A DNA stretch of 64,000 nt from Microcella alkalica (GTDB lineage Bacteria; Actinomycetota; Actinomycetes; Actinomycetales; Microbacteriaceae): positions 620,001-684,000 of the forward strand of contig NZ_JABUKC010000001.1 of assembly GCF_014595885.1 (NCBI RefSeq), written 5' to 3'. Below, piece by piece: positions 1-64,000 of this stretch (positions are counted from its first letter, which is position 1; every line of letters begins with the position of its first letter). The notes beneath the pieces were generated by a model. It searched no databases, had not been told where the DNA came from, and saw only the letters and a program-made list of their open reading frames with translations. Both the position numbers and the translations under genes were made by a program.

Positions 1-2
1 TC

Positions 3-668
3 GTCGCCGTCGTGCTCGACGACGCCAGCGCTCCGGCCCTCGCGAGCGACATCGCCCAGTGGGCGAACCCGCGCACGCTCGGGCACGCGCTCGGCGATCG
101 CGATGCGGGGCTCGCCGTCGAGGCGCTCGGCATCGCGAACTGGCACGCCGCCCACGCCTTCTCGCCGCTCAGCGGCGCCCCGACCGACCCGGCCCGCGGC
201 GGCTGGGTGCGCGTCGACCGCGAGACCGGTCGCGAGCTCTTCCCGCGCACCGACGCCGCCGTCATCGTGGCGGTGACCGATCCCGACGACCGGCTCGTGC
301 TCGGCTCGAACGCGCAGTGGGAGGCCAATCGCTTCTCGCTGCTCGCGGGCTTCGTCGAGCCGGGCGAGTCGCTCGAGGCCGCCGTCGTGCGCGAGGTGCG
401 CGAGGAGTCGGGGCTCACCGTCGTCGACCCGGTGTACGCCGGCTCGCAGCCGTGGCCGTTCCCGGCCTCGCTCATGCTCGGCTTCCGCGCCCGCCTCGAT
501 GCGGATGCTCCGCAGGAGCTGCGCCCCGACGGCGCCGAGATCCTCGACCTGCGGTGGTTCAGCCGCACCGAGCTCGCCGCCTCGCTCGACGAGATCAGCC
601 TGCCAGGGCGCACCTCGATCGCCCGCGCCCTCATCGAGGACTGGTTCGGGGGCCCGATCGACGCATGA
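3..668 (+). CDS. nudC: NADH pyrophosphatase NudC, 5' partial
   Basis: C-terminal two thirds of a Nudix hydrolase of the NudC type, which cleaves NADH and removes NAD caps from RNA. The frame is open to the window edge, so the N-terminus lies outside. The Nudix box is intact (GFVEPGESLEAA, then REVREESG) and is followed by the NudC hallmark SQPWPFP. In most NudC proteins a four-cysteine zinc ribbon precedes the Nudix fold. The corresponding stretch here reads HAFSPLSGAPT and all four cysteines are missing. The stop codon overlaps the next start (ATGA at 665-668), so translation is probably coupled to the helicase gene, an arrangement also known from mycobacteria. Confidence 0.9.
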   Translation, partial: VAVVLDDASAPALASDIAQWANPRTLGHALGDRDAGLAVEALGIANWHAAHAFSPLSGAPTDPARGGWVRVDRETGRELFPRTDAAVIVAVTDPDDRLVLGSNAQWEANRFSLLAGFVEPGESLEAAVVREVREESGLTVVDPVYAGSQPWPFPASLMLGFRARLDADAPQELRPDGAEILDLRWFSRTELAASLDEISLPGRTSIARALIEDWFGGPIDA

Positions 669-2410
669 GCGGCACCGACCCCGATCGGCTGCTCGCGCAG
701 CTCGACGAGCAGCAGCGCGTCGTCGCCGAGAGCCTGCTGGGCCCGGTGTGCGTGCTCGCCGGCGCGGGCACGGGCAAGACCCGCGCGATCACGCACCGCA
801 TCGCCTACGGCGTCGCGACCGGGGCCTACGACCCGAAGCGCGTCATGGCGCTGACCTTCACGACGCGCGCGGCCGGTGAGCTCGTCGGCCGGCTGCGGGC
901 GCTCGGGGCCGAGGGCGTCTCGGCCCGCACCTTCCACTCCGCGGCGCTGCGGCAGCTGCACTACTTCTGGCCGACCGTCGTCGGCGGCGCCCCGCCGCGC
1001 GTGCTCGACGGCAAGGGACCGCTGCTCGGCCAGGCGGCCTCGACGCTCAGGCTCGGCCTCGACACCGCCGCGCTGCGCGACGCGGCCGCCGAGATCGAGT
1101 GGCGCAAGGTGCAGAAGCTCTCGCTCGACGACTACGCCCGCGCGGCGGAGAGCCGCACGATGCCGGCGAAGCTGCCGGTCTCGGCGATGGTCGACCTGCA
1201 CCGGCAGTACGAGGCCATCAAGGACGAGCGGCGGCAGATCGACTTCGAGGACGTGCTGCTGGCGATGGCGGGGATGCTCGAGGTCGAGCCGCGCGTCGCC
1301 GAGCAGGTGCGCGAGCAGTACCGCTTCTTCGTCGTCGACGAGTACCAGGACGTCTCGCCCCTGCAGCACGACCTGCTGACGCTGTGGCTCGGCGGCCGGC
1401 GCGAGCTGTGCGTCGTCGGCGACGCCTCGCAGACCATCTACTCGTTCGCGGGGGCCTCGAGCGACTACCTCGTGCGCTTCGGCAGCGAGTACCCGGAGGC
1501 GACGGTCGTGCGCCTGGAGGACAACTACCGCTCGACCGAGCAGATCGTGACGCTCGCCAACCGGCTCATGCGCGGCCGGCCGGGCGCCCTGACGCTGCGC
1601 GCGGCCGCCGCCGAGGGCGGGCCCGCTCCCAGCGTCACGGCGCACGCCGACGACGCGGCTGAGGCATCCGCCGTCGCCGAATCGATCGCGCGCCGCATCG
1701 CCGACGGTGCGGCGCCCGAGTCGATCGCGGTGCTGTTCCGCATCAACACGCAGTCGATCGCGCTCGAGGCGGCGCTGCGGCGCGCGGGCGTGCCCGTGCT
1801 GACGCGCGCGAGCAGCCGCTACTTCGACCAGCCGGAAGTGCGCCAGGCCATCATGCTGCTGCGCGGCGCGGCGATCTCGATCGGCGACGAGCCGCTGTTC
1901 AAGAGCGTCAGCGACGTGCTGCGCGGGCTCGGCTGGCGGCAGGATCCACCGGAGGGCGCGGGGGCCGAGCGCGCCCGCTGGGAGAGCCTGACCGCTCTGC
2001 TCGGCCTCGCGGAGGAGGCGCCCGCGGGCACGACCCTCGCCGAGTTCGTGCGCGAGCTGCAGCGCCGCGCCGAGCAGCAGCACGCGCCCGCCCGCTCGGC
2101 CGTCACCCTGGCGACACTGCACGCGGCCAAGGGCCTCGAGTGGGAGACCGTCTACATCGTCGGTCTCAGCGAGGGCACCGTGCCGATCACCTTCGCGTCG
2201 AGCCTCGAGGCGATCGACGAGGAGCGCCGGCTGTTCTACGTCGGCATCACGCGCGCGCGGCGCTCGCTCGAGCTGTCGTGGGCGCAGCGACCCAGCGCGA
2301 GTCGCGCCGAGCGCGCGCCGAGCCGGTTCCTCGACGAGGTGCGCGCGCCGGGGCAGCCGCCCGTCGGCGTGACGGGCGGGGTCAGCCGGCGAGGGGCTGC
2401 ACGGCGCTGA
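665..2410 (+). CDS. uvrD2: UvrD/Rep-family ATP-dependent DNA helicase, UvrD2-like and short
   Basis: A 581-residue superfamily 1A 3'-5' helicase acting in DNA repair. The Walker A motif GAGTGKT is at residues 33-39. Motif II is DEYQD near residue 225, motif III is GDASQTIYSF, the Q/R-rich motif is LEDNYRST, motif V is TLHAAKGLEW and motif VI is LFYVGITRARR near residue 523. ATG 665 is chosen because it overlaps the nudC stop; the longer in-frame extension upstream is simply nudC read in another frame. Position next to nudC points to UvrD2. Mycobacterial UvrD2 continues with a tetracysteine and an HRDC domain. This protein ends about 50 residues after motif VI and has neither. Its 3' end overlaps the convergent next gene by 29 bp. 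Confidence 0.92.
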   Translation: MSGTDPDRLLAQLDEQQRVVAESLLGPVCVLAGAGTGKTRAITHRIAYGVATGAYDPKRVMALTFTTRAAGELVGRLRALGAEGVSARTFHSAALRQLHYFWPTVVGGAPPRVLDGKGPLLGQAASTLRLGLDTAALRDAAAEIEWRKVQKLSLDDYARAAESRTMPAKLPVSAMVDLHRQYEAIKDERRQIDFEDVLLAMAGMLEVEPRVAEQVREQYRFFVVDEYQDVSPLQHDLLTLWLGGRRELCVVGDASQTIYSFAGASSDYLVRFGSEYPEATVVRLEDNYRSTEQIVTLANRLMRGRPGALTLRAAAAEGGPAPSVTAHADDAAEASAVAESIARRIADGAAPESIAVLFRINTQSIALEAALRRAGVPVLTRASSRYFDQPEVRQAIMLLRGAAISIGDEPLFKSVSDVLRGLGWRQDPPEGAGAERARWESLTALLGLAEEAPAGTTLAEFVRELQRRAEQQHAPARSAVTLATLHAAKGLEWETVYIVGLSEGTVPITFASSLEAIDEERRLFYVGITRARRSLELSWAQRPSASRAERAPSRFLDEVRAPGQPPVGVTGGVSRRGAARR

Positions 2411-3182
2411 GCCCCAGCCCGAGGCAGCCGCAGCGGTCGGAGGGCGCCCACGACTGGCGGTGCCGGCGACCCGTGACGGCGTCGATGCGCACGCTCAGGG
2501 TGTCGCGCTCGCGCAGGATGCGCAGCGCCTCGATCGCCGCCTCCGTCGCCAGCAGGGGAGCATCGGCGTGCGCGGGCATGCCCCACAGCTGCGCCTCAAT
2601 CGCCGGCCACGAGGGGTCGGCGGCCGTGCGCGCCTGATCGACGCAGGCGAGGCACGCCGTCTCGCCCGGCTCGACACGCGGGCCCACCGTCGCCGACTGC
2701 TCGCCGATGATGATCGGCACGTGCACGATGTCGCGGCGCAGCCAGGCGAGGTGCTCGGTCGGGTCGATGACGTGGTGGCTCACGAGCACGGCGGCGTCGA
2801 TCGAGGCGTCGACGACGCCCGCGCCGTGGGCGGCGGCGATGACGGGATGCCCGGCATCGGCCACGACGCGCGCGATACGCCCCGCGGCGGGCACCGCTCC
2901 GATCACAGCGACGCGCCGCACCGCGGGAGCGGGCAGCGGCGCGAACGCGGGCTCGAGAAGCGCCAGCAGCTCGGCGACGCGAGCGGGGGTGACGCCGAGC
3001 GTGGAGGCGAGCATGCCGACGCCGGTGCGCGGCACGCCCGTGGCGAGCGCGGCGATGAGCCGGGCATCCCCGTCATCGACCGGATCGATGACGGCGACGA
3101 CGGGGTCGACGCCGATCTGCATGCTCGTCGGCGTGCGCCAGACGAGCGGGCGACGGGGGTCGATGCGCAGAACCATGCGCAC
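2382..3182 (-). CDS. ThiF/E1-like, TOMM cyclodehydratase-type leader-binding protein
   Basis: A 266-residue protein of the type annotated as ThiF-family or TOMM precursor leader peptide-binding protein. The N-terminus (about 1-80, WRTPTSMQIG onward) resembles the winged-helix peptide-binding part of cyclodehydratases. Residues 85-110 (VRRVAVIGAVPAAGRIARV) look like a degenerate Rossmann nucleotide fold. Near the C-terminus are cysteine pairs TACLACVDQ and DRCGCLG, as in zinc-binding E1-like proteins. No precursor peptide, YcaO or dehydrogenase lies nearby, so a role in azole formation is unlikely. A homologue sits in the equivalent place in mycobacteria, and the function there is not established as far as I know. 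It probably forms a unit with the metalloprotease gene upstream of it on the same strand. Confidence 0.65.
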   Translation of the reverse strand: MRMVLRIDPRRPLVWRTPTSMQIGVDPVVAVIDPVDDGDARLIAALATGVPRTGVGMLASTLGVTPARVAELLALLEPAFAPLPAPAVRRVAVIGAVPAAGRIARVVADAGHPVIAAAHGAGVVDASIDAAVLVSHHVIDPTEHLAWLRRDIVHVPIIIGEQSATVGPRVEPGETACLACVDQARTAADPSWPAIEAQLWGMPAHADAPLLATEAAIEALRILRERDTLSVRIDAVTGRRHRQSWAPSDRCGCLGLGLSAVQPLAG

Positions 3183-3210
3183 ATGATGCGCGGGGCCCTG
3201 CGGGGTGGCC

Positions 3211-4578
3211 CTAGTTGCTCACAGGGGGGCCGTCGCCCTCGACGGGCCGGTCGCCCTCGTCGGCGAGCAGCTCGCTGAGCGCCTGGTCGAAGGCGTCGTC
3301 GTCGACGGGGCCCGCCTGCAGGGTCGCGATGACGCGCGAGGGGTCGTCGATGTCGTCGCCGGTCGGCAGCAGGTCGGGGTGATCCCACAGCCCGTCGCGC
3401 GCCTCGGTGCCGACCGCGTCGGTGACGGCCCGCCAGAACGCGGCGGCCTCGCGCAGTCGGCGCGGGCGCAGCTCGAGCCCGACGAGGGTCGCGAAGGCAG
3501 ACTCGGCCGGGCCGCCCGCGGCGCGACGGCGCCGCACAGTCTCGGCGACGGCGTCGGCGCGCGGGAGGCGAGCCGTCGCATCCGCCGTCACGACGTCGAC
3601 CCAACCCTCGATGAGGGCGAGCGTCGTCTCGAGGCGGCCGAGCGCGGCGAGCTGCGCCTCGGTCTTCGGCGGGATGAGCGCGCCGCTGGAGAGGATCTCG
3701 CGCAGGCTCTCCGGGTCGGCGGGGTCGAAGTCCTCCGCGACCGACTCGATGCGCGTGGCGTCGATGCTGAGCCCGCGGGCGTAGTCGGTGATGGCGCTGA
3801 TGACGTGGGCGCGCAGCCACCGCGCGTGCCGGAACAGCCGCGCGTGAGCGAGCTCGCGCACCGACAGGTAGAGGTGCACCTGGTCGGCCGAAATGTCGAG
3901 GCCCTGCCCGAAGGCGGCCACGTTCTGCGGCAGCAGCGCCGCCTGCACATCGTGGTCGTCGCGGCCCGGCAGCAGGGGGATGCCCACGTCGCCGCCCGAG
4001 ACGACCTCGGCGGCGAGCTGGCCGACGACGTGGCCGAGCTGGATGGAGAACAGCGTGCCGCCGAGCGAGCGCATGATGCCGCTCGCGTCGCCCATCATCG
4101 CCTTCAGCTGCTCGGGCACCTGAGTGTCGAGCGCCTCGGTGAGGGCGTCGGCGATCGAGCGCGCGACGGGCTCGGCGAGACTGCTCCAGATCGGCAGGGT
4201 GCGGCGCGCCCAGTCGGCGCGCGTCAGCAGCGCCGGCTCGGAGGTCAGCTGGGTGATCGCGGTCGCCTCGTCGAGCCACAGCGCGGCCACGTGCAGCGCC
4301 TGGCGCAGCGCCTCGACCTCGGCATCGGTGGGCGTGAGGGCGCCGGTCGCGGCGATGCGCCCCGCCTCCTCGCGCGCGAGCTTCTCGTCGATGCCGTCGA
4401 CGGGCGCACTCATCGCCCGCTGCAGCTGACCCATGAGCCGCGCGATCATCGCCGGATCCGCCGGCAGGCCTGCGGCGCCCGCGAGCTTCGCGGGGTCGAT
4501 GTCGCCCTCACCGGCCAGGAAGCGGCGCATCATCTCGCGGAAGTCGTCCTCGGGCCCGCCGAGGGAATCGTCAGCCAT
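3211..4578 (-). CDS. Zinc-dependent metalloprotease homologue (DUF2342 / putative hydrolase family)
   Basis: A 455-residue actinobacterial protein of the putative hydrolase family related to DUF2342 zincins. The N-terminus (MADDSLGG) is acidic. The family core is recognisable: RTLPIWSSLAEPVARSIADA, then LLPQNVAAFGQGLDI, then VRELAHARLFRHARWLR at the helix where zincins carry their metal site. I see ELAH-RLF but no canonical HExxH, so protease activity is an inference from the family name only. The ATG at 4578 is supported by a -10-like TAGCGT seven bases upstream (leaderless) and by the family N-terminus. The gene is divergent from the YlbL-type protease, a pairing conserved in Actinobacteria. 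Confidence 0.75.
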   Translation of the reverse strand: MADDSLGGPEDDFREMMRRFLAGEGDIDPAKLAGAAGLPADPAMIARLMGQLQRAMSAPVDGIDEKLAREEAGRIAATGALTPTDAEVEALRQALHVAALWLDEATAITQLTSEPALLTRADWARRTLPIWSSLAEPVARSIADALTEALDTQVPEQLKAMMGDASGIMRSLGGTLFSIQLGHVVGQLAAEVVSGGDVGIPLLPGRDDHDVQAALLPQNVAAFGQGLDISADQVHLYLSVRELAHARLFRHARWLRAHVISAITDYARGLSIDATRIESVAEDFDPADPESLREILSSGALIPPKTEAQLAALGRLETTLALIEGWVDVVTADATARLPRADAVAETVRRRRAAGGPAESAFATLVGLELRPRRLREAAAFWRAVTDAVGTEARDGLWDHPDLLPTGDDIDDPSRVIATLQAGPVDDDAFDQALSELLADEGDRPVEGDGPPVSN

Positions 4579-4585
4579 GCGCTTT

Positions 4586-4591
4586 ACGCTA
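4586..4591 (-). promoter_or_regulatory. -10 hexamer TAGCGT for the DUF2342-type gene (leaderless)
   Basis: On the minus strand TAGCGT is followed by seven bases and then the ATG at 4578. This spacing puts the transcript start at or next to the start codon. There is no clear -35. Confidence 0.5.
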
Positions 4592-4753
4592 ACGCCGCGC
4601 CCGCGCTCGTCGAGCGGGTTTCGCCCTAGGCTGACGAGCGGTGCGCCCGCGGCGGGCCCGCGCCGGGCATCCGCCCCGCGCCCCGATCGCAGCCTCCTCG
4701 CCCGCCCGCCCCGACCTGACCACGCCGCCCGGCCGGCGACGGAAGGACAGCCC

Positions 4754-5863
4754 GTGTCGCTCTTCACCGACGGCGTCGACGTCGACCACGAGTCGGCGCG
4801 CTCGCGCAGCCGCCGCGTCGGCTGGCTGCTGCTCGCGGTGACGCTGTTCGGCGTGCTCGGCATGGCCGTGCTGCCCTCGCCGTACGTCATCGAGCGCCCC
4901 GGCCCCGTCTTCGACACCCTCGGCTCGGTCACGGTCGACGGCGAGGAGGTGCCGCTCATCACGATCCCCGACGAGCCGACCTACCCGACCGAGGGCTCGC
5001 TGAGCCTGCTGACCGTGAACGTGCTCGGCAACCCGGAGACGCGGCCGTCGTGGTTCGAGGTCGCGCGCGCGTGGCTCGACCCGCAGCAGTCGGTGGTGCC
5101 GCTGGAGTCGGTGTTCCCGCCCGGCGTCTCGACGGAGGATCGCCGCGAGCAGAGCCGCGTCGACATGGAGAACTCGCAGCAGGAGGCCATCGCGGCGGCG
5201 CTGCGGGCCATCGGCGAGCCGTACGAGAGCGTGCTGTACGTCGTCGAGCCGCAGGAGGGCGGCGCCTCCGAGGGCATCCTCGAGGCTGACGACGTCATCG
5301 TCTCGGTGAACGGCGAGGCGGTGCGGGATGTCACGGCGCTGCGCGCCGCGATCGCGGAGAACGGCACGACGACCCCCGTGTCGCTCGGCATCGAGCGCGA
5401 CGGGCAGGAGCGCACGGTCGAGGTCACCCCGCGCTTCAGCGAGGGCCCCGACGCCGTGCCGGTCATCGGCATCCTCGTGGCGGGCGAGTACGAGTTCCCG
5501 TTCGACGTCGACATCGAGCTGTCGAACGTCGGCGGCCCGAGCGCGGGCATGATGTTCGCGCTCGGCATCATCGACAAGCTCACCCCCGGCTCGCTCGCCG
5601 GCGGCGCCGAGGTCGCGGGCACGGGCACGATCGCGGCCGACGGCACGGTCGGCCCCATCGGCGGCATCGTGCAGAAGATGTACGGCGCGATCGACGCCGG
5701 CGCCGAGGTGTTCCTGTCGCCGAGCGAGAACTGCGGCGAGCTCGCCGGCAGCATCCCCGACGAGCTCGAGGTGTTCCGCGTCGCGACGCTCGACGACGCG
5801 ATCGAGGTGTTGCAGACGGTCGCCGACGAGGGCGATCTGAGCGCGCTGCCGCGCTGCGAGTGA
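4754..5863 (+). CDS. YlbL-type PDZ domain / Lon-like S16 serine protease
   Basis: A 369-residue membrane-anchored protease. A single membrane segment lies at about residues 23-41 (GWLLLAVTLFGVLGMAVL), followed by the characteristic YVIERPGPVFDTLG. A PDZ domain follows at about 165-235 (GILEADDVIVSVNGEAV). The C-terminal S16 domain has the catalytic Ser263 in GGPSAGMMFA and Lys308 in IVQKMYGA, the Ser-Lys dyad of Lon. GTG 4754 is chosen because GGAAGGAC lies just upstream and the frame before it lacks family similarity. A TAGGCT hexamer at 4627-4632 is a possible promoter with a leader of about 115 nt. The family is known to degrade membrane or envelope proteins, but the substrate here is unknown. 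Confidence 0.88.
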   Translation: MSLFTDGVDVDHESARSRSRRVGWLLLAVTLFGVLGMAVLPSPYVIERPGPVFDTLGSVTVDGEEVPLITIPDEPTYPTEGSLSLLTVNVLGNPETRPSWFEVARAWLDPQQSVVPLESVFPPGVSTEDRREQSRVDMENSQQEAIAAALRAIGEPYESVLYVVEPQEGGASEGILEADDVIVSVNGEAVRDVTALRAAIAENGTTTPVSLGIERDGQERTVEVTPRFSEGPDAVPVIGILVAGEYEFPFDVDIELSNVGGPSAGMMFALGIIDKLTPGSLAGGAEVAGTGTIAADGTVGPIGGIVQKMYGAIDAGAEVFLSPSENCGELAGSIPDELEVFRVATLDDAIEVLQTVADEGDLSALPRCE

Positions 5864-5975
5864 GCGGGTTCGGGCGGCGCGCGCCCTGAGCGAACGGCGC
5901 TCGCATCCGAGGCGCCCACCAAGGTTGCCCCCGATAGGCTGACGGCGCTCGCCACCGACTCCTGGGAGACCCTCC

Positions 5976-8894
5976 GTGACGTCCACCGCAACGCCGCCCG
6001 CCAACCGAAGCCGGGCGACTCTCGCGATCTCGGCCGGCATCCTCGCCGTGCTCGTCGTGCTGTTCTTCGTCTTCGCGAACTTCTACACCGACGTGCTGTG
6101 GTTCGACCAGCTGGGCTACCTGCCGGTGCTGACGACGCAGTGGTTCGCGACCGCGGGGATGTTCCTGGTCGGCTTCCTGGGCATGTTCATCCCGGTCTAC
6201 GCGAGCCTGCAGATCGCCTACCGCCTGCGCCCCGTCTACGCCAAGCTCTCCAGCCAGCTCGACCGCTACCAGGAGGTCGTCGAGCCGCTGCGCCGCGTGG
6301 CGATGCTCGGCATCCCGGCGGTGCTGGGCCTCTTCGCGGGCGTCGCGGCCGCGAGCCGCTGGCCGGTCGTGCTGCAGTGGTTCAACCGCACGCCGTTCGG
6401 CGAGACCGACCCGCAGTTCGGCCTCGACATCTCGTTCTACATCTTCGAGCTGCCGTTCTGGCGCGGCGTCGTAGCGTTCGCTTCCGGCGCCGTGCTGCTC
6501 TCGGCGATCGCCGCGGTCGCGACGAGCTACCTCTACGGGGCGATCCGCTTCACGGGCCGCGAGGTGCGCATCAGCCGCACCGCGCGCATCCAGCTCGCCG
6601 TCACGGCGGGCGTCTACATCGCGCTGCAGGCAGTCTCGATCTGGCTCGACCAGTACGCGGCGCTCGTGCAGCCCAGCGACGGGTTCCTCGCCGCCGGTGC
6701 CGGCTACACCGAGGTCTTCGCGACCATCCCCGGCCGGCAGATCCTCGCCGGCATCGCCGCGCTCATCGCGGTGCTCTTCATCATCACGGCCATCATCGGC
6801 CGCTGGCGCATCTCGATCGTCGGCACCGCGCTGCTCATCGTCTCGGGGCTGCTCATCGGCAGCGTCTACCCGTGGATCGTGCAGCGCTTCCAGGTCGAGC
6901 CGAGCGCGCGGTCGCTCGAGGCGCCCTACATCGAGCGCAACATCGAGGCCACGCGCGACGCCTACGGCATCACCGGCATCGAGGAGGTGCCCTACGCCGC
7001 GACTGTGACGGCGGAGGAGGGGGCGCTGCGGGAGGACGCGGAGACGACCGCGAACATCCGCATCATCGATCCCGCGCTCGTCACCGACGCCTTCGCGCAG
7101 CTGGAGCAGTTCCGGCCGTACTACGGCTTCCCTCCCTACCTCGACGTCGACCGCTACGAGATCGACGGGCAGACGCAGGACACGGTGATCTCCGTCCGCG
7201 AGCTCAACCCCAACGAGCAGACGGAGGAGAGCTGGTACAACTCGCGCATCGTCTTCACGCACGGCTACGGCGTCGTCGCGGCCGCGGGGAACGAGCGCGC
7301 GGCTGACGGGCAGCCCGTCTTCCTCGAGTCGGGCATCCCGGCCAGCGGGCCGCTCTCGGAGGCGGTCGGCGAGTACGAGCCGCGCATCTACTTCGGCGAG
7401 ACCTCGCCCGAGTACTCGATCGTCGGCGCGCCGGAGGGTGCGCCCGCGCTCGAGCTCGACTACCCCTCGGAGGGCGGCGACGAGAACGACGCCTCGGGCA
7501 ACCAGACCTACACCTTCACCGGCGACGGCGGCCCGGCGCTCGACAACCCGTTCAAGAAGCTGCTGTACGCGATCAAGTTCCAGTCGGAGCAGATCTTCCT
7601 CTCCGACGCCGTGAACGAGGAGTCGCAGATCCTCTACGACCGCACGCCGCTCGAGCGCGTGCAGAAGGTCGCGCCGTACCTCACGCTCGACCGCGACCCG
7701 TACCCGGCGATCGTCGATGGGCGCATCCAGTGGATCGTCGACGGCTACACGACCTCGGCGAGCTACCCGTACTCGACGTCGGTCGCGCTGTCGGCCGCGA
7801 TCGCGGACACGTACACGCCGGCGCCGACCTTCCCGATCGACGACATCAACTACATCCGCAACTCGGTCAAGGCGACCGTCGACGCCTACGACGGCTCGGT
7901 GACGCTCTACGCGTGGGACACGGAGGACCCGCTGCTGCAGACGTGGCAGAAGATCTTCCCGTCGACGCTGCAGCCGATGGAGGAGATGGGGCAGGAGCTG
8001 CTCGATCACGTGCGCTACCCCGCCGACCTGTTCAAGGTGCAGCGCGACATCCTCGGCGAATATCACGTGACCGACCCCGGCTCGTTCTTCTCGCGCGACG
8101 ACGAGTGGGTGACGCCGAACGACCCGGCAGCGCCGGGCGGCCTCGAGGCGCTGCAGCCGCCGTACTACCTGACGATGCAGATGCCCGGCTCCGAGGCCCC
8201 CGCGTTCACGCTGTACTCGACGTTCATCCCGGCCTCGGCGGGCGGCAACAGCCGCAACGTGCTCTACGGCTACCTCGCGGCGAACGCCGACGCGGGCGAC
8301 GACTACGGCAAGCTCACACTGCTCACGCTGCCGCGCCAGACGACCGTGCCGGGCCCCGGCCAGGTGCAGAACCAGTTCGACTCGAACGCGACGGTCGCCC
8401 AGCAGCTCAACCTGCTGCGTCAGGGCGAGACCGAGGTCATCAGCGGCAACCTGCTGACCCTGCCCGTCGGCGGCGGCCTGCTCTACGTGCAGCCGGTCTA
8501 CGTGCAGTCGACCGGTGGAACGAGCTACCCGCTGCTGCGCAAGGTGCTCGTCGCGTTCGGCAACGAGGTCGCCTTCGAGGACACGCTCGACCAGGCGCTC
8601 GACAGCCTGTTCGGCGGCGAGTCCGGTGCCGAGGCCGGTGACGGCGACGTCGACCCGGTCGACCCCGAGCAGCCCGACCCCGAGCAGCCGACCGACCCGG
8701 AGGCGCCGACCGAGCCCGAGCAGCCCGGTGACGCGACCTTCGAGGCGGCGCTGCAGGAGGCCCGCGAGGCGCTGCTGGCCCGCGAGGCCGCGTACGCCGC
8801 GAATGACCTCGTCGCGGCGGCGGAGGCCGACGAGCGCCTGCAGGCCGCGCTCGAGCGCCTCTTCGCGCTCAGCGAGCAGCAGCCGGAGGAATAG
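5976..8894 (+). CDS. UPF0182 family large membrane protein
   Basis: A 972-residue member of the UPF0182 (COG1615) family, widespread in Actinobacteria and of unknown function. About seven membrane helices occupy the first 320 residues, beginning with TLAISAGILAVLVVLFFVF. A large extracytoplasmic domain follows, with conserved-looking blocks such as RPYYGFPPYLDVDRY and TFIPASAGGNSRNVLYGYL. The C-terminus is a low-complexity Asp/Pro/Glu run (VDPEQPDPEQPTDPEAP) followed by a short helix rich in Ala and Glu. The start is GTG 5976, preceded by GGGAGACC. A TAGGCT hexamer at 5935-5940 could be its promoter. The family sits next to ylbL in mycobacteria too. Confidence 0.9.
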   Translation: MTSTATPPANRSRATLAISAGILAVLVVLFFVFANFYTDVLWFDQLGYLPVLTTQWFATAGMFLVGFLGMFIPVYASLQIAYRLRPVYAKLSSQLDRYQEVVEPLRRVAMLGIPAVLGLFAGVAAASRWPVVLQWFNRTPFGETDPQFGLDISFYIFELPFWRGVVAFASGAVLLSAIAAVATSYLYGAIRFTGREVRISRTARIQLAVTAGVYIALQAVSIWLDQYAALVQPSDGFLAAGAGYTEVFATIPGRQILAGIAALIAVLFIITAIIGRWRISIVGTALLIVSGLLIGSVYPWIVQRFQVEPSARSLEAPYIERNIEATRDAYGITGIEEVPYAATVTAEEGALREDAETTANIRIIDPALVTDAFAQLEQFRPYYGFPPYLDVDRYEIDGQTQDTVISVRELNPNEQTEESWYNSRIVFTHGYGVVAAAGNERAADGQPVFLESGIPASGPLSEAVGEYEPRIYFGETSPEYSIVGAPEGAPALELDYPSEGGDENDASGNQTYTFTGDGGPALDNPFKKLLYAIKFQSEQIFLSDAVNEESQILYDRTPLERVQKVAPYLTLDRDPYPAIVDGRIQWIVDGYTTSASYPYSTSVALSAAIADTYTPAPTFPIDDINYIRNSVKATVDAYDGSVTLYAWDTEDPLLQTWQKIFPSTLQPMEEMGQELLDHVRYPADLFKVQRDILGEYHVTDPGSFFSRDDEWVTPNDPAAPGGLEALQPPYYLTMQMPGSEAPAFTLYSTFIPASAGGNSRNVLYGYLAANADAGDDYGKLTLLTLPRQTTVPGPGQVQNQFDSNATVAQQLNLLRQGETEVISGNLLTLPVGGGLLYVQPVYVQSTGGTSYPLLRKVLVAFGNEVAFEDTLDQALDSLFGGESGAEAGDGDVDPVDPEQPDPEQPTDPEAPTEPEQPGDATFEAALQEAREALLAREAAYAANDLVAAAEADERLQAALERLFALSEQQPEE

Positions 8895-8900
8895 GGGGCC

Positions 8901-9770
8901 ATGGGAGCGGGCGTCGAGCCCGAGTGGGTCGCGCTCAACCGCGCCCACTGGGACGAGAAGGTGCCCGTGCACCTGGCGAGCGAGTTCTACGACCTCGCGC
9001 CCCTGCGGCGCGGCGAGGGGCGGCTCTACCCCATCGAGGAGGCGGAGCTGCCCCGCATCGCCCCGCACGGCTGGGAGGGCCTGCGGGTGCTGCACCTGCA
9101 GTGCCACTTCGGCGCCGACTCGCTCGTGCTCGCGCAGCGCGGCGCCGAGGTCGTCGGACTCGACTTCTCGATGCCGGCCATCCGCGCCGCGCGCGAGCTG
9201 GCCGACGAGCTCGGGCTCGCCGACCGCACGCGATTCGTGTGCGCCGACCTCTACGACGCGCGTCACCGGCTGCCCGACCCGGAGGGCTTCGACGTCGTCT
9301 TCACGACGTGGGGCACGATCGGCTGGCTGCCCGACACCGCGGAGTGGGCGCGCATCATCGCGTGGTTCCTGAAGCCCGGCGGGCGGCTGTACTTCGCCGA
9401 CGGGCATCCGACCGCGTTCGTGTTCGACGAGAGCGACGGCACGGTGCCGGTGCGCGGGGTGCCGTACCCGGTGCCGACCTACGGCTACTTTCGCGCCGAG
9501 GGACTCTCGCTCGACGACGATGCCGACTACGCCGACCCCGAGGCGACGCTCGCGAACTCGCGCACCGTCGAGTGGATGCACCCCCTCGGCCGCACCATCA
9601 CCGACCTCATCGACGCCGGGCTCTCGATCGACTTCGTGCACGAGCACGACGCCGTGCCGTGGCAGATCTTCTCGGCCGCCGAGCGCGGCGATGACGGGCT
9701 GTGGCGCATGCCGGGTGAGCCGCTGCTGCCCCTCGGCATGAGCCTGGGGGCGACGCGTCGCCTCGACTGA
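8901..9770 (+). CDS. Class I SAM-dependent methyltransferase
   Basis: A 289-residue methyltransferase with a seven-stranded Rossmann fold. The SAM-binding motif I is VLHLQCHFGADSLVLAQRGA near residue 60, followed by VVGLDFS with the acidic residue at the end of strand 2. Motif IV-like FDVVFTTWGTIGWLPD follows. The substrate is not evident; the best generic match in my memory is to uncharacterised actinobacterial methyltransferases. It starts 6 bp after the UPF0182 stop, with GGGGGCC before the ATG, so it is likely the last gene of that transcript. Confidence 0.85.
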   Translation: MGAGVEPEWVALNRAHWDEKVPVHLASEFYDLAPLRRGEGRLYPIEEAELPRIAPHGWEGLRVLHLQCHFGADSLVLAQRGAEVVGLDFSMPAIRAARELADELGLADRTRFVCADLYDARHRLPDPEGFDVVFTTWGTIGWLPDTAEWARIIAWFLKPGGRLYFADGHPTAFVFDESDGTVPVRGVPYPVPTYGYFRAEGLSLDDDADYADPEATLANSRTVEWMHPLGRTITDLIDAGLSIDFVHEHDAVPWQIFSAAERGDDGLWRMPGEPLLPLGMSLGATRRLD

Positions 9771-9881
9771 GCGTCGCTGTCGTTCGCATTCCGAACGTTC
9801 GTCGTGTCCCCCCTTCTGCGGACACTGCGAAGGCGAGCACCGTTCGCCTATCCTGACCGCACCACGACACGGAGGTGCGAT

Positions 9882-11111
9882 TTGACGACCGATCTCGCGG
9901 ACGCGATGGCTGTCTCGCTGCGCCCGGTGCTCCGCGCGGCGGACGTGCTCGCGGGCGACGCGCGCTCCGCCCTGCCGCGCCCCACCGACGCCCCGCGTGC
10001 CGTCGCCGACGGGCCCACCGCTGACCGCATCCTCGTCGTCGGCTCCGGGCCGGCCGTGGGCTGGGGCGTCGTCTCGCACGAGCTCGGTGTGCCCGGCGCC
10101 CTCGCTCGCTCACTGCGCGCCGCGAGCGGCCGCGGCGCCCTCGTCGACCTCAAGGCCGACGAGCGCTGGAGCGCCCACGACATCGCCGATCGCCTCCGGC
10201 AGGCCTCGCTCGGCCGCTACGACGCCGCCGTCGTCGTGCTCGGCGACACGGACGTGCTCGCCGGGCAGACCTCGCGCGCCTGGCGCGACGGGCTGCACGA
10301 GCTGCTCGCTGCGTGGCGCGAGACCGGCGGCGCCGCCTCGCACCTGCTCATCGTCGAGATCCCGCGCCTCGACGCGGCCCCCGGGCTCCAGGGCGCCGTG
10401 CAGAGCTGGGCCGCCCGCCGCGCGCAGGAGTTCAACGCCATCCTCCACGAGCGCGTGGCGAGCGAGCCCGGCGTCACCGTCGTGCGCCTGCCCGAGACCC
10501 TCGCGCTGCGCCCCGACGGCTGGGCGCGCGGCGACTACGCCTTCCTCGGCACGCTCATCGCGGCGGCCCTCGTCGACGAGCTCGATCTCGCCGCGGGCGA
10601 GCCCGTCCAGCGGCGACCCGCCCTCGAGTCGGCCGACGCCGCGCGCAACGAGCTGCTCGTGCTCTCGCTCGCCGAGCACCGCGCGCGCCTGGAGTGGATC
10701 GTCACCGTCGCCGCCTCGGCCTTCAAGGCACCGACCGCGCTCGTGACGGTGCTCGGCCCCGACCGGCAGTGGCACGTCGCGCGCATCGGCTACCCCTCGG
10801 AGAGCCTGCCCATCGAGGACTCGTTCTGCCTCTACGCCGTCGAGCTCGACGAGCCGCTCATCGTGCTCGACGCGAGCGGCGATCCGCGCTTCGCCGGCAA
10901 CCCGCTCGTCACCGGCCCCACCGGCGTGCGCTTCTACGCCGGCGCCGCGATCGAGGGCGCCGACGGCCGACCCGTCGGCGCGCTCTGCGTGCTCGACCGA
11001 GAGGCGCGCGCCGGCGTCACCGCCGCCGAGCGCACGCTGCTGCTGAGCCTCGCCCGCCGCGCGCAGGACGTCGTCTGGGCGGCCGAGCGCGAGCTCGCCA
11101 TCGCCTCCTGA
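9882..11111 (+). CDS. SGNH/GDSL-hydrolase-like domain fused to a GAF domain
   Basis: A 409-residue two-domain protein. Residues about 45-240 resemble a flavodoxin-like SGNH hydrolase: RILVVGSGPAVGWGV at the place of the GDS block, YDAAVVVLGDTDVLAG at block III, and AYDF-like GDYAFLGTLIAAALVDEL near the end. The catalytic Ser/Asp/His set is not convincingly conserved. Residues about 265-405 form a GAF domain (EWIVTVAASAFKAPTALVTV, SFCLYAVELDEPLIV, VGALCVLDREAR). TTG 9882 is chosen because GGAGGTG lies eight bases upstream and TATCCT at 9849-9854 fits a promoter. It may be a sensor rather than an esterase. Confidence 0.7.
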   Translation: MTTDLADAMAVSLRPVLRAADVLAGDARSALPRPTDAPRAVADGPTADRILVVGSGPAVGWGVVSHELGVPGALARSLRAASGRGALVDLKADERWSAHDIADRLRQASLGRYDAAVVVLGDTDVLAGQTSRAWRDGLHELLAAWRETGGAASHLLIVEIPRLDAAPGLQGAVQSWAARRAQEFNAILHERVASEPGVTVVRLPETLALRPDGWARGDYAFLGTLIAAALVDELDLAAGEPVQRRPALESADAARNELLVLSLAEHRARLEWIVTVAASAFKAPTALVTVLGPDRQWHVARIGYPSESLPIEDSFCLYAVELDEPLIVLDASGDPRFAGNPLVTGPTGVRFYAGAAIEGADGRPVGALCVLDREARAGVTAAERTLLLSLARRAQDVVWAAERELAIAS

Positions 11112-11122
11112 CGCCGCCCCGA

Positions 11123-11152
11123 TTCGACGGATGCTCTCGCCCCTGGTATCGT
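11123..11152 (+). promoter_or_regulatory. Promoter of the initiator tRNA gene
   Basis: A TTCGAC -35-like element at 11123-11128 and a TATCGT -10-like element at 11147-11152 are separated by 18 bases. The predicted transcript start lies about six bases before the tRNA. Confidence 0.5.
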
Positions 11153-11164
11153 GGATTCTCGTGC

Positions 11165-11241
11165 CGCGGGGTGGAGCAGCTCGGTAGCTCGCTGGGCTCA
11201 TAACCCAGAGGTCGTAGGTTCAAATCCTGCCCCCGCAACCA
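11165..11241 (+). tRNA. Initiator tRNA-fMet (anticodon CAT), CCA encoded
   Basis: A complete cloverleaf can be drawn. The acceptor is CGCGGGG against CCCCGCA, the D stem GAGC/GCTC, the anticodon stem CTGGG/CCCAG around CTCATAA, and the T stem GTAGG/CCTGC around TTCAAAT; then discriminator A and CCA. Three features mark it as the initiator rather than elongator methionine tRNA: the unpaired C1 opposite A72, the three consecutive G-C pairs next to the anticodon loop, and A11-U24 in the D stem. An intrinsic terminator follows within five bases. Confidence 0.97.
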
Positions 11242-11245
11242 CGTG

Positions 11246-11275
11246 AAGGCCCGGAATCCTCGGATTCCGGGCCTT
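11246..11275 (+). terminator. Intrinsic terminator downstream of tRNA-fMet
   Basis: AAGGCCCGGAATCC at 11246-11259 pairs perfectly with GGATTCCGGGCCTT at 11262-11275 across a two-base turn. The T run is short (TTCT), as is usual in very GC-rich genomes. Confidence 0.85.
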
Positions 11276-11571
11276 CTGCATGTCGGGCGCACGGTGTCTC
11301 GAGCGCCCTGCTCGGCCGGCCGGTCGCGCCGCCGGAGCGTCACCCGGAGGGGTGGCAGACGGCCCGGTGCGCGTTCGCAAAACGCACGGGCGACGTGTCG
11401 TCGTGGCGCGCGCTCAGCGAGCGTTCGCCAGAGTGAGGAGCGGGAGTTCCGGGCCCCGCCCGGACGCGATGCCCCCTCGTGATCCCGCAGGGCCGGTGCC
11501 CGCCACGCTCGCCCCCCGAGCTCGCGCGCACCGGCCCCACCTCGTTCCGGGGACGGCGCACGCGGCGCGGC
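11276..11571. other. Intergenic stretch without a recognisable gene
   Basis: About 300 bases between the tRNA terminator and the tandem repeats. I see no coding potential that looks like a known family. A weak hairpin, TCCGGGC/GCCCGGA, lies at 11448-11464. There is no integrase or direct repeat of the tRNA 3' end, so nothing points to an integrated element. Confidence 0.6.
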
Positions 11572-11668
11572 GGATGACCCCGCCTCCGCGGCGCGGAGGA
11601 TGACCCCGCCTCCGCGGTGCGGAGGATGACCCCGCCTCCGCGGTGCGGAGGATGACTCCGCCTCCGCG
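11572..11668. repeat. 26-bp tandem repeat, 3.7 copies, each able to fold as a hairpin
   Basis: Units begin at 11572, 11598, 11624 and 11650 (the last truncated) with GGATGACCCCGCCTCCGC. Copies 2 and 3 are identical, copy 1 differs by one base, and copy 4 has CT for CC. Across each junction CCTCCGC pairs with GCGGAGG over three bases (for example 11583-11589 with 11593-11599). The array ends five bases beyond the ribokinase stop codon. Confidence 0.9.
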
Positions 11669-11673
11669 CTCGG

Positions 11674-12576
11674 TCAGTCGCGAGGCGGCTGCGCGCCCCT
11701 CCACTGCACGGCGGCCGAGCCCGCGGCGACGCCGCGCTCGACGGCGGTCACGAGGTCGCCCCCGCGGTGCAGCTCCGCCGCGACGGCGCCGACGAACGCG
11801 TCGCCCGCGCCCGTCGTGTCGACGACCGGCACGCGCGGCGCCGGCACGGCGGCCGACTCGGCCGCGCCGCCCTCCGCGCGGCGCGCGAGCACGGCGCCCT
11901 CGCCGCCGAGCGTGACGACCGCGCTGCGGCAGCGCTCGAGCAGGGCGAGCGCGGCAGCGGCCGCCGAGCTCGCATCGGCGACGACGGTGCCGGTGAGATC
12001 GGAGGCCTCGGACTCGTTGACGACCAGGGGGTCGCAGACGGCGAGGAGGGCATCCGGCACGGGGCGGCTGGGGGAGAGATTCAGCACGACGCGCCCGCCC
12101 GCCGCGGCCACGGCGGCGGCGGCGGCCTCGACGGCGGGCAGCGGCACCTCGAGCTGCGCGAGCAGCACCGTGCCGGCGTCGAGCAGGGGTGCGATCGCCG
12201 CCGTGACGCGCTCGGGAGCGAGGCGGCCGTTCGCGCCGGGAGCGACGACGATCGAGTTCTCGCCGTCGCGGTCGAGGGTGATGAGCGCGACGCCCGTGGG
12301 TGCGTCGTCGCGTCGCTCGACGAGCGCGGTGTCGACGCCGCCGCCGTCGAGCGCCGCGAGCAGCTCGGTTCCGCCCGCGTCGGCGCCGACCGCGCCGACG
12401 AACACCGGTCGCGCGCCCTCTCGGGCGGCCGCGAGCGCCTGGTTGGCGCCCTTGCCGCCGGTGCCGACGACGACGTCGCCGCCCATGACGGTCTCGCCCG
12501 GGCGAGGGTGCCGTTCGACGGTCACGGTGGAGTCGGTGTTGGCCGAGCCGAGCACGATGAGGGTCATGGGCTCCAT
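11674..12576 (-). CDS. rbsK: Ribokinase (PfkB family)
   Basis: A 300-residue sugar kinase that phosphorylates ribose to ribose-5-phosphate. The substrate-side signature GGKGANQALAAA is near residue 42, and the ATP-side signature with the catalytic base is DTTGAGDAFVGA near residue 250. The Asn-Glu Mg-binding motif is VVNESEASDL. Length is normal for RbsK. Two Met codons compete: MEPMTL at 12576 or MTLIVLG at 12567; the family usually starts at the latter. No ribose transporter or LacI regulator lies nearby, so the gene stands alone. Its 3' end abuts the tandem hairpin repeats, which may serve as its terminator. Confidence 0.88.
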   Translation of the reverse strand: MEPMTLIVLGSANTDSTVTVERHPRPGETVMGGDVVVGTGGKGANQALAAAREGARPVFVGAVGADAGGTELLAALDGGGVDTALVERRDDAPTGVALITLDRDGENSIVVAPGANGRLAPERVTAAIAPLLDAGTVLLAQLEVPLPAVEAAAAAVAAAGGRVVLNLSPSRPVPDALLAVCDPLVVNESEASDLTGTVVADASSAAAAALALLERCRSAVVTLGGEGAVLARRAEGGAAESAAVPAPRVPVVDTTGAGDAFVGAVAAELHRGGDLVTAVERGVAAGSAAVQWRGAQPPRD

Positions 12577-12596
12577 GCTCGCAGAGCGCGCGTGCG

Positions 12597-12602
12597 TAGG
12601 CT
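12597..12602 (+). promoter_or_regulatory. -10 hexamer TAGGCT, leaderless start for the nitrilase-family gene
   Basis: TAGGCT ends six bases before ATG 12609. That is the spacing expected if transcription begins at the start codon. No Shine-Dalgarno sequence is present. Confidence 0.6.
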
Positions 12603-12608
12603 GGCCCC

Positions 12609-13415
12609 ATGACCGACCGCACGGGCGTCGCCGTCGCGCAGTTCGCGCCGGGGGCCGATCGCGACGAGAACCTGGCGCGACTCCGAGCGCTCGCGGCGCT
12701 CGCCGTCGACCGCGGCGCGGGGCTCGTCGTGGCCCCCGAGTACAGCAGCTTCTTCGCCCCCGAGCTCGGGCCCGAGTGGGTGGCCGCCGCCGAGCCGCTC
12801 GACGGCCCGTTCGTGCGGGGGCTCGGGGCGATCGCGCGCGAGCTCGGCATCGTGCTCGTTGCGGGGCTGGTCGAGGTCGGCACGCGCGACGATCGGTTCC
12901 GCAACACGATCGTCGCCGTGGGGGTCGACGGGGGAGTGCTCGCCGTCTCGCGCAAGCTGCACCTCTACGACGCCTTCGGGGCGCTCGAGTCGCGCTGGGC
13001 GGAGGCGGGCGAGATCGAGCCGCCGCAGCTGTTCGCCTTCGCGGGGCTGCAGGTGGGCATCCAGACCTGCTACGACGTGCGGTTTCCCGAGGTGACGCGC
13101 CGCCTGGTCGACGCGGGCGCCGAGCTCGTGCTGATCCCTGCCGAATGGGTGCGCGGCCCGCAGAAGGAGCACCACTGGCGCACGCTCGTCACCGCGCGCG
13201 CCCTCGAGAACACGATCTACGTCGCCGCGGCCGACCATGCGCCGCCGATCGGCGTCGGCTGCAGTGTCGTCGTCGACCCGATGGGCGTCGTGGTCGCCGC
13301 CCTCGGCGAGCAGGTGGATGCGGCGGTCGCCTTCCCCACGCGCGCCCGGCTCGACGAGGTGCGCGCCGTCAATCCCGCACTGCGTCTGCGCCGTTTCGAC
13401 GTCGTCGCCCGCTGA
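12609..13415 (+). CDS. Carbon-nitrogen hydrolase (nitrilase superfamily amidase)
   Basis: A 268-residue cytoplasmic amidase. The catalytic triad is complete: Glu44 in APEYSSF, Lys116 in SRKLHLYDAF, and the nucleophile Cys154 in QTCYDVRFPE. A second conserved Glu sits in PAEWVRGPQKEHHW. These signatures are closest to the omega-amidase / deaminated-glutathione amidase branch (Nit2/YafV type), which would fit the aminotransferase encoded next to it. The exact substrate is an inference. Transcription appears leaderless. The gene converges on the aminotransferase, with a shared hairpin terminator between them. Confidence 0.85.
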   Translation: MTDRTGVAVAQFAPGADRDENLARLRALAALAVDRGAGLVVAPEYSSFFAPELGPEWVAAAEPLDGPFVRGLGAIARELGIVLVAGLVEVGTRDDRFRNTIVAVGVDGGVLAVSRKLHLYDAFGALESRWAEAGEIEPPQLFAFAGLQVGIQTCYDVRFPEVTRRLVDAGAELVLIPAEWVRGPQKEHHWRTLVTARALENTIYVAAADHAPPIGVGCSVVVDPMGVVVAALGEQVDAAVAFPTRARLDEVRAVNPALRLRRFDVVAR

Positions 13416-13421
13416 CGCGTC

Positions 13422-13446
13422 ACCGCGCACCGATGCGGTGCGCGGT
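13422..13446. terminator. Bidirectional hairpin between convergent amidase and aminotransferase genes
   Basis: ACCGCGCACCG at 13422-13432 pairs perfectly with CGGTGCGCGGT at 13436-13446 over a three-base loop. The arm on the right reaches the aminotransferase stop codon, so it can serve both transcripts. Confidence 0.75.
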
Positions 13447-14645
13447 CAGCCCCGCACGCCGCGTAGCCGCCGCGCAGCCTCCTCGATCGCCGCGTCGCTG
13501 CGGCAGAACGCGAAGCGCAGCGAGCTGCGGATCGCGGGGTCCGGGGAGCCGGGCGCGAACGCGCTCAGCGGGATCGACGCGACCCCGGCATCCCGCACGA
13601 GCTCGCGCGCGAAGGCCGCCGCATCGGTCACGCCCAGCGGGGCGGCGTCGGCCACGACGAAGTACGAGCCGCAGCTCGGTGCGACCGCGAAGCCGGCCTC
13701 GCGCAGCCCCTCGCTCAGCAGGTCGCGCCGTCGCGCGAGCGTCGAGCGGCACCGCTCGAAGAACGCGTCGGGCAGGCCGAGCCCGACGGCGACGGCCGGC
13801 TGGAACGGTGCGCCGTTGACGTAGGTGAGGAACTGCTTGACCGCCACCACCCGCTCGATCAGGTCGGCCGGCCCGGTGACCCAGCCGATCTTCCAGCCGG
13901 TGACGCGGAAGGTCTTCGCGGCGCTCGAGATCGTCAGCGCGCGACCGACCGCGCTCGGCACGGCGGCGATGGGCGTGAACGGGGCGTCGTCGAAGACGAG
14001 GTGCTCGTACACCTCGTCGCTCACGACGACCGCGCCGTGCGCGGCGGCCCGGGCCGCGATGCGCTCGAGCAGCTCGGGCGCGATGACCGAGCCGGTCGGA
14101 TTGTGCGGGTTGTTCAGCAGCACCACGGTCGTGCGCGGTCCGATCGCCGCATCGATGTCGGCGGGGTCGGGCTGGAAGTCGGGCGCCCGCAGCGGGATCG
14201 TCGCGTGCCGAGCGCCGAGGAGCCCGATGATCGCGGCGTACGCGTCGTAGAACGGCGAGAGGGTCACGACCTCGCCGCCCCGCGGCACGAGCGCCAGCAG
14301 GGTCGCCGCGATCGCCTCCGTCGCGCCCGCCGTGACGAGCACCTCGGTCTCCGGGTCGGGCTGTGGGGCGCCGAATCGGGCGCGGTGCTCGCTGATCGCC
14401 GCGCGCAGCACGGGCATCCCTCGGCCGGGCGGGTACTGGTTGACCCCGGCCCGGATCGCCTCGACGGCCGCCTCGAGCACCTCGGCTGGTCCGTCCTCGT
14501 CGGGGAAGCCCTGGCCCAGGTTGACGGCGTCGTGCTCGGCGGCGAGCGCCGACATCTCGGCGAAGATCGTGGGCCGGGTCGACCCGTCGGGCGCGAGCAG
14601 GCCGGCGGCGGCGAGCGCGGCCCGCCACGGCTCCGAGGCAGTCAT
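13446..14645 (-). CDS. Pyridoxal-phosphate aminotransferase, class I/II
   Basis: A 399-residue fold-type I aminotransferase. The PLP lysine is Lys244 in SSAAKTFRVTGWKIGW. The substrate-carboxylate motif NNPHNPTG and the cofactor-stacking VVSDEVYEHLVFD are both present. The N-terminus PTIFAEMSALAAEHDAVNLGQGFPDEDGP is typical of the kynurenine / methionine / N-succinyl-DAP (DapC) aminotransferase group. ATG 14645 is supported by TAGGGT seven bases upstream on the same strand. Together with the neighbouring omega-amidase-like gene it could serve transamination plus deamidation of a glutamine- or methionine-derived keto acid; this is inference from context. Confidence 0.85.
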   Translation of the reverse strand: MTASEPWRAALAAAGLLAPDGSTRPTIFAEMSALAAEHDAVNLGQGFPDEDGPAEVLEAAVEAIRAGVNQYPPGRGMPVLRAAISEHRARFGAPQPDPETEVLVTAGATEAIAATLLALVPRGGEVVTLSPFYDAYAAIIGLLGARHATIPLRAPDFQPDPADIDAAIGPRTTVVLLNNPHNPTGSVIAPELLERIAARAAAHGAVVVSDEVYEHLVFDDAPFTPIAAVPSAVGRALTISSAAKTFRVTGWKIGWVTGPADLIERVVAVKQFLTYVNGAPFQPAVAVGLGLPDAFFERCRSTLARRRDLLSEGLREAGFAVAPSCGSYFVVADAAPLGVTDAAAFARELVRDAGVASIPLSAFAPGSPDPAIRSSLRFAFCRSDAAIEEAARRLRGVRG

Positions 14646-14652
14646 GGCGCTC

Positions 14653-14658
14653 ACCCTA
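14653..14658 (-). promoter_or_regulatory. -10 hexamer TAGGGT, leaderless start for the aminotransferase
   Basis: On the minus strand TAGGGT is followed by seven bases and ATG 14645, which supports that start codon. Confidence 0.55.
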
Positions 14659-14701
14659 CCGAGCGCGCCGAGCGGCGTTCCGCGGCGCGAGGAGGTGGCG
14701 C

Positions 14702-15355
14702 TCAGTCGTCGGCGGCGGCGCGCGAAGGCAGAGTGAGGCTCGTCGCCCAGTCGTAGAAGACGAGCTTGCCCGGCTGCGTGTCCTCCACCTGGGCGTCGAC
14801 CCCGCGCGCCAGCAGGTCGCTGATGCCGCGGATGATCGTGTCGAGGTCGTCGTGCGGGGCCGTGATCGCGAGCCCCGCCGAGCACACCGACAGCACCGAC
14901 GAGATCATCGTCGCGTCGACGTCGCGGCGCACCATGCCGACCTCCTGCAGACGCTGGATCATCTCGCCCCTGATGCCCACCTTCGGCACGTAGCGGAACG
15001 AGTGACTGCTGCGCATGATGCGGTTGAGGGCGTCGCGATCGATGACGAACAGCGTGCGCGAGAGGGGGCGCTCGTAGATGCCGGAGAGGATGTAGAGGTA
15101 GATGCGCGACAGCAGGCCGCCGCGCGGGTCGCGCTCGATGTGGTCGACGATGCCCGCGTACATCGCCGCGAACTCGCGATTGAGCATCGCGACCATGGCC
15201 TCGCTCGGCGACTCGAAGAGTTCGGCGACGCTGGGTTCGTCGAGGCCCGATCGCTCGGCGATCGAGGGCAACGTCACGGCGTCGTAGCCGCCCTCCATGA
15301 GGATGTCCGCCGTCGCGGTCAGGATGCGGTCGACGTCGTTGAGCGGTGGGGGCAT
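14702..15355 (-). CDS. TetR/AcrR-family transcriptional regulator
   Basis: A 217-residue regulator. The N-terminal helix-turn-helix (DRILTATADILMEGGYDAVTLPSIAERSGLDEPSVAELFES) spans about residues 7-50. The remainder is an all-helical ligand-binding domain with no recognised relatives. The Met at 15355 gives the usual short arm before the first helix; a longer frame upstream lacks a family match. A TAGACT hexamer (complement at 15394-15399) lies 38 bases upstream and faces the htrA promoter region. The regulated gene may therefore be itself or the divergent HtrA protease gene; no clear palindrome was found. Confidence 0.8.
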   Translation of the reverse strand: MPPPLNDVDRILTATADILMEGGYDAVTLPSIAERSGLDEPSVAELFESPSEAMVAMLNREFAAMYAGIVDHIERDPRGGLLSRIYLYILSGIYERPLSRTLFVIDRDALNRIMRSSHSFRYVPKVGIRGEMIQRLQEVGMVRRDVDATMISSVLSVCSAGLAITAPHDDLDTIIRGISDLLARGVDAQVEDTQPGKLVFYDWATSLTLPSRAAADD

Positions 15356-15531
15356 CGGCGGCCTCGAGTTTCGGGTGGTGAGGTGGCGTTCGCAGTCTAG
15401 ACGACGGAGGTGGAACGCCGAGTCCACCCCCTTCGGGGGACGCGATCGGGGTACAGGCGACCCCGTGCGGTGCTCCGACGTCGCAGAGACGCCACCAGTG
15501 CAAGCGGCAGGCCGCCCTCAGGCGCGGCAAA

Positions 15532-15537
15532 TAGACT
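15532..15537 (+). promoter_or_regulatory. -10 hexamer TAGACT upstream of htrA
   Basis: TAGACT lies 47 bases before ATG 15585, leaving a short leader with the strong ribosome site AAAGGAG at about 15571. This gene is not leaderless. Confidence 0.5.
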
Positions 15538-15584
15538 GCACAGGTTTGCGGAGGACGCTGACTGCGGCCGAAAGGAGACTCGCC

Positions 15585-17039
15585 ATGACCGAGCACCCCA
15601 CCACCCCCGAGCCGCCCCAGCAGCCCGAGTCCGGCGCGCAGCCGCAGCCTGCGGCGGGCGCCCAGCCCACCCCCGAGACGCCGGCGCAGCCGATCGCCGA
15701 GGCCCCCGCGACCCCCGCGCAGCTGAACGCCGACTCTGCCGCGACCCCCGCGCAGCCGACCCCCGGCGTCGCCGCGCCGCCCGCCGCGAGCGAGACCGCC
15801 GCAGCCGCGGCCCCGGCCGCGACCCCCTCGCCCGCCCCTGCCCCGGCTCCCCGCCGCTCGCTCGCCCCCACCATCGCGGCGCTCGCCGTGGGCGCCCTCA
15901 TCGGCGGCGCGGCCGGAGGCGGCATCGCCGCCTGGGCCCTGTCGAACGACGGCGACGGCGGCGCGACCCCCGCCGGCCCCGCCGCGATCACCGTCAACGA
16001 CCCGCAGGATGCGACGGTCGTCACGGGCGTCGTCGCGAAGGCGATGCCCTCGGTCGTCACGATCGAAGTCGCGGGCGGCGGAGCGCAGGGCAGCGGCTCG
16101 GGCGTCATCATCAGTGAGGACGGCTACGTCGTCACGAACGCCCACGTCGCGACGCTCGACGGCGCGGCGGCCGAGCCGAGCATCCGCGTCACGACCTCCG
16201 ACGGCCGCCTCTGGAACGCGACGCTCGTCGGCGCCGACCCGATCGCCGACCTCGCCGTCATCCAGCTCGAGGGCGCGACCGACCTGACCCCGATCGAGTT
16301 CGCCGACTCCGACGAGCTCAACGTCGGCGACCGCGCGATTGCGATCGGCGCGCCCCTCGGGCTCGCCGGCACCGTCACCGACGGCATCGTGTCGGCCCTG
16401 AACCGCTCGATCACGGTGCAGTCCTCAGCAGTGCCCGACGCGCCCGAGGCGCCCCAGCCCGAGGGCGGCCAGAGCCCCTTCGAGTTCTGGAACTTCGACC
16501 TCCCCGGCGAGCGCCAGCAGGGCCCCTCGGCGTCGACGACGATCTCGCTCGCCGTGATCCAGACCGACGCGGCCATCAACCCCGGCAACTCCGGCGGCGC
16601 GCTGCTCGACAGCGAGGGCCGGCTCATCGGCATCAACGTCGCGATCGCGACGGCCGGCGGCGGTCAGGGCCAGGCGGGCAGCATCGGTGTGGGCTTCTCG
16701 ATCCCGGCGAACCTCGCCGAGCGCATCGCGCAAGAGCTCATCGCGACCGGCTCGGCGAGCCACGGCCTCCTCGGCGCGACGGTCACCGACGCCGGCAGCG
16801 CCGCTTCGAGCGAGGTCGTCGGTGCGCTCATCGACTCGGTCGTGGCGGGCGGCCCGGCCGAGCAGGCGGGCCTGCGCGGCGGCGACATCATCACCGAGTT
16901 CAACGGCGTGCCGATCACCGATCAGGTCGACCTGACGGCGCAGGTGCGCGCCCTCGCCGGGGGCGCGAGTGCCGAGCTGACATACGTGCGCGGCGGCGAC
17001 AGCGAGACGGTCACGGTGACGCTGGGCGAACTGCAGTAG
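15585..17039 (+). CDS. HtrA/DegP-like trypsin-type serine protease with PDZ domain
   Basis: A 484-residue membrane-anchored protease for envelope quality control. Residues 1-85 are a Pro/Ala-rich cytoplasmic tail, followed by one membrane helix (PTIAALAVGALIGGAAGGGI). The protease domain has the full triad: His187 in VVTNAHVATL, Asp222 in ADPIADLAVIQL, and Ser336 in INPGNSGGALLD. A PDZ domain occupies about 400-480 (GGPAEQAGLRGGDIITEFNG). A Pro/Gln insertion lies between Asp222 and Ser336. The start follows AAAGGAGACTCGCC. The divergent TetR gene is the only visible candidate regulator. Confidence 0.92.
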   Translation: MTEHPTTPEPPQQPESGAQPQPAAGAQPTPETPAQPIAEAPATPAQLNADSAATPAQPTPGVAAPPAASETAAAAAPAATPSPAPAPAPRRSLAPTIAALAVGALIGGAAGGGIAAWALSNDGDGGATPAGPAAITVNDPQDATVVTGVVAKAMPSVVTIEVAGGGAQGSGSGVIISEDGYVVTNAHVATLDGAAAEPSIRVTTSDGRLWNATLVGADPIADLAVIQLEGATDLTPIEFADSDELNVGDRAIAIGAPLGLAGTVTDGIVSALNRSITVQSSAVPDAPEAPQPEGGQSPFEFWNFDLPGERQQGPSASTTISLAVIQTDAAINPGNSGGALLDSEGRLIGINVAIATAGGGQGQAGSIGVGFSIPANLAERIAQELIATGSASHGLLGATVTDAGSAASSEVVGALIDSVVAGGPAEQAGLRGGDIITEFNGVPITDQVDLTAQVRALAGGASAELTYVRGGDSETVTVTLGELQ

Positions 17040-17043
17040 GCAC

Positions 17044-17049
17044 TAGCCT
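17044..17049 (+). promoter_or_regulatory. -10 hexamer TAGCCT before the glycosyltransferase gene
   Basis: TAGCCT ends eight bases before ATG 17058. It falls just after the htrA stop, so the glycosyltransferase can be transcribed on its own. Confidence 0.5.
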
Positions 17050-17057
17050 CGGGAGCT

Positions 17058-18101
17058 ATGCAGCCCCCCTCGTCGCCCGGCGTGAGCTACGTCATGCCGG
17101 TCTACAACGAGGCGGCCTACATCGACGACGCGGTCGCGAGCGTGCTCGCGCAGCGGTACGAGGGCGAGCAGGAGCTCGTGCTCGCGCTCGGCCCGTCGAC
17201 CGACGGCACCAGTGAGCGCGTCGCGGCGATCGCGGCGCGTGAGCCCCGCGTGCGCATCGTGCACAACCCGGAGATGGCGATCCCGATCGGGCTGAATCGC
17301 GCCATCCGGGCCGCGCGCCACGACGTCATCGTCCGGGTGGATGCCCACACCGAGCTCGCCCCCGACTACACCGCCACCGCCGTCGCGACCCTCACCCGCA
17401 CGGGCGCGGCGTCGCTCGGGGGCCTCATGGTCGCCGAGGGGCGGACGCGCTTCCAGCGCGCCGTGGCTCGCGCCTACAACTCCAGGCTGGGGCTCGGCGG
17501 CGGCGCGTACCACGGCTCGGCCGTCGAGGGTCCGGCCGAGAGCGCGTACCTCGGCATCATGCGGCGCGAGGCGATCGTCGCGGTGGGGCTCTACGACGAG
17601 GGCCTGAAGCGCGCGGAGGACTGGGAGCTCAACTTCCGCCTCCGCAGCGCGGGCGAGGTGGTCTGGCTCGACCCGGCGCTGCGGGTCACCTACTGGCCGC
17701 GCGACACGTGGTCGAAGCTGTCGCGCCAGTTCGTCGCGACGGGCATCTGGCGCGGCGAGCTCGTGCGGCGCCACGGCGGGCGCCACCCGCTGCGCTACTT
17801 CGCGCCGCCGGCGCTCGTGCTCGCGAGCGCCGCCAGCCTCGTGGTGCTCGCGCTGCAGCTCTCCGGGGTGCTGGCGGGGCCCGCCTCGCTCGTGCTCGGG
17901 CTCGTGCACCTCGCGCCCGCGCTGTACCTGCTGCTGCTCGCGGCGCTGCTCGTGGTGCCGTCGAGCGGTCGCAGCCTCGCCGACCGCGCGACCTTCGCGC
18001 TCGTCATCGCGACGATGCACGTCAGCTGGGGTGCGGGGTTCCTCCGCGGCGCCCTGCTGGGCGCCCGCGACGCCGTCGACCGCTCGCGCATCGAGTCCTG
18101 A
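17058..18101 (+). CDS. Glycosyltransferase family 2 with C-terminal membrane helices
   Basis: A 347-residue GT-A fold enzyme. The nucleotide-sugar binding start is SYVMPVYNEAAYIDDAVASV, with GPSTDGT for the second strand and a DxD-type VDAHTELA near residue 96. A catalytic-site motif follows at GLYDEGLKRAEDWELNFRLR (ED near residue 190). Two to three hydrophobic segments at about 250-335 anchor it to the membrane. The family builds exopolysaccharide or lipid-linked glycans. Its place beside two glycerophosphotransferase genes suggests a linkage-unit or side-chain sugar of the surface polymer, which is inference. Confidence 0.88.
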   Translation: MQPPSSPGVSYVMPVYNEAAYIDDAVASVLAQRYEGEQELVLALGPSTDGTSERVAAIAAREPRVRIVHNPEMAIPIGLNRAIRAARHDVIVRVDAHTELAPDYTATAVATLTRTGAASLGGLMVAEGRTRFQRAVARAYNSRLGLGGGAYHGSAVEGPAESAYLGIMRREAIVAVGLYDEGLKRAEDWELNFRLRSAGEVVWLDPALRVTYWPRDTWSKLSRQFVATGIWRGELVRRHGGRHPLRYFAPPALVLASAASLVVLALQLSGVLAGPASLVLGLVHLAPALYLLLLAALLVVPSSGRSLADRATFALVIATMHVSWGAGFLRGALLGARDAVDRSRIES

Positions 18102-18113
18102 GGCGCGGCCGCC

Positions 18114-20897
18114 TCAGTCGAGCAGCCCTTCCGCGAGGATGCGCGCGACGACGCGCTCACTCGCCCGACCGTCGTCGAGCGGGTTGAACCGCGCGCGCCA
18201 CGCGGCGAGGGCCGCGGGGTCGGGCGCGAGCGCGCCGCTCGCGAGATCGCGCAGGGTCGCCAGCAGCGCATCCCGCTCGGTGACCACGGGGCCGGGAGCC
18301 TCGGCGGCGACGTCGAAGTAGAAGCCCCGCAGGTCGCGGCGGTAGTGGTCGAGGTCGGGCATGTAGAGCACGAGCGGGGCATCCGTCGCCGTCACGTCGA
18401 ACATGATCGAGCTGTAGTCGGTGACGACGACGTCGGCGGCGAGCAGGAGCTCCGTCATCGAGGGCGCGCTCGTCACGTCGAGAAGGCCGGGGGCGTTGAG
18501 GTCGCGCCCGTGCCGCAGTGTGCGGCTGTGCCCGCGCACGAGCAGCCCGTGCTCGCCGGGCAAGGCTCGCAGGTCGCGCGCGAACCCTGGCAGGTCGAGG
18601 TAGTCGACGATCTCGGTGCGGTCGTCGCGCCAGGTGGGGGCGTACAGCACCGCTCGCTGGCCGGGCGCGAGCCCGAGGCGGGCGCGCGCCGCGTCGCGGT
18701 CGCCGGTGACGAGCGCGTCGTCGCGCGGGTAGCCCTCGACCCAGATCGGCCCGCCGAAGTCGTACGCGCGGCGCAGGATCTGCGCGGCGTACGGGTTCTG
18801 CGCGAGCAGGATGCTCCAGCGGCGGCTCTCGCGGGTGACGGCCACGCGCGTGCGCAGGCCGACCTCGGGCCGGTCGAGCGCGAGGCGCTTGAGCATCGTG
18901 CCGTGCCAGGTCTGCAGCACGCGCTGGTGCGGGCGGGGCCGCCACCGCTTGCGCAGCCAGTCGTTGACGACGAGCAGGCGCGCGTCGGCGCGCACGCGCC
19001 ACCACTCGGCCGAGCCCTCGACGATCGGCACGGCGCCCTCGGGCACGGCGACCGAGCGGTCGACGACCGACCAGTAGCGCACGACGTCCGGCCGCACGCG
19101 GGCGAGCTCACGGTCGATCGCGAGCGGGTTGCACGCCGCGACCTGGCTGTAGAAGCTCTCGAAGAAGACGGCGTTCTCGGGCGTCGCGGTGCGCGTGCGG
19201 TAGGCGCGCTCCAAGCGGCGCTGGGCGGATGCTCCGCGCTCGTCGTCCGCCAGGGGCGGCTCGACGCGCAGCACGAGGGTGCCCGCGTCGGCCTCGAGCC
19301 GCGCGCGCAGCAGCTCGGAGCGCACTTCGCCGCCGAGCTCCGCCTCGACGACGGCGCGCGCGCTCGGGCGCTCGGCGCCCTCGAGCGCGACCTCGAGCCG
19401 GTAGGCGTCGCTGCGCGGCGGGAGGGGCGGCGAGCCCCAGCGCGAGGCGAGCAGCGGACCTTGGGCGCGGTAGCGCGCGCCCTCCTGCTCGACCGCGAGC
19501 TCGATCGTCTGCCGAGGGCCGACGAGCGCCAGTCGCGCGATGCGCCCCGGCGCCTCGCCCTCGAGCGCGACCTTGCTCGCGCCCAGGTCGGCGCGCGTCA
19601 CGCGCAGCCGCTGCGGGCCGTGCGGGGCGGCGGCGGGTTCCGTCGCCGCCGGCTCGCCGAGCAGCGCCAGCACGGCCGCGCGCACGCGCTCGGTCGCGCG
19701 CCCGTCGAGGTGGTCGACGTGCTCGTCGCGCAGCCACGCGGCGTGCGCGAGGGCCGCGTCGCGCGCGGGCCCCGGCTCGAGCACGGCGTCGAGGCGCTCG
19801 AGCGCCTCGGCCCACGTCGTCGCCGGGTCGCCGCCGCTGAACGCCCGGTACGGCGTGTAGAGCCCTCGCGTCGAGAGGTACCGGGCGAGGTCGGGGGCGA
19901 AGAACACGCTCGGCACGCCCGCGATGGCGGCGTCGAAGGCGATCGAGCTGTAGTCGGTGACGAGTGCGTCGAGGGCGGGCAGGGCGGGCGTGACTTCGAC
20001 GAGCACGTCGGCGCCGAGCATCCTGATGCGATCGGAGGCCGCGGGCCCGCCCGCGTACGATCCGGCCCCGAGCGGGTGCGAGCGCACGAGCAGCGTCGTG
20101 CCCGTGCGCGCCGCCCACGCCGCGATCGTGCGCCACTCGTCGGGGGAGGGGATCGCCGCGTCGCTCTCGCCGTCGCGCCAGGTGGGCGCGTAGAGCACGA
20201 CGCGGTCGCCGTCGCGCAGCGACCCGATCGTGCTGGCCACCAGGTCGCGCGCCTCCGCCCGCCGCGTCGCCGGCGTGCCGCGCAGCAGAACGTCGTCGCG
20301 CGCGTCGCCGAGTGCACGCACCCGATCGGCGGGCATCCCGAACGCCGAGCGGATGCGCGAGGCCACGAGCTCGGAGGCGACCGGGAAGAGCGTGATGCGC
20401 CCCGAGCCCGCGCGGTACAGCCGCGCCATGAGCGCGCGGGCGCCCGGCAGCGACCCGACGAGCGGCAGCCGCAGCGCGGCGCCCGTGTCGAGGTGCAGAC
20501 GCTTGAGCGGGATGCCGTGCCACAGCTGCACGACGACCGCACCGCTCGAGCCGTAGCGGTTCGCGTCGCCGAGGCCGTGCGTGACGACGACGACCTTCGC
20601 CCGCAGGGTCTCCCAGAAGCCGCGGATGCCCGCCTTCGGCACCGCGCGCATGCCCCGTGCCGTCGCCGCCGCGAGCTCGTCGTCGCTCGAGGTGAGCCAC
20701 GTCAGGTGCCGCTGCGGGTCGCGATCGCGGCAGAGCTCCCACAGCGCGAGAGCCCCCTCGCCCACCCCGATGCCGGAGGCGAAGACCCAGCGTCGCGGGT
20801 CGCGCGGCACGAGGCGCGCGGCGAGCGCGCCGAGCCCGTACAGCGGGGCGCGAGCGAGAGCGCGCGCGTTGCCGGCGCTGAACGTGAAGCGGGCCAT
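18114..20897 (-). CDS. Tandem CDP-glycerol:poly(glycerophosphate) glycerophosphotransferase (TagF-like, two domains)
   Basis: A 927-residue enzyme with two complete CDP-glycerol glycerophosphotransferase domains. The first spans about residues 5-415: WHGIPLKRLHLDTG, ALGDARDDVLL, APTWRDGE, TDYSSIAFDAAIAG. The second spans about 545-925: TWHGTMLKRLALDRPE, VEGYPRDDALV, APTWRDDR, TDYSSIMFDVTATD. A beta-rich linker joins them. Each domain keeps the His and the Asp-Tyr-Ser-Ser donor-site motif, so neither looks dead. Such enzymes polymerise or prime teichoic acid on the cytoplasmic membrane face. ATG 20897 (MARFTFSAGN) is preferred over a Met six codons upstream. Convergent with the GT2 gene. Confidence 0.88.
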   Translation of the reverse strand: MARFTFSAGNARALARAPLYGLGALAARLVPRDPRRWVFASGIGVGEGALALWELCRDRDPQRHLTWLTSSDDELAAATARGMRAVPKAGIRGFWETLRAKVVVVTHGLGDANRYGSSGAVVVQLWHGIPLKRLHLDTGAALRLPLVGSLPGARALMARLYRAGSGRITLFPVASELVASRIRSAFGMPADRVRALGDARDDVLLRGTPATRRAEARDLVASTIGSLRDGDRVVLYAPTWRDGESDAAIPSPDEWRTIAAWAARTGTTLLVRSHPLGAGSYAGGPAASDRIRMLGADVLVEVTPALPALDALVTDYSSIAFDAAIAGVPSVFFAPDLARYLSTRGLYTPYRAFSGGDPATTWAEALERLDAVLEPGPARDAALAHAAWLRDEHVDHLDGRATERVRAAVLALLGEPAATEPAAAPHGPQRLRVTRADLGASKVALEGEAPGRIARLALVGPRQTIELAVEQEGARYRAQGPLLASRWGSPPLPPRSDAYRLEVALEGAERPSARAVVEAELGGEVRSELLRARLEADAGTLVLRVEPPLADDERGASAQRRLERAYRTRTATPENAVFFESFYSQVAACNPLAIDRELARVRPDVVRYWSVVDRSVAVPEGAVPIVEGSAEWWRVRADARLLVVNDWLRKRWRPRPHQRVLQTWHGTMLKRLALDRPEVGLRTRVAVTRESRRWSILLAQNPYAAQILRRAYDFGGPIWVEGYPRDDALVTGDRDAARARLGLAPGQRAVLYAPTWRDDRTEIVDYLDLPGFARDLRALPGEHGLLVRGHSRTLRHGRDLNAPGLLDVTSAPSMTELLLAADVVVTDYSSIMFDVTATDAPLVLYMPDLDHYRRDLRGFYFDVAAEAPGPVVTERDALLATLRDLASGALAPDPAALAAWRARFNPLDDGRASERVVARILAEGLLD

Positions 20898-20998
20898 CGC
20901 GGGCGATTCTTCCACGGCGCGGGCTGCGAGCGAACAACTGCATAACGGTTCGCCCGTTCCGTCGGCCGAGCATCGACGGCTGTGACCATGATGGATCA

Positions 20999-22297
20999 GT
21001 GAGCATCCTCAAGCAGCTGGCCACGGCGCGTCGGCTCGTCCGCAACATCCTGCGCTCGCGTCGCAATCGCGCCGCCCTCGAGACCCGCATGGCGAGCGTG
21101 CGGCCGCCGGCCGCCGGCAGCGTCGAGATCGCCGTCTACTTCGCCGACACGCGCGTCAACCTGTACCAGATACGGCAGTGGTACGCGCCGCTCGCCGAGC
21201 TCGCGCAGTACCACCCGGTCGCGATCATCGCGCGCAGCCCCGGCACGATGCTGACCCTGCTCGACGAGGCGCCCGTGCCGGCCGTGTACCTGCGCCGGGT
21301 CGTCGACCTCGAGCGCTTCGTCGCCGAGCAGCCGCTGCGCATCGTGTTCTACGTCAACCAGAACGCCAAGAACTTCCAGATGTTCCGCTACAGCCGCATG
21401 TGGCACGTGTTCATCAACCACGGCGAGTCCGACAAGATGTACATGACCACCAACCAGTACAAGGCCTACGACTACGCCCTCATCGCCGGCGACGCCGCCA
21501 AGGAGCGCCTGTCGCGCAAGCTCTGGAACTACGACGTCGAGGCCAAGACGATCGCGATCGGCCGCCCGCAGGCCGACCACTTCGCCGGTGAGCTGCCGTT
21601 CGCGCCCGACGACCGCACCGTCGTGCTCTATGCGCCTACGTGGGAGGGCGACCGGCCGGCGGCCGCGTACGGCTCGATCGCGAGCCACGGCGAGACGCTC
21701 GTGCGGGCTCTCATCGCGACCGGTCGGCACCGCGTGATCTACCGCCCGCACCCGCGTAGCGGCGTCGTCGACGCCGAGTACGGTCGCGCGAACGACCGCA
21801 TCATCGCCGCGCTCGAGCGGGCGAACGCCGCCGACCCGGATGCCCAGCACGTGTTCGACGACGGCCCCGAGCTCGGCTGGCAGCTCGCCGCCGCGCACGT
21901 CGCGATCACCGACATCTCGGCGATGGTCTACGACCGACTGGCGACGGGCAAGCCGATCCTCATCACGCGCCCTGCGTCGCCCGAGGCCGAGATCGACGCG
22001 ACCGGGTACCTCGGCGCGTGCGAGTGGCTCACCGCCGAGCGCGCCGACGAGATCGTGCCCGAGATCGACCGCGTGCTGACGAGCTCCGAGGCGCACGAGC
22101 GGCTGCGGCACTGGGTCGAGCGCTACTTCGGCGACACCACGCCGGGTGCGGCGACGGCTCGCTTCCACGCGGCGGTCGAGTCGCTCATCGCCGAGTGGGA
22201 GCGTGCCGCCGCCGTGCACGCCGGCGACCCGATCACGAGCGAGTCGAACCCCTTCGACGACGACGTCGACGAGGACGCGGCGCCCGGCGAGGGCTGA
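20999..22297 (+). CDS. Single-domain CDP-glycerol glycerophosphotransferase-like protein
   Basis: A 432-residue relative of the same family with one domain. Signatures are MWHVFINHGESDKM (His of the acceptor side), AIGRPQADHF, YAPTWEGDRPA, IYRPHPRSG and TDISAMVYDRLATGKPILI, which replaces the more usual TDYSS. GTG 20999 is the start; an ATG eight bases earlier runs straight into a stop. Residues at the very C-terminus are acidic (FDDDVDEDAAPGEG). Divergent from the tandem-domain gene with about 100 bases between them. It probably adds a different polyol-phosphate or the primer unit of the surface polymer (inference). Confidence 0.82.
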   Translation: MSILKQLATARRLVRNILRSRRNRAALETRMASVRPPAAGSVEIAVYFADTRVNLYQIRQWYAPLAELAQYHPVAIIARSPGTMLTLLDEAPVPAVYLRRVVDLERFVAEQPLRIVFYVNQNAKNFQMFRYSRMWHVFINHGESDKMYMTTNQYKAYDYALIAGDAAKERLSRKLWNYDVEAKTIAIGRPQADHFAGELPFAPDDRTVVLYAPTWEGDRPAAAYGSIASHGETLVRALIATGRHRVIYRPHPRSGVVDAEYGRANDRIIAALERANAADPDAQHVFDDGPELGWQLAAAHVAITDISAMVYDRLATGKPILITRPASPEAEIDATGYLGACEWLTAERADEIVPEIDRVLTSSEAHERLRHWVERYFGDTTPGAATARFHAAVESLIAEWERAAAVHAGDPITSESNPFDDDVDEDAAPGEG

Positions 22298-22342
22298 GCT
22301 CGCCGCCGCGAGCGGCGCGGCCGCCCGCACCTCGGCGCTTCG

Positions 22343-23239
22343 TCAGATCTCGAACTCGTCCTGCTCCGCGTCGTCGGCACGGCGCCGCTCGAGGCCGAGC
22401 CGCGGCAGCCGCACGGGCCCGAGCATGGCGCGCTCGCGCACGACGACGCGCCGCGGCTTCGGCGCGCCCGGCACGCGCGTCTCGAGCTCGAGGCTCGCCG
22501 GCCACACCGAGGGTGCTGGCCCGAAGGCCTCGCGCGCGTTCTGCACGATCTTGCGGCCGAGGATGTGGTTGCCCGTGCCGCCGATGACGGCGCCGATGCC
22601 GAACGGGATCGCCCGCCCGAGCACCGAGCCGCCCTGGGTGACGGTGAAGCGCCGCACAAAGCTCGTGCGCAGGCGGTCGGCGAGCGTGTCGAGCAGCGCC
22701 CGCGGCATGCTGCGGGTCACAACCTCGCCCCAGTAGGCGGTGCGCGGCGCGCCGCCGGTCATCTGCTTCGCGAACTGCGTGACGAGGTCCTTCCCGGCGC
22801 CGCCGAGCATGAGCGCCATGACAAGGCTCTGCGCGCGCTCCGGGTCGTCGACGGCGATGCCGTGCACCTCGGTCACCGACTGCGCGAAGAGCGCGCTGGC
22901 CTCCAGGAAGGCCACCGTCTCCGCCCCGCTCAGCGCGAGCGACGCACCGATCCCGACGGCCGGCACGACCGAGGCGGCGCCGACGGATGCTCCGCTCGCG
23001 GTCACGAGCGTCAGGTAGTGCCGCTCGAGCATGCGCACGATCTCGTCGGGCGACGCGTTCGGCGAACGGCGGCGCAGGCGTCGCACGTGGGCAAGCACGG
23101 CGGGGCGCTGCGACGACATGACGGCCTGCAGCACCCGCACCAGTCGCGGGTCGGCCTCGCCGCCCGGTGCGGCCCCGACACGGGCATCCGTCATGAGGGT
23201 CGGATCGGTGGGGGAGGGCTCGGCGGGCGTCGCGTTCAT
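22343..23239 (-). CDS. Conserved protein with glycine-rich hydrophobic segments, function unknown
   Basis: A 298-residue protein I do not recognise with certainty. Two Gly/Ala-rich hydrophobic stretches stand out: SGASVGAASVVPAVGIGASL at about residue 84 and RAIPFGIGAVIGGTGNHILG at about 210. The pattern is loosely like EcsC-family proteins. The C-terminal 60 residues are basic and carry a short acidic end (DDAEQDEFEI). ATG 23239 overlaps the stop of the upstream TagH-type ATPase gene by four bases (ATGA), so it is translated with the exporter and may have a role in surface-polymer export. Confidence 0.6.
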   Translation of the reverse strand: MNATPAEPSPTDPTLMTDARVGAAPGGEADPRLVRVLQAVMSSQRPAVLAHVRRLRRRSPNASPDEIVRMLERHYLTLVTASGASVGAASVVPAVGIGASLALSGAETVAFLEASALFAQSVTEVHGIAVDDPERAQSLVMALMLGGAGKDLVTQFAKQMTGGAPRTAYWGEVVTRSMPRALLDTLADRLRTSFVRRFTVTQGGSVLGRAIPFGIGAVIGGTGNHILGRKIVQNAREAFGPAPSVWPASLELETRVPGAPKPRRVVVRERAMLGPVRLPRLGLERRRADDAEQDEFEI

Positions 23240-23979
23240 GAGGGGGAACCGTAGTCGCTGTTGTACGCCGCGAGAACCCCCTCGATCGGCCCGTCGAGCT
23301 GCAGTCGGCCCTTGTCCAGGTAGAGCCCGCGGGTGCAGAAGCGCTTGAGGTCGCGCTCGTTGTGCGAGACGAAGAACAGCGTGCGCCCGCCGGCGAGCAG
23401 CTCGTCGATGCGCTGGTAGCACTTGTCGCGGAAGGCCCTGTCGCCGACGGCGAGCACCTCGTCGACGAGTAGGATCGGCTCCTCCAGGCGCGAGATGACC
23501 GAGAACGCCAGACGCACCTTCTGCCCGCTCGAGAGGTGCTTGTACGGGGTGTCGACGGCCTCGCGCAGCTCGGCGAAGTCGATGATCTCGTCGTAGCGCT
23601 CGTCGATCTCGGCGCGCGTCATGCCGTGCAGCCCTGCGGTGAGGTGCACGTTCTCGCGCACCGTCAGGTCGTCGACAAAGCCGCCCGTGATCTCGATGAG
23701 CGGCGCGACGCCGCCGAGCACGTCGACGCGGCCCTCGTCGGGCAGCATGACGCCGGCGACGAGCTTCAGCAGCGTCGACTTGCCCTGGCCGTTGCGACCG
23801 ACGACCCCGATCGCCTCGCCCGCGCGCACCTCGACGTCGACGCCGCGCAGCGCCCAGAACTCGTTCGGTCGAGACCGGCGGTTGCGGCCGGCGAACAGGT
23901 CTTTGAAGCTGCGGCGCCCGCGGCGGTTGCGCCGGAACCGGATGCCCGCCCCGACGACGCGGATGACGACGTCGCCCAT
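23236..23979 (-). CDS. Polysaccharide/teichoic-acid ABC exporter ATPase (TagH/Wzt type)
   Basis: A 247-residue ATPase. Walker A is GRNGQGKST, the Q-loop region is PLIEITGGFVDDLTVREN, the signature is LSSGQKVRLAF, Walker B is PILLVDEVLAVGD and the switch His is in FFVSHNERD. The LIE-TGGF and DEVLAVGD forms are typical of Wzt/TagH exporters of lipid-linked glycopolymers. An N-terminal basic loop (RRNRRGRRSFKDL) precedes the core, and there is no C-terminal carbohydrate-binding extension. The start overlaps the permease stop by one base (TGATG), so the two subunits are translationally coupled. Confidence 0.9.
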   Translation of the reverse strand: MGDVVIRVVGAGIRFRRNRRGRRSFKDLFAGRNRRSRPNEFWALRGVDVEVRAGEAIGVVGRNGQGKSTLLKLVAGVMLPDEGRVDVLGGVAPLIEITGGFVDDLTVRENVHLTAGLHGMTRAEIDERYDEIIDFAELREAVDTPYKHLSSGQKVRLAFSVISRLEEPILLVDEVLAVGDRAFRDKCYQRIDELLAGGRTLFFVSHNERDLKRFCTRGLYLDKGRLQLDGPIEGVLAAYNSDYGSPS

Positions 23980-24776
23980 CAGATCTCCTTCAGCACGGCG
24001 CGCACCATGCGCCGGAAGACGAGGATGCCCAGCCCGAGCGCAGCGAGGCTCATGACGGCGGCGATGATGACGGGCAGCGCCTCGACCTGGTCGGGGAAGA
24101 ACGCCGCGCGGTAGAGCGAGATGATGCCCGCGAGCGGATTGAACGCCATCCACGTGTCGAGCCCGGCCGGCAGGTCGCTCAGGCCGTAGATGATCGGCGA
24201 GGCGTAGAACAGGAAGCGCAGCACGAGCTTGACGGCGCGCTCGAGGTCGCGGAAGAACACCACGAGCGGAGCGATGACGAGGCCGAGCCCGAGCGTCAGC
24301 GTCGCCTGCAGCGCGATCGCGACCGGCAGCCACAGCACGCCCCAGGTCAGCTCGGCGCCGAACACGATCGCGAACGCGACGACGACCGGGATCGCGAGCA
24401 CGAACTCGACGCCCTTCGACAGCACGATGCGGGCGACCCAGACGCTGCGTGGCAGGCGTGTCGAGCGCACGAGCTTCGCATCCTTGATGAACGCGCGCGT
24501 CGAGTCGCCGATCGCGCCGTTGAACCACGTCCACGGCAGCAGGCCCGCGAGCAGGAAGACGATGTAGGGCGCCTCGCCGATCGAGCGGTCGACGATCTGC
24601 GTGAAGACGAACCAGTAGATGAGCGCCATCACGAGCGGGTCGAGCACCGACCACAGGTAGCCCAGGAACGACGTCGAGTAGCGCACCCGCAGGTCGCGGC
24701 CCGTCAGCAGCCACAGCGTCTGGCGATAGACCCGCGCGGGGGAGCGCGGCGGGCGCGACGGCGAGGCGAGGGTCAC
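23979..24776 (-). CDS. Polysaccharide/teichoic-acid ABC exporter permease (TagG/Wzm type)
   Basis: A 265-residue ABC-2 type permease with about six membrane helices. The N-terminal amphipathic part LLTGRDLRVRYSTSFLGYLWSVLDPL is diagnostic of TagG/Wzm/KpsM, and LFYASPIIYGL is the conserved fifth-helix motif. GTG 24776 is chosen because a TAGCGT hexamer lies eight bases upstream; a longer form from ATG 24797 is possible. Its partner ATPase follows with a one-base overlap. Function: export of the lipid-linked surface polymer made by the neighbouring transferases. Confidence 0.88.
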   Translation of the reverse strand: MTLASPSRPPRSPARVYRQTLWLLTGRDLRVRYSTSFLGYLWSVLDPLVMALIYWFVFTQIVDRSIGEAPYIVFLLAGLLPWTWFNGAIGDSTRAFIKDAKLVRSTRLPRSVWVARIVLSKGVEFVLAIPVVVAFAIVFGAELTWGVLWLPVAIALQATLTLGLGLVIAPLVVFFRDLERAVKLVLRFLFYASPIIYGLSDLPAGLDTWMAFNPLAGIISLYRAAFFPDQVEALPVIIAAVMSLAALGLGILVFRRMVRAVLKEI

Positions 24777-24784
24777 AGTCGATA

Positions 24785-24790
24785 ACGCTA
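24785..24790 (-). promoter_or_regulatory. -10 hexamer TAGCGT that favours the GTG start of the exporter permease
   Basis: On the minus strand TAGCGT is followed by eight bases and GTG 24776. The alternative ATG at 24797 would lie upstream of this element. Confidence 0.45.
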
Positions 24791-24848
24791 GCGGCATCCG
24801 CCCGGGGGTCGCCCTGCGGCGGGCGGGCGCACCGCGACCGAACGCGGA

Positions 24849-24880
24849 ACGGCCCGCCCCCCGTGCGGGGAGAGGGCCGT
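24849..24880 (-). terminator. Hairpin downstream of the nucleotidyltransferase gene
   Basis: ACGGCCC at 24849-24855 pairs with GGGCCGT at 24874-24880, with an inner CCCC/GGGG stem around GTGC. It lies about 40 bases beyond the stop codon of the minus-strand nucleotidyltransferase and before the exporter operon. Confidence 0.65.
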
Positions 24881-24918
24881 CGCGCTGGCGTCAGGAGCCG
24901 ATCAGCGGCGCGAGCCGA

Positions 24919-25611
24919 TCAGACGAAGAGGTTCGCGCGCTCGAGGTCTTCCGCGAAGTCGATCTCGACCGCGTACAGGTCGGAGATGTCGAGCGGCTCG
25001 ACCTTGAGGCCGTTCTGCTCGATCGCGAGCTCGATGCCGCGCTCGAAGTAGTCCTGGTCGGCCACGCGCTGCAGGTGGTGGATGAGCGTGGGCTTGTCGG
25101 TCGACGAGACGTAGTTGATGCCGACGGCCTCGCCGAGGCCACCGACGACCTGCTTCGAGAGCTCCTTGATGAAGCCCTCGGCGTCGACGGTGTACTTGAC
25201 CTCCTCGTCGGAGACCTTCGAGGTGTTCACGCTGACGAATGAGCGATCGGCGTGCACGAGGCTCGCGGCGCGCACGAGCGCCTGCGGGTCGAAGACGACG
25301 TCGCCGTTCATCCAGAGCACGCCCTGCGAGCCGGTCGCCTTGAGGGCGCGCAGCAGGCTCTTGGAGGTGTTGGTCTGGTCGTACTGCTCGTTGTAGACGT
25401 AGTTGACGTCGGGGAAGGCGTCGATGATGTGCTCAAGCTTGTAGCCGACGACGGTCGTGATCGTCACGTCGGTGCCGAAGGCGGCGGCGATGTTGTCGTG
25501 CTGCTGCTGCATGATGGTGCGGCCGTCGCTGAGCTCGGTGAGCGGCTTCGGAAGGGAGCGGCCGAGGCGGCTGCCCATCCCCGCGGCGAGGATGACGATC
25601 TGCGTGGTCAT
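24919..25611 (-). CDS. Sugar-phosphate / phosphocholine-type nucleotidyltransferase
   Basis: A 230-residue NTP-transferase of the LicC-like group. The nucleotide-binding signature is LAAGMGSRLGRSLPKPLTEL at residue 8 onward. The metal-binding Asp lies in LWMNGDVVFD and a second in VEIDFAEDLERA. ATG 25611 is preceded by AGGAGGT at 25614-25620. It activates a small phosphorylated alcohol or sugar with CTP or another NTP. Given two CDP-glycerol-type transferases in the locus, a cytidylyltransferase role is plausible, but there is no TagD (glycerol-3-phosphate cytidylyltransferase) HxGH motif, so its product need not be CDP-glycerol. Confidence 0.78.
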   Translation of the reverse strand: MTTQIVILAAGMGSRLGRSLPKPLTELSDGRTIMQQQHDNIAAAFGTDVTITTVVGYKLEHIIDAFPDVNYVYNEQYDQTNTSKSLLRALKATGSQGVLWMNGDVVFDPQALVRAASLVHADRSFVSVNTSKVSDEEVKYTVDAEGFIKELSKQVVGGLGEAVGINYVSSTDKPTLIHHLQRVADQDYFERGIELAIEQNGLKVEPLDISDLYAVEIDFAEDLERANLFV

Positions 25612-25901
25612 GAGACCTCCTGTGTCTTCAGTCTGCGGCGCAGGCTCTGGGTGCGAGACGCTCCTCGCGAGATGCTCCTCCCGGGCGATTCTGCCCCGGG
25701 AGCGGTCGACCGGTCGGTGGTTGTTCACCGCGGCGACGGCTGCGCGCTATGGATCAGACACTCCGTTGTGCTCCCGGGAGTTTACCGGCCGTTCACCGAA
25801 AAAGGCAGGGTGATCGGCCGTTCCGTTGCCCAACCGTGACCACCCGTGCCGGAACTGCACAGCGTGCCCGGGGCGGCCCTCCGCGGCACGACCCCCGTTG
25901 C
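25612..25901. other. Divergent intergenic region between nucleotidyltransferase and ABC exporter genes
   Basis: About 300 bases without a gene. CTCCCGGG at 25678-25685 and CCCGGGAG at 25695-25702 form an inverted repeat 67 bases upstream of the nucleotidyltransferase start and could fold in its leader. CGGCCGTTC occurs twice in the right half, near 25785 and 25812. No riboswitch pattern was recognised. Confidence 0.5.
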
Positions 25902-25907
25902 TAGCGT
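25902..25907 (+). promoter_or_regulatory. -10 hexamer TAGCGT, leaderless start for the ABC ATPase gene
   Basis: TAGCGT ends six bases before GTG 25914. This supports the GTG as start and therefore the unusual Pro/Lys-rich N-terminus as translated. Confidence 0.55.
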
Positions 25908-25913
25908 GGACGC

Positions 25914-26969
25914 GTGGAACCGTCGACACCGCCCCCGCCCCCCGACGCGGCTGCAGTCGTCGACGCGCCCAGCGGCCCCGACTCGAGCGCGACGTCGTCG
26001 GCGCCGCGATCGGGGAAGCGGGCCCCCGCGCAGCGCGCGCCGCGCACGCCGGCAGCGGGCGCCGTGAAGAAGGGCGGCGGGACGAAGAAGAGCACCGCAA
26101 CGAAGAAGAGCGTCGCGGCGACGCAGGGTGCGACGCAGCAGCGCGAGTCGCCCGCGCCCGCCCCGCCCGTGCCCGCCTCACCCCCGCCCCCAGCCCCCCG
26201 CCGCGACGCACCCGTCGTGCTGCGCGTCGAGGGCCTGCGCAAGCGCTTCGGGCGCACGACCGCCGTCGACGGCATCGACCTCACGGTGCGTCGCGGCGAG
26301 ATCTACGGCTTCGTCGGCCCCAACGGCGCCGGCAAGACCACGAGCCTGTCGATGATGACGGGGCTGCTGCGCCCCGACGGCGGCTCGGTCGTCGTCGGCG
26401 AGGACGACGTGTGGCGATCGCCGGAGGAGGCCAAGCGCGCGCTCGGCGTGCTGCCCGACCGCATGCGGCTGTTCGACCGACTCACGGGTGCGCAGATGCT
26501 CTACTACTGCGGCGTGCTGCACGGTCTCGATCGGCACACGGCCCGCTCCCGCTCCGACGATCTGGCGCGCGCGCTCGCGCTCGAGGGCGCCCTTGACCGC
26601 CCGGTCGCCGACTACTCGATCGGCATGATCAAGAAGGTCTCGCTCGCGGCCGCCCTCATCCACTCGCCCCGGCTGCTCGTGCTCGACGAGCCCTTCGAGG
26701 GCGTCGACCCCGTGTCGACCGCGCAGGCGATTGACCTCCTGCGCGCCTACGCCCGCGCGGGCGGCACGGTCGTGCTCTCGAGCCACAACATGGATCTCGT
26801 GGAGCGCGTGTGCGACGCGGTCGCGGTCATCGTGGGCGGCGCGATCCTCGCCGAGGGCTCGCTCGACGAGGTGCGCGCCGGCTCGAGCCTCGAGGAGCGC
26901 TTCGTCGAGCTCGCCGGCGGGCGCACGGCGGTGGAGGGGCTCGAGTGGTTGACGACGTTCTCCGACTGA
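25914..26969 (+). CDS. ABC transporter ATP-binding protein with a disordered N-terminal extension
   Basis: A 351-residue protein. The ATPase core starts near residue 102 (VLRVEGLRKRFGRTTAVDG), with Walker A GPNGAGKTT, signature YSIGMIKKVSLA, Walker B LLVLDEPFEGVD and switch His in VVLSSHNMD. It belongs to the CcmA/drug-exporter type that pairs with ABC-2 permeases. The first 97 residues are Pro, Ala, Thr, Ser and Lys only, with a histone-like patch (KKGGGTKKSTATKKS). The family normally begins right at the core. The permease gene overlaps its 3' end by 25 bases. Confidence 0.85.
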   Translation: MEPSTPPPPPDAAAVVDAPSGPDSSATSSAPRSGKRAPAQRAPRTPAAGAVKKGGGTKKSTATKKSVAATQGATQQRESPAPAPPVPASPPPPAPRRDAPVVLRVEGLRKRFGRTTAVDGIDLTVRRGEIYGFVGPNGAGKTTSLSMMTGLLRPDGGSVVVGEDDVWRSPEEAKRALGVLPDRMRLFDRLTGAQMLYYCGVLHGLDRHTARSRSDDLARALALEGALDRPVADYSIGMIKKVSLAAALIHSPRLLVLDEPFEGVDPVSTAQAIDLLRAYARAGGTVVLSSHNMDLVERVCDAVAVIVGGAILAEGSLDEVRAGSSLEERFVELAGGRTAVEGLEWLTTFSD

Positions 26970-28495
26970 GGCTCGCGCTGCTGGCCTCCGCCTTCCGCGG
27001 CGGTCGTCGTCTCGCCCGCACCGCGGTCGTCGCGGTGCTGCTCGTCGGCGGCGCCTGGGGCGCCCTCCTGCTCGCCGACCGCTTCGACCCGCAGGACTCG
27101 GGGCATCGGGCCGCGCTCGTCGTCATCGCGAGCGTGCTCGCCCTCGCGCTCGCCGTCGCCCCGCTCACCTCGGGGCTCGGCTCGGCCATGGAGCCCCGCC
27201 GCTTCGCCCCCTTCCCGATCCCCGCCCCGCGGCTCGCCGGCGCGCTCGCCCTCGCCGGCGCGCTCGGGGTGCAGGGGCTGGGGGTGCTCGTGGGGCTCGT
27301 CGCCTTCCTCACCGCCTGGGCGGGCACCGAAGCGGAGGGCGTCGCCGCGGCGACCGGTCTCGCCGGCGCGGTCACGGTCATCCTCGCCGGGCAGGCGCTC
27401 GTGGCGATCGCCGCGCAGGTCGCGGTCGCCCCGACAAGCGTGCGCACGGTGACCCACTTCGCGCGCGGCGTCGTCGCCCTGTGCCTCGTCACCGCGACGA
27501 CCGCCGCCGTGCTCGCCGACCGCGGCCGCGACGACGACGAGCTCGGCGAGCTCGCGAGCGTGCTCGCCGCGACCCCGCTCGGCGTGCCGTGGGCGACCCC
27601 GGGCGCCGCGGGTGACGCGACCGGCTGGGGCATCGTCGGCTCGATCCTGCTCGCGGGGATGCTCGGCCTGGGCTGGGCGCTGCTCGTGCAGCGCCTGCTC
27701 GAGGCTCCCGAGCGCCAGCGCCTCGCCCCCCGCTCGCGCGGGCTCGGCCTGCTCGACGTCGTGCCGGCGACCCAGGGCGGGGTGATTGCCGCGCGGAGCA
27801 TCCTCTACTGGACTCGCGACCCGCGGTACCGGCTCGCGCTCGTCGCCCTGCCGATCGCCCCCGTGCTCATGATGCTCGCCCTCGCCGTGGCGGGCGTCGA
27901 CGCGTCGCTGCTGTGGCTCATCCCGCTGCCGGTGCTCGCGCTCTTCCTCGGCTGGTTCAGCCACAACGACGTCGCCTACGACCACACGGCCGTGTGGCTG
28001 CACGTGGCCGCGCACGTGCGCGGAGCATCCGACCGGTGGGGGCGCGCGGTGCCGCCGCTACTGCTCGGCGTGCCGCTCGTGCTGCTGCTCGCCCCGCTGT
28101 GCGCGCTGTGGTCGGGCCTGCCGGGCGCGGCGCCGCTGCTCGCCGGCGTGAGCCTCGGCCTGCTGCTGACCGGCATCGGCGTCTCGAGCGTCGCCTCGGC
28201 CGCCGCCCCGTACCCCGCGCCGCGGCCCGGCGCCGGGCCGTTCGACCAGCCGCCGCTCACGGCCGCGACCGCCGGCTGGTCGCAGGGGCTGTCGATGCTC
28301 ACCATCCTCGTGCTCATGTCGCCCGCGCTCGTGCTGGCGTGGCTCGGGCTCACGAGCGACCCGGCGATGCTCGGGGTGGCCGCGGGCGTCGGCGCCGCCA
28401 CGGGACCCGTCGTGCTCGTGCTCGGAGTGCTGCTGGGCGGGCGGGTGTTCCGGCGACGGGCCCCCGAGCTGCTCGACCTCGTGCTGCGCACCTAG
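26945..28495 (+). CDS. Large ABC exporter permease, about 12 membrane helices
   Basis: A 516-residue integral membrane protein with about twelve hydrophobic helices and short loops, the expected partner of the preceding ATPase. The C-terminal half carries DPRYRLALVALPIAPVLM and LGWFSHNDVAYDHTAVWLHV, which resemble the two-bundle ABC permeases of Actinobacteria. The substrate is unknown. GTG 26945 is the first plausible start in frame and overlaps the ATPase gene by 25 bases, which implies coupling. The frame upstream of it is the ATPase gene read out of frame. Confidence 0.75.
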   Translation: MVDDVLRLRLALLASAFRGGRRLARTAVVAVLLVGGAWGALLLADRFDPQDSGHRAALVVIASVLALALAVAPLTSGLGSAMEPRRFAPFPIPAPRLAGALALAGALGVQGLGVLVGLVAFLTAWAGTEAEGVAAATGLAGAVTVILAGQALVAIAAQVAVAPTSVRTVTHFARGVVALCLVTATTAAVLADRGRDDDELGELASVLAATPLGVPWATPGAAGDATGWGIVGSILLAGMLGLGWALLVQRLLEAPERQRLAPRSRGLGLLDVVPATQGGVIAARSILYWTRDPRYRLALVALPIAPVLMMLALAVAGVDASLLWLIPLPVLALFLGWFSHNDVAYDHTAVWLHVAAHVRGASDRWGRAVPPLLLGVPLVLLLAPLCALWSGLPGAAPLLAGVSLGLLLTGIGVSSVASAAAPYPAPRPGAGPFDQPPLTAATAGWSQGLSMLTILVLMSPALVLAWLGLTSDPAMLGVAAGVGAATGPVVLVLGVLLGGRVFRRRAPELLDLVLRT

Positions 28496-28503
28496 GCGCG
28501 GCG

Positions 28504-28509
28504 TAGACT
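28504..28509 (+). promoter_or_regulatory. -10 hexamer TAGACT, leaderless start for the DUF3039 gene
   Basis: TAGACT ends six bases before ATG 28516, with no Shine-Dalgarno sequence between. It is one of the clearest leaderless starts in the window. Confidence 0.6.
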
Positions 28510-28515
28510 CGGCGC

Positions 28516-28785
28516 ATGGCGACGACCGACAACTCCGGCACCGGTGGCGGCCTCGACGTGCTCGACCGTGAGCTCGAGAAGCTGCTCAACGAGGAGCAGC
28601 TGGAGGACGGCGATCACGAGCGCTTCAGCCACTACGTGCCGAAGAACAAGATCCTCGAGTCGGCTCTGACCGGCAAGCCCGTGCGGGCGCTGTGCGGCAA
28701 GAAGTGGACGCCCGGTCGCGACCCGGAGAAGTTCCCGGTGTGCCCCACCTGCAAGGAGATCTACGAGAGGATGCGCGACGAGTAG
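28516..28785 (+). CDS. DUF3039 domain protein
   Basis: An 89-residue small protein of the actinobacterial DUF3039 family. The core reads HYVPKNKILESALTGKPVRALCGKKW, then FPVCPTCKEIYERM. The cysteine pattern C-x(n)-CPTC suggests a zinc knuckle built from a single Cys and a CxxC. Function is unknown. It stands directly before ftsY, each with its own leaderless-type promoter. Confidence 0.85.
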   Translation: MATTDNSGTGGGLDVLDRELEKLLNEEQLEDGDHERFSHYVPKNKILESALTGKPVRALCGKKWTPGRDPEKFPVCPTCKEIYERMRDE

Positions 28786-28824
28786 CGCCTGAGCGCGCTC
28801 GACCCGCACCGCGAGGCGCCCCAC

Positions 28825-28830
28825 TAGCCT
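28825..28830 (+). promoter_or_regulatory. -10 hexamer TAGCCT, leaderless start for ftsY
   Basis: TAGCCT ends seven bases before ATG 28838 and overlaps no other gene. Confidence 0.55.
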
Positions 28831-28837
28831 GGAGCGC

Positions 28838-29710
<873 letters not shown>

Positions 29711-29722
29711 GCCCCGCGCGGC

Positions 29723-30241
29723 TCAGTCGGCGATCGCCGCGTGCGCGGCCGAGAGCATGAGGTAGGTCTCGGCGTTGCGGCGGATGCCCTGCCGCTCCTC
29801 TTCCGTCAGCTCGCGCCGCACTTTCGCCGGCACGCCGGCCACGAGCGACCCCGGCGGCACGATCGTGCCCTCGAGCACGACCGCTCCCGCGGCGACGAGC
29901 GAGCCTGCACCGATGACGACACCGTTGAGCAGGGTCGCGCTCATGCCGATGAGGCAGTCGTCCTCGACGGTGCAGCCGTGCAGCACCGCGCGGTGGCCGA
30001 CGCTGACGCCCGCCCCGACGATCGTGGGATGCCCGGGGTCGCCGTGCACGACGACGCCGTCCTGCAGGTTCGAGCCCTCGCCGACGACGATGCGGTCGCG
30101 GTCGGCGCGCAGCACCGAGCCGTAGAACACGCTCGCCCTGGCGTGCAGCTCGACGTCGCCGATGAGCGTCGCCGTGGGCGCCACCCAGGCCTCCTCGTGC
30201 ACGCGGGGCTCCGTCTCGAAAATGCGCCGTCGCATCCTCAC
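29723..30241 (-). CDS. Gamma-class carbonic anhydrase family protein
   Basis: A 172-residue left-handed beta-helix protein of the YrdA/PaaY group. Hexapeptide repeats run from VAPTATLIGDVELHARASV onward. The three metal histidines are in GVVVHGD and SVGHRAVLHG. The C-terminal helix EEERQGIRRNAETYLMLSA is typical. Enzymatic activity is not certain for this subgroup. GTG 30241 and ATG 30235 both have a purine-rich site upstream (GGAGGGAGGA) and cannot be separated by eye. It is inserted between ftsY and ffh on the opposite strand. Confidence 0.88.
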   Translation of the reverse strand: MRMRRRIFETEPRVHEEAWVAPTATLIGDVELHARASVFYGSVLRADRDRIVVGEGSNLQDGVVVHGDPGHPTIVGAGVSVGHRAVLHGCTVEDDCLIGMSATLLNGVVIGAGSLVAAGAVVLEGTIVPPGSLVAGVPAKVRRELTEEERQGIRRNAETYLMLSAAHAAIAD

Positions 30242-30279
30242 TCCTCCCTCTCCCCGCCAGTCAAGCAGACCCGCCCGCC

Positions 30280-30285
30280 TAGAAT
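30280..30285 (+). promoter_or_regulatory. -10 hexamer TAGAAT upstream of ffh
   Basis: TAGAAT ends nine bases before ATG 30295, leaving at most a few untranslated bases and no Shine-Dalgarno sequence. Confidence 0.55.
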
Positions 30286-30294
30286 GGGCGCATC

Positions 30295-31884
30295 ATGGCG
30301 ACCTTCGGCACCCTCTCCGACCGGCTGACTCAGACCTTCAGCGCCCTCCGCACGAAGGGCAAGCTGAGCCCGGCCGACGTCGATAAGACAGTGCGCGAGA
30401 TCCGTCGCGCGCTGCTCGATGCCGACGTCGCGCTGCCCGTCGTGAAGGAGTTCACGAGCACCGTGCGCGAGCGCGCCCTCGCCGACGAGGTCAACCGCGC
30501 GCTCAACCCCGCCCAGCAGGTCGTGCAGATCGTCAACGAAGAGCTCGTGGCGATCCTCGGCGGCGAGCAGCGCCGGCTCGAGTTCGCGAAGAACCCGCCG
30601 ACGGTCATCATGCTCGCGGGCCTGCAGGGCGCCGGCAAGACGACGCTCGCCGGAAAGCTCGCCAAGTGGCTCAAGGGCCAGGGTCACACGCCCCTGCTCG
30701 TTGCGGCCGACCTTCAGCGCCCGAACGCGGTCACCCAGCTGCAGGTCGTGGGCGAGCAGGCGGGCGCCGCGGTCTTCGCTCCCGAGCCCGGCAACGGCGT
30801 CGGCGACCCGGTGAAGGTCGCGAAGGATGCCGTGCAGCACGCCCGCACGCGTCTCCACGACGTCGTCATCGTCGACACGGCCGGTCGGCTGGGCGTCGAC
30901 GCCGAGCTCATGAAGCAGGCGGCGAGCATCCGGAAGGCGGTCGACCCCGACGAGGTGCTCTTCGTCATCGACGCGATGATCGGTCAGGATGCGGTCGCGA
31001 CCGCCCAGGCCTTCCAGGAGGGCGTCGACTTCACCGGCGTCGTGCTGTCGAAGCTGGATGGCGACGCGCGCGGCGGCGCCGCGCTCAGCGTCGCCTCGGT
31101 CACCGGCCGCCCCATCATGTTCGCCTCCACGGGCGAGGGCCTGGACGACTTCGAGCCCTTCCACCCCGACCGCATGGCGAGCCGCATCCTCGACCTCGGC
31201 GACATCCTGAGCCTCATCGAGCAGGCGCAGAAGGCCTTCGACCAGGAGGAGGCGCAGAAGGTCGCCGAGAAGTTCGCGACCGACAGCTTCACGCTGGAGG
31301 ACTTCCTGGCCCAGATGCAGCAGCTCAAGAAGATGGGCTCGATCAAGGGCATGCTCGGGATGCTCCCCGGCGCCCGCGGCATGCGCGAGCAGCTCGACAA
31401 CTTCGACGAGAGCGAGCTCACCCGCACCGAGGCGATCATCCAGTCGATGACGCCCGCCGAGCGGCGTATGCCGAAGCTGCTCAACGGCTCGCGCCGCCTG
31501 CGCATCGCGCGCGGCTCGGGCACGACCGTGACCGAGGTCAACGCGCTCGTCAATCGCTTCGAGCAGGCGGCGAAGATGATGAAGACCGTCGCGAAGGGTG
31601 GCGTGCCGAACGTGCCGGGAATGGGGCCCATCCCCGGCATGGGCGGGGGCGGCGGCGCTGCGAGCGCCCGCAAGGCCGCGGCGAAGAAGAAGGGCAAGGG
31701 CGGCTCGAAGTCGGGCAACCCGGCCAAGCGCGCGGCGGAGCAGGCGGCGCGCGCCCAGGGCGTGCGCCCCGGCGTCGCGGCCGGCGGCGCGGGATTCGGG
31801 CTCGGCGGCGTCGGCGGTGCCGGTGCCGGCACCGAGCCGACGGCGGAGGAGCTCGCGGCACTGCAGAAGTTCCTCGGGCGCTAG
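30295..31884 (+). CDS. ffh: Signal recognition particle protein Ffh
   Basis: A 529-residue SRP54 GTPase that binds signal peptides on the ribosome together with 4.5S RNA. The NG domain has P-loop LQGAGKTTLAGK, DLQRPNAVTQL, DTAGRLGVDAELM and SKLDGDARGGAAL. The M domain follows from about residue 325 with MQQLKKMGSIKGMLGMLPG and the RNA-binding NGSRRLRIARGSGT. The last 80 residues are a Gly/Ala/Lys-rich tail (KKKGKGGSKSG and GGAGFGLGGVGGAG), longer than in E. coli and common in Actinobacteria. The 4.5S RNA gene is not in this window as far as I can see. Confidence 0.97.
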   Translation: MATFGTLSDRLTQTFSALRTKGKLSPADVDKTVREIRRALLDADVALPVVKEFTSTVRERALADEVNRALNPAQQVVQIVNEELVAILGGEQRRLEFAKNPPTVIMLAGLQGAGKTTLAGKLAKWLKGQGHTPLLVAADLQRPNAVTQLQVVGEQAGAAVFAPEPGNGVGDPVKVAKDAVQHARTRLHDVVIVDTAGRLGVDAELMKQAASIRKAVDPDEVLFVIDAMIGQDAVATAQAFQEGVDFTGVVLSKLDGDARGGAALSVASVTGRPIMFASTGEGLDDFEPFHPDRMASRILDLGDILSLIEQAQKAFDQEEAQKVAEKFATDSFTLEDFLAQMQQLKKMGSIKGMLGMLPGARGMREQLDNFDESELTRTEAIIQSMTPAERRMPKLLNGSRRLRIARGSGTTVTEVNALVNRFEQAAKMMKTVAKGGVPNVPGMGPIPGMGGGGGAASARKAAAKKKGKGGSKSGNPAKRAAEQAARAQGVRPGVAAGGAGFGLGGVGGAGAGTEPTAEELAALQKFLGR

Positions 31885-31893
31885 CGAGCCACC

Positions 31894-32334
31894 TCAGCGG
31901 TGCCGCACGGCGCGCGCCTCGCGCCAGGCCCGCCACGCCCCCGTCGACCACAGCGCCCACGCCACCAGCAGCGGCTGGAACAGCAGTCGGATGCCCCGCG
32001 CGAGGTCGGTGTCGAGCCCGAAGCCGTCACGGCCCTCGGTGAACTGCGCCACGTTGCCGGGGAAGATCGCGAGGAAGAACAGCGCCGTCGCCCAGCCGAC
32101 CGGGATGCGCCAGCGCCCGAGCACGACGAGCGCCGCACCGAGCGCGATCTCGACGACCCCCGAGGCGACGACGACGAGGTCGGCGTCGACCGGCAGCCAC
32201 GGCGGCACCTGCGCGAGGAACTCCTCGCGCGCGACGGTGAGGTGGGAGACCCCGGCGCCCGCGAGCGCGAGGCCGAGCAGCCAGCGCGCGAGCCGCTGCG
32301 GCCAGGAGGTTCCGGGTACGGGGCGGTCGCGCAT
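31894..32334 (-). CDS. DoxX-like small membrane protein
   Basis: A 146-residue protein with four hydrophobic segments: RLARWLLGLALAGAGVSHL, LVVVASGVVEIALGAALVVL, GWATALFFLAIFPGNVAQF and LLFQPLLVAWALWS. This is the layout of DoxX/MauE-type proteins. The GVSHL and FPGNVAQF signatures match the DoxX-like group. Met 32334 is preferred; a longer frame from 32397 would run through the amidase promoter. Function is unknown. It converges on ffh with nine bases between stops. Confidence 0.72.
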   Translation of the reverse strand: MRDRPVPGTSWPQRLARWLLGLALAGAGVSHLTVAREEFLAQVPPWLPVDADLVVVASGVVEIALGAALVVLGRWRIPVGWATALFFLAIFPGNVAQFTEGRDGFGLDTDLARGIRLLFQPLLVAWALWSTGAWRAWREARAVRHR

Positions 32335-32383
32335 CCGCCCAGCATGCCCGGCCGCGCCCGCGGAAGGCTGAACGGCGCCGTCG

Positions 32384-32389
32384 TAGGGT
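32384..32389 (+). promoter_or_regulatory. -10 hexamer TAGGGT, leaderless start for the amidase gene
   Basis: TAGGGT ends six bases before ATG 32396. Its presence fixes the start of the reading frame that is later broken. Confidence 0.55.
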
Positions 32390-33760
32390 GGCGTCATGAG
32401 CCTCCCCGCCGCCGCGGAGCCCGCCGTCGCGACCGCCGCCGCCGTGCGCTCGGGCGCCTCGAGCGCCCTGGCCGAGACTCACGCCGCCCTCGACCGGATC
32501 GCCGCCCTCGACCCCGCGCTCGGGCGTTCCAGCTCGTGCGCGCCGAGCGGGCGCTCGCCGAGGCGGAGGCGGTCGATGCCCGCCTCGCCGCGGGCGAGCA
32601 GCTGCCGCTCGCGGGCGTGCCGATCGCCGTCAAGGACAACGTGCCCGTCGCCGGCGAGCCGATGCGCGTCGGCAGCGCGGCGACCTCCGACGCGCCCCAG
32701 CTCGCCGACCACGAGGTGGTCGCGCGGCTCCGCGCTGCGGGCGCCGTCGTCGTGGGCCTCACGCGCGTGCCCGAGCTCTGCGTCTTCGGCACGACCGACT
32801 CGGTGTTCGGCACGACCCGCAACCCGTGGAACCCGCAGCGCACGGCTGGCGGCTCCTCCGGCGGCTCGGCAGCGGCCGTCGCGAGCGGCATGGTCGCCGT
32901 CGCGCACGCCGCCGACGGCATGGGTTCGATCCGCATCCCGGCGGGGAACTGCGGGCTCGTGGGCGTCAAGCCCGGCTCGGGGCTCGTGCCGGCCGACATG
33001 GGCGCCCACAGCTGGTTCGGCATGAGCGAGCACGGCCCACTCGCGACCACCGCGGCGGATGCTGCGCTGCTGCTCGCCGTCATGGCCGGGGTGCCGGGCC
33101 TCGCCGCAGCGGCCGCGCCGGGGCCGAGGCTGCGCGTCGGGCTCGCGACGGGCATCCCGACGCCGCTCGCGATCCTCGACGACGCCTGGCGCCAGGCGGC
33201 GGAGCGCACCGCCGGGCTGCTGCGCGACGCGGGCCACGAGGTCGTGCCGCTCACGCTGCCGTACCCGGCCGACCCTGTGCCGGTGCTCGCGCGCTGGTTC
33301 GCGGGCGCCGCCGACGACGCCGCCGACGCGGGTCTTGACCTGCGCCTGCTCGAGCCGCGCGTGCGCGGCCACGTGCGCGCCGGCCGCGCGCTCGCGCGCC
33401 TGGGCGCCCTCCGGCCGGCTCCGGTCGACCGGCTGCGCCGCCGGGTCGAGGCCGCGACCGCCGACGTAGACGTCGTGCTGACGCCGGGCCTCGCGCAGGC
33501 GGGCCCGGTCGCCGAGGGCTGGCACCGCCGCGGCTGGGTCGCGAACCTGCGCGCCAACATCGGCTACGCCCCCTACGCGGCGCTGTGGAACCTGCTCGGT
33601 TGGCCCGCGGCGGTCGTCCCAGCGCCCGGCAGCACCGCCCACGGAACGCCGCTCGCCGTGCAGCTGATCGCGCGCCCGGCGGCCGACGGTGCGGGGGAGG
33701 CGCTGCTGCTCGCGCTCGCCGCCGAGCTCGAGGCGATCGCACCCTGGCAGCGCACAGCAC

Positions 33761-33778
33761 CGGATGCCCGGGCATCCG
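33761..33778. repeat. Perfect 18-bp palindrome made of two convergent GGATGCCC words
   Basis: CGGATGCCCGGGCATCCG is fully self-complementary. It lies in the last codons of the amidase and ends at the base before the TAGGCT element of the next gene. It consists of the recurrent word of this genome followed by its own complement. Confidence 0.85.
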
Positions 33779-33784
33779 TAGGCT
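33779..33784 (+). promoter_or_regulatory. -10 hexamer TAGGCT, leaderless start for the LLM oxidoreductase gene
   Basis: TAGGCT overlaps the final codons of the amidase gene and ends six bases before GTG 33791. Confidence 0.55.
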
Positions 33785-33790
33785 GAGGGC

Positions 33791-34582
33791 GTGACCTCGC
33801 GACCCCTGCGCATCGGAGTCCAGCTTCAGCCGCAGCACGCCCCCTACGAGCTGATCCGCGACCGCGTCGCCGAGCTCGAGGAACTCGGCGCCGACATCGT
33901 CTTCAACTGGGACCACTTCTACCCGCTCTACGGCGAGCCCGACGGCCTGCACTTCGAGTCGTGGACGATGCTCGCGGCGATCGCCGAGCAGACCAGCCGC
34001 ATCGAGCTCGGCGCGCTCGTGAACTGCAACTCGTACCGCAACCCCAACCTGCAGGCCGACATGGCCCGCACGATCGACCGCATCAGCGCGAAGGGCACGG
34101 GCACGGGCCGCTTCATCTTCGGCACCGGCTCGGGCTGGTTCGAGCGCGACTACGTCGAGTACGGCTACGAGTTCGGCACCGTGGGCTCGCGGCTGGACGA
34201 CCTCGCGCGCGACCTGCCGATCATCCGCGACCGCTGGACGAAGCTGAACCCCGCGCCGACGCGCGACATCCCGATCCTCATCGGCGGCGGCGGCGAGAGG
34301 AAGACGCTGCGCATGGTCGCCGAGCACGCGAACATCTGGCACAGCTTCAGCGACGCCGCGACGCTCGAGCGCAAGCTCGGCATCCTCGACGACCACTGCG
34401 CCGCGGTCGGCCGCGACCGCGCCGAGATCGAGATCTCGGTCGAGCTGGGGTCGAAGTCGGTCGCCGAGATCGAGCAGCTGCGCGACCTGGGCGCGACGCT
34501 GTTCACGCTCGGTCTCACCGGCCCGGAGTACGACCTCGCCCCGGCGAAGGAGTGGCTGGCCTGGCGAGACGCCTTGCGCTGA
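33791..34582 (+). CDS. LLM-class F420-dependent oxidoreductase
   Basis: A 263-residue luciferase-like TIM-barrel flavoenzyme of the actinobacterial F420-dependent class. Signatures are RIGVQLQPQHAPYELIRDRV, FNWDHFYPL, RIELGALVNCNSYRNPNLQADMA cut at the cofactor loop, GRFIFGTGSGWFERDYVEYG, and ILIGGGGERKTLRMVAEHA. It is a little shorter than many family members, which often reach 290-350 residues. The substrate is unknown. A hairpin begins at its stop codon. Confidence 0.88.
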   Translation: MTSRPLRIGVQLQPQHAPYELIRDRVAELEELGADIVFNWDHFYPLYGEPDGLHFESWTMLAAIAEQTSRIELGALVNCNSYRNPNLQADMARTIDRISAKGTGTGRFIFGTGSGWFERDYVEYGYEFGTVGSRLDDLARDLPIIRDRWTKLNPAPTRDIPILIGGGGERKTLRMVAEHANIWHSFSDAATLERKLGILDDHCAAVGRDRAEIEISVELGSKSVAEIEQLRDLGATLFTLGLTGPEYDLAPAKEWLAWRDALR

Positions 34583-34606
34583 GCATCCGGCCCATCGCGG
34601 ATGCTC
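34581..34606 (+). terminator. Hairpin of inverted GAGCATCCG / CGGATGCTC words
   Basis: GAGCATCCG at 34581-34589 and CGGATGCTC at 34598-34606 pair perfectly over eight bases. The left arm overlaps the TGA of the LLM oxidoreductase. The T run is absent. The arms are two copies of the recurrent genome word in opposite orientation. Confidence 0.7.
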
Positions 34607-34768
34607 GCCCGCGGTAGGCGGCCGCCTCGGGAATCTGCAAGAATGGGGGGTCGAGTGCTCGCGCGCCCGACCCTCTAATCAGGCCAGCGAGCAACCCTTC
34701 CGAGCTCTCGCGCCGAGTGTGCCCCACGCAACCGGCCCGACTCACCCCCGTTCACACACTGGAGAATC

Positions 34769-35254
34769 GTGGCTGTCAAGATCCGTCTCAAGCGCATGGG
34801 CAAGATCCGTGCGCCGTTCTACCGCATCGTCGTCGCCGACTCGCGCACCAAGCGCGACGGCCGCGTCATCGAGGAGATCGGCAAGTACCACCCCACCGAG
34901 GAGCCCTCGGTCATCGAGGTCGACTCGGCGCGCGCGCAGTACTGGCTCAGCGTCGGCGCGCAGCCGACCGAGCAGGTCACCGCGCTGCTGAAGCTCACCG
35001 GCGACTGGGGCACCTTCAAGGGCGAGAAGGGTGCCAAGAGCACCGTTCGCGTCGCCGAGGCGAAGGAGGCCTTCCAGGTCGACGCCGCCAAGAAGCCCGT
35101 GCTGAAGCCCAAGGCCGAGAAGAAGGCCGAGGAGGCCCCGGCCGCCGAGGCGCCCGCCGCGGAGGAGGCTCCCGAGGCCGCCGAGGTCGAGGCGACCGAG
35201 GCTCCCGAGGCGGAGGCCGCTGAGGCCGACTCCGCCGAGGCCGACAAGGCCTGA
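34769..35254 (+). CDS. rpsP: 30S ribosomal protein S16 with an acidic C-terminal extension
   Basis: A 161-residue S16. The conserved core occupies about residues 1-110 ([23 protein letters not shown] cut short, [28 protein letters not shown]). The last 50 residues are almost only Ala and Glu with some Pro, Val, Asp and Lys. E. coli S16 has about 82 residues. GTG 34769 follows CTGGAGAATC. The 186-base upstream leader carries no evident riboswitch. First gene of a tight unit with khpA and rimM. Confidence 0.97.
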
Positions 35255-35260
35255 TGATTC

Positions 35261-35497
35261 GTGCTCGCTGACACGCTGGAGCATCTGGTCAAGGGGATCG
35301 TCGATCACCCTGACGATGTCGCCGTCGTCGCGCAGAGCACCGGTCGCGGCGAGGTCCTCGAGGTGCGCGTGCACCCCGAGGACCTCGGCCGCGTCATCGG
35401 CCGCGGCGGACGCACCGCCAAGGCCCTGCGCACCGTGATCTCGTCGCTCGCCGACGGTCGCCGGGTGCGCGTCGACGTCGTCGACACCGACCAGTAG
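35261..35497 (+). CDS. khpA: KH-domain RNA-binding protein KhpA
   Basis: A 78-residue single KH domain. The GxxG loop is in DLGRVIGRGGRTAKALRTVI. It starts with GTG six bases after the rpsP stop and precedes rimM by five bases, the conserved bacterial order. KhpA binds RNA with KhpB in Firmicutes and affects cell elongation and ribosome maturation; the role here is inferred from the family. Confidence 0.93.
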   Translation: MLADTLEHLVKGIVDHPDDVAVVAQSTGRGEVLEVRVHPEDLGRVIGRGGRTAKALRTVISSLADGRRVRVDVVDTDQ

Positions 35498-35502
35498 CCG
35501 CT

Positions 35503-36153
35503 GTGGCCGAGGTCAAGATCCCGCGTCCGGAGGCGCCGGTGCCGCAGCTGCGCGTCGGCCGCCTGGTGAAGGCGCACGGGCTCAAGGGAGCCCTCAAGCT
35601 CGAGCTTTACACCGACGACCCCGAGCGCCGGTTCACCCCGGGCGCCGAGTTCGCGCTGCAGGTGCCGACGAGCTCGCCGTGGCACGGCCGCACGCTGACG
35701 CTCGCCGAGCTGCGCTGGTACAACGGCCAGCCCGTCGCGTTCTTCGAGGGCGTCGCCGACCGCACCGCCGCTGAATCGCTCGTGAAGGCGATCCTCTGGA
35801 TCGACCAGGATGCCGCCGAGGAGCCCGAGGACGACGCCTGGTACGACTACCAGCTCGTCGGCTTGACGGCGCTGCGCGACGGCGAGCCCGTCGGCCGCGT
35901 CGTGCGCGTCGAGCACTTCCCCGCGCAAGACCTGCTCGTCGTCGACACGGGCGAGCGCGAGGTGCTCATTCCCTTCGTGAGCGCCATCGTGCCGAGCGTC
36001 GACATCGAGACCGGCACCGTGACGCTCACGCCTCCCACTGGGCTCTTCGAGGACATCGCCGAGGAGCCCGAGCCGGCTGCGGCGCCGAGCGCCGAGACGG
36101 GCGACACCGGCGATTCCGGCAACCCCGGCGACCCCGCGCGGCCCGAGCTCTAG
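35503..36153 (+). CDS. rimM: Ribosome maturation factor RimM
   Basis: A 216-residue 16S processing factor that binds S19 during 30S head assembly. The N-terminal RimM domain starts at RVGRLVKAHGLKGALKLELY. A PRC-barrel follows with WYDYQLVGLTALRDGEPVG and EVLIPFVSAIVPSVD. The last 35 residues are a disordered Pro/Glu/Asp/Gly tail. GTG 35503 follows the khpA stop closely. The TAG stop codon is also the first half of the -10 element for trmD. Confidence 0.95.
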   Translation: MAEVKIPRPEAPVPQLRVGRLVKAHGLKGALKLELYTDDPERRFTPGAEFALQVPTSSPWHGRTLTLAELRWYNGQPVAFFEGVADRTAAESLVKAILWIDQDAAEEPEDDAWYDYQLVGLTALRDGEPVGRVVRVEHFPAQDLLVVDTGEREVLIPFVSAIVPSVDIETGTVTLTPPTGLFEDIAEEPEPAAAPSAETGDTGDSGNPGDPARPEL

Positions 36154-36156
36154 GGT
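36151..36156 (+). promoter_or_regulatory. -10 hexamer TAGGGT for trmD, built on the rimM stop codon
   Basis: The rimM stop TAG at 36151-36153 is the start of TAGGGT, which ends six bases before GTG 36163. The trmD gene can therefore be expressed as a leaderless transcript inside the operon. Confidence 0.5.
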
Positions 36157-36162
36157 CGAGTC

Positions 36163-36846
36163 GTGCGCATCGACGTCGTCACGATCTTCCCCGAGTTCTT
36201 CGGGGTGCTCGACGTGTCGCTGCTCGGCAGGGCCAGGCAGGCCGGCGTCATCGATGTGCGCGTGCACGACCTTCGCGATGCCGCGCACGACCGCCACCGC
36301 ACCGTCGACGACACCCCGTACGGCGGCGGCGCCGGCATGGTCATGAAGCCCGAGCCCTGGGGCGAGACGCTCGACGGCATCGTCACGCCGAGCTCGACCC
36401 TCATCGTTCCGAGCCCGGCGGGGCATCCGTTCACCCAGGCGACGGCGCGCGAGCTCGCCGGCCGCGAGCACCTCGTGTTCGCCTGCGGCCGCTACGAGGG
36501 CATCGACCAGCGGGTCGTCGACCACTACGCTGACCGCATCGAGGTGCGCGAGCTCAGTCTCGGCGACTACGTGCTCAACGGCGGGGAGGTGGCGGCGATG
36601 GCGATCATCGAAGCGGTCGGCCGCCTCGTGCCCGGGGTCATCGGCAACCCCGCGAGCCTCGAGGAGGAGAGCCACGAGGCGGGCCTGCTCGAGTACCCGA
36701 GCTACACCAAGCCCGCCGTGTGGCGCGAGCTGGCCGTGCCCGAGGTGCTGCTGAGCGGCAACCACGGTGCGATCGCCGCGTGGCGGCACGAGCGTCAGCT
36801 CGAGCGCACGCGGCGCGTGCGACCCGATCTGATCGGCGGCGAGTGA
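36163..36846 (+). CDS. trmD: tRNA (guanine37-N1)-methyltransferase TrmD
   Basis: A 227-residue SPOUT methyltransferase that makes m1G37 and so prevents frameshifting. Signatures are [55 protein letters not shown] and the trefoil-knot [17 protein letters not shown]. The C-terminal domain has [23 protein letters not shown] 36163 is the conserved start position ([12 protein letters not shown]). The stop overlaps the next start (GTGA at 36843-36846). Confidence 0.96.
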
Positions 36847-37325
36847 CCGTGGGCGCGCGACTGTGGATGCTCGCGCAGCCGGCCGTCGCGGCCCTCGCGC
36901 TTGCGGGGTTCGCGGCGGCGATCGCATTCCAGGCCGCGGGCCGCACCGACCTGATCCCCTCCGTGCAGGCGCTCATCACGGCGTCGTTCGTCTACCCGGG
37001 GCTCGCCGTGTCGATGATCGTCAACCAGGCCATCGTGCTCGCCCGGCGGCCCCGCGAGCTCACGACGCTCGAGAAGCTGCTCGTCGTCGCCCAGCTCGGC
37101 ATCGCCGGGCTGCTCGCGCTGACCTCGCTCGAGCCGGGCGCGCTGCTGCTGGGCTTCCTGCTCTGGCCGCTGCTCATCGCGGTGGCGGTCGCGGCGTGCT
37201 GGACGATGACGGCGACGACCGTGCGCTCGCGTCGCGAGCAGCGCCGACCGCTCGAGGAGGGCGATGACGGCGAGCTCGACGACCGCCCGGGCACGGGCGA
37301 GTTCGCGGCGGCGCCCGTCGCGTGA
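36843..37325 (+). CDS. Small membrane protein of unknown function
   Basis: A 160-residue protein with four hydrophobic helices: [55 protein letters not shown] and [20 protein letters not shown] charged C-terminus follows ([20 protein letters not shown]). I do not recognise the family. GTG 36843 overlaps the trmD stop by four bases; a second GTG two codons later is also possible. It lies between trmD and rplS, where many Actinobacteria have nothing or a different gene. Confidence 0.65.
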
Positions 37326-37365
37326 GGGCGGCGCCCGTCGTCGGAGGGCGCTCGGCCGAGCTGCC

Positions 37366-38133
37366 TCAGCCCCGAGCGGTGAGCACGAGCGGCCCGTCGG
37401 CCGTGATGGCGACCGTGTGCTCGGCGTGCGCGGCGCGCGCGCCGGTGCGGCTGCGCAGCGTCCATCCGTCGGCGTCGGTGTAGATCTCGTCGGTGTCGTG
37501 GATGAACCACGGCTCGATCGCGATCACGAGGCCTGCCTTGAGCTTGAGGCCCCGACCGGCGCGCCCGTCGTTGGGCACGTGGAGGTCGCCGTGCATCGTG
37601 CGGCCGACGCTGTGACCGCCGAAGTCGAGGTTCACGAGCAGGCCGGCGTCGTGAGCGACGTCGCCGATCGCGGCGGAGATGTCGCCGAGTCGGCCCCCGA
37701 CGCGCGCCGCGTCGATGCCGGCGGCGAGGGCGCGCTCGGTCGTGGCGATGAGGCGCAGATCCTCCTCGCGAGGCGTGCCCACGACGATCGTCGTCGCCGA
37801 GTCGGCCACCCAGCCGTCGACGGAAGCGGCGAAGTCGAGCGAGAGCACGTCGCCGTCGCGCAGCACGTAGTCGTGCGGCAGACCGTGCAGCGCCGCGTCG
37901 TTGACCGAGGTGCAGATGACCTTGCCGAACGGCGAGCCGCCGAACGAGGGGTGGTAGTCGATGTAGCAGCTCTCGGCGCCCTGCGCCCGGATCATCTCGT
38001 GCGCGAGGGCGTCGAGCTCGAGCAGATTGACGCCCACGGCGGCGGCGGCGCTGGTGGCCTCGATGACGCTCGCGACGAAGCGTCCCGCCGGTCGCATCTG
38101 CTCGATCTCGGCGGGGGTTCTCAGTTCGATCAT
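37366..38133 (-). CDS. map: Methionine aminopeptidase, type I
   Basis: A 255-residue enzyme that removes N-terminal methionine from new proteins. Metal ligands are visible: Asp in [19 protein letters not shown] (two aspartates), His in [12 protein letters not shown], Glu in [11 protein letters not shown] and Glu in [11 protein letters not shown]. The substrate-side His lies in [11 protein letters not shown]. The start follows the upstream TetR stop by 22 bases, so the two form an operon. Actinobacteria usually also carry a map gene in the secY-adk-infA cluster, so this may be a second copy. That cluster is outside the window. Confidence 0.93.
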
Positions 38134-38155
38134 GGGAGCTCTCGGTGGGCCGCCG

Positions 38156-38809
38156 TCAGGGGCGGGGGAGCGGGATGTGCGTCTTCAAGTATGCGGTGCA
38201 CAGCTCGCGCGTCGACTCGATGAAGCGCTCGTCGCCGTTGGGGTCGAGCTGGAACGCCCGCCCCAGCAGACCGCTCGCGATCTCGACGGCGACCTCCACG
38301 TGGAAGACCAGGTCGTCGTCGGGCTCGAAGTCGTAGGTCTGCCCGATCTGCTGCGCGAACGCCCGCGCCAGGATCGAGTTGTTGCTGAGCTCCGGGTTCA
38401 GGAACCGCTGGTCGATGACGTCGCCGAACCGCAGCGCGCGGAAGCCCGGCACCTCGCGGTTCATCTCGACGAAGATGTCGAGCGTGCGGTCGAACGACGA
38501 CCAGGGCTCGGGCGGCGAGTTCTCGACGTTCTCGCGCACTCGCTCGAGGTACTGCTCCATGTTGCGCACGGCGAGCGCGCGCAGCAGCGTCTGGATGTTC
38601 GGGAAGTAGCGGTAGACGACGCCGACCGAGCTCTTGGAGCGCTTCGCCACCGCGCTCGTGGTGACGCCGTCGATGCCGCCCTCGTCGACGAGCACCGCGG
38701 CCGCGTCGAGCAGCGTCTCGATGCGCTCAGCGCTGCGCTGCTGGATCGGCTCGGTGCGCATGACGACCTTGTCGGTCGCGAGCGTCGGTTCCTGCGTCTC
38801 GTCGGACAT
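38156..38809 (-). CDS. TetR-family transcriptional regulator upstream of map
   Basis: A 217-residue regulator. The helix-turn-helix is at about residues 20-65: [20 protein letters not shown], then [22 protein letters not shown]. The C-terminal domain carries a TetR_C-like [22 protein letters not shown] 38809 follows GGGGAGAGACGG. It is co-transcribed with map, which makes a role in controlling a second methionine aminopeptidase possible, and it is divergent from rplS. No operator could be fixed by eye. Confidence 0.82.
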
Positions 38810-39013
38810 CGCCCGTCTCTCCCCCTCGGCAGCGCCCGGGCGTCGGCGCGAGCGCTCGCGCGGATTCGCCGGACGGCGCCCAGTATGGCATCATTTCACT
38901 TTGTGCCTCGGCACGGCTCTGCCGCAGGGGAGCCGTCGCCACCGGGGCCTGCACACCCCACGACATCCTTCCTACCGCGACCGACCTGCGGCCGTCGCAG
39001 AGAGCGAACAGCC

Positions 39014-39361
39014 ATGCACATCCTCGACCACGTCGACGCAGCCAGCCTGCGGTCCGACATCCCCGAGTTCCGCGCCGGCGACACCGTCAAGGTGCACGTC
39101 AACATCGTCGAGGGCAACCGCTCGCGCATCCAGGTCTTCCAGGGCGTCGTCATCGGCCGCTCGGGCGAGGGCGTCCGCGAGACCTTCACGGTGCGCAAGG
39201 TCAGCTTCCAGGTCGGCGTCGAGCGCACCTTCCCCGTGCACTCCCCGGTCATCGACCACATCGAGGTCGTCACCCGCGGCGACGTGCGCCGCGCCAAGCT
39301 CTACTACCTGCGCGGCCTCCGCGGCAAGAAGGCGAAGATCAAGGAGAAGCGCGACAGCTAG
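39014..39361 (+). CDS. rplS: 50S ribosomal protein L19
   Basis: A 115-residue L19 at the 30S-50S interface. Core signatures are [59 protein letters not shown] and [21 protein letters not shown] 39014 is the conserved start. An untranslated leader of roughly 100-130 bases separates it from the TetR gene; a possible TATGGC -10 element lies near 38884. An intrinsic terminator follows the stop. Confidence 0.97.
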
Positions 39362-39380
39362 GCTGTCGAGCGCACTCGAC

Positions 39381-39412
39381 AAGGGCCCCGTCGGCATCTC
39401 GACGGGGCCCTT
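39381..39412 (+). terminator. Intrinsic terminator downstream of rplS
   Basis: AAGGGCCCCGTCG at 39381-39393 pairs perfectly with CGACGGGGCCCTT at 39400-39412 over a six-base loop. A short TTCC follows. Confidence 0.85.
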
Positions 39413-39491
39413 CCGTCATCTCGGGCACGACCCTTTCCCCGAGGTGGGCGGGTCGGCCGCGGCGGGTCCGCTGCCTGCGCGGGGTGCCGCC

Positions 39492-39497
39492 TAGACT
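39492..39497 (+). promoter_or_regulatory. -10 hexamer TAGACT upstream of lepB
   Basis: TAGACT leaves a leader of about 16 bases before ATG 39520 that contains the ribosome site AGGGGAG. This supports the inner ATG over an upstream GTG/ATG in the same frame. Confidence 0.5.
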
Positions 39498-39519
39498 GAT
39501 CGTGAGGCACAGGGGAGTC

Positions 39520-40329
39520 ATGGACGAGAACGCAGCGCAGCCGGCGGACGCGGCATCCCCGTCGCCCGACGAGCGCGTCGAGGCCGGTTCCGCGACGCGG
39601 GCGGCCGACTCCGTCGATGAGCGCCCGAGCCGCCGTCGCGGTGTGCTGCTCTTCCTGCGCGACGTCGTCGTCATCGTCGGCGTCGCTCTGCTGATTTCGT
39701 TCCTCATCAAGACGTTCCTCATCCGCTCCTTCTACATCCCGAGCGACTCGATGATGGACACCCTCGTGCAGAACGACCGCATCATCGTCAACCAGCTCGT
39801 GCCCGAGGTCGTGCCGATCGAGCGCGGCGACGTCGTCGTGTTCCGCGATCCGGGCGGGTGGCTCGCGCCGCTGCCCGAGCAGGAGACGACGCCCATCCAG
39901 GCCGCCTTCGACTGGCTCGGCTCGCTCGTGGGCCTCTCCGCCTCCGACAGCGAGGAGCACCTGGTCAAGCGCGTCATCGGCCTGCCAGGCGACCGCGTGA
40001 CCTGCTGCAACGACCTCGGTCAGATGAGCGTCAACGGCGTGCCCCTCGAGGAGCCCTATGTCCGACTCCCGGCCGGCGTGACTGCCGCGAGCGGCGAGGA
40101 CTTCCAGGTCGAGGTGCCCGCCGACTCGCTCTGGGTCATGGGCGACAACCGCTACGACTCGTGCGACTCGCGGTGCAACCGCAACACCTTCACCGAGGGC
40201 TTCGTGCCGTTCGACGACGTCGTCGGTCGCGCCGTCGTCATCAGCTGGCCGCTGGACCGCTGGACCTGGCTCGACAACTACCCCTTCGTGTTCGACGGCG
40301 TCGGCGACGCCTCCGCCCCTGCCGAGTGA
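39520..40329 (+). CDS. lepB: Signal peptidase I
   Basis: A 269-residue type I signal peptidase. A 40-residue cytoplasmic Ala/Asp/Glu/Ser-rich part is followed by one membrane helix (LRDVVVIVGVALLISFLIKT). The catalytic Ser77 lies in YIPSDSMMDTL and Lys150 in HLVKRVIGLPGD. The final box is WVMGDNRYDSCDSR. Four extracytoplasmic cysteines occur in two places, TCCND and SCDSRC, which could form disulphides. The start has AGGGGAG upstream. It lies between rplS and rnhB, as in many Actinobacteria. Confidence 0.94.
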   Translation: MDENAAQPADAASPSPDERVEAGSATRAADSVDERPSRRRGVLLFLRDVVVIVGVALLISFLIKTFLIRSFYIPSDSMMDTLVQNDRIIVNQLVPEVVPIERGDVVVFRDPGGWLAPLPEQETTPIQAAFDWLGSLVGLSASDSEEHLVKRVIGLPGDRVTCCNDLGQMSVNGVPLEEPYVRLPAGVTAASGEDFQVEVPADSLWVMGDNRYDSCDSRCNRNTFTEGFVPFDDVVGRAVVISWPLDRWTWLDNYPFVFDGVGDASAPAE

Positions 40330-40332
40330 CCG

Positions 40333-41013
40333 GTGCCGGTCGCTGACCCCACTCTCGACGTCGAGGCCGCCCTGCTGGAGCAGGGCGCCCCCGTCGTCAT
40401 CGGCATCGACGAGGTGGGCCGCGGTGCGATCGCGGGCGTCGTCGCGGTCGGCGCGTGCGCGATCGTCTCGGTGGCGGATGCCCCTCCCGCGGGCCTGCGC
40501 GACTCCAAGCTGCTCAGCGCCCCGCGTCGTGCCGCGGTCGAACCGCTCGTGCACGCGTGGGCGGCGGCCGTGGCGGTCGGCGAGGCCGAGCCGGCCGAGG
40601 TCGACGAGCTCGGCATCGTGGCGGCGCTCGGCCTCGCGGGTCGGCGGGCCCTGGTGCGCCTGTTCGAGCTCGGCGTCGACGTGGGCGGCTCCACGGTGCT
40701 GCTCGACGGCAGCCACGACTGGCTCACTCCCGCGCTGGTCTCGCCGCCGCGCGTGCTCGCGCGCGTCAAGGCTGACCGCGACTGCGCGGCGGTGGCGGGA
40801 GCATCCGTCGTCGCGAAGCAGCATCGCGACGCGCTCATGGTCGCCGACCACGACCGCTGGCCGGTCTACGGCTGGTCGGGCAACAAGGGCTACGGCAGCG
40901 CCGCGCACCTCGCGGCGATCGCCGAGCACGGCCCGTCGGCGCGGCATCGGCTGACCTGGTTGCGCTCGTCGGCCGCAGCGGCCGCCGCGGAGCAGCTGCC
41001 CATCTCGGTCTAG
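40333..41013 (+). CDS. rnhB: Ribonuclease HII
   Basis: A 226-residue RNase H2 that removes ribonucleotides from DNA. The active site is in VIGIDEVGRGAIAGVVAVGA (Asp-Glu), with the third Asp in VLLDGSHDWLTP and the fourth in RVKADRDCAAVAGASVVAK. The C-terminal YGWSGNKGYGSAAHLAAI is typical. GTG 40333 lies three bases after the lepB stop. The rare codon run GGA-GCA-TCC recurs at 40798-40806. Its TAG stop forms part of the -10 element for the next gene. Confidence 0.95.
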   Translation: MPVADPTLDVEAALLEQGAPVVIGIDEVGRGAIAGVVAVGACAIVSVADAPPAGLRDSKLLSAPRRAAVEPLVHAWAAAVAVGEAEPAEVDELGIVAALGLAGRRALVRLFELGVDVGGSTVLLDGSHDWLTPALVSPPRVLARVKADRDCAAVAGASVVAKQHRDALMVADHDRWPVYGWSGNKGYGSAAHLAAIAEHGPSARHRLTWLRSSAAAAAAEQLPISV

Positions 41014-41016
41014 ACT
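41011..41016 (+). promoter_or_regulatory. -10 hexamer TAGACT built on the rnhB stop codon
   Basis: The TAG stop of rnhB is the first half of TAGACT, which ends seven bases before ATG 41024 of the DUF2469 gene. A leaderless transcript would start at that ATG. Confidence 0.55.
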
Positions 41017-41023
41017 GCGTGCG

Positions 41024-41347
41024 ATGGACGACGACGATTTCGAGGACTACGACCGCGAGGTCGAGCTCGCCCTCTACCGCGAGTACCGCGACGTGGTGTC
41101 GCAGTTCCAGTACGTGGTCGAGACCGAGCGGCGCTTCTACCTCGCCAATGAGGTGACGCAGGTCGTGCGCGAGGTCGCCGGTGACTTCTTCTTCGAGCTG
41201 ACCCTCACCGACGTGTGGGTGTGGGATGTCTACCGCAGCGACCGCTTCGTCAAGAGCGTCAAGGTGCTGACCTTCAAGGACGTCAACGTCGAGGAGCTCG
41301 GCAAGAAGGAGCTCAAGCTGCCCAAGGAGCTCGCGCTCGACGAGTAG
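41024..41347 (+). CDS. DUF2469 family protein
   Basis: A 107-residue actinobacterial protein of unknown function. It has a very acidic N-terminus ([20 protein letters not shown]), then [16 protein letters not shown] and [20 protein letters not shown]. The gene almost always sits between rnhB and yraN in Actinobacteria, which makes the assignment secure, although its role is unknown. Confidence 0.9.
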
Positions 41348-41454
41348 AGCCTCCGCTCCTCCCCAGGCCCCCCTCTGGGCTCTTCTCCCGCGGTTCGCGG
41401 CTGCGCCGCCGTGCGCGGGCGGATGCTCGGCCATCCTCCTGCGCAGGAGGAACC

Positions 41455-41805
41455 ATGGCGCGCAAAGACGTACTGGGTCGCACGGGTGAGCAGCTCGCGG
41501 TCGACCACCTGATCGACCAGGGCTTCGAGATCATCGAGCGCAACTGGCGCTGCCGCGACGGCGAGATCGACATCGTCGCGCGCGAGGGCCGCACGACCGT
41601 CGTCGTGGAGGTGAAGACGCGCGGCGGCACCGCGTACGGGCATCCGCTCGAGGCGATCACGCCCGTGAAGCTCGCCCGACTGCGCAGGCTCGCCGGGGCG
41701 TGGTGCGCCGCGCACGGGCCCGTCACGGCCCTGCGGATCGACGCCATCGCGGTCGTCGCGGGCCGCGCGGGCATCGAGATCGAGCACGTCAGGCAGGTGG
41801 CCTGA
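41455..41805 (+). CDS. YraN family (UPF0102) endonuclease-like protein
   Basis: A 116-residue Holliday-junction-resolvase-like fold. The PD-(D/E)xK core is visible in [20 protein letters not shown] followed by VEVKTRGG. The N-terminal [19 protein letters not shown] is the family signature. ATG 41455 follows GCAGGAGGAACC, a strong ribosome site. Its stop overlaps the comM start (TGATG). Confidence 0.92.
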
Positions 41806-43337
41806 TGCCGGTCGCGCGCACGAGGGCCGTCGCCCTGACGGGCGTCGAGGGCGCGCTCGTCGAGATCGAGGCCGACCTCGCCAACGGGCTGCCGGCCTTC
41901 ACGATCATCGGGCTGCCCGACGCGGCGCTCGGCGAGGCGAAAGACCGGGTGCGCTCGGCCGCCGCGAACTCCGGCGTCGAGCTGCCGGCCCGCAAGGTCA
42001 CCGTCAATCTCTCCCCGGCGTCGCTGCCCAAGCACGGCTCGGGCTTCGACGTCGGCATCGCCGTGGCGGCGCTCGCCACGACCGGTGCGCTCGCACTCGA
42101 CCGGGTGGCCGAGACGGTGCACATCGGCGAGCTCGGGCTCGACGGGCGGCTCCGCCCCGTCGCGGGGGTGCTGCCCGCGGTGCTCGCGGCGCGGCGTTCG
42201 GGCGCGCGGCTCGTCGTGGTGCCGTGGGGCAACCGTGACGAGGCCGAGCTCGTGCCGGGCATCCGCGTCGTGGCGGCAGCGACACTGCGCGACGTGCTCG
42301 CGCTGCACGGCGCCGAGCTCGAGACGCCGGCCGAACCCGTCGAGCCGATCGCCGGGCCGCCGGTGGCCGCGGCGCGCGAGACGGGCGGCGACCTCGCCGA
42401 CGTCATAGGGCATCCCGAGGCGATCGAGGCGCTGCAGGTGGCCGCGGTCGGCGGGCACCACCTGATGATGCTCGGGCCGCCCGGCGCGGGCAAGACGCTG
42501 CTCGCCTCGCGCCTGCCCGGGCTGCTGCCCGACCTCGACGTCGACGCGGCGATCGAGGTCTCGTCGGTGCGCTCGCTCGCCGGGCTCGGCGTGGGCTCGG
42601 CGCTCGAGACGAGGCCTCCCTTCGAGGCGCCCCACCACAGCGCGACGATGGCCGCGCTGGTGGGCGGCGGCAGCGGGCTCATCCGCCCCGGGGCGATCTC
42701 GCGGGCCGGGCATGGCGTGCTCTTCCTCGACGAGGCGCCGGAATTCTCCAGCGTCGTGCTCGACGCGCTGCGCCAGCCTCTCGAGACGGGCGAGATCACG
42801 ATCCACCGTGCCCGCACCGTCGCTCGGTTCCCGGCGCGCTTCCAGCTCGTGCTCGCCGCGAACCCGTGCCCGTGCGGGCAGGCCGGCACGGGGGACGACG
42901 AGTGCACGTGCACGCCGAACACGCGGCGGCGCTATCTCGCCCGGCTCTCGGGGCCGCTGCTCGACCGCGTCGACCTGCGCCTGACCGTGCGGCGCGTGGG
43001 CTCGGTGCAGCTGACCGGTTCGGCGTCGGGCTCCCTCACGACGGCCGCCGCGCGCGAGCGGGTCGCGGCGGCGCGACGGCGCACGGCGTCCCGCTGGGGG
43101 CAGGAGGGCTGGCGGCTCAACGCCCACGTCCCCGGTGCGGTGCTGCGCGGGCCTCGCTGGCGCCTCGAGCCGCGCGAGCGCGCGCTCCTCGACCGCGCGC
43201 TCGAGCGCGGCGCCCTGACCATGCGCGGCTACGACCGCGTGCTCCGCGTCGCGTGGAGCATCGCCGATCTCGACGGCGACGATCGCCCGCTCGCCGAGCA
43301 CGTCGGCCGAGCGCTGTTCCTGCGGAAGGGGATCTGA
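41805..43337 (+). CDS. comM: ComM/YifB family Mg-chelatase-like AAA ATPase
   Basis: A 510-residue AAA+ protein that promotes branch migration during natural transformation in other bacteria. The N-terminal Lon-like domain spans about 20-160 (IIGLPDAALGEAKDRVRSA). Walker A is GPPGAGKTLLA and Walker B is HGVLFLDEAPEF. A four-cysteine insertion lies in NPCPCGQ...CTC. The C-terminal Mg-chelatase domain has SGPLLDRVDLRL and RALERGALTMRGYDRVLRVA. ATG 41805 overlaps the yraN stop. Downstream dprA starts within its stop codon (TGATGA), so the three are coupled. Confidence 0.94.
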   Translation: MPVARTRAVALTGVEGALVEIEADLANGLPAFTIIGLPDAALGEAKDRVRSAAANSGVELPARKVTVNLSPASLPKHGSGFDVGIAVAALATTGALALDRVAETVHIGELGLDGRLRPVAGVLPAVLAARRSGARLVVVPWGNRDEAELVPGIRVVAAATLRDVLALHGAELETPAEPVEPIAGPPVAAARETGGDLADVIGHPEAIEALQVAAVGGHHLMMLGPPGAGKTLLASRLPGLLPDLDVDAAIEVSSVRSLAGLGVGSALETRPPFEAPHHSATMAALVGGGSGLIRPGAISRAGHGVLFLDEAPEFSSVVLDALRQPLETGEITIHRARTVARFPARFQLVLAANPCPCGQAGTGDDECTCTPNTRRRYLARLSGPLLDRVDLRLTVRRVGSVQLTGSASGSLTTAAARERVAAARRRTASRWGQEGWRLNAHVPGAVLRGPRWRLEPRERALLDRALERGALTMRGYDRVLRVAWSIADLDGDDRPLAEHVGRALFLRKGI

Positions 43338-44575
43338 TGATCGACTGGTCAATGCCGGCGCACGAGCGCGCGGCGCTCGTCACCGGGGTGGGGCGCTCGC
43401 CCGACTCGGAGGGCGACGTGCAGGAGGCGCTCGCGCGAGCGCTGTGGAGCATCCTCGTCGAGCCGGGTGATGGCGACGCGGGGCTCCTGCTCGGTGCGGT
43501 CGGTGCGATCGAAGCGGCGAGGCTGCTGCTGGAGGAGCCCGTGCCGCGTCGCCTCGTCGAGGCGACCCAGGGCGAGGTGGCGGATACCCGGGCGAAGGCC
43601 GCGATCGCGCGCTGGCTGCCGCGCCGCCGTCACGACGACCTCGTGCGGGCGCTGCGCTCCGCGCAGCGGGTCGGCGCGACGCTCGTGGTGCCCGGTGACC
43701 TCGACTGGCCCGCCTCACTCGACGACCTCGGCCCCCACGCCCCGGTCGCCCTCTGGGTGCGGGGCGACCCCGCGCTGCTGCGCCGTGACGGCATCGCCGT
43801 CGTCGGCGCTCGCGCGGCCACCGGCTATGGCGAGCACGTCGCGATGGAGCTCGCGGCCGGGCTCGTGCAGCGCGACCTCGCCGTCGTCTCCGGAGGCGCC
43901 TACGGCATCGACGGCATGGCTCATCGCGCGGCGCTCGCGTCAAGCGGCGACACGGTCGCCGTCCTCGCCGGCGGCGTCGATCGGTTCTACCCGACCGGGC
44001 ATGACGGGCTGCTGACCCGTATTGCTCAGCAGGGGGCGGTCGTCGCCGAGGCGCCCTGCGGCACGGCGCCGACGCGGTGGCGCTTCCTCGAGCGCAATCG
44101 CGTCATCGCGGCGCTCGCCGGCGCCACGGTCGTCGTCGAGGCGGGCCGCCGATCCGGCGCCCTCAGCACCGCCCGCGCCGCGCTCAAGCTCGGCCGGCCC
44201 GTCGGCGTCGTGCCCGGCCCCGTCACGAGCGCCGCGAGTGCCGGGTGTCACGCCTTCCTGCGCGAGCAGCACGCCGAGTGCGTCACGAGCGCGGCGGAGG
44301 CCGCCGCGCTGCTGCCGAGCACGCGGGCGGCGGTGCTGGAGGAGCTCGACGCCGTCGAGGTCGGGGCCGGCTCGTCGCACTGGGATCCCGACGGGCTCCG
44401 CACGCGCGTGCTCGACGCACTGCGGCCCCGCAGGGAGCAGAGCGTCGACGAGCTCGCACGCGCCGTCGGGGAGTCGGCCGCGCGGATCCGCTCCGCGCTC
44501 GGGGCGCTCGCGCTCGACGACCGCGCGGAAGCCCGCGATCGCGGCTGGGTGCGGCGAGCGGCGCCGGTGGGCTGA
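43337..44575 (+). CDS. dprA: DNA-processing protein DprA
   Basis: A 412-residue protein that loads RecA on incoming single-stranded DNA. The Rossmann core is at about residues 150-330: AVVGARAATGYGEHVAMELA, VVSGGAYGIDGMAHRAAL, AVLAGGVDRFYPTGH, FLERNRVIAALAGATVVVEA and RSGALSTARAALKLGRPVGV. An N-terminal helical region and a C-terminal winged helix (DELARAVGESAARIRSALGAL) flank it. Overlap with comM implies joint translation. Whether the host is naturally transformable cannot be judged from these two genes. Confidence 0.94.
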   Translation: MIDWSMPAHERAALVTGVGRSPDSEGDVQEALARALWSILVEPGDGDAGLLLGAVGAIEAARLLLEEPVPRRLVEATQGEVADTRAKAAIARWLPRRRHDDLVRALRSAQRVGATLVVPGDLDWPASLDDLGPHAPVALWVRGDPALLRRDGIAVVGARAATGYGEHVAMELAAGLVQRDLAVVSGGAYGIDGMAHRAALASSGDTVAVLAGGVDRFYPTGHDGLLTRIAQQGAVVAEAPCGTAPTRWRFLERNRVIAALAGATVVVEAGRRSGALSTARAALKLGRPVGVVPGPVTSAASAGCHAFLREQHAECVTSAAEAAALLPSTRAAVLEELDAVEVGAGSSHWDPDGLRTRVLDALRPRREQSVDELARAVGESAARIRSALGALALDDRAEARDRGWVRRAAPVG

Positions 44576-44655
44576 GCACGGAGGTCGGAACGTCAGGAAC
44601 GGTCGGGAACAATCAGGATCGGGGCAGAAGGCGAACGGAGTTCAGAGCCGAGCGC

Positions 44656-44661
44656 TAGGGT
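44656..44661 (+). promoter_or_regulatory. -10 hexamer TAGGGT that favours the GTG start of the phosphoesterase
   Basis: TAGGGT ends six bases before GTG 44668, which is directly followed by ATG 44671. The spacing fits the GTG as leaderless start. Confidence 0.5.
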
Positions 44662-44667
44662 GCTCCC

Positions 44668-45603
44668 GTGATGCAGCTCGGGCAGTACCCACCCGCGGTG
44701 CGCGTCGTCGCGCACCTCTCCGACACCCACCTCCTCGGCGAGGGCCGCGCCCTCTACGGCGCCGTGCCCGTCGAGGATCGCCTGCGCGTCGCCCTCGAGC
44801 GGCTCGAGGCCTCGTCCGTGCGTCCCGACGCGATCGTGTTCACTGGTGACCTCACCGACCTCGGCGAACCGGACGCGTACCGCCGGCTGCGCGCCGCGGT
44901 CGAGCCGGTCGTCGGCCGACTGGGCGCCGAGCTCGTCTGGGTCATGGGCAACCACGACGAGCGCGCCGCGTACTCCGCGCTGCTGTTCGACGAGGAGCCG
45001 AGCGATCGACCGCAGGACCGCGTGCACGACATCGGCGGCCTGCGCATCATCTCGCTCGACACCACTGTGCCCGGCTACCACCACGGCGAGCTCGAGGCGC
45101 AGCAACTGGAGTGGCTGCGCGAGGTGCTGTCGACCCCGGCGCCCCTCGGCAGCATCCTCGCGGTGCACCATCCGCCGATCCCGACGCCGCTCGAGGTCAT
45201 GTCGGTGCTCGAGCTCCACCGGCAGCACGAGCTCGCCGAGGTCATCACCGGCAGCGACATCCGCGCCATTCTCGGGGGTCACCTGCACTACTCGACGCAC
45301 GCGACCTTCGCCGGCATCCCCGTCCATGTCGCCTCCGCCACCTGCTACACGCTCGACCTCGGGGCCGACGCGCGGCGGCTGCTCTCCGGCGTCGACGGCC
45401 AGCAGTCCTTCGACCTCGTGCACGTGTACGACGAGGTCGTCGTGAGCTCGACCGTGCCCCTCGCGGCCTTCCCGGAGGCGACCGGATTCTCGACCGATTA
45501 CCGGCCCATGATCGAGGGCATGTCACCCGAGCAGCGGCTCGAGCAGCTCTCGAGCAAGCGCTCGCCGTTCAACCGCAACGAGGCCGCGGCGAGCGAGGTC
45601 TAG
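44668..45603 (+). CDS. Metallophosphoesterase, class III cyclic-nucleotide phosphodiesterase type
   Basis: A 311-residue calcineurin-like enzyme. The dimetal motifs are all present: HLSDTHLLG, VFTGDLTDLG, VMGNHDER, VHHPPIP and GGHLHYSTH. These correspond to the CpdA/Rv0805 group, which hydrolyses cAMP in vitro; other phosphodiesters are possible substrates. A C-terminal 60-residue extension lies after the core. The gene is inserted, with the MarR/MMPL pair, between dprA and xerC, which are often closer in relatives. The stop overlaps the convergent marR stop. Confidence 0.87.
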   Translation: MMQLGQYPPAVRVVAHLSDTHLLGEGRALYGAVPVEDRLRVALERLEASSVRPDAIVFTGDLTDLGEPDAYRRLRAAVEPVVGRLGAELVWVMGNHDERAAYSALLFDEEPSDRPQDRVHDIGGLRIISLDTTVPGYHHGELEAQQLEWLREVLSTPAPLGSILAVHHPPIPTPLEVMSVLELHRQHELAEVITGSDIRAILGGHLHYSTHATFAGIPVHVASATCYTLDLGADARRLLSGVDGQQSFDLVHVYDEVVVSSTVPLAAFPEATGFSTDYRPMIEGMSPEQRLEQLSSKRSPFNRNEAAASEV

Positions 45604-46154
45604 GCGCCCGGCCCGGCCACGCCGCGGTCGGCGGTTCCGGGCGGCGGGGGAGGGGCATCCGCCCGCCACGCCCGGGGCCGGCTCTCACCGCCCGCGTGGT
45701 CGCGATAGGTGTCGACGACGCGCTGCAGGTACCGGGTGATCGCGGCTTGCTCCGCCTCGTCGAAGTCGTGGATCGCACGGTCGACCGCGGTGACCATCGG
45801 CACGATGCGCTGCATGGCGCGACCCACCGACGCCGGCTCGGGCACGACGAGCGTGCCGCGGCGGTCGTCGGGGTTCGGCGTGCGGCGCACGTGCCCGAGG
45901 CCCTCGAGGCGGTCGATGACCGTCGTGACGGCTCCTGATGACAGCTCGAGCCGCTCGGCGAGCGCGGTCGGGCTGAGCGCACCGGCGACGATGAGGTGCT
46001 GCATGGCGGCCAGGTCGGTCGCGTTGACGGAGAGCTCGCCGCCGAGCGAGCGCTCGAAGTCCTCCGTCACGTCGAGAATCTCGCGCAGCAGGAGCGTCGC
46101 GAGGTGGGACGTCCCGAAGCTGGGAGTCCGCTGGGCCGATTCGCTCATCGTCAC
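45600..46154 (-). CDS. MarR-family transcriptional regulator
   Basis: A 184-residue winged-helix regulator. The recognition region is ALSPTALAERLELSSGAVTT followed by VIDRLEGLGHVRRTPNPDDR with the wing Asp-Arg pair. The C-terminal 30 residues are Pro/Arg-rich and not part of the fold. GTG 46154 or ATG 46148 are both possible starts. It is divergent from an MMPL exporter gene, and a perfect 9-bp palindrome suited to MarR binding lies between them, so repression of the exporter is likely. Confidence 0.9.
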   Translation of the reverse strand: MTMSESAQRTPSFGTSHLATLLLREILDVTEDFERSLGGELSVNATDLAAMQHLIVAGALSPTALAERLELSSGAVTTVIDRLEGLGHVRRTPNPDDRRGTLVVPEPASVGRAMQRIVPMVTAVDRAIHDFDEAEQAAITRYLQRVVDTYRDHAGGESRPRAWRADAPPPPPGTADRGVAGPGA

Positions 46155-46184
46155 AGTGTACGGCTAGATTCTTCGAGAGTCATG

Positions 46185-46203
46185 TATCTCGATAATCGAG
46201 ATA
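46185..46203. promoter_or_regulatory. MarR-type operator, TATCTCGAT-A-ATCGAGATA
   Basis: Two perfect 9-bp arms flank one central base. A GATAAT hexamer, a good -10 element toward the exporter gene, is embedded in it at 46191-46196. AT-rich palindromes of this size between marR and its target are typical. It is the most AT-rich spot in the surrounding sequence. Confidence 0.85.
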
Positions 46204-46255
46204 AAACTCGCCGTCAGCCCATCGGCGCTTCCCGCGCCCCTCCGAGGAGCCTCCC

Positions 46256-48403
46256 TTGATCGCGATCACGCGTTTCATCACCGCTGCCCGAACATCCTGG
46301 ATCGTCCTCGTCGCCGGGCTCGCCGCGACGGTGGGGCTCTTCATCGCCGCCGGGTACCAGAGCGCCGACTCGGCGCCGCCGGTCGGTCTGCCCGATTCGG
46401 CCGAGTCGATCCAGGTCGCCGACCTGCAGGAGCAGTTCAGCGACGACGACGCTACGAGCGGCATCCTCGTCTTCGGCCGGGAAACCGGGGAGCTCGATGA
46501 GGCCGACCTCGCCGCGATCACCGAGCGCACCGTCGAGCTCGGCGACATCTCCCTCGACGGCTTCGTGCCGCCGCCCACCGTCTCGGAGGACGGCACCACG
46601 GCGCTCGTCGTCGTGCCGCTCGAGATCGAGGAGAGCGTCTCGGTGCAGGCCGAGCGCGCCGACGAGATCCGCGCGATCGCCGCCGACGGGCTCCCCGACG
46701 GCATCGAGGTCTGGTTCACCGGGGCGGAGGGCTTCCTCGTCGACATCTCCGCGGTGTTCGCGGGCGCCAACTTCGTGCTCCTGGGCGTCACGGCGCTCGT
46801 CGTGGCGGTGCTGCTCATCGTCACCTACCGCAGCCCGGTGCTGTGGATCGTGCCGCTCGCGGTCGTCGGCGTCGCCGACTTCATCGCGGGCATCGCGGCC
46901 CGCCTGGTCGCGGACGCCTCCGGCATCACGCTCGACGGCTCGGTCACGGGCATCCTCTCGGTGCTCGTGTTCGGCGCAGGCACCAACTACGCGCTCCTGC
47001 TCATCGCGCGCTACCGCGACGAGCTGCGCCTCAACCAGGATCGCCGCGAGGCGATGGCCATCGCCCTGCGCGGCGCCGGCCCCGCCATCATCGCGAGCGG
47101 CTCGACCGTCGCGCTGGCCCTGGCGACCCTGCTGTTCGGCGAGCTCTCCGGCAACCGCTCGCTCGGCCTCGCCGGCGCCGTCGGCATCGTCGTCGCCATG
47201 GCGTACGCGCTCATCGTGCTGCCGGCCGCCCTCGTCGTCTTCGGCCGCTGGCTGTTCTGGCCGCTCGTGCCGCGCTACGGCACGCGCGACACGATCTCGC
47301 GCAGCCCCTGGGGCAAGCTCGGCCGCGCCGTCAGCAAGCGGCCCATCGTCGTGGCGATCGTCGGGTTCCTCGTGCTCGGCGCCATGGCCTCGGGGCTCTC
47401 GACGCTCACGGTGGGCCTCTCGCAGAACGACCGCTTCATCGTCAAGCCCGAGGCAGTGCTCGGCCAGGAGCGCATCGCGGAGGCCTTCTCCGCCGGCAGC
47501 ACGGCGCCCGCCGCCGTCATCGTGCCCGTCGGCGACGTCGACGAGGTGACCGAGGGTCTGCTCGAGGTCGCCGGCGTCGACGAGGTGCGCCCGGGCCCGG
47601 CGAACGACGACATCGCCCAGCTCGACGTCGTGCTCGACGCCGACCCCGAGAGCGCCGAGTCGTTCGCCATCATCGCCGACCTGCGCACCGCCCTCGACGA
47701 CCTCGGCGACGGTTCGGGCCTCGTCGGCGGCATCGACGCCGAAGGGCTTGACCTGCGCGACGCGCAGCAGCGCGATCAGAACCTCGTGATCCCGCTCATC
47801 CTCGTGCTCGTGCTCGCCGTGCTCATCGTGCTGCTGCGCTCGCTGCTGGCTCCGCTGCTGCTGCTCGTCGCGGTCGTCGCGAGCTTCTTCAGCGCCGTCG
47901 GCATCGGCTCGATCCTGTTCGAGACCGTCTTCGGCTTCCCGGGCGTCGACACGAACGTGCTGCTGTTCAGCTTCCTGTTCCTCGTCGCGCTGGGCGTCGA
48001 CTACTCGATCTTCCTCGTGACGCGGGCGAAGGAGGAGGTGCCGGTGCTCGGCACGTCGGAGGGCATGATCCGCGCCCTCGCGGCGACGGGCGGCGTCATC
48101 ACGAGCGCGGGCATCCTGCTCGCTGCGGTCTTCGCGGTGCTCGGCGTGCTGCCGCTCATCACGCTCACCCAGGTCGGCGTCATCGTCTGCGTCGGCGTGC
48201 TCATCGACACCCTGCTCGTGCGCACGGTCATCGTGCCCGCGATGGCCTTCATCGCCAAGGACCGCTTCTGGTGGCCGCGTCGGCCCGAGCTGTCGGATGC
48301 CGATGCCGCCGCTCGCGGCGCGAACGGGCAGGCCGAGCGCATGCCCGACGAGGTCGCGGCGGCCACGCCTGCGACCGATCGCGAGGCCGTGCCCACCGCC
48401 TGA
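46256..48403 (+). CDS. MMPL-family RND-type membrane exporter
   Basis: A 715-residue transporter with the duplicated MMPL plan: one helix, a large extracytoplasmic loop, then five helices, twice. The first helix is SWIVLVAGLAATVGLFIAAG and the second repeat starts at RPIVVAIVGFLVLGAMA. Proton-relay type motifs are FGAGTNYALLLIARYRDEL in repeat one and ALGVDYSIFLVTRAKEE in repeat two (Asp-Tyr pairs). TTG 46256 follows GAGGAG at 46244. The family exports lipids or drugs. The divergent MarR gene and shared operator suggest induction by a ligand of MarR. Confidence 0.9.
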   Translation: MIAITRFITAARTSWIVLVAGLAATVGLFIAAGYQSADSAPPVGLPDSAESIQVADLQEQFSDDDATSGILVFGRETGELDEADLAAITERTVELGDISLDGFVPPPTVSEDGTTALVVVPLEIEESVSVQAERADEIRAIAADGLPDGIEVWFTGAEGFLVDISAVFAGANFVLLGVTALVVAVLLIVTYRSPVLWIVPLAVVGVADFIAGIAARLVADASGITLDGSVTGILSVLVFGAGTNYALLLIARYRDELRLNQDRREAMAIALRGAGPAIIASGSTVALALATLLFGELSGNRSLGLAGAVGIVVAMAYALIVLPAALVVFGRWLFWPLVPRYGTRDTISRSPWGKLGRAVSKRPIVVAIVGFLVLGAMASGLSTLTVGLSQNDRFIVKPEAVLGQERIAEAFSAGSTAPAAVIVPVGDVDEVTEGLLEVAGVDEVRPGPANDDIAQLDVVLDADPESAESFAIIADLRTALDDLGDGSGLVGGIDAEGLDLRDAQQRDQNLVIPLILVLVLAVLIVLLRSLLAPLLLLVAVVASFFSAVGIGSILFETVFGFPGVDTNVLLFSFLFLVALGVDYSIFLVTRAKEEVPVLGTSEGMIRALAATGGVITSAGILLAAVFAVLGVLPLITLTQVGVIVCVGVLIDTLLVRTVIVPAMAFIAKDRFWWPRRPELSDADAAARGANGQAERMPDEVAAATPATDREAVPTA

Positions 48404-48421
48404 GCTGCGACTCGCCCGTCC

Positions 48422-48452
48422 CGCCCGCCCCGGCCTGTCGTCGGGGCGGGCG
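48422..48452 (+). terminator. Hairpin downstream of the MMPL gene
   Basis: CGCCCGCCCCG at 48422-48432 pairs perfectly with CGGGGCGGGCG at 48442-48452 over nine bases. There is no T run. Confidence 0.65.
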
Positions 48453-48466
48453 TCGGCGTTCGGGCG

Positions 48467-48472
48467 CATGCT
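48467..48472 (+). promoter_or_regulatory. -10-like CATGCT, leaderless start for xerC
   Basis: CATGCT ends six bases before GTG 48479, the same spacing as the TAGRCT elements in this window. Confidence 0.4.
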
Positions 48473-48478
48473 GGGGGC

Positions 48479-49402
48479 GTGCACGAGCCCGCCACCCCGC
48501 TGCGTCAGGCGGTCGACGACTACCTGCGGTCGGTCGCGCTCGAGCGGGGCGCCTCCTCCCACACCGAGCGGGCCTACCGCGGCGACCTCGAGACCCTGCT
48601 CGCCTTCGTCGACGCGCGCGGAGCCGAGCCCGACCCGGCGCTGCTCGACCTCGAGCTGCTGCGCGAGTGGGTCTGGCGGCTCAACGACGAGGGCCTCGCC
48701 GCCTCGACACTCGCCCGGCGCACCTCGACGGTGCGGGGGTTCACCGCGTGGCTCGCGCGCACCGGCCGCGCCCCTGGTGACGCCGGCGCCCGGCTGCGGG
48801 CCCCCCGGCCTGGTCGCCACCTGCCTCGCGTGCTGACGCGGGCGCAGGTCGACGAGGTGCTCGAGGTGCTCGACGCGCGCGCCGGCTCGGGCGACCCGCT
48901 CGCGCTGCGTGATCGGGCGATCGTCGAGCTGCTGTATGCGAGCGCCCTGCGCGTGAGCGAGCTGGTCGGCCTCGACCTGGCCGACGTCGACGATGCTCGC
49001 CGCACCGTTCGTGTGCTCGGCAAGGGCGCGAAAGAGCGCGTCGTGCCGTTCGGGATGCCCGCCCAGCGCGCCCTCGACGCCTACCGCGACCGCGCGCGGC
49101 CCGCGATCGCGACCGAGCGCTCGGGCGATGCGCTGTTCCTCGGCGCCCGGGGGGCGCGCGAGTCGACGCGCGCCGTCTACGCTCTCGTCGCGGGGCTGCT
49201 GGCCGAGCTGCCGGGGTCGGGCCCCTCGGGCCCGCACGCGCTGCGGCACACGGCCGCCACCCACCTGCTCGACGGCGGGGCCGACCTGCGCGCCGTGCAG
49301 GAGCTGCTCGGCCACGCGAGCCTCGGCACGACGCAGATTTACACGCACGTGAGCGCCGAGCGCCTCGCCGAGGCCTACCGCACGGCGCACCCGCGCGCCT
49401 GA
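48479..49402 (+). CDS. xerC: Tyrosine recombinase XerC
   Basis: A 307-residue site-specific recombinase that resolves chromosome dimers at dif. The N-terminal core-binding domain ends near residue 100. Catalytic residues are visible: Arg in ASALRVSELVGLDL, Lys in GKGAKERVVPF, His-x-x-Arg in HALRHTAATHLLDGG, His in ELLGHASLGTTQIYTHVS and the final Tyr in the same block. Position beside dprA and rpsB matches xerC rather than xerD in Actinobacteria. GTG 48479 is supported by family length. Confidence 0.92.
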   Translation: MHEPATPLRQAVDDYLRSVALERGASSHTERAYRGDLETLLAFVDARGAEPDPALLDLELLREWVWRLNDEGLAASTLARRTSTVRGFTAWLARTGRAPGDAGARLRAPRPGRHLPRVLTRAQVDEVLEVLDARAGSGDPLALRDRAIVELLYASALRVSELVGLDLADVDDARRTVRVLGKGAKERVVPFGMPAQRALDAYRDRARPAIATERSGDALFLGARGARESTRAVYALVAGLLAELPGSGPSGPHALRHTAATHLLDGGADLRAVQELLGHASLGTTQIYTHVSAERLAEAYRTAHPRA

Positions 49403-49408
49403 GCTCGT

Positions 49409-49969
49409 TCACGCGACGTCGCCGAGCGGCAGCAGCACCGCGCGCGGCAGCCCGCCTAGCCAGCGCAGCGGCGAGACGTACTCGCCCGCCTCGCGCACCC
49501 CGAGGTGCAGGCACGGGCTCGAGCAGTGGCCCGGCTCGAGCGTGCCGATGACCTGGCCCGCCTCCACCCGGTCGCCGACCGCGACGCTCGGCGACACCGG
49601 CTCGACGCTCACGAGCAGCTGGCCGGAGCGGATGGTGACCACGCCGCGGTCGACGACACGACCGGCGAAGTGCACGGCTCCGCCCGTCGCCGCGAGCACC
49701 TCGACGGCCTCCCCGGGGGCGGCGAGGTCGACCCCGCGGTGCCCCGCGGCGTACGGAGTCGGAGGAGGCAGAAACGGTCGCAGCACGCGGCGCGGGGCGT
49801 CGAGCGGCCAGACCCAGCCCGGCGCCGGCTCGGCGGCGGCGGCAGCCGCCGCGCGGGCCGGCGGGGCCGCCGCCGCGGGCGCGGGGGGCGCGGCCGCGGC
49901 AGCGGCGGGCGAGCTCGCCACGGCGACGAGCGCGAGCAGGGGGAGCAGGGCGAGGCGGCGCGGGCGCAT
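49409..49969 (-). CDS. Secreted M23-family peptidase-like protein
   Basis: A 186-residue secreted protein. A signal peptide is visible (MRPRRLALLPLLALVAVASS, Ala-rich up to about residue 35), then an Ala/Pro-rich linker and the lysostaphin-like domain: GHRGVDLAAPGEAVEVLAA with HxxxD, and SSPCLHLGVREAGEYVSPL. The first His of the usual HxH pair is replaced by Cys (C-L-H). Homologues in this spot of actinobacterial genomes also read CLHLG, so it may still bind zinc or be non-catalytic. Convergent with xerC. Confidence 0.85.
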   Translation of the reverse strand: MRPRRLALLPLLALVAVASSPAAAAAAPPAPAAAAPPARAAAAAAAEPAPGWVWPLDAPRRVLRPFLPPPTPYAAGHRGVDLAAPGEAVEVLAATGGAVHFAGRVVDRGVVTIRSGQLLVSVEPVSPSVAVGDRVEAGQVIGTLEPGHCSSPCLHLGVREAGEYVSPLRWLGGLPRAVLLPLGDVA

Positions 49970-50063
49970 GGCGTCCAGGGTGCGCGCCCCGGGCATCCGC
50001 GCACGCCGCTCGAGGGCGATCGGCGGAGAACCGGCGGCCGCCCGGGCGGGGGAGGCGCGGTGG

Positions 50064-50069
50064 TATGCT
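50064..50069 (+). promoter_or_regulatory. -10 hexamer TATGCT upstream of rpsB
   Basis: TATGCT lies in the 277-base gap before rpsB and leaves a leader of about 170 bases, enough for S2 autoregulation. No -35 was recognised. Confidence 0.45.
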
Positions 50070-50246
50070 GGGCGACGCAGTCGGCGCGTCCGGCTGACTT
50101 CGCGTGCCCACCACGGCGCACACCTCCCTCAGTCCCGCACGACGCCCCGGCAACGGGGCGGACTCGCGCGGGTGGAGGCAGCGCCGGGCACCAGGACCCC
50201 ACCCGTCGGGCGGGGCGACAACTGAGAACAGAACAGGAGTACGGCC

Positions 50247-51164
50247 ATGGCCGTCGTCACCATTCGCCAGCTGCTCGACAGCGGCGTGCACTTCGGGCAC
50301 CAGACCCGCCGCTGGAACCCGAAGGTCAAGCGCTTCATCCTCACCGAGCGCAGCGGCATCCACATCATCGACCTGCAGCAGTCGCTCGCCTACATCGACA
50401 AGGCCTACGACTTCGCCAAGCAGACCGTCGCCCACGGCGGCACGATCCTCTTCGTCGGCACCAAGAAGCAGGCGCAGGAGTCGATCGCCGAGCAGGCCAC
50501 GCGCGTCGGCCAGCCCTTCGTCAACCAGCGCTGGCTCGGCGGTCTGCTGACCAACTTCTCGACCGTCTCCAAGCGCCTCGCGCGCATGAAGGAGCTCGAG
50601 GAGATCGACTTCGACGACACCACGAAGGGCTTCACCAAGAAGGAGCTCCTCATCAAGCGTCGCGAGCTGGACAAGCTGCACAAGACGCTCGGCGGCATCC
50701 GCAACCTCACCAAGACCCCGAGCGCCCTGTGGGTCGTCGACCCCAAGCGCGAGCACCTCGCGATCGACGAGGCCAAGAAGCTCGGCATCCCCGTGATCGG
50801 CATCCTCGACACGAACGCCGACCCCGACGAGCTCGCCTACCCGATCCCGGGCAACGACGACGCGATCCGCTCGGTCGCGCTGCTGACGCGCATCATCGCC
50901 GACGCCGCCGCTGAGGGCCTCATCGAGCGCCACCAGAAGCCCGAGGCCGCCGGCAACGTCTCGGCCGTTGAGCCCCTCGCCGAGTGGGAGCGCGAGCTGC
51001 TCGAGCAGAGCGCCGCCGCGGAGGCCGCCCCGGCCGCCGACGCCGCGCCCGCCGCTGAGGCCGCCCCGGCCGCCGAGGAGGCGCCTGCCGAGGCCGCCGC
51101 CGAGGCGCCCGCCGAGGAGGCGCCGGCCGACGAGGCCGAGGCTCCCGCCGAGAACGCTTCCTGA
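50247..51164 (+). CDS. rpsB: 30S ribosomal protein S2 with an Ala/Glu-rich tail
   Basis: A 305-residue S2. Core signatures are [52 protein letters not shown] and [20 protein letters not shown] followed by GNDDAIRSV. The last 55 residues are nearly all Ala, Glu and Pro ([20 protein letters not shown]), parallel to the tail on S16. ATG 50247 follows CAGGAGTACGGCC. Followed by tsf after 32 bases, the universal pairing. Confidence 0.97.
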
Positions 51165-51196
51165 ACCCACCGCGACCTACGAGAAGGAGTCCCTCC

Positions 51197-52024
51197 ATGG
51201 CCAACTTCAGCCTGGAAGACGTCAAGAACCTGCGCGAGCGCCTCGGCACCGGCATGGTCGACACGAAGAACGCCCTCGTCGAGGCCGATGGTGACATCGA
51301 GAAGGCCGTCGAGATCCTGCGCCTGAAGGGCGCGAAGGGCAACGCGAAGCGCGCCGACCGCTCCACGAGCGAGGGCCTCATCGCCGCGCACGAGGCCGAC
51401 GGCGCCGCGACGCTCATCGAGCTCGCCTGCGAGACCGACTTCGTGGCCAAGGGCGACAAGTTCGTCGCCCTCGGCGAGAAGGTGCTTGCGGCCGTCGCCG
51501 CCGCCGGCGCCTCGACCGTCGAGGAGGGCCTCGCGGCCCCCGTCGACGGCTCGACCGTCGCCGACGCGATCAACGACGAGGCCGCCATCATCGGCGAGAA
51601 GATGGAGCTGCGTCGCGTGGCGCGCGTCGAGGGCGAGAAGTTCGCCGTCTACCTGCACCGCACGAACAAGGACCTGCCGCCGCAGGTCGGCGTCATCGTC
51701 GCCTACACGGGTGACGACGCCGACACCGCGCGCAGCGTGGCCCAGCACATCTCGTTCGCCGACCCGCAGTACCTCTCGCGCGACGAGGTGCCGGCCGAGG
51801 CCGTCGAGAACGAGCGTCGCATCGTCGAGGAGATCTCGCGCAACGAGGGCAAGCCGGAGGCCGCCCTGCCGAAGATCGTCGAGGGTCGCCTCGGCGCCTT
51901 CTTCAAGCAGGTGGCCCTGCTCGAGCAGGACTACGCGCGCGACAACAAGCTGTCGATCGCGCAGGTGCTCAAGGACGCCGGCCTGACCGTGACGGGCTTC
52001 GCCCGCTTCAAGGTCGGCGCCTAG
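51197..52024 (+). CDS. tsf: Elongation factor Ts
   Basis: A 275-residue nucleotide exchange factor for EF-Tu. The N-terminal UBA-like domain has LRERLGTGMVDTKNALVEAD. The core has the TDFV motif in ELACETDFVAKGDKF and IAYTGDDADTARSVAQHISF-like sequence further on. The C-terminal LEQDYARDNKLSIAQVLKDA is typical. ATG 51197 follows GAAGGAGTCCCTCC. An intrinsic terminator closes the unit. Confidence 0.97.
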   Translation: MANFSLEDVKNLRERLGTGMVDTKNALVEADGDIEKAVEILRLKGAKGNAKRADRSTSEGLIAAHEADGAATLIELACETDFVAKGDKFVALGEKVLAAVAAAGASTVEEGLAAPVDGSTVADAINDEAAIIGEKMELRRVARVEGEKFAVYLHRTNKDLPPQVGVIVAYTGDDADTARSVAQHISFADPQYLSRDEVPAEAVENERRIVEEISRNEGKPEAALPKIVEGRLGAFFKQVALLEQDYARDNKLSIAQVLKDAGLTVTGFARFKVGA

Positions 52025-52037
52025 TTCCGATGCGGTG

Positions 52038-52075
52038 ACGGGGTCCGGTTCGCGTGAGCGACCGGACCCCGTTCC
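52038..52075 (+). terminator. Intrinsic terminator downstream of tsf
   Basis: ACGGGGTCCGGT at 52038-52049 pairs with ACCGGACCCCGT at 52061-52072; inner GC pairs extend it. TTCCC follows. Confidence 0.85.
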
Positions 52076-52135
52076 CATGCCCGGCCCCCACTCACTACCC
52101 TGACGATGACGACCCCGACGAAGACAGAGGAACCC

Positions 52136-52846
52136 ATGACCGATCGCCGCCGCCGTGTCCTGCTCAAGCTCTCGGGTGAGGCGTTCGGCGGTGGCTCTCT
52201 CGGCGTGAACCCCGACGTCGTGGGCGCGATCGCGCGCGAGATCGCCGAGGCGGCGAAGGAGGTCGAGGTCGCGATCGTCGTGGGCGGCGGCAACTTCTTC
52301 CGCGGCGCGGAGCTCAGCCAGCGCGGCATGGACCGCGGGCGCGCCGACTACATGGGCATGCTCGGCACCGTCATGAACGCCCTGGCCCTGCAGGACTTCC
52401 TCGAGCAGGCCGGCGCCCAGGTGCGGGTGCAGTCAGCCATCCAGATGACGCAGGTCGCCGAGCCGTACATCCCGCTGCGCGCCGAGCGCCACCTCGAGAA
52501 GGGCCGCGTCGTCATCTTCGGCGCCGGCGCGGGTCTTCCGTACTTCTCGACCGACACCGTCGCGGCGCAGCGCGCGCTCGAGATCGGCGCCGACGAGGTG
52601 CTCGTGGCGAAGAACGGCGTCGACGGCGTCTACTCCGACGACCCCCGTCGCAACCCGGACGCGCAGCGCCTCGACGAGGTCAGCTACCAGGAGGCGCTCG
52701 TGCAGGGCCTGAAGGTCGTCGACTCGACCGCCTTCAGCCTCTGCATGGACAACCGCATGCCGATGATCGTCTTCGGCATGGAGCCGCAGGGCAACATCGC
52801 CAAGGCGATCCGCGGCGAGCGCATCGGCACGCGCGTCTCGGCCTAG
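52136..52846 (+). CDS. pyrH: UMP kinase
   Basis: A 236-residue bacterial UMP kinase of the amino-acid kinase fold. Signatures are [54 protein letters not shown], and the closing [23 protein letters not shown] 52136 follows AGAGGAACCC. An earlier in-frame ATG at 52106 lies only four bases from a TACCCT hexamer and would add ten residues not seen in the family, so it is not chosen. Confidence 0.96.
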
Positions 52847-52867
52847 CGGCGAGCCCCGGCGCCCCGC

Positions 52868-53761
52868 GTGCTCGCCGCCCTGCTCATCGCGGGCGGCGCC
52901 GTCGCGCACGCCGCCTGGAACCTCGTGCTCAAGGCGACGCCCGCCGGCGGCGTGCGGTTCCTGGCGCTCACGGTCGTCGTCTCCGTCGCGGTGCTCGCCC
53001 CGCTCGGCGCTGCGCCGCTCGCCGCTGCCGTCGTCGAGCGGCCCTGGCTCGTCGCACCGCTGCTGCTGAGCGGAGCCCTGCACAGCGGCTACTTCCTGCT
53101 GCTGCAGCGCGCGTACCGGGCGGCCGACGTCTCCGTCGTATACCCGGCGGCCCGGGGCACCGGCCCGCTGCTGAGCGTCGTCGCGGCCGTCGTCGTGCTG
53201 GGTGAGCGTCCCGGCGCGCTCGCCCTCGTCGGTGCCGCGGTCGTCGTCACCGGCGTCGTCGTCATCGGTCTCGTGGGCGCCCGCGCGCCGGGCGCGCCGC
53301 GCAGCGGCGATGCGGCGGATGCCCGTGGCCGGCCCCGCCTCGCCCGCGGCGTCGCGCTCGGCGCGGCCGTCGGCGTCGTCATCGCCGGCTACACGCTCCT
53401 GGACGCGGTGGCGGTGACGCGGCTCGGGCTCGAGCCGGTCGCCTGGTTCTGGGGCAGTCTCGTGGTGCAGCTGCTCGTGCTGGGGCCGTGGCTGGCGGCG
53501 AGGCCGCGATCGGCGGCGGCGACCGCCCGCCGCCACCTGCCTGCGGTGCTCGCGGTGGGCATCCTCTCGCCGCTCGCCTACGTGCTCGTGCTCGCAGCCT
53601 ACGAGCTGGCGCCGGTCGCGATCGTCGCTCCGGCGCGGGAGGCGAGCGTCGTGCTCGTCGCCCTCGCCGGCTGGCTGCTGCTGCGCGAGCCGCACCCGGC
53701 GCAGCGCCTCGTCGGCAGCGCGATCGTGCTCGCCGGGGTGGCGCTGCTCGCGGTCGGGTGA
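52868..53761 (+). CDS. EamA/DMT-type transporter
   Basis: A 297-residue protein with ten membrane helices in two EamA repeats. The first repeat starts at [20 protein letters not shown], and the family motif [20 protein letters not shown] ends it. The second starts at [20 protein letters not shown] and ends in [20 protein letters not shown]. The substrate is unknown; metabolite export is usual for the family. GTG 52868 lies 21 bases after pyrH. It interrupts the otherwise common pyrH-frr adjacency. Confidence 0.85.
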
Positions 53762-53817
53762 GGCCGTCGCCGGGCCCCCGCCCACTACACTCGACACCGA
53801 CCCACGAAGGAGTTGCC

Positions 53818-54372
53818 GTGATCACCGATGTTCTCGCCGAAGCCACCGACAAGATGACGAAGGCCGTCGAGGTCGCGAAGGAGGACTACGCGACCGTGCG
53901 CACGGGCCGCGCGAACCCGCAGCTCTTCCAGAAGATCATGGTCGACTACTACGGCACGCCGACGCCGCTCGGCCAGCTCGCGAGCCTGCAGAACCAGGAT
54001 GCCCGCACCCTCGTCGTGACGCCCTACGACAAGAGCGCCCTGAAGGAGATCGAGAAGGCGATCGTCAACTTCCCGAACCTCGGCGCGAACCCGAGCAACG
54101 ACGGCACGATCATCCGCGTGACGATGCCCGAGCTCACGGAGGACCGCCGCAAGGAGTACGTGAAGATCGTCAAGGGCAAGGCGGAGGACGCCAAGGTCGC
54201 GATCCGCAACATTCGCCGCAAGGCGAAGGAGGACCTGGACAAGCTCAAGAGCGAGGTCGGCGACGACGAGGTCGCGCGCGCCGAGAAGGAGCTCGAGGCC
54301 CTCACCAAGCGCCACACCGATGCGGTCGACGAGGCGCTGAAGAAGAAGGAAGCCGAGCTGCTCGAGGTCTAG
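53818..54372 (+). CDS. frr: Ribosome recycling factor
   Basis: A 184-residue factor that splits post-termination ribosomes with EF-G. Signatures are [54 protein letters not shown] and [22 protein letters not shown] 53818 follows GAAGGAG with normal spacing. A TACACT hexamer lies about 30 bases upstream and is a likely own promoter. Confidence 0.97.
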
Positions 54373-55389
54373 ATGACCGACTCCTCTTCGGGCGCTCCCG
54401 ACGCCGCGAGCCCCTCGACCCCCGCCGCCCCCGCGCCCGCGGGAGCGGCCCGCCGTCGTCGCGGCGCCGTCGCGCGCGCCGACGTCGAGGCGAAGATCCA
54501 CGACGTCGAGGTGGCGCTCGCCGACCTCGAGGCGCGAGCCCGCGAGATGGATGCTCGCATCGAGGCTCGTGCCGGCCGCAACCTGCCCAAGGCCATCTTC
54601 TTCGGCCTCGTGCTGGGGCTGTCGCTGCTGTTCAGCCTCATCGTCGTCAAAGAGCTGTTCATGGTCTTCGGCGCGGCGCTCATGGTCTTCACCGTCTACG
54701 AGCTCGCGAGCGCGCTGCGGTTCGCGGGCCGCGACATCCCGCGCATCCCCCTCGTGATCGCCTCCCTCGCGGTCGTGCCCTCCGCCTTCTATCTCGGGGC
54801 CGAGGGGCTGTGGTGGTCGTTCCTGGCGGGCGCGGTGTTCGTGAGCCTGTGGCGCCTGGCGGAGTCGGTGCGGCCCTCGATGCGCCGACCGGGCGTCTCG
54901 CTGCCGGTCGACCTGGGTGCCGGCGTCTTCGTGCTCGCGTACGTGGCGCTGCTGGGCGGCTTCGCGATCGTCATGACGGCGGAGGAGGGCGGCCAGTGGT
55001 GGACCCTGGCGTACCTCATCGTCGTCATCTCGATCGACACGGGCGCCTACGTCTCGGGCCTGTCGTTCGGCAAGCACCCGATGGCGCCGCGCATCAGCCC
55101 CAAGAAGACGTGGGAGGGCTTCGCTGGCTCGGTGGTCGCCGCCCTCGTCGCGGGCGTGCTGCTGGCGTGGCTCATGCTTGGCGAGGAGTGGTGGGTCGGC
55201 GTGGTGCTCGGTCTCGCGCTCGTGGGCACCGCCACGCTCGGCGACCTCACCGAGTCGCTCATCAAGCGCGACCTCGGCATCAAGGACATCTCCACGTGGC
55301 TGCCGGGCCACGGCGGCTTCCTCGACCGGCTGGATTCGATCCTGCCGTCGACGATCGTCGCGTACGTGCTGTTCACGCTCCTGGCATGA
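54373..55389 (+). CDS. cdsA: Phosphatidate cytidylyltransferase
   Basis: A 338-residue membrane enzyme that makes CDP-diacylglycerol, the precursor of phospholipids. An N-terminal 70-residue cytoplasmic coiled region is followed by about eight helices. The family signature is SLIKRDLGIKDISTWLPGHG followed by GFLDRLDSI. ATG 54373 directly follows the frr stop with no gap, so expression depends on frr translation or on read-through reinitiation. Confidence 0.94.
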   Translation: MTDSSSGAPDAASPSTPAAPAPAGAARRRRGAVARADVEAKIHDVEVALADLEARAREMDARIEARAGRNLPKAIFFGLVLGLSLLFSLIVVKELFMVFGAALMVFTVYELASALRFAGRDIPRIPLVIASLAVVPSAFYLGAEGLWWSFLAGAVFVSLWRLAESVRPSMRRPGVSLPVDLGAGVFVLAYVALLGGFAIVMTAEEGGQWWTLAYLIVVISIDTGAYVSGLSFGKHPMAPRISPKKTWEGFAGSVVAALVAGVLLAWLMLGEEWWVGVVLGLALVGTATLGDLTESLIKRDLGIKDISTWLPGHGGFLDRLDSILPSTIVAYVLFTLLA

Positions 55390-55412
55390 CGGCCGCGTCG
55401 GTCGCGGTCGGG

Positions 55413-55418
55413 CAGAAT
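55413..55418 (+). promoter_or_regulatory. -10-like CAGAAT that decides the GTG start of the DivIVA-repeat gene
   Basis: CAGAAT ends six bases before GTG 55425. The ATG at 55386, which overlaps the cdsA stop, would lie upstream of it. Confidence 0.45.
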
Positions 55419-55424
55419 ACTGGG

Positions 55425-55973
55425 GTGAGCGCGACCTTCCCGATGGCCCGCAAGGGCAAGCCGGGCTACGACGTCGACGAGGTCGAGACCTTCTTGGCGG
55501 ATGCCCGGCGCGCGTACGCCACCCTCGACGGCGGCGGCCTCACGAGCGACGACATCCGCCACACGGCGTTCCGCGTGGTGCGCCGCGAGGGCTACTCGGT
55601 GCGGCACGTGGATGCTGCGCTCGAGCGCCTCGAGGAGGCCTTCGCCGCGCGCGAGCGCGACCGCGCGATCGCCGAGCGCGGCGAGGAGGCGTTCTACCGC
55701 GAGACGCGCGAGATCGCCCAGGAGATCGTCGACCGGCTCGCGAGGCCCGAGGGCCGCCGCTTCCGCCGGGCGAGCGCCCTCGCCCGCGGCTACCACCCGG
55801 CTGACGTCGACGCGTTCACCGCGCGGGTGTCGCGGTACTTCCAGGATGGCGACCCGCTCACGGTCGACGCGGTGCGCACGATCGCCTTCCGCAGCCGCTT
55901 CGGCGGGTACGACGAGACCCAGGTCGACGTGGTGCTCGACGCGGTCATCCGGGTGATGCTGGCCGTCCGCTGA
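55425..55973 (+). CDS. DivIVA-repeat domain protein
   Basis: A 182-residue protein made of two DivIVA-like membrane-binding repeats. The first is ATFPMARKGKPGYDVDEVET, then FLADARRAY, and the second is FRRASALARGYHPADVDAFT, then ARVSRYFQDG. Each is followed by a related segment (DDIRHTAFRVVRREGYSVRH and DAVRTIAFRSRFGGYDETQ). There is no long coiled coil, unlike Wag31/DivIVA. GTG 55425 is favoured by the -10 spacing and by the family N-terminus; ATG 55386 would add 13 residues. Confidence 0.78.
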   Translation: MSATFPMARKGKPGYDVDEVETFLADARRAYATLDGGGLTSDDIRHTAFRVVRREGYSVRHVDAALERLEEAFAARERDRAIAERGEEAFYRETREIAQEIVDRLARPEGRRFRRASALARGYHPADVDAFTARVSRYFQDGDPLTVDAVRTIAFRSRFGGYDETQVDVVLDAVIRVMLAVR

Positions 55974-55994
55974 ACATCACGATCCGGTCTCGGG

Positions 55995-56000
55995 TAGACT
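55995..56000 (+). promoter_or_regulatory. -10 hexamer TAGACT upstream of the transglycosylase gene
   Basis: TAGACT ends nine bases before GTG 56010, leaving almost no leader. Confidence 0.5.
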
Positions 56001-56009
56001 GGCGAGATC

Positions 56010-56696
56010 GTGGGTAAGCATGCAGCGCAGAAGACGCGCCTCGCACCGCCGGCCAGGAGCCCCTTCTCGGGCCCGTCGAGCCGACGCGGCGGGGCCTCCG
56101 CCAGCCGACCCCAATTGCCGGAGCGCCACGTGCGCTCCCCGTGGTCGCTCCCGATCTTCAGCTCGATCGCGGTGGTCTCGCTCGCGCTCGTGTCGATCTC
56201 CGACACCTCGACGCCCGCCGCGGCGATCGAGGCGATGGCGCCCGGCGCCCCCATCGTGGGGCAGGAGTTCACGGCCACGGCCGAGCACTCCATCGCAGCC
56301 AGCGTCGCGAGCTACGAGATCGTCGAGCCCGAGCCCGAGCCGGAGCCCGCGCCCGCGGCGGCCGGGTTCGCCCCGGTCGCCGGCACCCCCGATCCGGGCA
56401 CGGCTCAGGCGATCGCGGCCGACATGGTCGCCGCGCGCGGCTGGGGCTCGGCCGAGTTCGACTGCCTCGTCGCGCTCTGGAACAAGGAGTCCGGCTGGAA
56501 CGTCTACGCGATGAACCGCAGCTCGGGCGCCTACGGCATCCCGCAGGCGCTGCCTGGCACGAAGATGGCGACGGCGGGTGCCGACTGGCAGACCAACCCG
56601 GCGACCCAGATCACCTGGGGTCTCGGCTACATCCAGGCCCGCTACGGCACGCCGTGCGGGGCCTGGGCGCACAGCCAGTCGGTCGGCTGGTACTAG
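56010..56696 (+). CDS. Secreted transglycosylase-SLT-like protein
   Basis: A 228-residue envelope protein. A basic N-terminus of about 45 residues precedes one hydrophobic segment (LPIFSSIAVVSLALVSI). A Pro/Glu-rich linker (VEPEPEPEPAPAAAG) leads to a lysozyme-like domain: FDCLVALWNKESGWNVYAMN with the catalytic Glu, then SSGAYGIPQALPGTKMA and WGLGYIQARYGTPCGAW. It ends HSQSVGWY, the standard end of this actinobacterial group. It probably trims peptidoglycan at the cell surface. Confidence 0.87.
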   Translation: MGKHAAQKTRLAPPARSPFSGPSSRRGGASASRPQLPERHVRSPWSLPIFSSIAVVSLALVSISDTSTPAAAIEAMAPGAPIVGQEFTATAEHSIAASVASYEIVEPEPEPEPAPAAAGFAPVAGTPDPGTAQAIAADMVAARGWGSAEFDCLVALWNKESGWNVYAMNRSSGAYGIPQALPGTKMATAGADWQTNPATQITWGLGYIQARYGTPCGAWAHSQSVGWY

Positions 56697-56706
56697 CGGG
56701 CGCCGC

Positions 56707-57009
56707 GTGCCCCGCTCGAACCGGCCGCGGCATCGGCGTGCGGCCGAGCCCGACGACGACGCCCTCGACCTCGACCGCCTGCGCCGAGGCCTGAAGCGCG
56801 TGGAGTCCAAGCGCTCCGGCCAGTGGAACGTGCAGCCGGTGACCGCTGCCGGCGCCGTGAAGTCGTACGTCTGCCCCGGCTGCCGCGGCGAGGTGGTGCC
56901 GGGCGTCGCGCACCTGGTCGCGTGGCGTGCCGACGGGCTGCTCGGTGAGCAGGCCGACCTGGCCGATCGTCGTCACTGGCACGAGCACTGCTGGCGCATC
57001 GCGCCGTGA
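56707..57009 (+). CDS. Small Cys/His protein, possible zinc-binding
   Basis: A 100-residue protein of an uncharacterised actinobacterial family. A basic/acidic N-terminus is followed by SYVCPGCRGEVVPGVAHLVA and HWHEHCWRI. The Cys-x2-Cys and the His-x3-Cys plus flanking His suggest a treble-clef-like zinc site. GTG 56707 is the first start in frame after the transglycosylase stop. Its stop overlaps the hydrolase start by four bases (GTGA), so the two are coupled. Confidence 0.7.
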   Translation: MPRSNRPRHRRAAEPDDDALDLDRLRRGLKRVESKRSGQWNVQPVTAAGAVKSYVCPGCRGEVVPGVAHLVAWRADGLLGEQADLADRRHWHEHCWRIAP

Positions 57010-57749
57010 GCGTGGGGGAGGATGGTGCGGTGACCGATCTGATCCGCGGCGGCTCCCTGCTGCCCGCCCGACGCGAGAACATCGAGCTGTCGACGGATGA
57101 CGGACTCACGCTCGTCGGCGAGCTGAGCCTGCCGCTCGAGCGCGACCCCGTGGCGACGCTCATCTGCCTGCATCCGCTGCCGACCGCGGGCGGATTCATG
57201 GATTCGCACATCATCCGCAAGGCCGCGGCTCGCCTGCCGGCGCTCGCCGATCTCGCCGTGCTGCGCTTCAACTTCCGCGGCGTGACGAGCCCGCGCGGCA
57301 CGTCCGAGGGCTCGTTCGGCCACGGCGATGCCGAGCGCTTCGACCTCGCGGCGGCCGTGCGCTTCGCCGAGCAGCGCGGCCTGCCGAACCGCTGGTTGCT
57401 TGGCTGGTCGTTCGGCACCGAGGTCGCCCTCAAGCACGGGCTCGCGCACGACGTCGTGGGCGCCATCCTCCTGTCGCCGCCGCTGCACCGCACGAGCGAC
57501 GACGAGCTGGCGGCGTGGGCGGGCAGCGGCAAGCGCCTCGTGGTGGTCGTGCCCGAGCTCGACGACTACCTGCGGCCGGCCGAGGCCGAGCAGCGCTTCG
57601 CGCTCGTGCCCGAGCGCGAGCTTGTCGCGGTCGAGGGCGGCAAGCACCTGTGGGTGGGCGAGAACCAGACCTTCCGCGTGCTCACCGAGGTGGTCGAGCG
57701 GCTGAACCCCGCGGCGCTGCCGCTGCCGACGACCTGGCCGGGGGCGTAG
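57006..57749 (+). CDS. Alpha/beta-fold hydrolase
   Basis: A 247-residue hydrolase. The nucleophile elbow is GWSFGTE at about residue 135. The acid is likely Asp in VPELDDYLRP and the base His in GGKHLWVGE. The oxyanion strand is LICLHPLPTAGG. The pattern FNFRGVTSPRGTSEGSFGHG matches the small dienelactone-hydrolase-like group. GTG 57006 overlaps the upstream gene; a second GTG at 57030 would shorten it by eight residues. Substrate unknown. Confidence 0.85.
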   Translation: MSVGEDGAVTDLIRGGSLLPARRENIELSTDDGLTLVGELSLPLERDPVATLICLHPLPTAGGFMDSHIIRKAAARLPALADLAVLRFNFRGVTSPRGTSEGSFGHGDAERFDLAAAVRFAEQRGLPNRWLLGWSFGTEVALKHGLAHDVVGAILLSPPLHRTSDDELAAWAGSGKRLVVVVPELDDYLRPAEAEQRFALVPERELVAVEGGKHLWVGENQTFRVLTEVVERLNPAALPLPTTWPGA

Positions 57750-57758
57750 CGCCGCCGC

Positions 57759-57786
57759 GCGCCTCGCCGACGATTCGGTGAGGCGC
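57759..57786. terminator. Bidirectional hairpin between hydrolase and AI-2E genes
   Basis: GCGCCTCGCCGA at 57759-57770 pairs with TCGGTGAGGCGC at 57775-57786 with one G-T mismatch over a four-base loop. It fills the gap between two convergent stop codons. Confidence 0.75.
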
Positions 57787-58847
57787 TACAGCCGCTCCTG
57801 CCGCGGCACGACGACCTGGTCGATGATGAGCAGCACCGAGGCCGCGACGGGGATGGCGATGAGCGCGCCGAGCACGCCGAGCAGCGTGCCGCCGACGAGG
57901 GCGGCGATGACGACGACCGCGCCGGGCACCTTGACCGCCCGGTTCATGATGTTGGGGCTCAGCACGTACGCCTCGACCTGCATGTAGATCAGGTAGTAGA
58001 CGCCCGCGGCGATGACGGTCGACATCGACTCGGGGTTCGCCACGAGCTGGGTCAGCACGATGAGCACCGAGCCGGAGAGCGTTCCGACGAGCGGCACGAG
58101 GGAGAACAGGAAGGCTACGAAGGCGAACAGCGCGGGGTACTCGGCGCCGATGATCGACAGGAACACGAAGCTCAGCACGCCGTTGACGAGCGCGAGGCTC
58201 GCCTGCCCGACGACGTAGCGGCCGACCGCGGAGGAGACCTGCTCGGCGATGCCGACGAACGTCGTGCGGCGCGACGCCGGCACGAGTCGGTAGAGGGCGT
58301 GCTTCATGCTCGACAGCGAGGCGACGAAGTACAGGGTGAGGATGAGGATGATGAGCCCGCCGAACACGCCGGAGGCGATGCCGATGCCCACCCCGAGCAC
58401 GCCGCCGCCGATCTCGGCGAGGTTCGCGGGGTCGCTGACGAAGGCGATCCCCGCGTCGACGGCCTCCTGCACGTTCAGCAACTCGACGGGCACGAAGGTC
58501 TGCAGGGTCGCGATGAGCTCATCGAGCGAGCGCACCGAGCCCAGCAGATCGGTGACCTGCTGGATGAGGCGCGTAACCTGCTCCACGATGACGGGCACGA
58601 TCGCGAAGATCAGGCCGGTGAAGATGCCGAGCACGCCGGCCAGCACGGTGACGATGGCGGCCCAGCGCGGCCACTTGCGCGCCTCGAGCCACGAGACGAT
58701 GGGGTCGAGGCCGAGCGCGATGAAGAGTGCCGCGCCGATGTAGGTGATGATCGTCGCGAGCGAGGTGATCGCGCCGCCGATGAGCAGCGCGACGAGCACG
58801 CCGAGGCCGCCGAAGAGCCCGAAGCGGAAGGCGTTCTGGATCTTCAC
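57786..58847 (-). CDS. AI-2E family transporter
   Basis: A 353-residue membrane protein of the AI-2E/PerM family with seven to eight helices. The paired N-terminal helices start at FGLFGGLGVLVALLIGGAIT. The family motif is PIVSWLEARKWPRWAAIVTV, and the C-terminal signature LVGGTLLGVLGALIAIPVAA is clear. Some family members export autoinducer-2 and others are Na+/H+ antiporters, so the substrate is open. It lies 77 bases downstream of the large coiled-coil gene on the same strand and is probably co-transcribed. Confidence 0.9.
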   Translation of the reverse strand: MKIQNAFRFGLFGGLGVLVALLIGGAITSLATIITYIGAALFIALGLDPIVSWLEARKWPRWAAIVTVLAGVLGIFTGLIFAIVPVIVEQVTRLIQQVTDLLGSVRSLDELIATLQTFVPVELLNVQEAVDAGIAFVSDPANLAEIGGGVLGVGIGIASGVFGGLIILILTLYFVASLSSMKHALYRLVPASRRTTFVGIAEQVSSAVGRYVVGQASLALVNGVLSFVFLSIIGAEYPALFAFVAFLFSLVPLVGTLSGSVLIVLTQLVANPESMSTVIAAGVYYLIYMQVEAYVLSPNIMNRAVKVPGAVVVIAALVGGTLLGVLGALIAIPVAASVLLIIDQVVVPRQERL

Positions 58848-58924
58848 GCGGGCGACCTCTCGTCAGGGGGCGGATGCTCGCGCGCCTCCGTCGCGGATCG
58901 CGCGCCGAGAGGCACCCGGCCTGC

Positions 58925-61348
58925 TCACTCGTCGCTGATCGAGCCCGAGATCCTCTCTGCCTGCGACAGTACCCCGCGCAGCCCCTCGAGGTAGCCCGCC
59001 ACGGCGTCGCGCTCGACGCGCAGACGGGCCAGGCGCTCCTCGGCCTCGGAGACGAGGGCGCTCGTGCGCTGCTCCGCCTCGGCGAGCATGGCTGCGGCGC
59101 GCTGCTCGGCGTTGGTGAGCACCTCGCGCGCGGTGGCGTCGGAGCTCGCGCGCAGCTCGTCGGCCTCGGCCCGGGCCTCGCGCGTGAGGCGCTCCGCCTC
59201 GGCGCGGGCCTCCGCCGCGGCCTGCTGCGCCGCAGAGAGCTGCGCGGTGGCCTCGTCGAGGTACTTCTGGGTCTGCAGGCTGGCCTCCTGCTGGCGGCCG
59301 AGGTAGTCGCGCTCGGCCTCGTCGCGGCGGGCCGCGAGCTCGACGTCGAGGTCGACGCGCGCCTGCTCGGCGGCGCGCTCGAGGGTCGCGCGCTGCTCGT
59401 CGATCTCGCGGGCGAGGGTGGCCCGTGCCTTCGCGGCCTCGTCGGCGAGGCGGCGCTCCTGGTCGCTCTCGGCCTTGGCGAGCCGCGCGCGGCGCGCGGT
59501 CTCGTCGGCTTCGAGCGCGGCGAGGCGCTCGGCGATCTCGGCGTCGAGGGCGCCGCGGGCCGCGGCCTCGGCGCGCTCGGCCTCGCCGCGGCGCTCGGCG
59601 AGCTCGGCCTCGAGCGCGGCGCGCGTCGTGGTGCGCTCGCGCTCGAGCTCGGACCGCGCGGCCGCGAGCTCCTGCGACAGGGCGCTGCGCGCGGTCGTCA
59701 GCTCGCGCTCGAGGTCCGCGCGGGTGGTGCTGCGCTCGCGCTCGAGCGCGGCCGCGGCCTCGCTCGAGCGCGACTCGAGGGCGCTGCGCTGCTCGTCGAG
59801 CGCGGCCTCCACCTCGGTGCGCTGCTGGGTCGCGTACGCATCGGCGGATGCTCGCACGTCGGCCGCGTAGGCGTCGGTCTCGGCGCGCAGGTCGAAGGCG
59901 TAGCTCTCGGCCGCGGTGCGCGTCTCGAGCGCGGCCGCCTCGGCGGCGCGACGGAGCTCGTCGGTCTCGGCCTTCGCGGTGGCGCGCAGCTCGTCGACCT
60001 CCGCCTTCGCGGTCGCGCGCAGGGCGAGCGCGTCGGCCTTCGCCTCGCCGCGCAGCTGCTCGGCGTCGGCCGCGGCGGCAGCGCGGGCCTCGGCGGCGGC
60101 GGCGTCGGCCTCCTGCCGGGTCGTGCGCGCGTACGCGTCGGCGGCGTCGCGCGCCTGGGTGGCATCGGTCTCGGCGGTCGTCCGCAGCTCGGCCGCGCGA
60201 GCCTCGGCCTCGGCACGCACGCTCGCGCCGTGCGCGTCGGCGGCGGAGCGGATCTCGACGGAGTACGCGTCGGCGGCGGTGCGAGTGCGCTCGGCGTAGG
60301 CGTCGATCTCGCCGCGCACCTGCTCGGCGTAGGCGTCGGCGTCGCCGCGCACCTGAGCGACGTAGCGGTCGGCCTCGGAGCGCGCCGCCTCGAGCTCGGC
60401 GCGGAGGTCGGCGCGCGCCGTCGTCAGCTCCGCCTCCAGCGCCGCGCGCGAGCTCTCCTGCAGCTCGTCGACGGTGCGGCGGGTCGTCGACTCGAGCGAC
60501 TCGACGGCGGCGCGACGCTGCGCCTCCTCCGCCTCCCACTCGGATCGTGCGCGGGCCAGCTCGCTCTCGGTGCTCGCCCGTGCGGTCGTGAGCTCGTGCT
60601 CGAGCTCGGCGCGCCCCGCCTCGATGTCGGCGGCGAGCTGGGCGCGCAGGGTGGCGCTCTCGCTCTCGAAGCGCGCGCGCTCCTCCGCGGTCTCGCGGGC
60701 GAGCTCGGCCGCGGCCGCGCGGGCCTCGGCGGCCTCGCGGTCGGCGACGACGCGCAGCTCGGCGGCGTCGCGCTCGGCCTCGGCGCGCAGCGCGGCGGCC
60801 TCGCGCTTGGCCATGGCGCGCGCCTCGGCGGCCTCGGTGGCGACGGCACCGCGGATCGTCGCGGCCTCGCGCGTCGCCTCCTGCACGAGCTGGTCGGCGT
60901 CGTCGCGGGCGCGCTCGAGGGTCTCCTCGGCGGCGCGCGTGGCGTTCTCCATGGTCGCGGCGGCGCGCTGCGCCGCCTCGGCCACGAGCTGCTCGACGCG
61001 CTCGGCGGCCTCGGCCTGCAGCCGCTCGACGTCGGCCTGCGCGGCGGTGCGCACGCGCTCGGCGTCGATGTCGGCCTGGCTGATGAGTCGGGTCGACTGC
61101 TCCTCGGCGAGCCGCAGCGTCTGCTCGAGCTTGGTGCCCAGCCCGGCGTAGGTGGGGCGACCGACCTCGTCGAGCTCGGCCTGGAGGTCGTCGACGACGG
61201 CCTGGAGGCGCTTGAGCTCCTTCGCCGTCTCGGCACGGTCGCTGTTGGCCTTGATGACGTCGCGCCGCAGCTCCTGGATCGCCTTGTCGACCTCGTCACG
61301 CTTGTAGCCGCGCATCTCGGTGCCGAAGTCGCTGTCGATCGCTGCCAC
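58925..61348 (-). CDS. Large hendecad coiled-coil protein, Scy/DivIVA-like
   Basis: An 807-residue protein, almost entirely coiled coil. The N-terminus (TEMRGYKRDEVDKAIQELRR) matches the DivIVA membrane-targeting segment. From about residue 75 to 760 the sequence is Ala/Glu/Arg-rich; in the middle (about 335-560) an 11-residue period is plain, as in ADAYAEQVRGE, IDAYAERTRTA, ADAYSVEIRSA. A heptad-type stretch follows. The C-terminal LVSEAEERLARLRVERDAVA closes it. Scy of Streptomyces combines the same features and organises polar growth. GTG 61348 follows AGGGAGACC. Confidence 0.8.
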   Translation of the reverse strand: MAAIDSDFGTEMRGYKRDEVDKAIQELRRDVIKANSDRAETAKELKRLQAVVDDLQAELDEVGRPTYAGLGTKLEQTLRLAEEQSTRLISQADIDAERVRTAAQADVERLQAEAAERVEQLVAEAAQRAAATMENATRAAEETLERARDDADQLVQEATREAATIRGAVATEAAEARAMAKREAAALRAEAERDAAELRVVADREAAEARAAAAELARETAEERARFESESATLRAQLAADIEAGRAELEHELTTARASTESELARARSEWEAEEAQRRAAVESLESTTRRTVDELQESSRAALEAELTTARADLRAELEAARSEADRYVAQVRGDADAYAEQVRGEIDAYAERTRTAADAYSVEIRSAADAHGASVRAEAEARAAELRTTAETDATQARDAADAYARTTRQEADAAAAEARAAAAADAEQLRGEAKADALALRATAKAEVDELRATAKAETDELRRAAEAAALETRTAAESYAFDLRAETDAYAADVRASADAYATQQRTEVEAALDEQRSALESRSSEAAAALERERSTTRADLERELTTARSALSQELAAARSELERERTTTRAALEAELAERRGEAERAEAAARGALDAEIAERLAALEADETARRARLAKAESDQERRLADEAAKARATLAREIDEQRATLERAAEQARVDLDVELAARRDEAERDYLGRQQEASLQTQKYLDEATAQLSAAQQAAAEARAEAERLTREARAEADELRASSDATAREVLTNAEQRAAAMLAEAEQRTSALVSEAEERLARLRVERDAVAGYLEGLRGVLSQAERISGSISDE

Positions 61349-61612
61349 GTGTGGTCTCCCTGTCCGAAAGGCGAACGGGTTCGAGTGTATCCGTCACGTC
61401 GAGAACCCCCTCCTGGGCGTCGGCTGGGCCGGAGCGGGGCACGTGAGCCGGCTTCCGCTAAGCTGGAACGTCTTTGTTCTGCTGGCCGGAGCCCCCGAAC
61501 CCGGGTGCTCCGTCCGAGATCCGTTGCTTGAGGGTGCGCGACCGCCGCCCGCAGCGGACGGTCGGGACGCGCGCGAGCGAGCGCGCCGGGCCAGCATGAG
61601 AGGAGTGAACCC

Positions 61613-63490
61613 GTGCGATTCATCATCGCGATCGTGCTGTTCGTCGTCGCCTTCGTCGGCATCGGGCTCGGCATCGCGGAGCGCACCGTCTTCGCCGAGG
61701 CCGACCGCGTCACCGAGACCGTCGAGCTCGACTCGACCGCCCCGGTGACCGTCGTCGACGGCTCGGCGCTCAACGCCTTCGACGGCCGTCAGACGCTCGC
61801 CATCCTCGGCGGCGTGCAGGCCGGCCCCGCCCCCGAGCCGAGCGCGGCCCCCTCCGGCTCGCCGAGCGCCTCGCCGAGCCCCGCACCGAGCGCCTCCGCG
61901 TCGGCCGAGGAGGCCGCGGCGAGTGAGACGGATGCGATCGCCGCCGCCTACGGCACGACGATCGACGTGCTCGGCTGGGTCGGCGAGTCGAGCTACACGC
62001 TCGTCACGTGGGATGCGGAGGCGGGCGAGCTCGTCACCGAGGAGATCACGGGCGCGGAGTCGACCGTTCCCTCGCCGCTCGGCAGCGACCTCTGGTACGG
62101 CGAGTTCGACGGTGCCGGCGAGCTCGGCCTGACCGTCAACGTGCCGGAGGACGTCTCGCTGCTCATCGTCTCCGACGGCACGCTGCCGGCGCCGCAGGAG
62201 TTCTCGATCACCTGGCCGCTCGACGTCACCTCGCCGCTCGCGACGCCGCTCACAGTCGGCGGCTTCGCCGCCCTGCTGCTCGGGCTGCTCGCGCTCATCT
62301 GGGCGCTGTGGCACATGCGCAAGCAGCGCGGCCCGCGCCGCAAGAGCTCGCGCGGCCCGCGGATGCCGCGCGTGCCGAAGCCCTCGCGCTACCGGCCCGC
62401 GAAGTCGAGCACGTTGCTCGGCCGCGCGAAGGGTCGCCGCGCGGCGCGACGCGTGGCTCTGCTGCCGCTCGGGCTTGCGGGAGCCCTCCTGCTCGGCGCC
62501 TGCTCGCCGAGCGGTGCGGTGCTGACCGAGCCCACGGAGGCCGCGAGCGCAACCGCGAGCGACGAGCCGGAGGCCGAGCTGCCGCACGTCGCGGTCACGG
62601 GCCGCCAGGCCGAGCGCGTCGTCGAGCGCGTCGCGGCGACGGTGGCCGAGGCCGACGCCGCCGCGAACGGCGACCTCGCCTCCTCGCGACTGACCGGCCC
62701 GGCGCTCGAACTGCGTCAGGCGAACTACGCGGCCCGCGCCAACAACGGCGAGATCGGCGCGCTGCCGGCGATCCCGACCGGATCGGTGGACCTCGTGCTG
62801 CCGCAGCAGACCGAGATCTGGCCGCGCCAGGTGTTCGCCGTCGTGACGAACCCCGACGACGAGACGGTCGCGCCGGTCGGCCTCGTGCTCACCCAGGCCA
62901 GCCCGCGCGAGCAGTACAAGGCGAGCTACATCGTCACGCTCGAGCCGCAGGCCGTGCTCCCCGAAGTGCCGCCCGCCTCGCTGGGCACGGCGTTCCTGCC
63001 GCCCGACACCCCGTTCCTCCCCATCCAGCCCGCGACGATCGTGCCGTCGTACGCCGAGGTGCTGCTGCTCGGCGAGGCCGGGGCCCCGAACTTCGAGCTC
63101 TTCCAGGCCGAGGGTGACAGCCTGCGCACGCAGATCGGCTTCGAGAAGAAGGAGGAGCGTCGCGCCGCGATCCCCTCGACGGCCGCGATCGACTTCACCA
63201 ACGCGGCGAGCGACGCCGAGGTGGTCACGATGTCGACCCTCGACGCCGGTGCACTCGTGCTCGGCTACCTGACCGAGACCGAGACGGTGACGCCCGTGCA
63301 GTCGGGCGCCGCCGTCAACGCCAGCGGCGCGGTCGCGGCGCTCGCCGGCGTCGAGTCGAGCGAGCGCGGCATCACCGCCACGTACGGCGTGCAGCTGCTG
63401 TTCTACGTCCCCTCACTCGAGAACCCCGACGACCCCGTGGTGCTGCTCGGCTACACCCAGGGGCTCGTCGCCGCGTCGGAGGTGCCCTGA
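61613..63490 (+). CDS. Membrane protein with an internal lipobox and a large extracytoplasmic domain
   Basis: A 625-residue protein I cannot assign to a known function. A helix at 1-24 (IIAIVLFVVAFVGIGLGIAE) is followed by a Ser/Pro/Ala-rich linker and a beta-rich domain. A second helix at about 220-240 (GGFAALLLGLLALIWALW) leads to a very basic segment of about 50 residues. A third hydrophobic stretch, ALLPLGLAGALLLGACSPSG near residue 290, ends in a lipobox-like LLGAC. An extracytoplasmic domain of 320 residues completes it. GTG 61613 follows AGAGGAGTGAACCC. Coupled to the next gene by TGATG. Confidence 0.72.
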   Translation: MRFIIAIVLFVVAFVGIGLGIAERTVFAEADRVTETVELDSTAPVTVVDGSALNAFDGRQTLAILGGVQAGPAPEPSAAPSGSPSASPSPAPSASASAEEAAASETDAIAAAYGTTIDVLGWVGESSYTLVTWDAEAGELVTEEITGAESTVPSPLGSDLWYGEFDGAGELGLTVNVPEDVSLLIVSDGTLPAPQEFSITWPLDVTSPLATPLTVGGFAALLLGLLALIWALWHMRKQRGPRRKSSRGPRMPRVPKPSRYRPAKSSTLLGRAKGRRAARRVALLPLGLAGALLLGACSPSGAVLTEPTEAASATASDEPEAELPHVAVTGRQAERVVERVAATVAEADAAANGDLASSRLTGPALELRQANYAARANNGEIGALPAIPTGSVDLVLPQQTEIWPRQVFAVVTNPDDETVAPVGLVLTQASPREQYKASYIVTLEPQAVLPEVPPASLGTAFLPPDTPFLPIQPATIVPSYAEVLLLGEAGAPNFELFQAEGDSLRTQIGFEKKEERRAAIPSTAAIDFTNAASDAEVVTMSTLDAGALVLGYLTETETVTPVQSGAAVNASGAVAALAGVESSERGITATYGVQLLFYVPSLENPDDPVVLLGYTQGLVAASEVP

Positions 63491-64000
63491 TGGATCCCCG
63501 TTCCCTGCCCGCCGCGATGCGCGGCGCCGTCGACCTCTCCGGTCTCGTCCGGCAGGCGAGCGCGCCGCCGCCCGCGCCGCGCCCCGCTGAGGGGTCGAGC
63601 GGGTCGGCCAGCGGAGCCGCCGGCAGCGGCGTCGCGCGCGAGGCCGACGACGCGAGTTTCGGCGCGGTCCTCGAGCTCTCGCAGCGCGTGCCCGTCGTGG
63701 TCGAGTTCTACGCAGCCGGCATCGAGCCCGCGCTCGAGCCGATCGTGGCCGCGTACGGCGGCCGGCTCGCGCTCGTGACCGTGGACGGCAACCGCGCGCC
63801 GCAGGTCGCGCAGGCGTTCCAGGTGCAGCAGGTGCCCGCCGTCGCCGCCGTGATCGGCGGTCGACCGCTGCAGCTGTTCGTCGGCATGCCCGGCGAGGCC
63901 GAGGTGCGCCAGGTGCTCGATCAGGTGCTCGAGCTCGCGGCCCAGCAGGGCGTGACGGGCAGCCTCGATGCGGGCGACGCCGCCGCTGAGCCGGCCGAGG
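63490..64000 (+). CDS. Thioredoxin-fold co-chaperone-like protein (YbbN/CnoX type), 3' partial
   Basis: The first 170 residues of a protein that continues past the window. After a disordered Pro/Ser/Gly-rich stretch, a thioredoxin fold begins near residue 58: PVVVEFYAAGIEPALEPIVA, ALVTVDGNRAPQVAQAFQVQ and QVPAVAAVIGGRPLQLFVGM with the cis-Pro. The CXXC active site is replaced by a cysteine-free sequence, so no redox activity is expected. Homologues continue with TPR-like repeats, which would lie beyond 64000. ATG 63490 overlaps the previous stop. Confidence 0.82.
   Translation, partial: MDPRSLPAAMRGAVDLSGLVRQASAPPPAPRPAEGSSGSASGAAGSGVAREADDASFGAVLELSQRVPVVVEFYAAGIEPALEPIVAAYGGRLALVTVDGNRAPQVAQAFQVQQVPAVAAVIGGRPLQLFVGMPGEAEVRQVLDQVLELAAQQGVTGSLDAGDAAAEPAE

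Follow-up and report, generated by a model that had tools for sequence, protein, structure and literature searches.

The octamer GGATGCYC, which recurs throughout the Microcella genome, is constrained at the level of DNA rather than of protein and probably (the chance is put at roughly two in three) works as a putative DNA uptake sequence of this genus, i.e., as a self mark of the DUS/USS kind. Such a role, already suggested by an earlier note on this DNA, is the best of the readings offered there, even if an inferred one, and is favoured because the strands are balanced, density is higher between genes, close pairs in Microcella are mostly inverted, dialects exist in relatives and competence genes are present. 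Incoming double-stranded DNA that bears the word would be bound preferentially by the surface competence machine; as these favoured fragments recombine, generation after generation, near-matches would be turned into the word, and copies would build up on either strand as far as the encoded proteins tolerate them. Two steps of this scheme are inferred: the reading of the word in the course of uptake, and the identity of the candidate reader, which might belong to the Tad pilus (as Flp, TadE or TadF) or be ComEA.

The 2.49-Mb genome holds 2,415 copies of GGATGCYC (1216+1199 by strand, about one per kb) vs 181 (82+99) of the same pattern read backwards, and all 26 of the 26 Microcella genomes carry the word, with 1,098-2,728 copies each. 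The excess seen by the earlier note thus extends well beyond the window (the whole 64-kb stretch of DNA analysed), although the 9-mer that it had taken as the word is not the unit: both 9-mers are real (CGGATGCYC 546+582 genome-wide, the backwards-read pattern 49+53), yet the leading C, found at 46% of the sites, is a preference alone, the flanks show weak preferences only, and the 8-mer is the true repeat unit. As regards the 9-mers in the window, the 14 sites of CGGATGCTC (1.76 expected from dinucleotide shuffles, maximum of 6 in 100) had all been placed correctly with none omitted, whereas of the 20 sites of CGGATGCCC 16 had been placed correctly and four (20623, 23939, 29781 and 31988) overlooked; together, the 34 sites compare with a dinucleotide-shuffle mean of 3.38 (maximum of 8 in 100). 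The 63 copies of the octamer within the window are as follows (coordinates, strand, word).

503..510, +, GGATGCTC in gene 3-668, sense, GAT GCT
1272..1279, +, GGATGCTC
2845..2852, +, GGATGCCC
3062..3069, -, GGATGCCC
3978..3985, +, GGATGCCC
4665..4672, -, GGATGCCC, intergenic or gene edge
5272..5279, -, GGATGCCC
7331..7338, -, GGATGCCC
9402..9409, -, GGATGCCC
11129..11136, +, GGATGCTC, intergenic or gene edge
12048..12055, -, GGATGCCC
13055..13062, -, GGATGCCC
14412..14419, -, GGATGCCC
16178..16185, -, GGATGCTC
17339..17346, +, GGATGCCC
18377..18384, -, GGATGCCC
18809..18816, +, GGATGCTC
19227..19234, +, GGATGCTC, GGA GCA TCC in gene
20016..20023, -, GGATGCTC
20331..20338, -, GGATGCCC
20624..20631, +, GGATGCCC, 9-mer overlooked earlier
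21001..21008, -, GGATGCTC
21838..21845, +, GGATGCCC
22985..22992, +, GGATGCTC, GGA GCA TCC in gene
23182..23189, -, GGATGCCC
23940..23947, +, GGATGCCC, 9-mer overlooked earlier
24023..24030, +, GGATGCCC
27657..27664, +, GGATGCTC
27796..27803, -, GGATGCTC
28023..28030, -, GGATGCTC, GGA GCA TCC in gene
29271..29278, -, GGATGCTC, ftsY-like gene (SRP54-type GTPase), GGA GCA TCC
29617..29624, -, GGATGCCC
29782..29789, +, GGATGCCC, 9-mer overlooked earlier
30027..30034, +, GGATGCCC
30924..30931, -, GGATGCTC in ffh (SRP54)
31358..31365, +, GGATGCTC in ffh (SRP54)
31989..31996, +, GGATGCCC, 9-mer overlooked earlier
33150..33157, -, GGATGCCC
33762..33769, +, GGATGCCC, left half of inverted pair at 3' end of gene 32536-33786, hairpin
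33770..33777, -, GGATGCCC, right half of the same pair
34581..34588, -, GGATGCTC, left half of inverted pair over stop of gene 33791-34582, hairpin
34599..34606, +, GGATGCTC, right half of the same pair
36421..36428, -, GGATGCCC
36865..36872, +, GGATGCTC
40476..40483, +, GGATGCCC in rnhB
40799..40806, -, GGATGCTC in rnhB, GGA GCA TCC
41421..41428, +, GGATGCTC, intergenic or gene edge
41638..41645, -, GGATGCCC
42257..42264, -, GGATGCCC in comM
42408..42415, -, GGATGCCC in comM
43447..43454, -, GGATGCTC in dprA
45653..45660, -, GGATGCCC
46948..46955, -, GGATGCCC
48109..48116, -, GGATGCCC
49053..49060, +, GGATGCCC
49991..49998, -, GGATGCCC, intergenic or gene edge
53317..53324, +, GGATGCCC
53557..53564, -, GGATGCCC
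53997..54004, +, GGATGCCC
54549..54556, +, GGATGCTC
55499..55506, +, GGATGCCC
58872..58879, +, GGATGCTC, intergenic or gene edge
59846..59853, +, GGATGCTC, CGA GCA TCC in gene

The claim that the constraint lies in the DNA holds up against shuffled codons, with the gene models of the window and of a 464-kb sample coming from a home-made script. The window genes contain 27 of the 9-mers vs a synonymous-codon-shuffle mean of 3.9 (maximum of 10 of 500) and 56 copies of GGATGCYC vs 14.8 (maximum of 27 of 500), and in the 464-kb sample 410 coding copies stand against 114 by codon shuffle and a mean of 97.5 (maximum of 114 in 40 shuffles) when the shuffle preserves codon context by keeping the codon junctions; orientations relative to the genes are alike (192 sense, 218 antisense). 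With these counts and the genome-wide excess, neither of the two outcomes by which the earlier note would have been refuted is seen. The use of disfavoured codons was likewise borne out, as GGA-GCA-TCC is spelled at 19227, 22985, 28023, 29271 and 40799 (the frame containing it has 31 words in the 464-kb sample vs 0.17 by shuffle) and the Asp-Ala frame in the window spells the word GAT-GCT or GAT-GCC, whereas the “ABC permease” that the earlier note lists among the genes using GGA-GCA-TCC is a name that could not be confirmed, since the gene in question, probably 26945-28495, has no Pfam match at 1e-5. Where the other seven bases match the word, position 4 is supplied by GAT in 120/127 cases, vs 95/280 with one mismatch, and a synonymous shift toward the word is seen at all eight positions, each in at least one frame. 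The pooled odds ratio for this pull is 9.4 in Microcella and 0.96 in five word-poor genomes, and permuted words give a median of 0.95 (199 with a finite value), the highest being 6.1 for a word overlapping the complement of the true one and the next 2.9. Conservation, the comparison of which had been proposed in the earlier note, points the same way: of 117 sites with an identical peptide, 68 retain the word, 2.4x the 28.3 predicted by codon retention, vs 1.3-1.4x for permuted words (427/876 vs 334.7 and 126/218 vs 92.8 expected). In the GAT GCY frame, one-step synonymous sites are nearly saturated (93% at position 1, 94% at position 4), which suggests a strong drive and may exceed the usual effect of uptake bias.

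The strand skew around ori/ter that the earlier note had brought up is answered in part, on the local scale: the 464-kb sample has 232 and 259 copies by strand, and the balance holds across its 21 stretches (chi-square of 12.3 with 21 df), with no local strand polarity. Density in the same sample is 1.44 per kb in intergenic vs 0.99 per kb in coding DNA. Neighbours less than 60 bp apart are inverted in 20/23 cases in Microcella, with most close pairs sitting within genes; the two inverted pairs said to lie at gene ends in the window do so, with 33762-33777 occupying the final codons of gene 32536-33786 and 34581-34606 lying across the stop of gene 33791-34582, and each pair folds into a hairpin. 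The excess of inverted close pairs is not uniform over the dialect genomes, as inverted and direct pairs below 60 bp number 4 and 9 in H. moechotypicola and 4 and 5 in Homoserinibacter, and those below 300 bp number 11 and 18 in Homoserinibacter, 9 and 10 in Salinibacterium, and 4 and 8 in H. oxytropis; close inversion alone is not specific either, because in ten genomes lacking a clear dialect word the 5 pairs below 60 bp are all inverted and none is direct.

A word with the GGATGC core is found in 17 of 29 sampled actinobacterial genomes, its flanks being lineage-specific, and in four other genomes the local dialect word shows synonymous-pull odds ratios of 7.5 to 20.2, while several genera of Microbacteriaceae have no word excess. 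Agreement of the dialects with the ComM+DprA tree is loose: on this tree, with 11 of 27 inner branches unresolved, the five labels require 10 changes, where 4 would be the minimum and shuffling gives a mean of 13.9, and 10 changes or fewer were seen in 1 of 200 label shuffles.

The competence genes that, to the earlier note, made an uptake role worth testing are both confirmed by Pfam.

41805..43337, +, comM-like gene (Mg-chelatase ChlI family; PF01078, PF13541, PF13335), presumably linked with transformation
43337..44575, +, dprA (DNA_processg_A; PF02481)

By themselves, however, they are no evidence, since the ComM query also matched word-poor genera (e.g., Curtobacterium, Rathayibacter and Naasia) and ComEC, matched in 46/48 genomes with the word-poor ones included, is too near-universal to discriminate. 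The genome further encodes comEA (SLBB and HHH_3) and comEC and has, linked to topA, a Tad/Flp pilus locus with Pfam matches for the ATPase and T2SSF, whose Flp resembles in its core sequence, by eye, that of the naturally transformable Micrococcus luteus; as this Tad locus, like ComEC, also occurs in word-poor relatives, the presence of the machinery does not track the word, and neither does PilM of type IVa pili (25/46). No account of naturally transformed Microbacteriaceae turned up in a limited literature search, in which one paper names the family, but only as reactor-enriched.

Pasteurellaceae USS occur at about one word per kb on both strands, with an 8-9 base core and AT-rich flanking motifs; GGATGCYC shares the density, the use of both strands and the length of the core, and differs in its weakly preferring flanks. 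Neisseriaceae DUS (PMC3630211) number in the thousands, within genes as well as between them, are able to form stem-loops tied to terminators when paired in inverted orientation, and have family-level dialects around a conserved core, with some members having no obvious word. The likeness covers a short word, thousands of copies, coding and intergenic placement, inverted pairs, dialects and relatives without the word (PMC3630211), whereas the differences lie in the core (GGATGC or GGTATGCC), the phylum, the machinery (a Tad/Flp pilus with ComEA/ComEC, known here from genes, vs ComP on a type IV pilus) and the intergenic hairpins, which stand out in the two sampled genomes of the Pedococcus family and are weaker in Microcella. 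M. luteus, itself outside the sampled genomes, is naturally transformed via its Flp/Tad pilus (PMC4322843, PMC6370729 and PMC8467076), and Microcella has comEA, comEC and Flp/Tad alike; the term “uptake sequence” is absent from the main text of the M. luteus transformation research searched (incl. PMC12849477).

Several other readings of the word have to be weighed against uptake. A mutational or codon-context artefact (C-to-T at CpG turning GGACGCCC into GGATGCCC, or codon-pair preference) would agree with the depletion of GGACGCCC (16 vs 131) and enrichment of GGATGCCC (254 vs 75; both vs codon shuffle), but is largely refuted by the pull at all eight positions rather than position 4 alone, the survival of the excess when codon junctions are kept, the different behaviour of permuted words, the flat odds ratio in word-poor relatives and the higher density between genes. 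Very improbable, too, is some other intracellular drive by which the word is copied or selected, e.g., biased gene conversion by a site-specific nuclease or repair enzyme: it would suit the near-saturated sites, yet we know of no candidate enzyme, and uptake accounts for the dialects, the inverted pairs and the competence genes with no need of a new mechanism. Much the same low credence goes to a DNA-modification or self-vs-foreign defence mark (a methyltransferase target, or a nuclease-protective signal without which DNA is attacked): the word is an asymmetric 8-mer with one degenerate base, and such a mark would also be expected to be rarer in foreign DNA, but restriction targets are usually avoided rather than accumulated.

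Scarcity in mobile DNA is expected of uptake sequences as well, and it is observed: the surroundings (up to 5 kb) of nine phage capsid genes hold 30 words vs 70.1 at host density, although their 21 coding words vs 11.0 by shuffle (about 2x) speak against, some of these surroundings including host flank. The same scarcity, along with genome-wide presence and conservation, agrees with a chromosome-organising word (FtsK-orienting KOPS/SRS, architecture-imparting AIMS or the site of a nucleoid protein). KOPS and AIMS act through strand bias, and the lack of local polarity in the 464 kb argues against them (the argument does not extend to the site of a nucleoid protein); one core with lineage-specific flanks and several genera of the same family without excess are, moreover, unlike an essential segregation motif, so that this reading seems quite unlikely. 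Unlikely, too, though deserving somewhat more credit, is a Chi-like signal, whereby the 8-mer would be recognised by a RecBCD/AddAB/AdnAB-type enzyme and would owe its abundance to guiding the repair of broken chromosomes. Chi octamers (PMC8022716) are over-represented, associated with the core genome, strand-polarised and different between taxa; GGATGCYC is similar in length, over-represented, likewise tied to the core genome and rarer near phage capsids, but its strands are even over the 21 stretches, unlike the leading-strand polarisation of Chi (a Chi without polarity falls outside this argument), and at one per kb it is denser than E. coli Chi at about one per 5 kb (PMC8022716). The even strand totals of the Pedococcus word (given below) speak against it as well, although a total alone is compatible with replichore polarity, and inverted close pairs and intergenic hairpins have no place in a Chi model. 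Architecture words and Chi-like sites, both named as alternatives in the earlier note, are therefore disfavoured.

With regard to uptake more broadly, the balance tips slightly towards actinobacteria of at least two families owning DNA-uptake self-labels, Microbacteriaceae with the GGATGC core in genus- and species-level dialects and the Pedococcus family with GGTATGCCGC. In either family the reader would be a Tad/Flp-type pilus or ComEA, in place of the ComP-type pilin of a type IVa pilus, and both words would have an origin separate from the proteobacterial DUS and USS. PMC3630211 describes the requirement for an uptake word as confined to Neisseria species and Pasteurellaceae; if the above is true, sequence-selective uptake would extend beyond two proteobacterial groups and beyond type IVa pili, natural competence would be indicated for many Microbacteriaceae and relatives of Pedococcus, the dialects would map DNA-exchange partners, and, because some close relatives have the word and others lack it, a direct and cheap test of how uptake words arise would be available. 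The second word, GGTATGCCG, reaches at least 96 copies in 33 of 59 Pedococcus-family genomes (712+719 vs 0+5 in P. bigeumensis), its close pairs (below 100 bp) are inverted in 7/7 cases and lie mostly between genes (201.5 kb, Pedococcus and G408), and two inverted pairs that were folded give strong hairpins. A ComEC match is absent in 3/59 of these genomes (G394, G398 and G399, all word-rich, completeness unstated). By NCBI label, the Pedococcus family is Intrasporangiaceae.

Under a fourth-order Markov model, the top 8-mers of the 464-kb sample of the M. alkalica genome (the window plus twenty 20-kb stretches) were GGATGCCC (n = 285) and GGATGCTC (n = 206), and, as the leading C of the two 9-mers described in the earlier note is found at just 46% of the word sites and is a mere preference, GGATGCYC is to be regarded as the actual unit. 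All 14 sites listed in that note for CGGATGCTC are exact, and so are the positions given for CGGATGCCC, for which, however, the list was incomplete (16 of the 20 sites); the 8-mer itself occurs 63 times in the window. The genome-wide over-representation that the note had proposed looking for is indeed seen, the 2,493,753-base genome containing 1216 + 1199 copies vs 82 + 99 of the reversed pattern. Since TAG forms part of this reversed pattern, it makes a weak control, and the argument is carried by the shuffles. As a separate observation, the most over-represented 7-mer of the same sample under that model was AGGCGCT/AGCGCCT (298 vs 132).

Within the genes of the sample (called by a simple script), 410 word copies were counted vs 114 after synonymous-codon shuffling (100 shuffles, maximum 140) and 97.5 (maximum 114 of 40) when the junction bases of neighbouring codons were preserved as well, the count against codon-shuffled and codon-pair-aware models having been suggested in the earlier note; for the window genes alone, the figures were 56 vs 14.8 (maximum 27 of 500). 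The excess was largest in the frames requiring rare codons, e.g., 31 words vs 0.17 for GGA GCA TCC and 120 vs 11.4 for GAT GCY, which bears out the view that the word forces disfavoured codons. The near-neighbours GGACGCCC (16 vs 131) and GGAGGCCC (25 vs 117) were strongly depleted relative to the codon shuffle of the same coding sequences; for the former, conversion into the word is a possible cause. The synonymous-flip test compared the third-codon choice inside the word between sites where the other seven bases match and those where one of them is mismatched.

Occurrence of the word base at synonymous third-codon positions (seven other bases matching vs one mismatched)
Position 1: 114/122 vs 109/310
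Position 2: 43/70 vs 140/727
Position 3: 31/45 vs 27/184
Position 4: 120/127 vs 95/280
Position 5: 156/163 vs 335/372
Position 6: 31/31 vs 68/99
Position 7: 120/129 vs 109/246
Position 8: 64/73 vs 244/464

At positions 2 and 6, the remaining frames showed no shift (156/159 vs 391/400 and 8/8 vs 6/6, respectively), because the word base is already almost fixed there. The pooled odds ratio was 9.4 in this genome and 0.96 in five word-poor genomes (those without an excess of the word), while permuted words, 199 of 200 of which gave a finite odds ratio, had a median of 0.95, the highest value (6.1) belonging to a permutation overlapping the word's own complement and the second highest being 2.9. 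Fifteen other Microcella genomes showed the same synonymous shifts, position 7 barely so in one frame (37/65 vs 79/145). A protein-level or codon-usage origin is ruled out by both types of shuffle and by the flip test, and the constraint lies on DNA, as the earlier note had suggested; a single-base mutation bias, furthermore, cannot produce a pull at every word position, and CpG deamination at position 4, an option raised by the depletion of GGACGCCC, is ruled out by all eight positions responding.

Conservation in related genomes, which the note had proposed comparing, was examined by codon retention: at identical-peptide sites of 24 ortholog groups from 15 other Microcella genomes, the exact word was kept in 68 of 117 cases, whereas per-codon retention predicts 28.3 (SD 4.3, an underestimate of the error given the common descent of the species), which is above what was seen for permuted words of the same composition (427/876 vs 334.7 predicted and 126/218 vs 92.8). 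In 20-kb stretches of four Microcella genomes (G002, G003, G007 and G010; stretches L202, L201, L194 and L203, respectively), GGATGCGC was commoner than either pyrimidine form, and a dialect shift between species, seen as a drift at position 7, is possible.

All 26 Microcella genomes searched were word-rich (1,098–2,728 copies each), while this spelling had a patchy distribution when counted in 299 genomes of the family, being frequent in some genera and close to the reversed control in others. When 8-mers from about 60–80 kb of each of 28 other actinobacterial genomes were ranked against codon shuffles, an 8-mer containing GGATGC ranked in the top nine for enrichment in 17 of the 29 genomes (M. 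alkalica included).

Lineage-specific spellings (dialects) of the GGATGC-core word, as composite readings from several analyses
M. alkalica, Subtercola: GGATGCYC
M. putealis: GGATGCKC-leaning (GGATGCGC 39 vs 13.0, GGATGCTC 25 vs 5.7, GGATGCCC 15 vs 8.5)
Galbitalea, Mycetocola, Cryobacterium algoricola: (A)CGGATGCCG
C. glaciale: AGCGGATGCCG
Agromyces ramosus, Humibacter: CGGATGCC(G)
Herbiconiux moechotypicola: CGGATGCG(C)

No such 8-mer was among the nine most enriched in Naasia, Curtobacterium, Rathayibacter, Leifsonia SCN, Frigoribacterium, Rhodoluna, Planctomonas, Pseudoclavibacter, Arthrobacter silviterrae, Labedella and Kineococcus, eleven genomes of which Leifsonia (1.88 times) and Pseudoclavibacter (1.81 times) still had GGATGC raised; Pedococcus, having a different word, is not counted among them. 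The flip test of the local GGATGC word gave odds ratios of 7.5 to 20.2 in the four other genomes tested, vs 0.96 to 1.6 when the same words were run in five word-poor genomes. On a ComM + DprA tree, 11 of whose 27 inner branches are unresolved, the dialect labels were more clustered than by chance but followed the tree loosely, requiring 10 changes where 4 would be the minimum and shuffled labels averaged 13.9 (1/200 shuffles gave a value this low). In a Micrococcales MAG (stretch L038), CTGACAAG was found 10 times in 21.5 kb vs 0.4 expected, and is apparently a separate repeat.

A different word was found in Pedococcus bigeumensis, where GGTATGCCG has 712 + 719 copies genome-wide vs 0 + 5 backwards, at least 96 copies (up to 1,850) being present in 33 of the 59 genomes of its family and 2 to 75 in the other 26. 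It has ATGCCG in common with the first bases of the 12-base DNA uptake sequence (DUS) of Neisseria, probably by chance. Samples of Pedococcus (121.5 kb) and of a second genome, G408 (80 kb), contained 74 GGTATGCC sites, of which 31 were intergenic, vs intergenic shares of sequence of 13.7% and 10.7%, respectively; all seven pairs closer than 100 bp were inverted, with differing loops and mostly between genes, and two that were folded gave predicted energies of −44.1 and −43.9 kcal/mol (z −7.0 and −6.1). Inverted-pair, stem-loop arrangements of the neisserial DUS are linked to terminators in PMC3630211.

In M. alkalica, neighbouring words less than 60 bp apart were inverted in 20 of 23 cases, mostly within genes, and the two inverted pairs that the earlier note had placed at gene ends of the window are located there and are predicted to form hairpins, with folding energies of −15.6 kcal/mol (z −2.7) and −22 kcal/mol (z −2.5). 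Over 15 other dialect-word genomes, 56 pairs were inverted and 35 direct below 60 bp (p 0.035), and 207 and 134 below 300 bp (p 9e-5), with an opposite trend at the latter distance in Homoserinibacter (11 inverted, 18 direct), Salinibacterium (9, 10) and H. oxytropis (4, 8); in ten genomes where no dialect word stands out clearly, the numbers were 5 and 0 below 60 bp, and 17 and 28 below 300 bp. The word is denser between genes (1.44 per kb) than in coding sequence (0.99 per kb); convergent gaps had 1.81 words per kb, divergent ones 1.77 and tandem ones 1.48. The regions extending 5 kb around nine phage capsid genes held 30 words vs 70.1 predicted from the host density, the coding ones still exceeding the shuffle (21 vs 11.0).

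Short words are known to be made abundant as uptake sequences, Chi sites, segregation words or modification marks. The strand skew that the note had suggested checking, run here as local strand balance, was absent over the 21 stretches of the sample (chi-square 12.3, 21 df), and this lack of polarity speaks against segregation words as well as Chi, which is polarised according to PMC8022716; an RNA signal is disfavoured by the similar sense and antisense counts relative to genes (192 and 218). Uptake sequences such as the neisserial DUS, as characterized in PMC3630211, are marked by inverted pairs, dialects built on a core, copy numbers in the thousands and occurrence in some but not all members of a family. 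On these grounds, we would put the probability of GGATGCYC being an uptake word at roughly two in three, both the uptake and the receptor being putative. Searches of the open-licence literature, outside of which most subscription journals and all bioRxiv preprints fall, gave no paper that, judged by title or abstract opening, concerned an actinobacterial uptake sequence.

As for the machinery such a putative uptake would employ, the genome encodes comEA (SLBB and HHH_3 domains), comEC, dprA and comM, the best named relatives of its ComM being from Microbacteriaceae (Microcella putealis, 72%; two MAGs, 77%). In the comparisons made, no part of the competence or pilus machinery told word-rich genomes from word-poor ones. 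ComEC, matched in 46/48 genomes (both misses being MAGs) and in 56/59 of the Pedococcus family, three word-rich members of which had no match, is too common to inform as a predictor of the word. PilM, present in 25/46 genomes, does not follow the word: it is missing in Subtercola, Herbiconiux, Humibacter and Agromyces ramosus, all word-rich, and occurs in Curtobacterium, Naasia and Labedella, all word-poor, which rules out the type IVa pilus as a required partner. T2SSE ATPases were found in 46/46 genomes (with up to 33 candidates scored in each, so that per-genome counts are "at least" values). For S. lobariae and H. gentiana, both word-rich, the matches listed include a single T2SSE ATPase, that of the topA-linked Tad locus; this would be in keeping with a Tad partner, but the same ATPase is found in word-poor genomes. 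The topA-linked Tad locus was seen in 12 of the 14 loci examined, the ATPase retrieved from Galbitalea and Pedococcus belonging to another Tad locus. In M. alkalica, it has T2SSE and T2SSF by Pfam, a small TadE-like protein without a Pfam match, and a Flp that, by eye, resembles that of the naturally transformable Micrococcus luteus. A 516-aa protein at 26945–28495 of the window, adjoining the ftsY-like gene, had no Pfam match at 1e-5. The genome also has a type IVa pilus cluster and a second Tad ATPase locus, between the pilus-like genes of which sits a mobile element outside the window (contig C1, about 738.5–747.7 kb; about 460–9700 of stretch L213) that carries genes for a serine recombinase (Resolvase, Recombinase, Zn_ribbon_recom) and for a capsid protein of the HK97 type (PF05065), a placement because of which the element may interrupt or regulate this second pilus.
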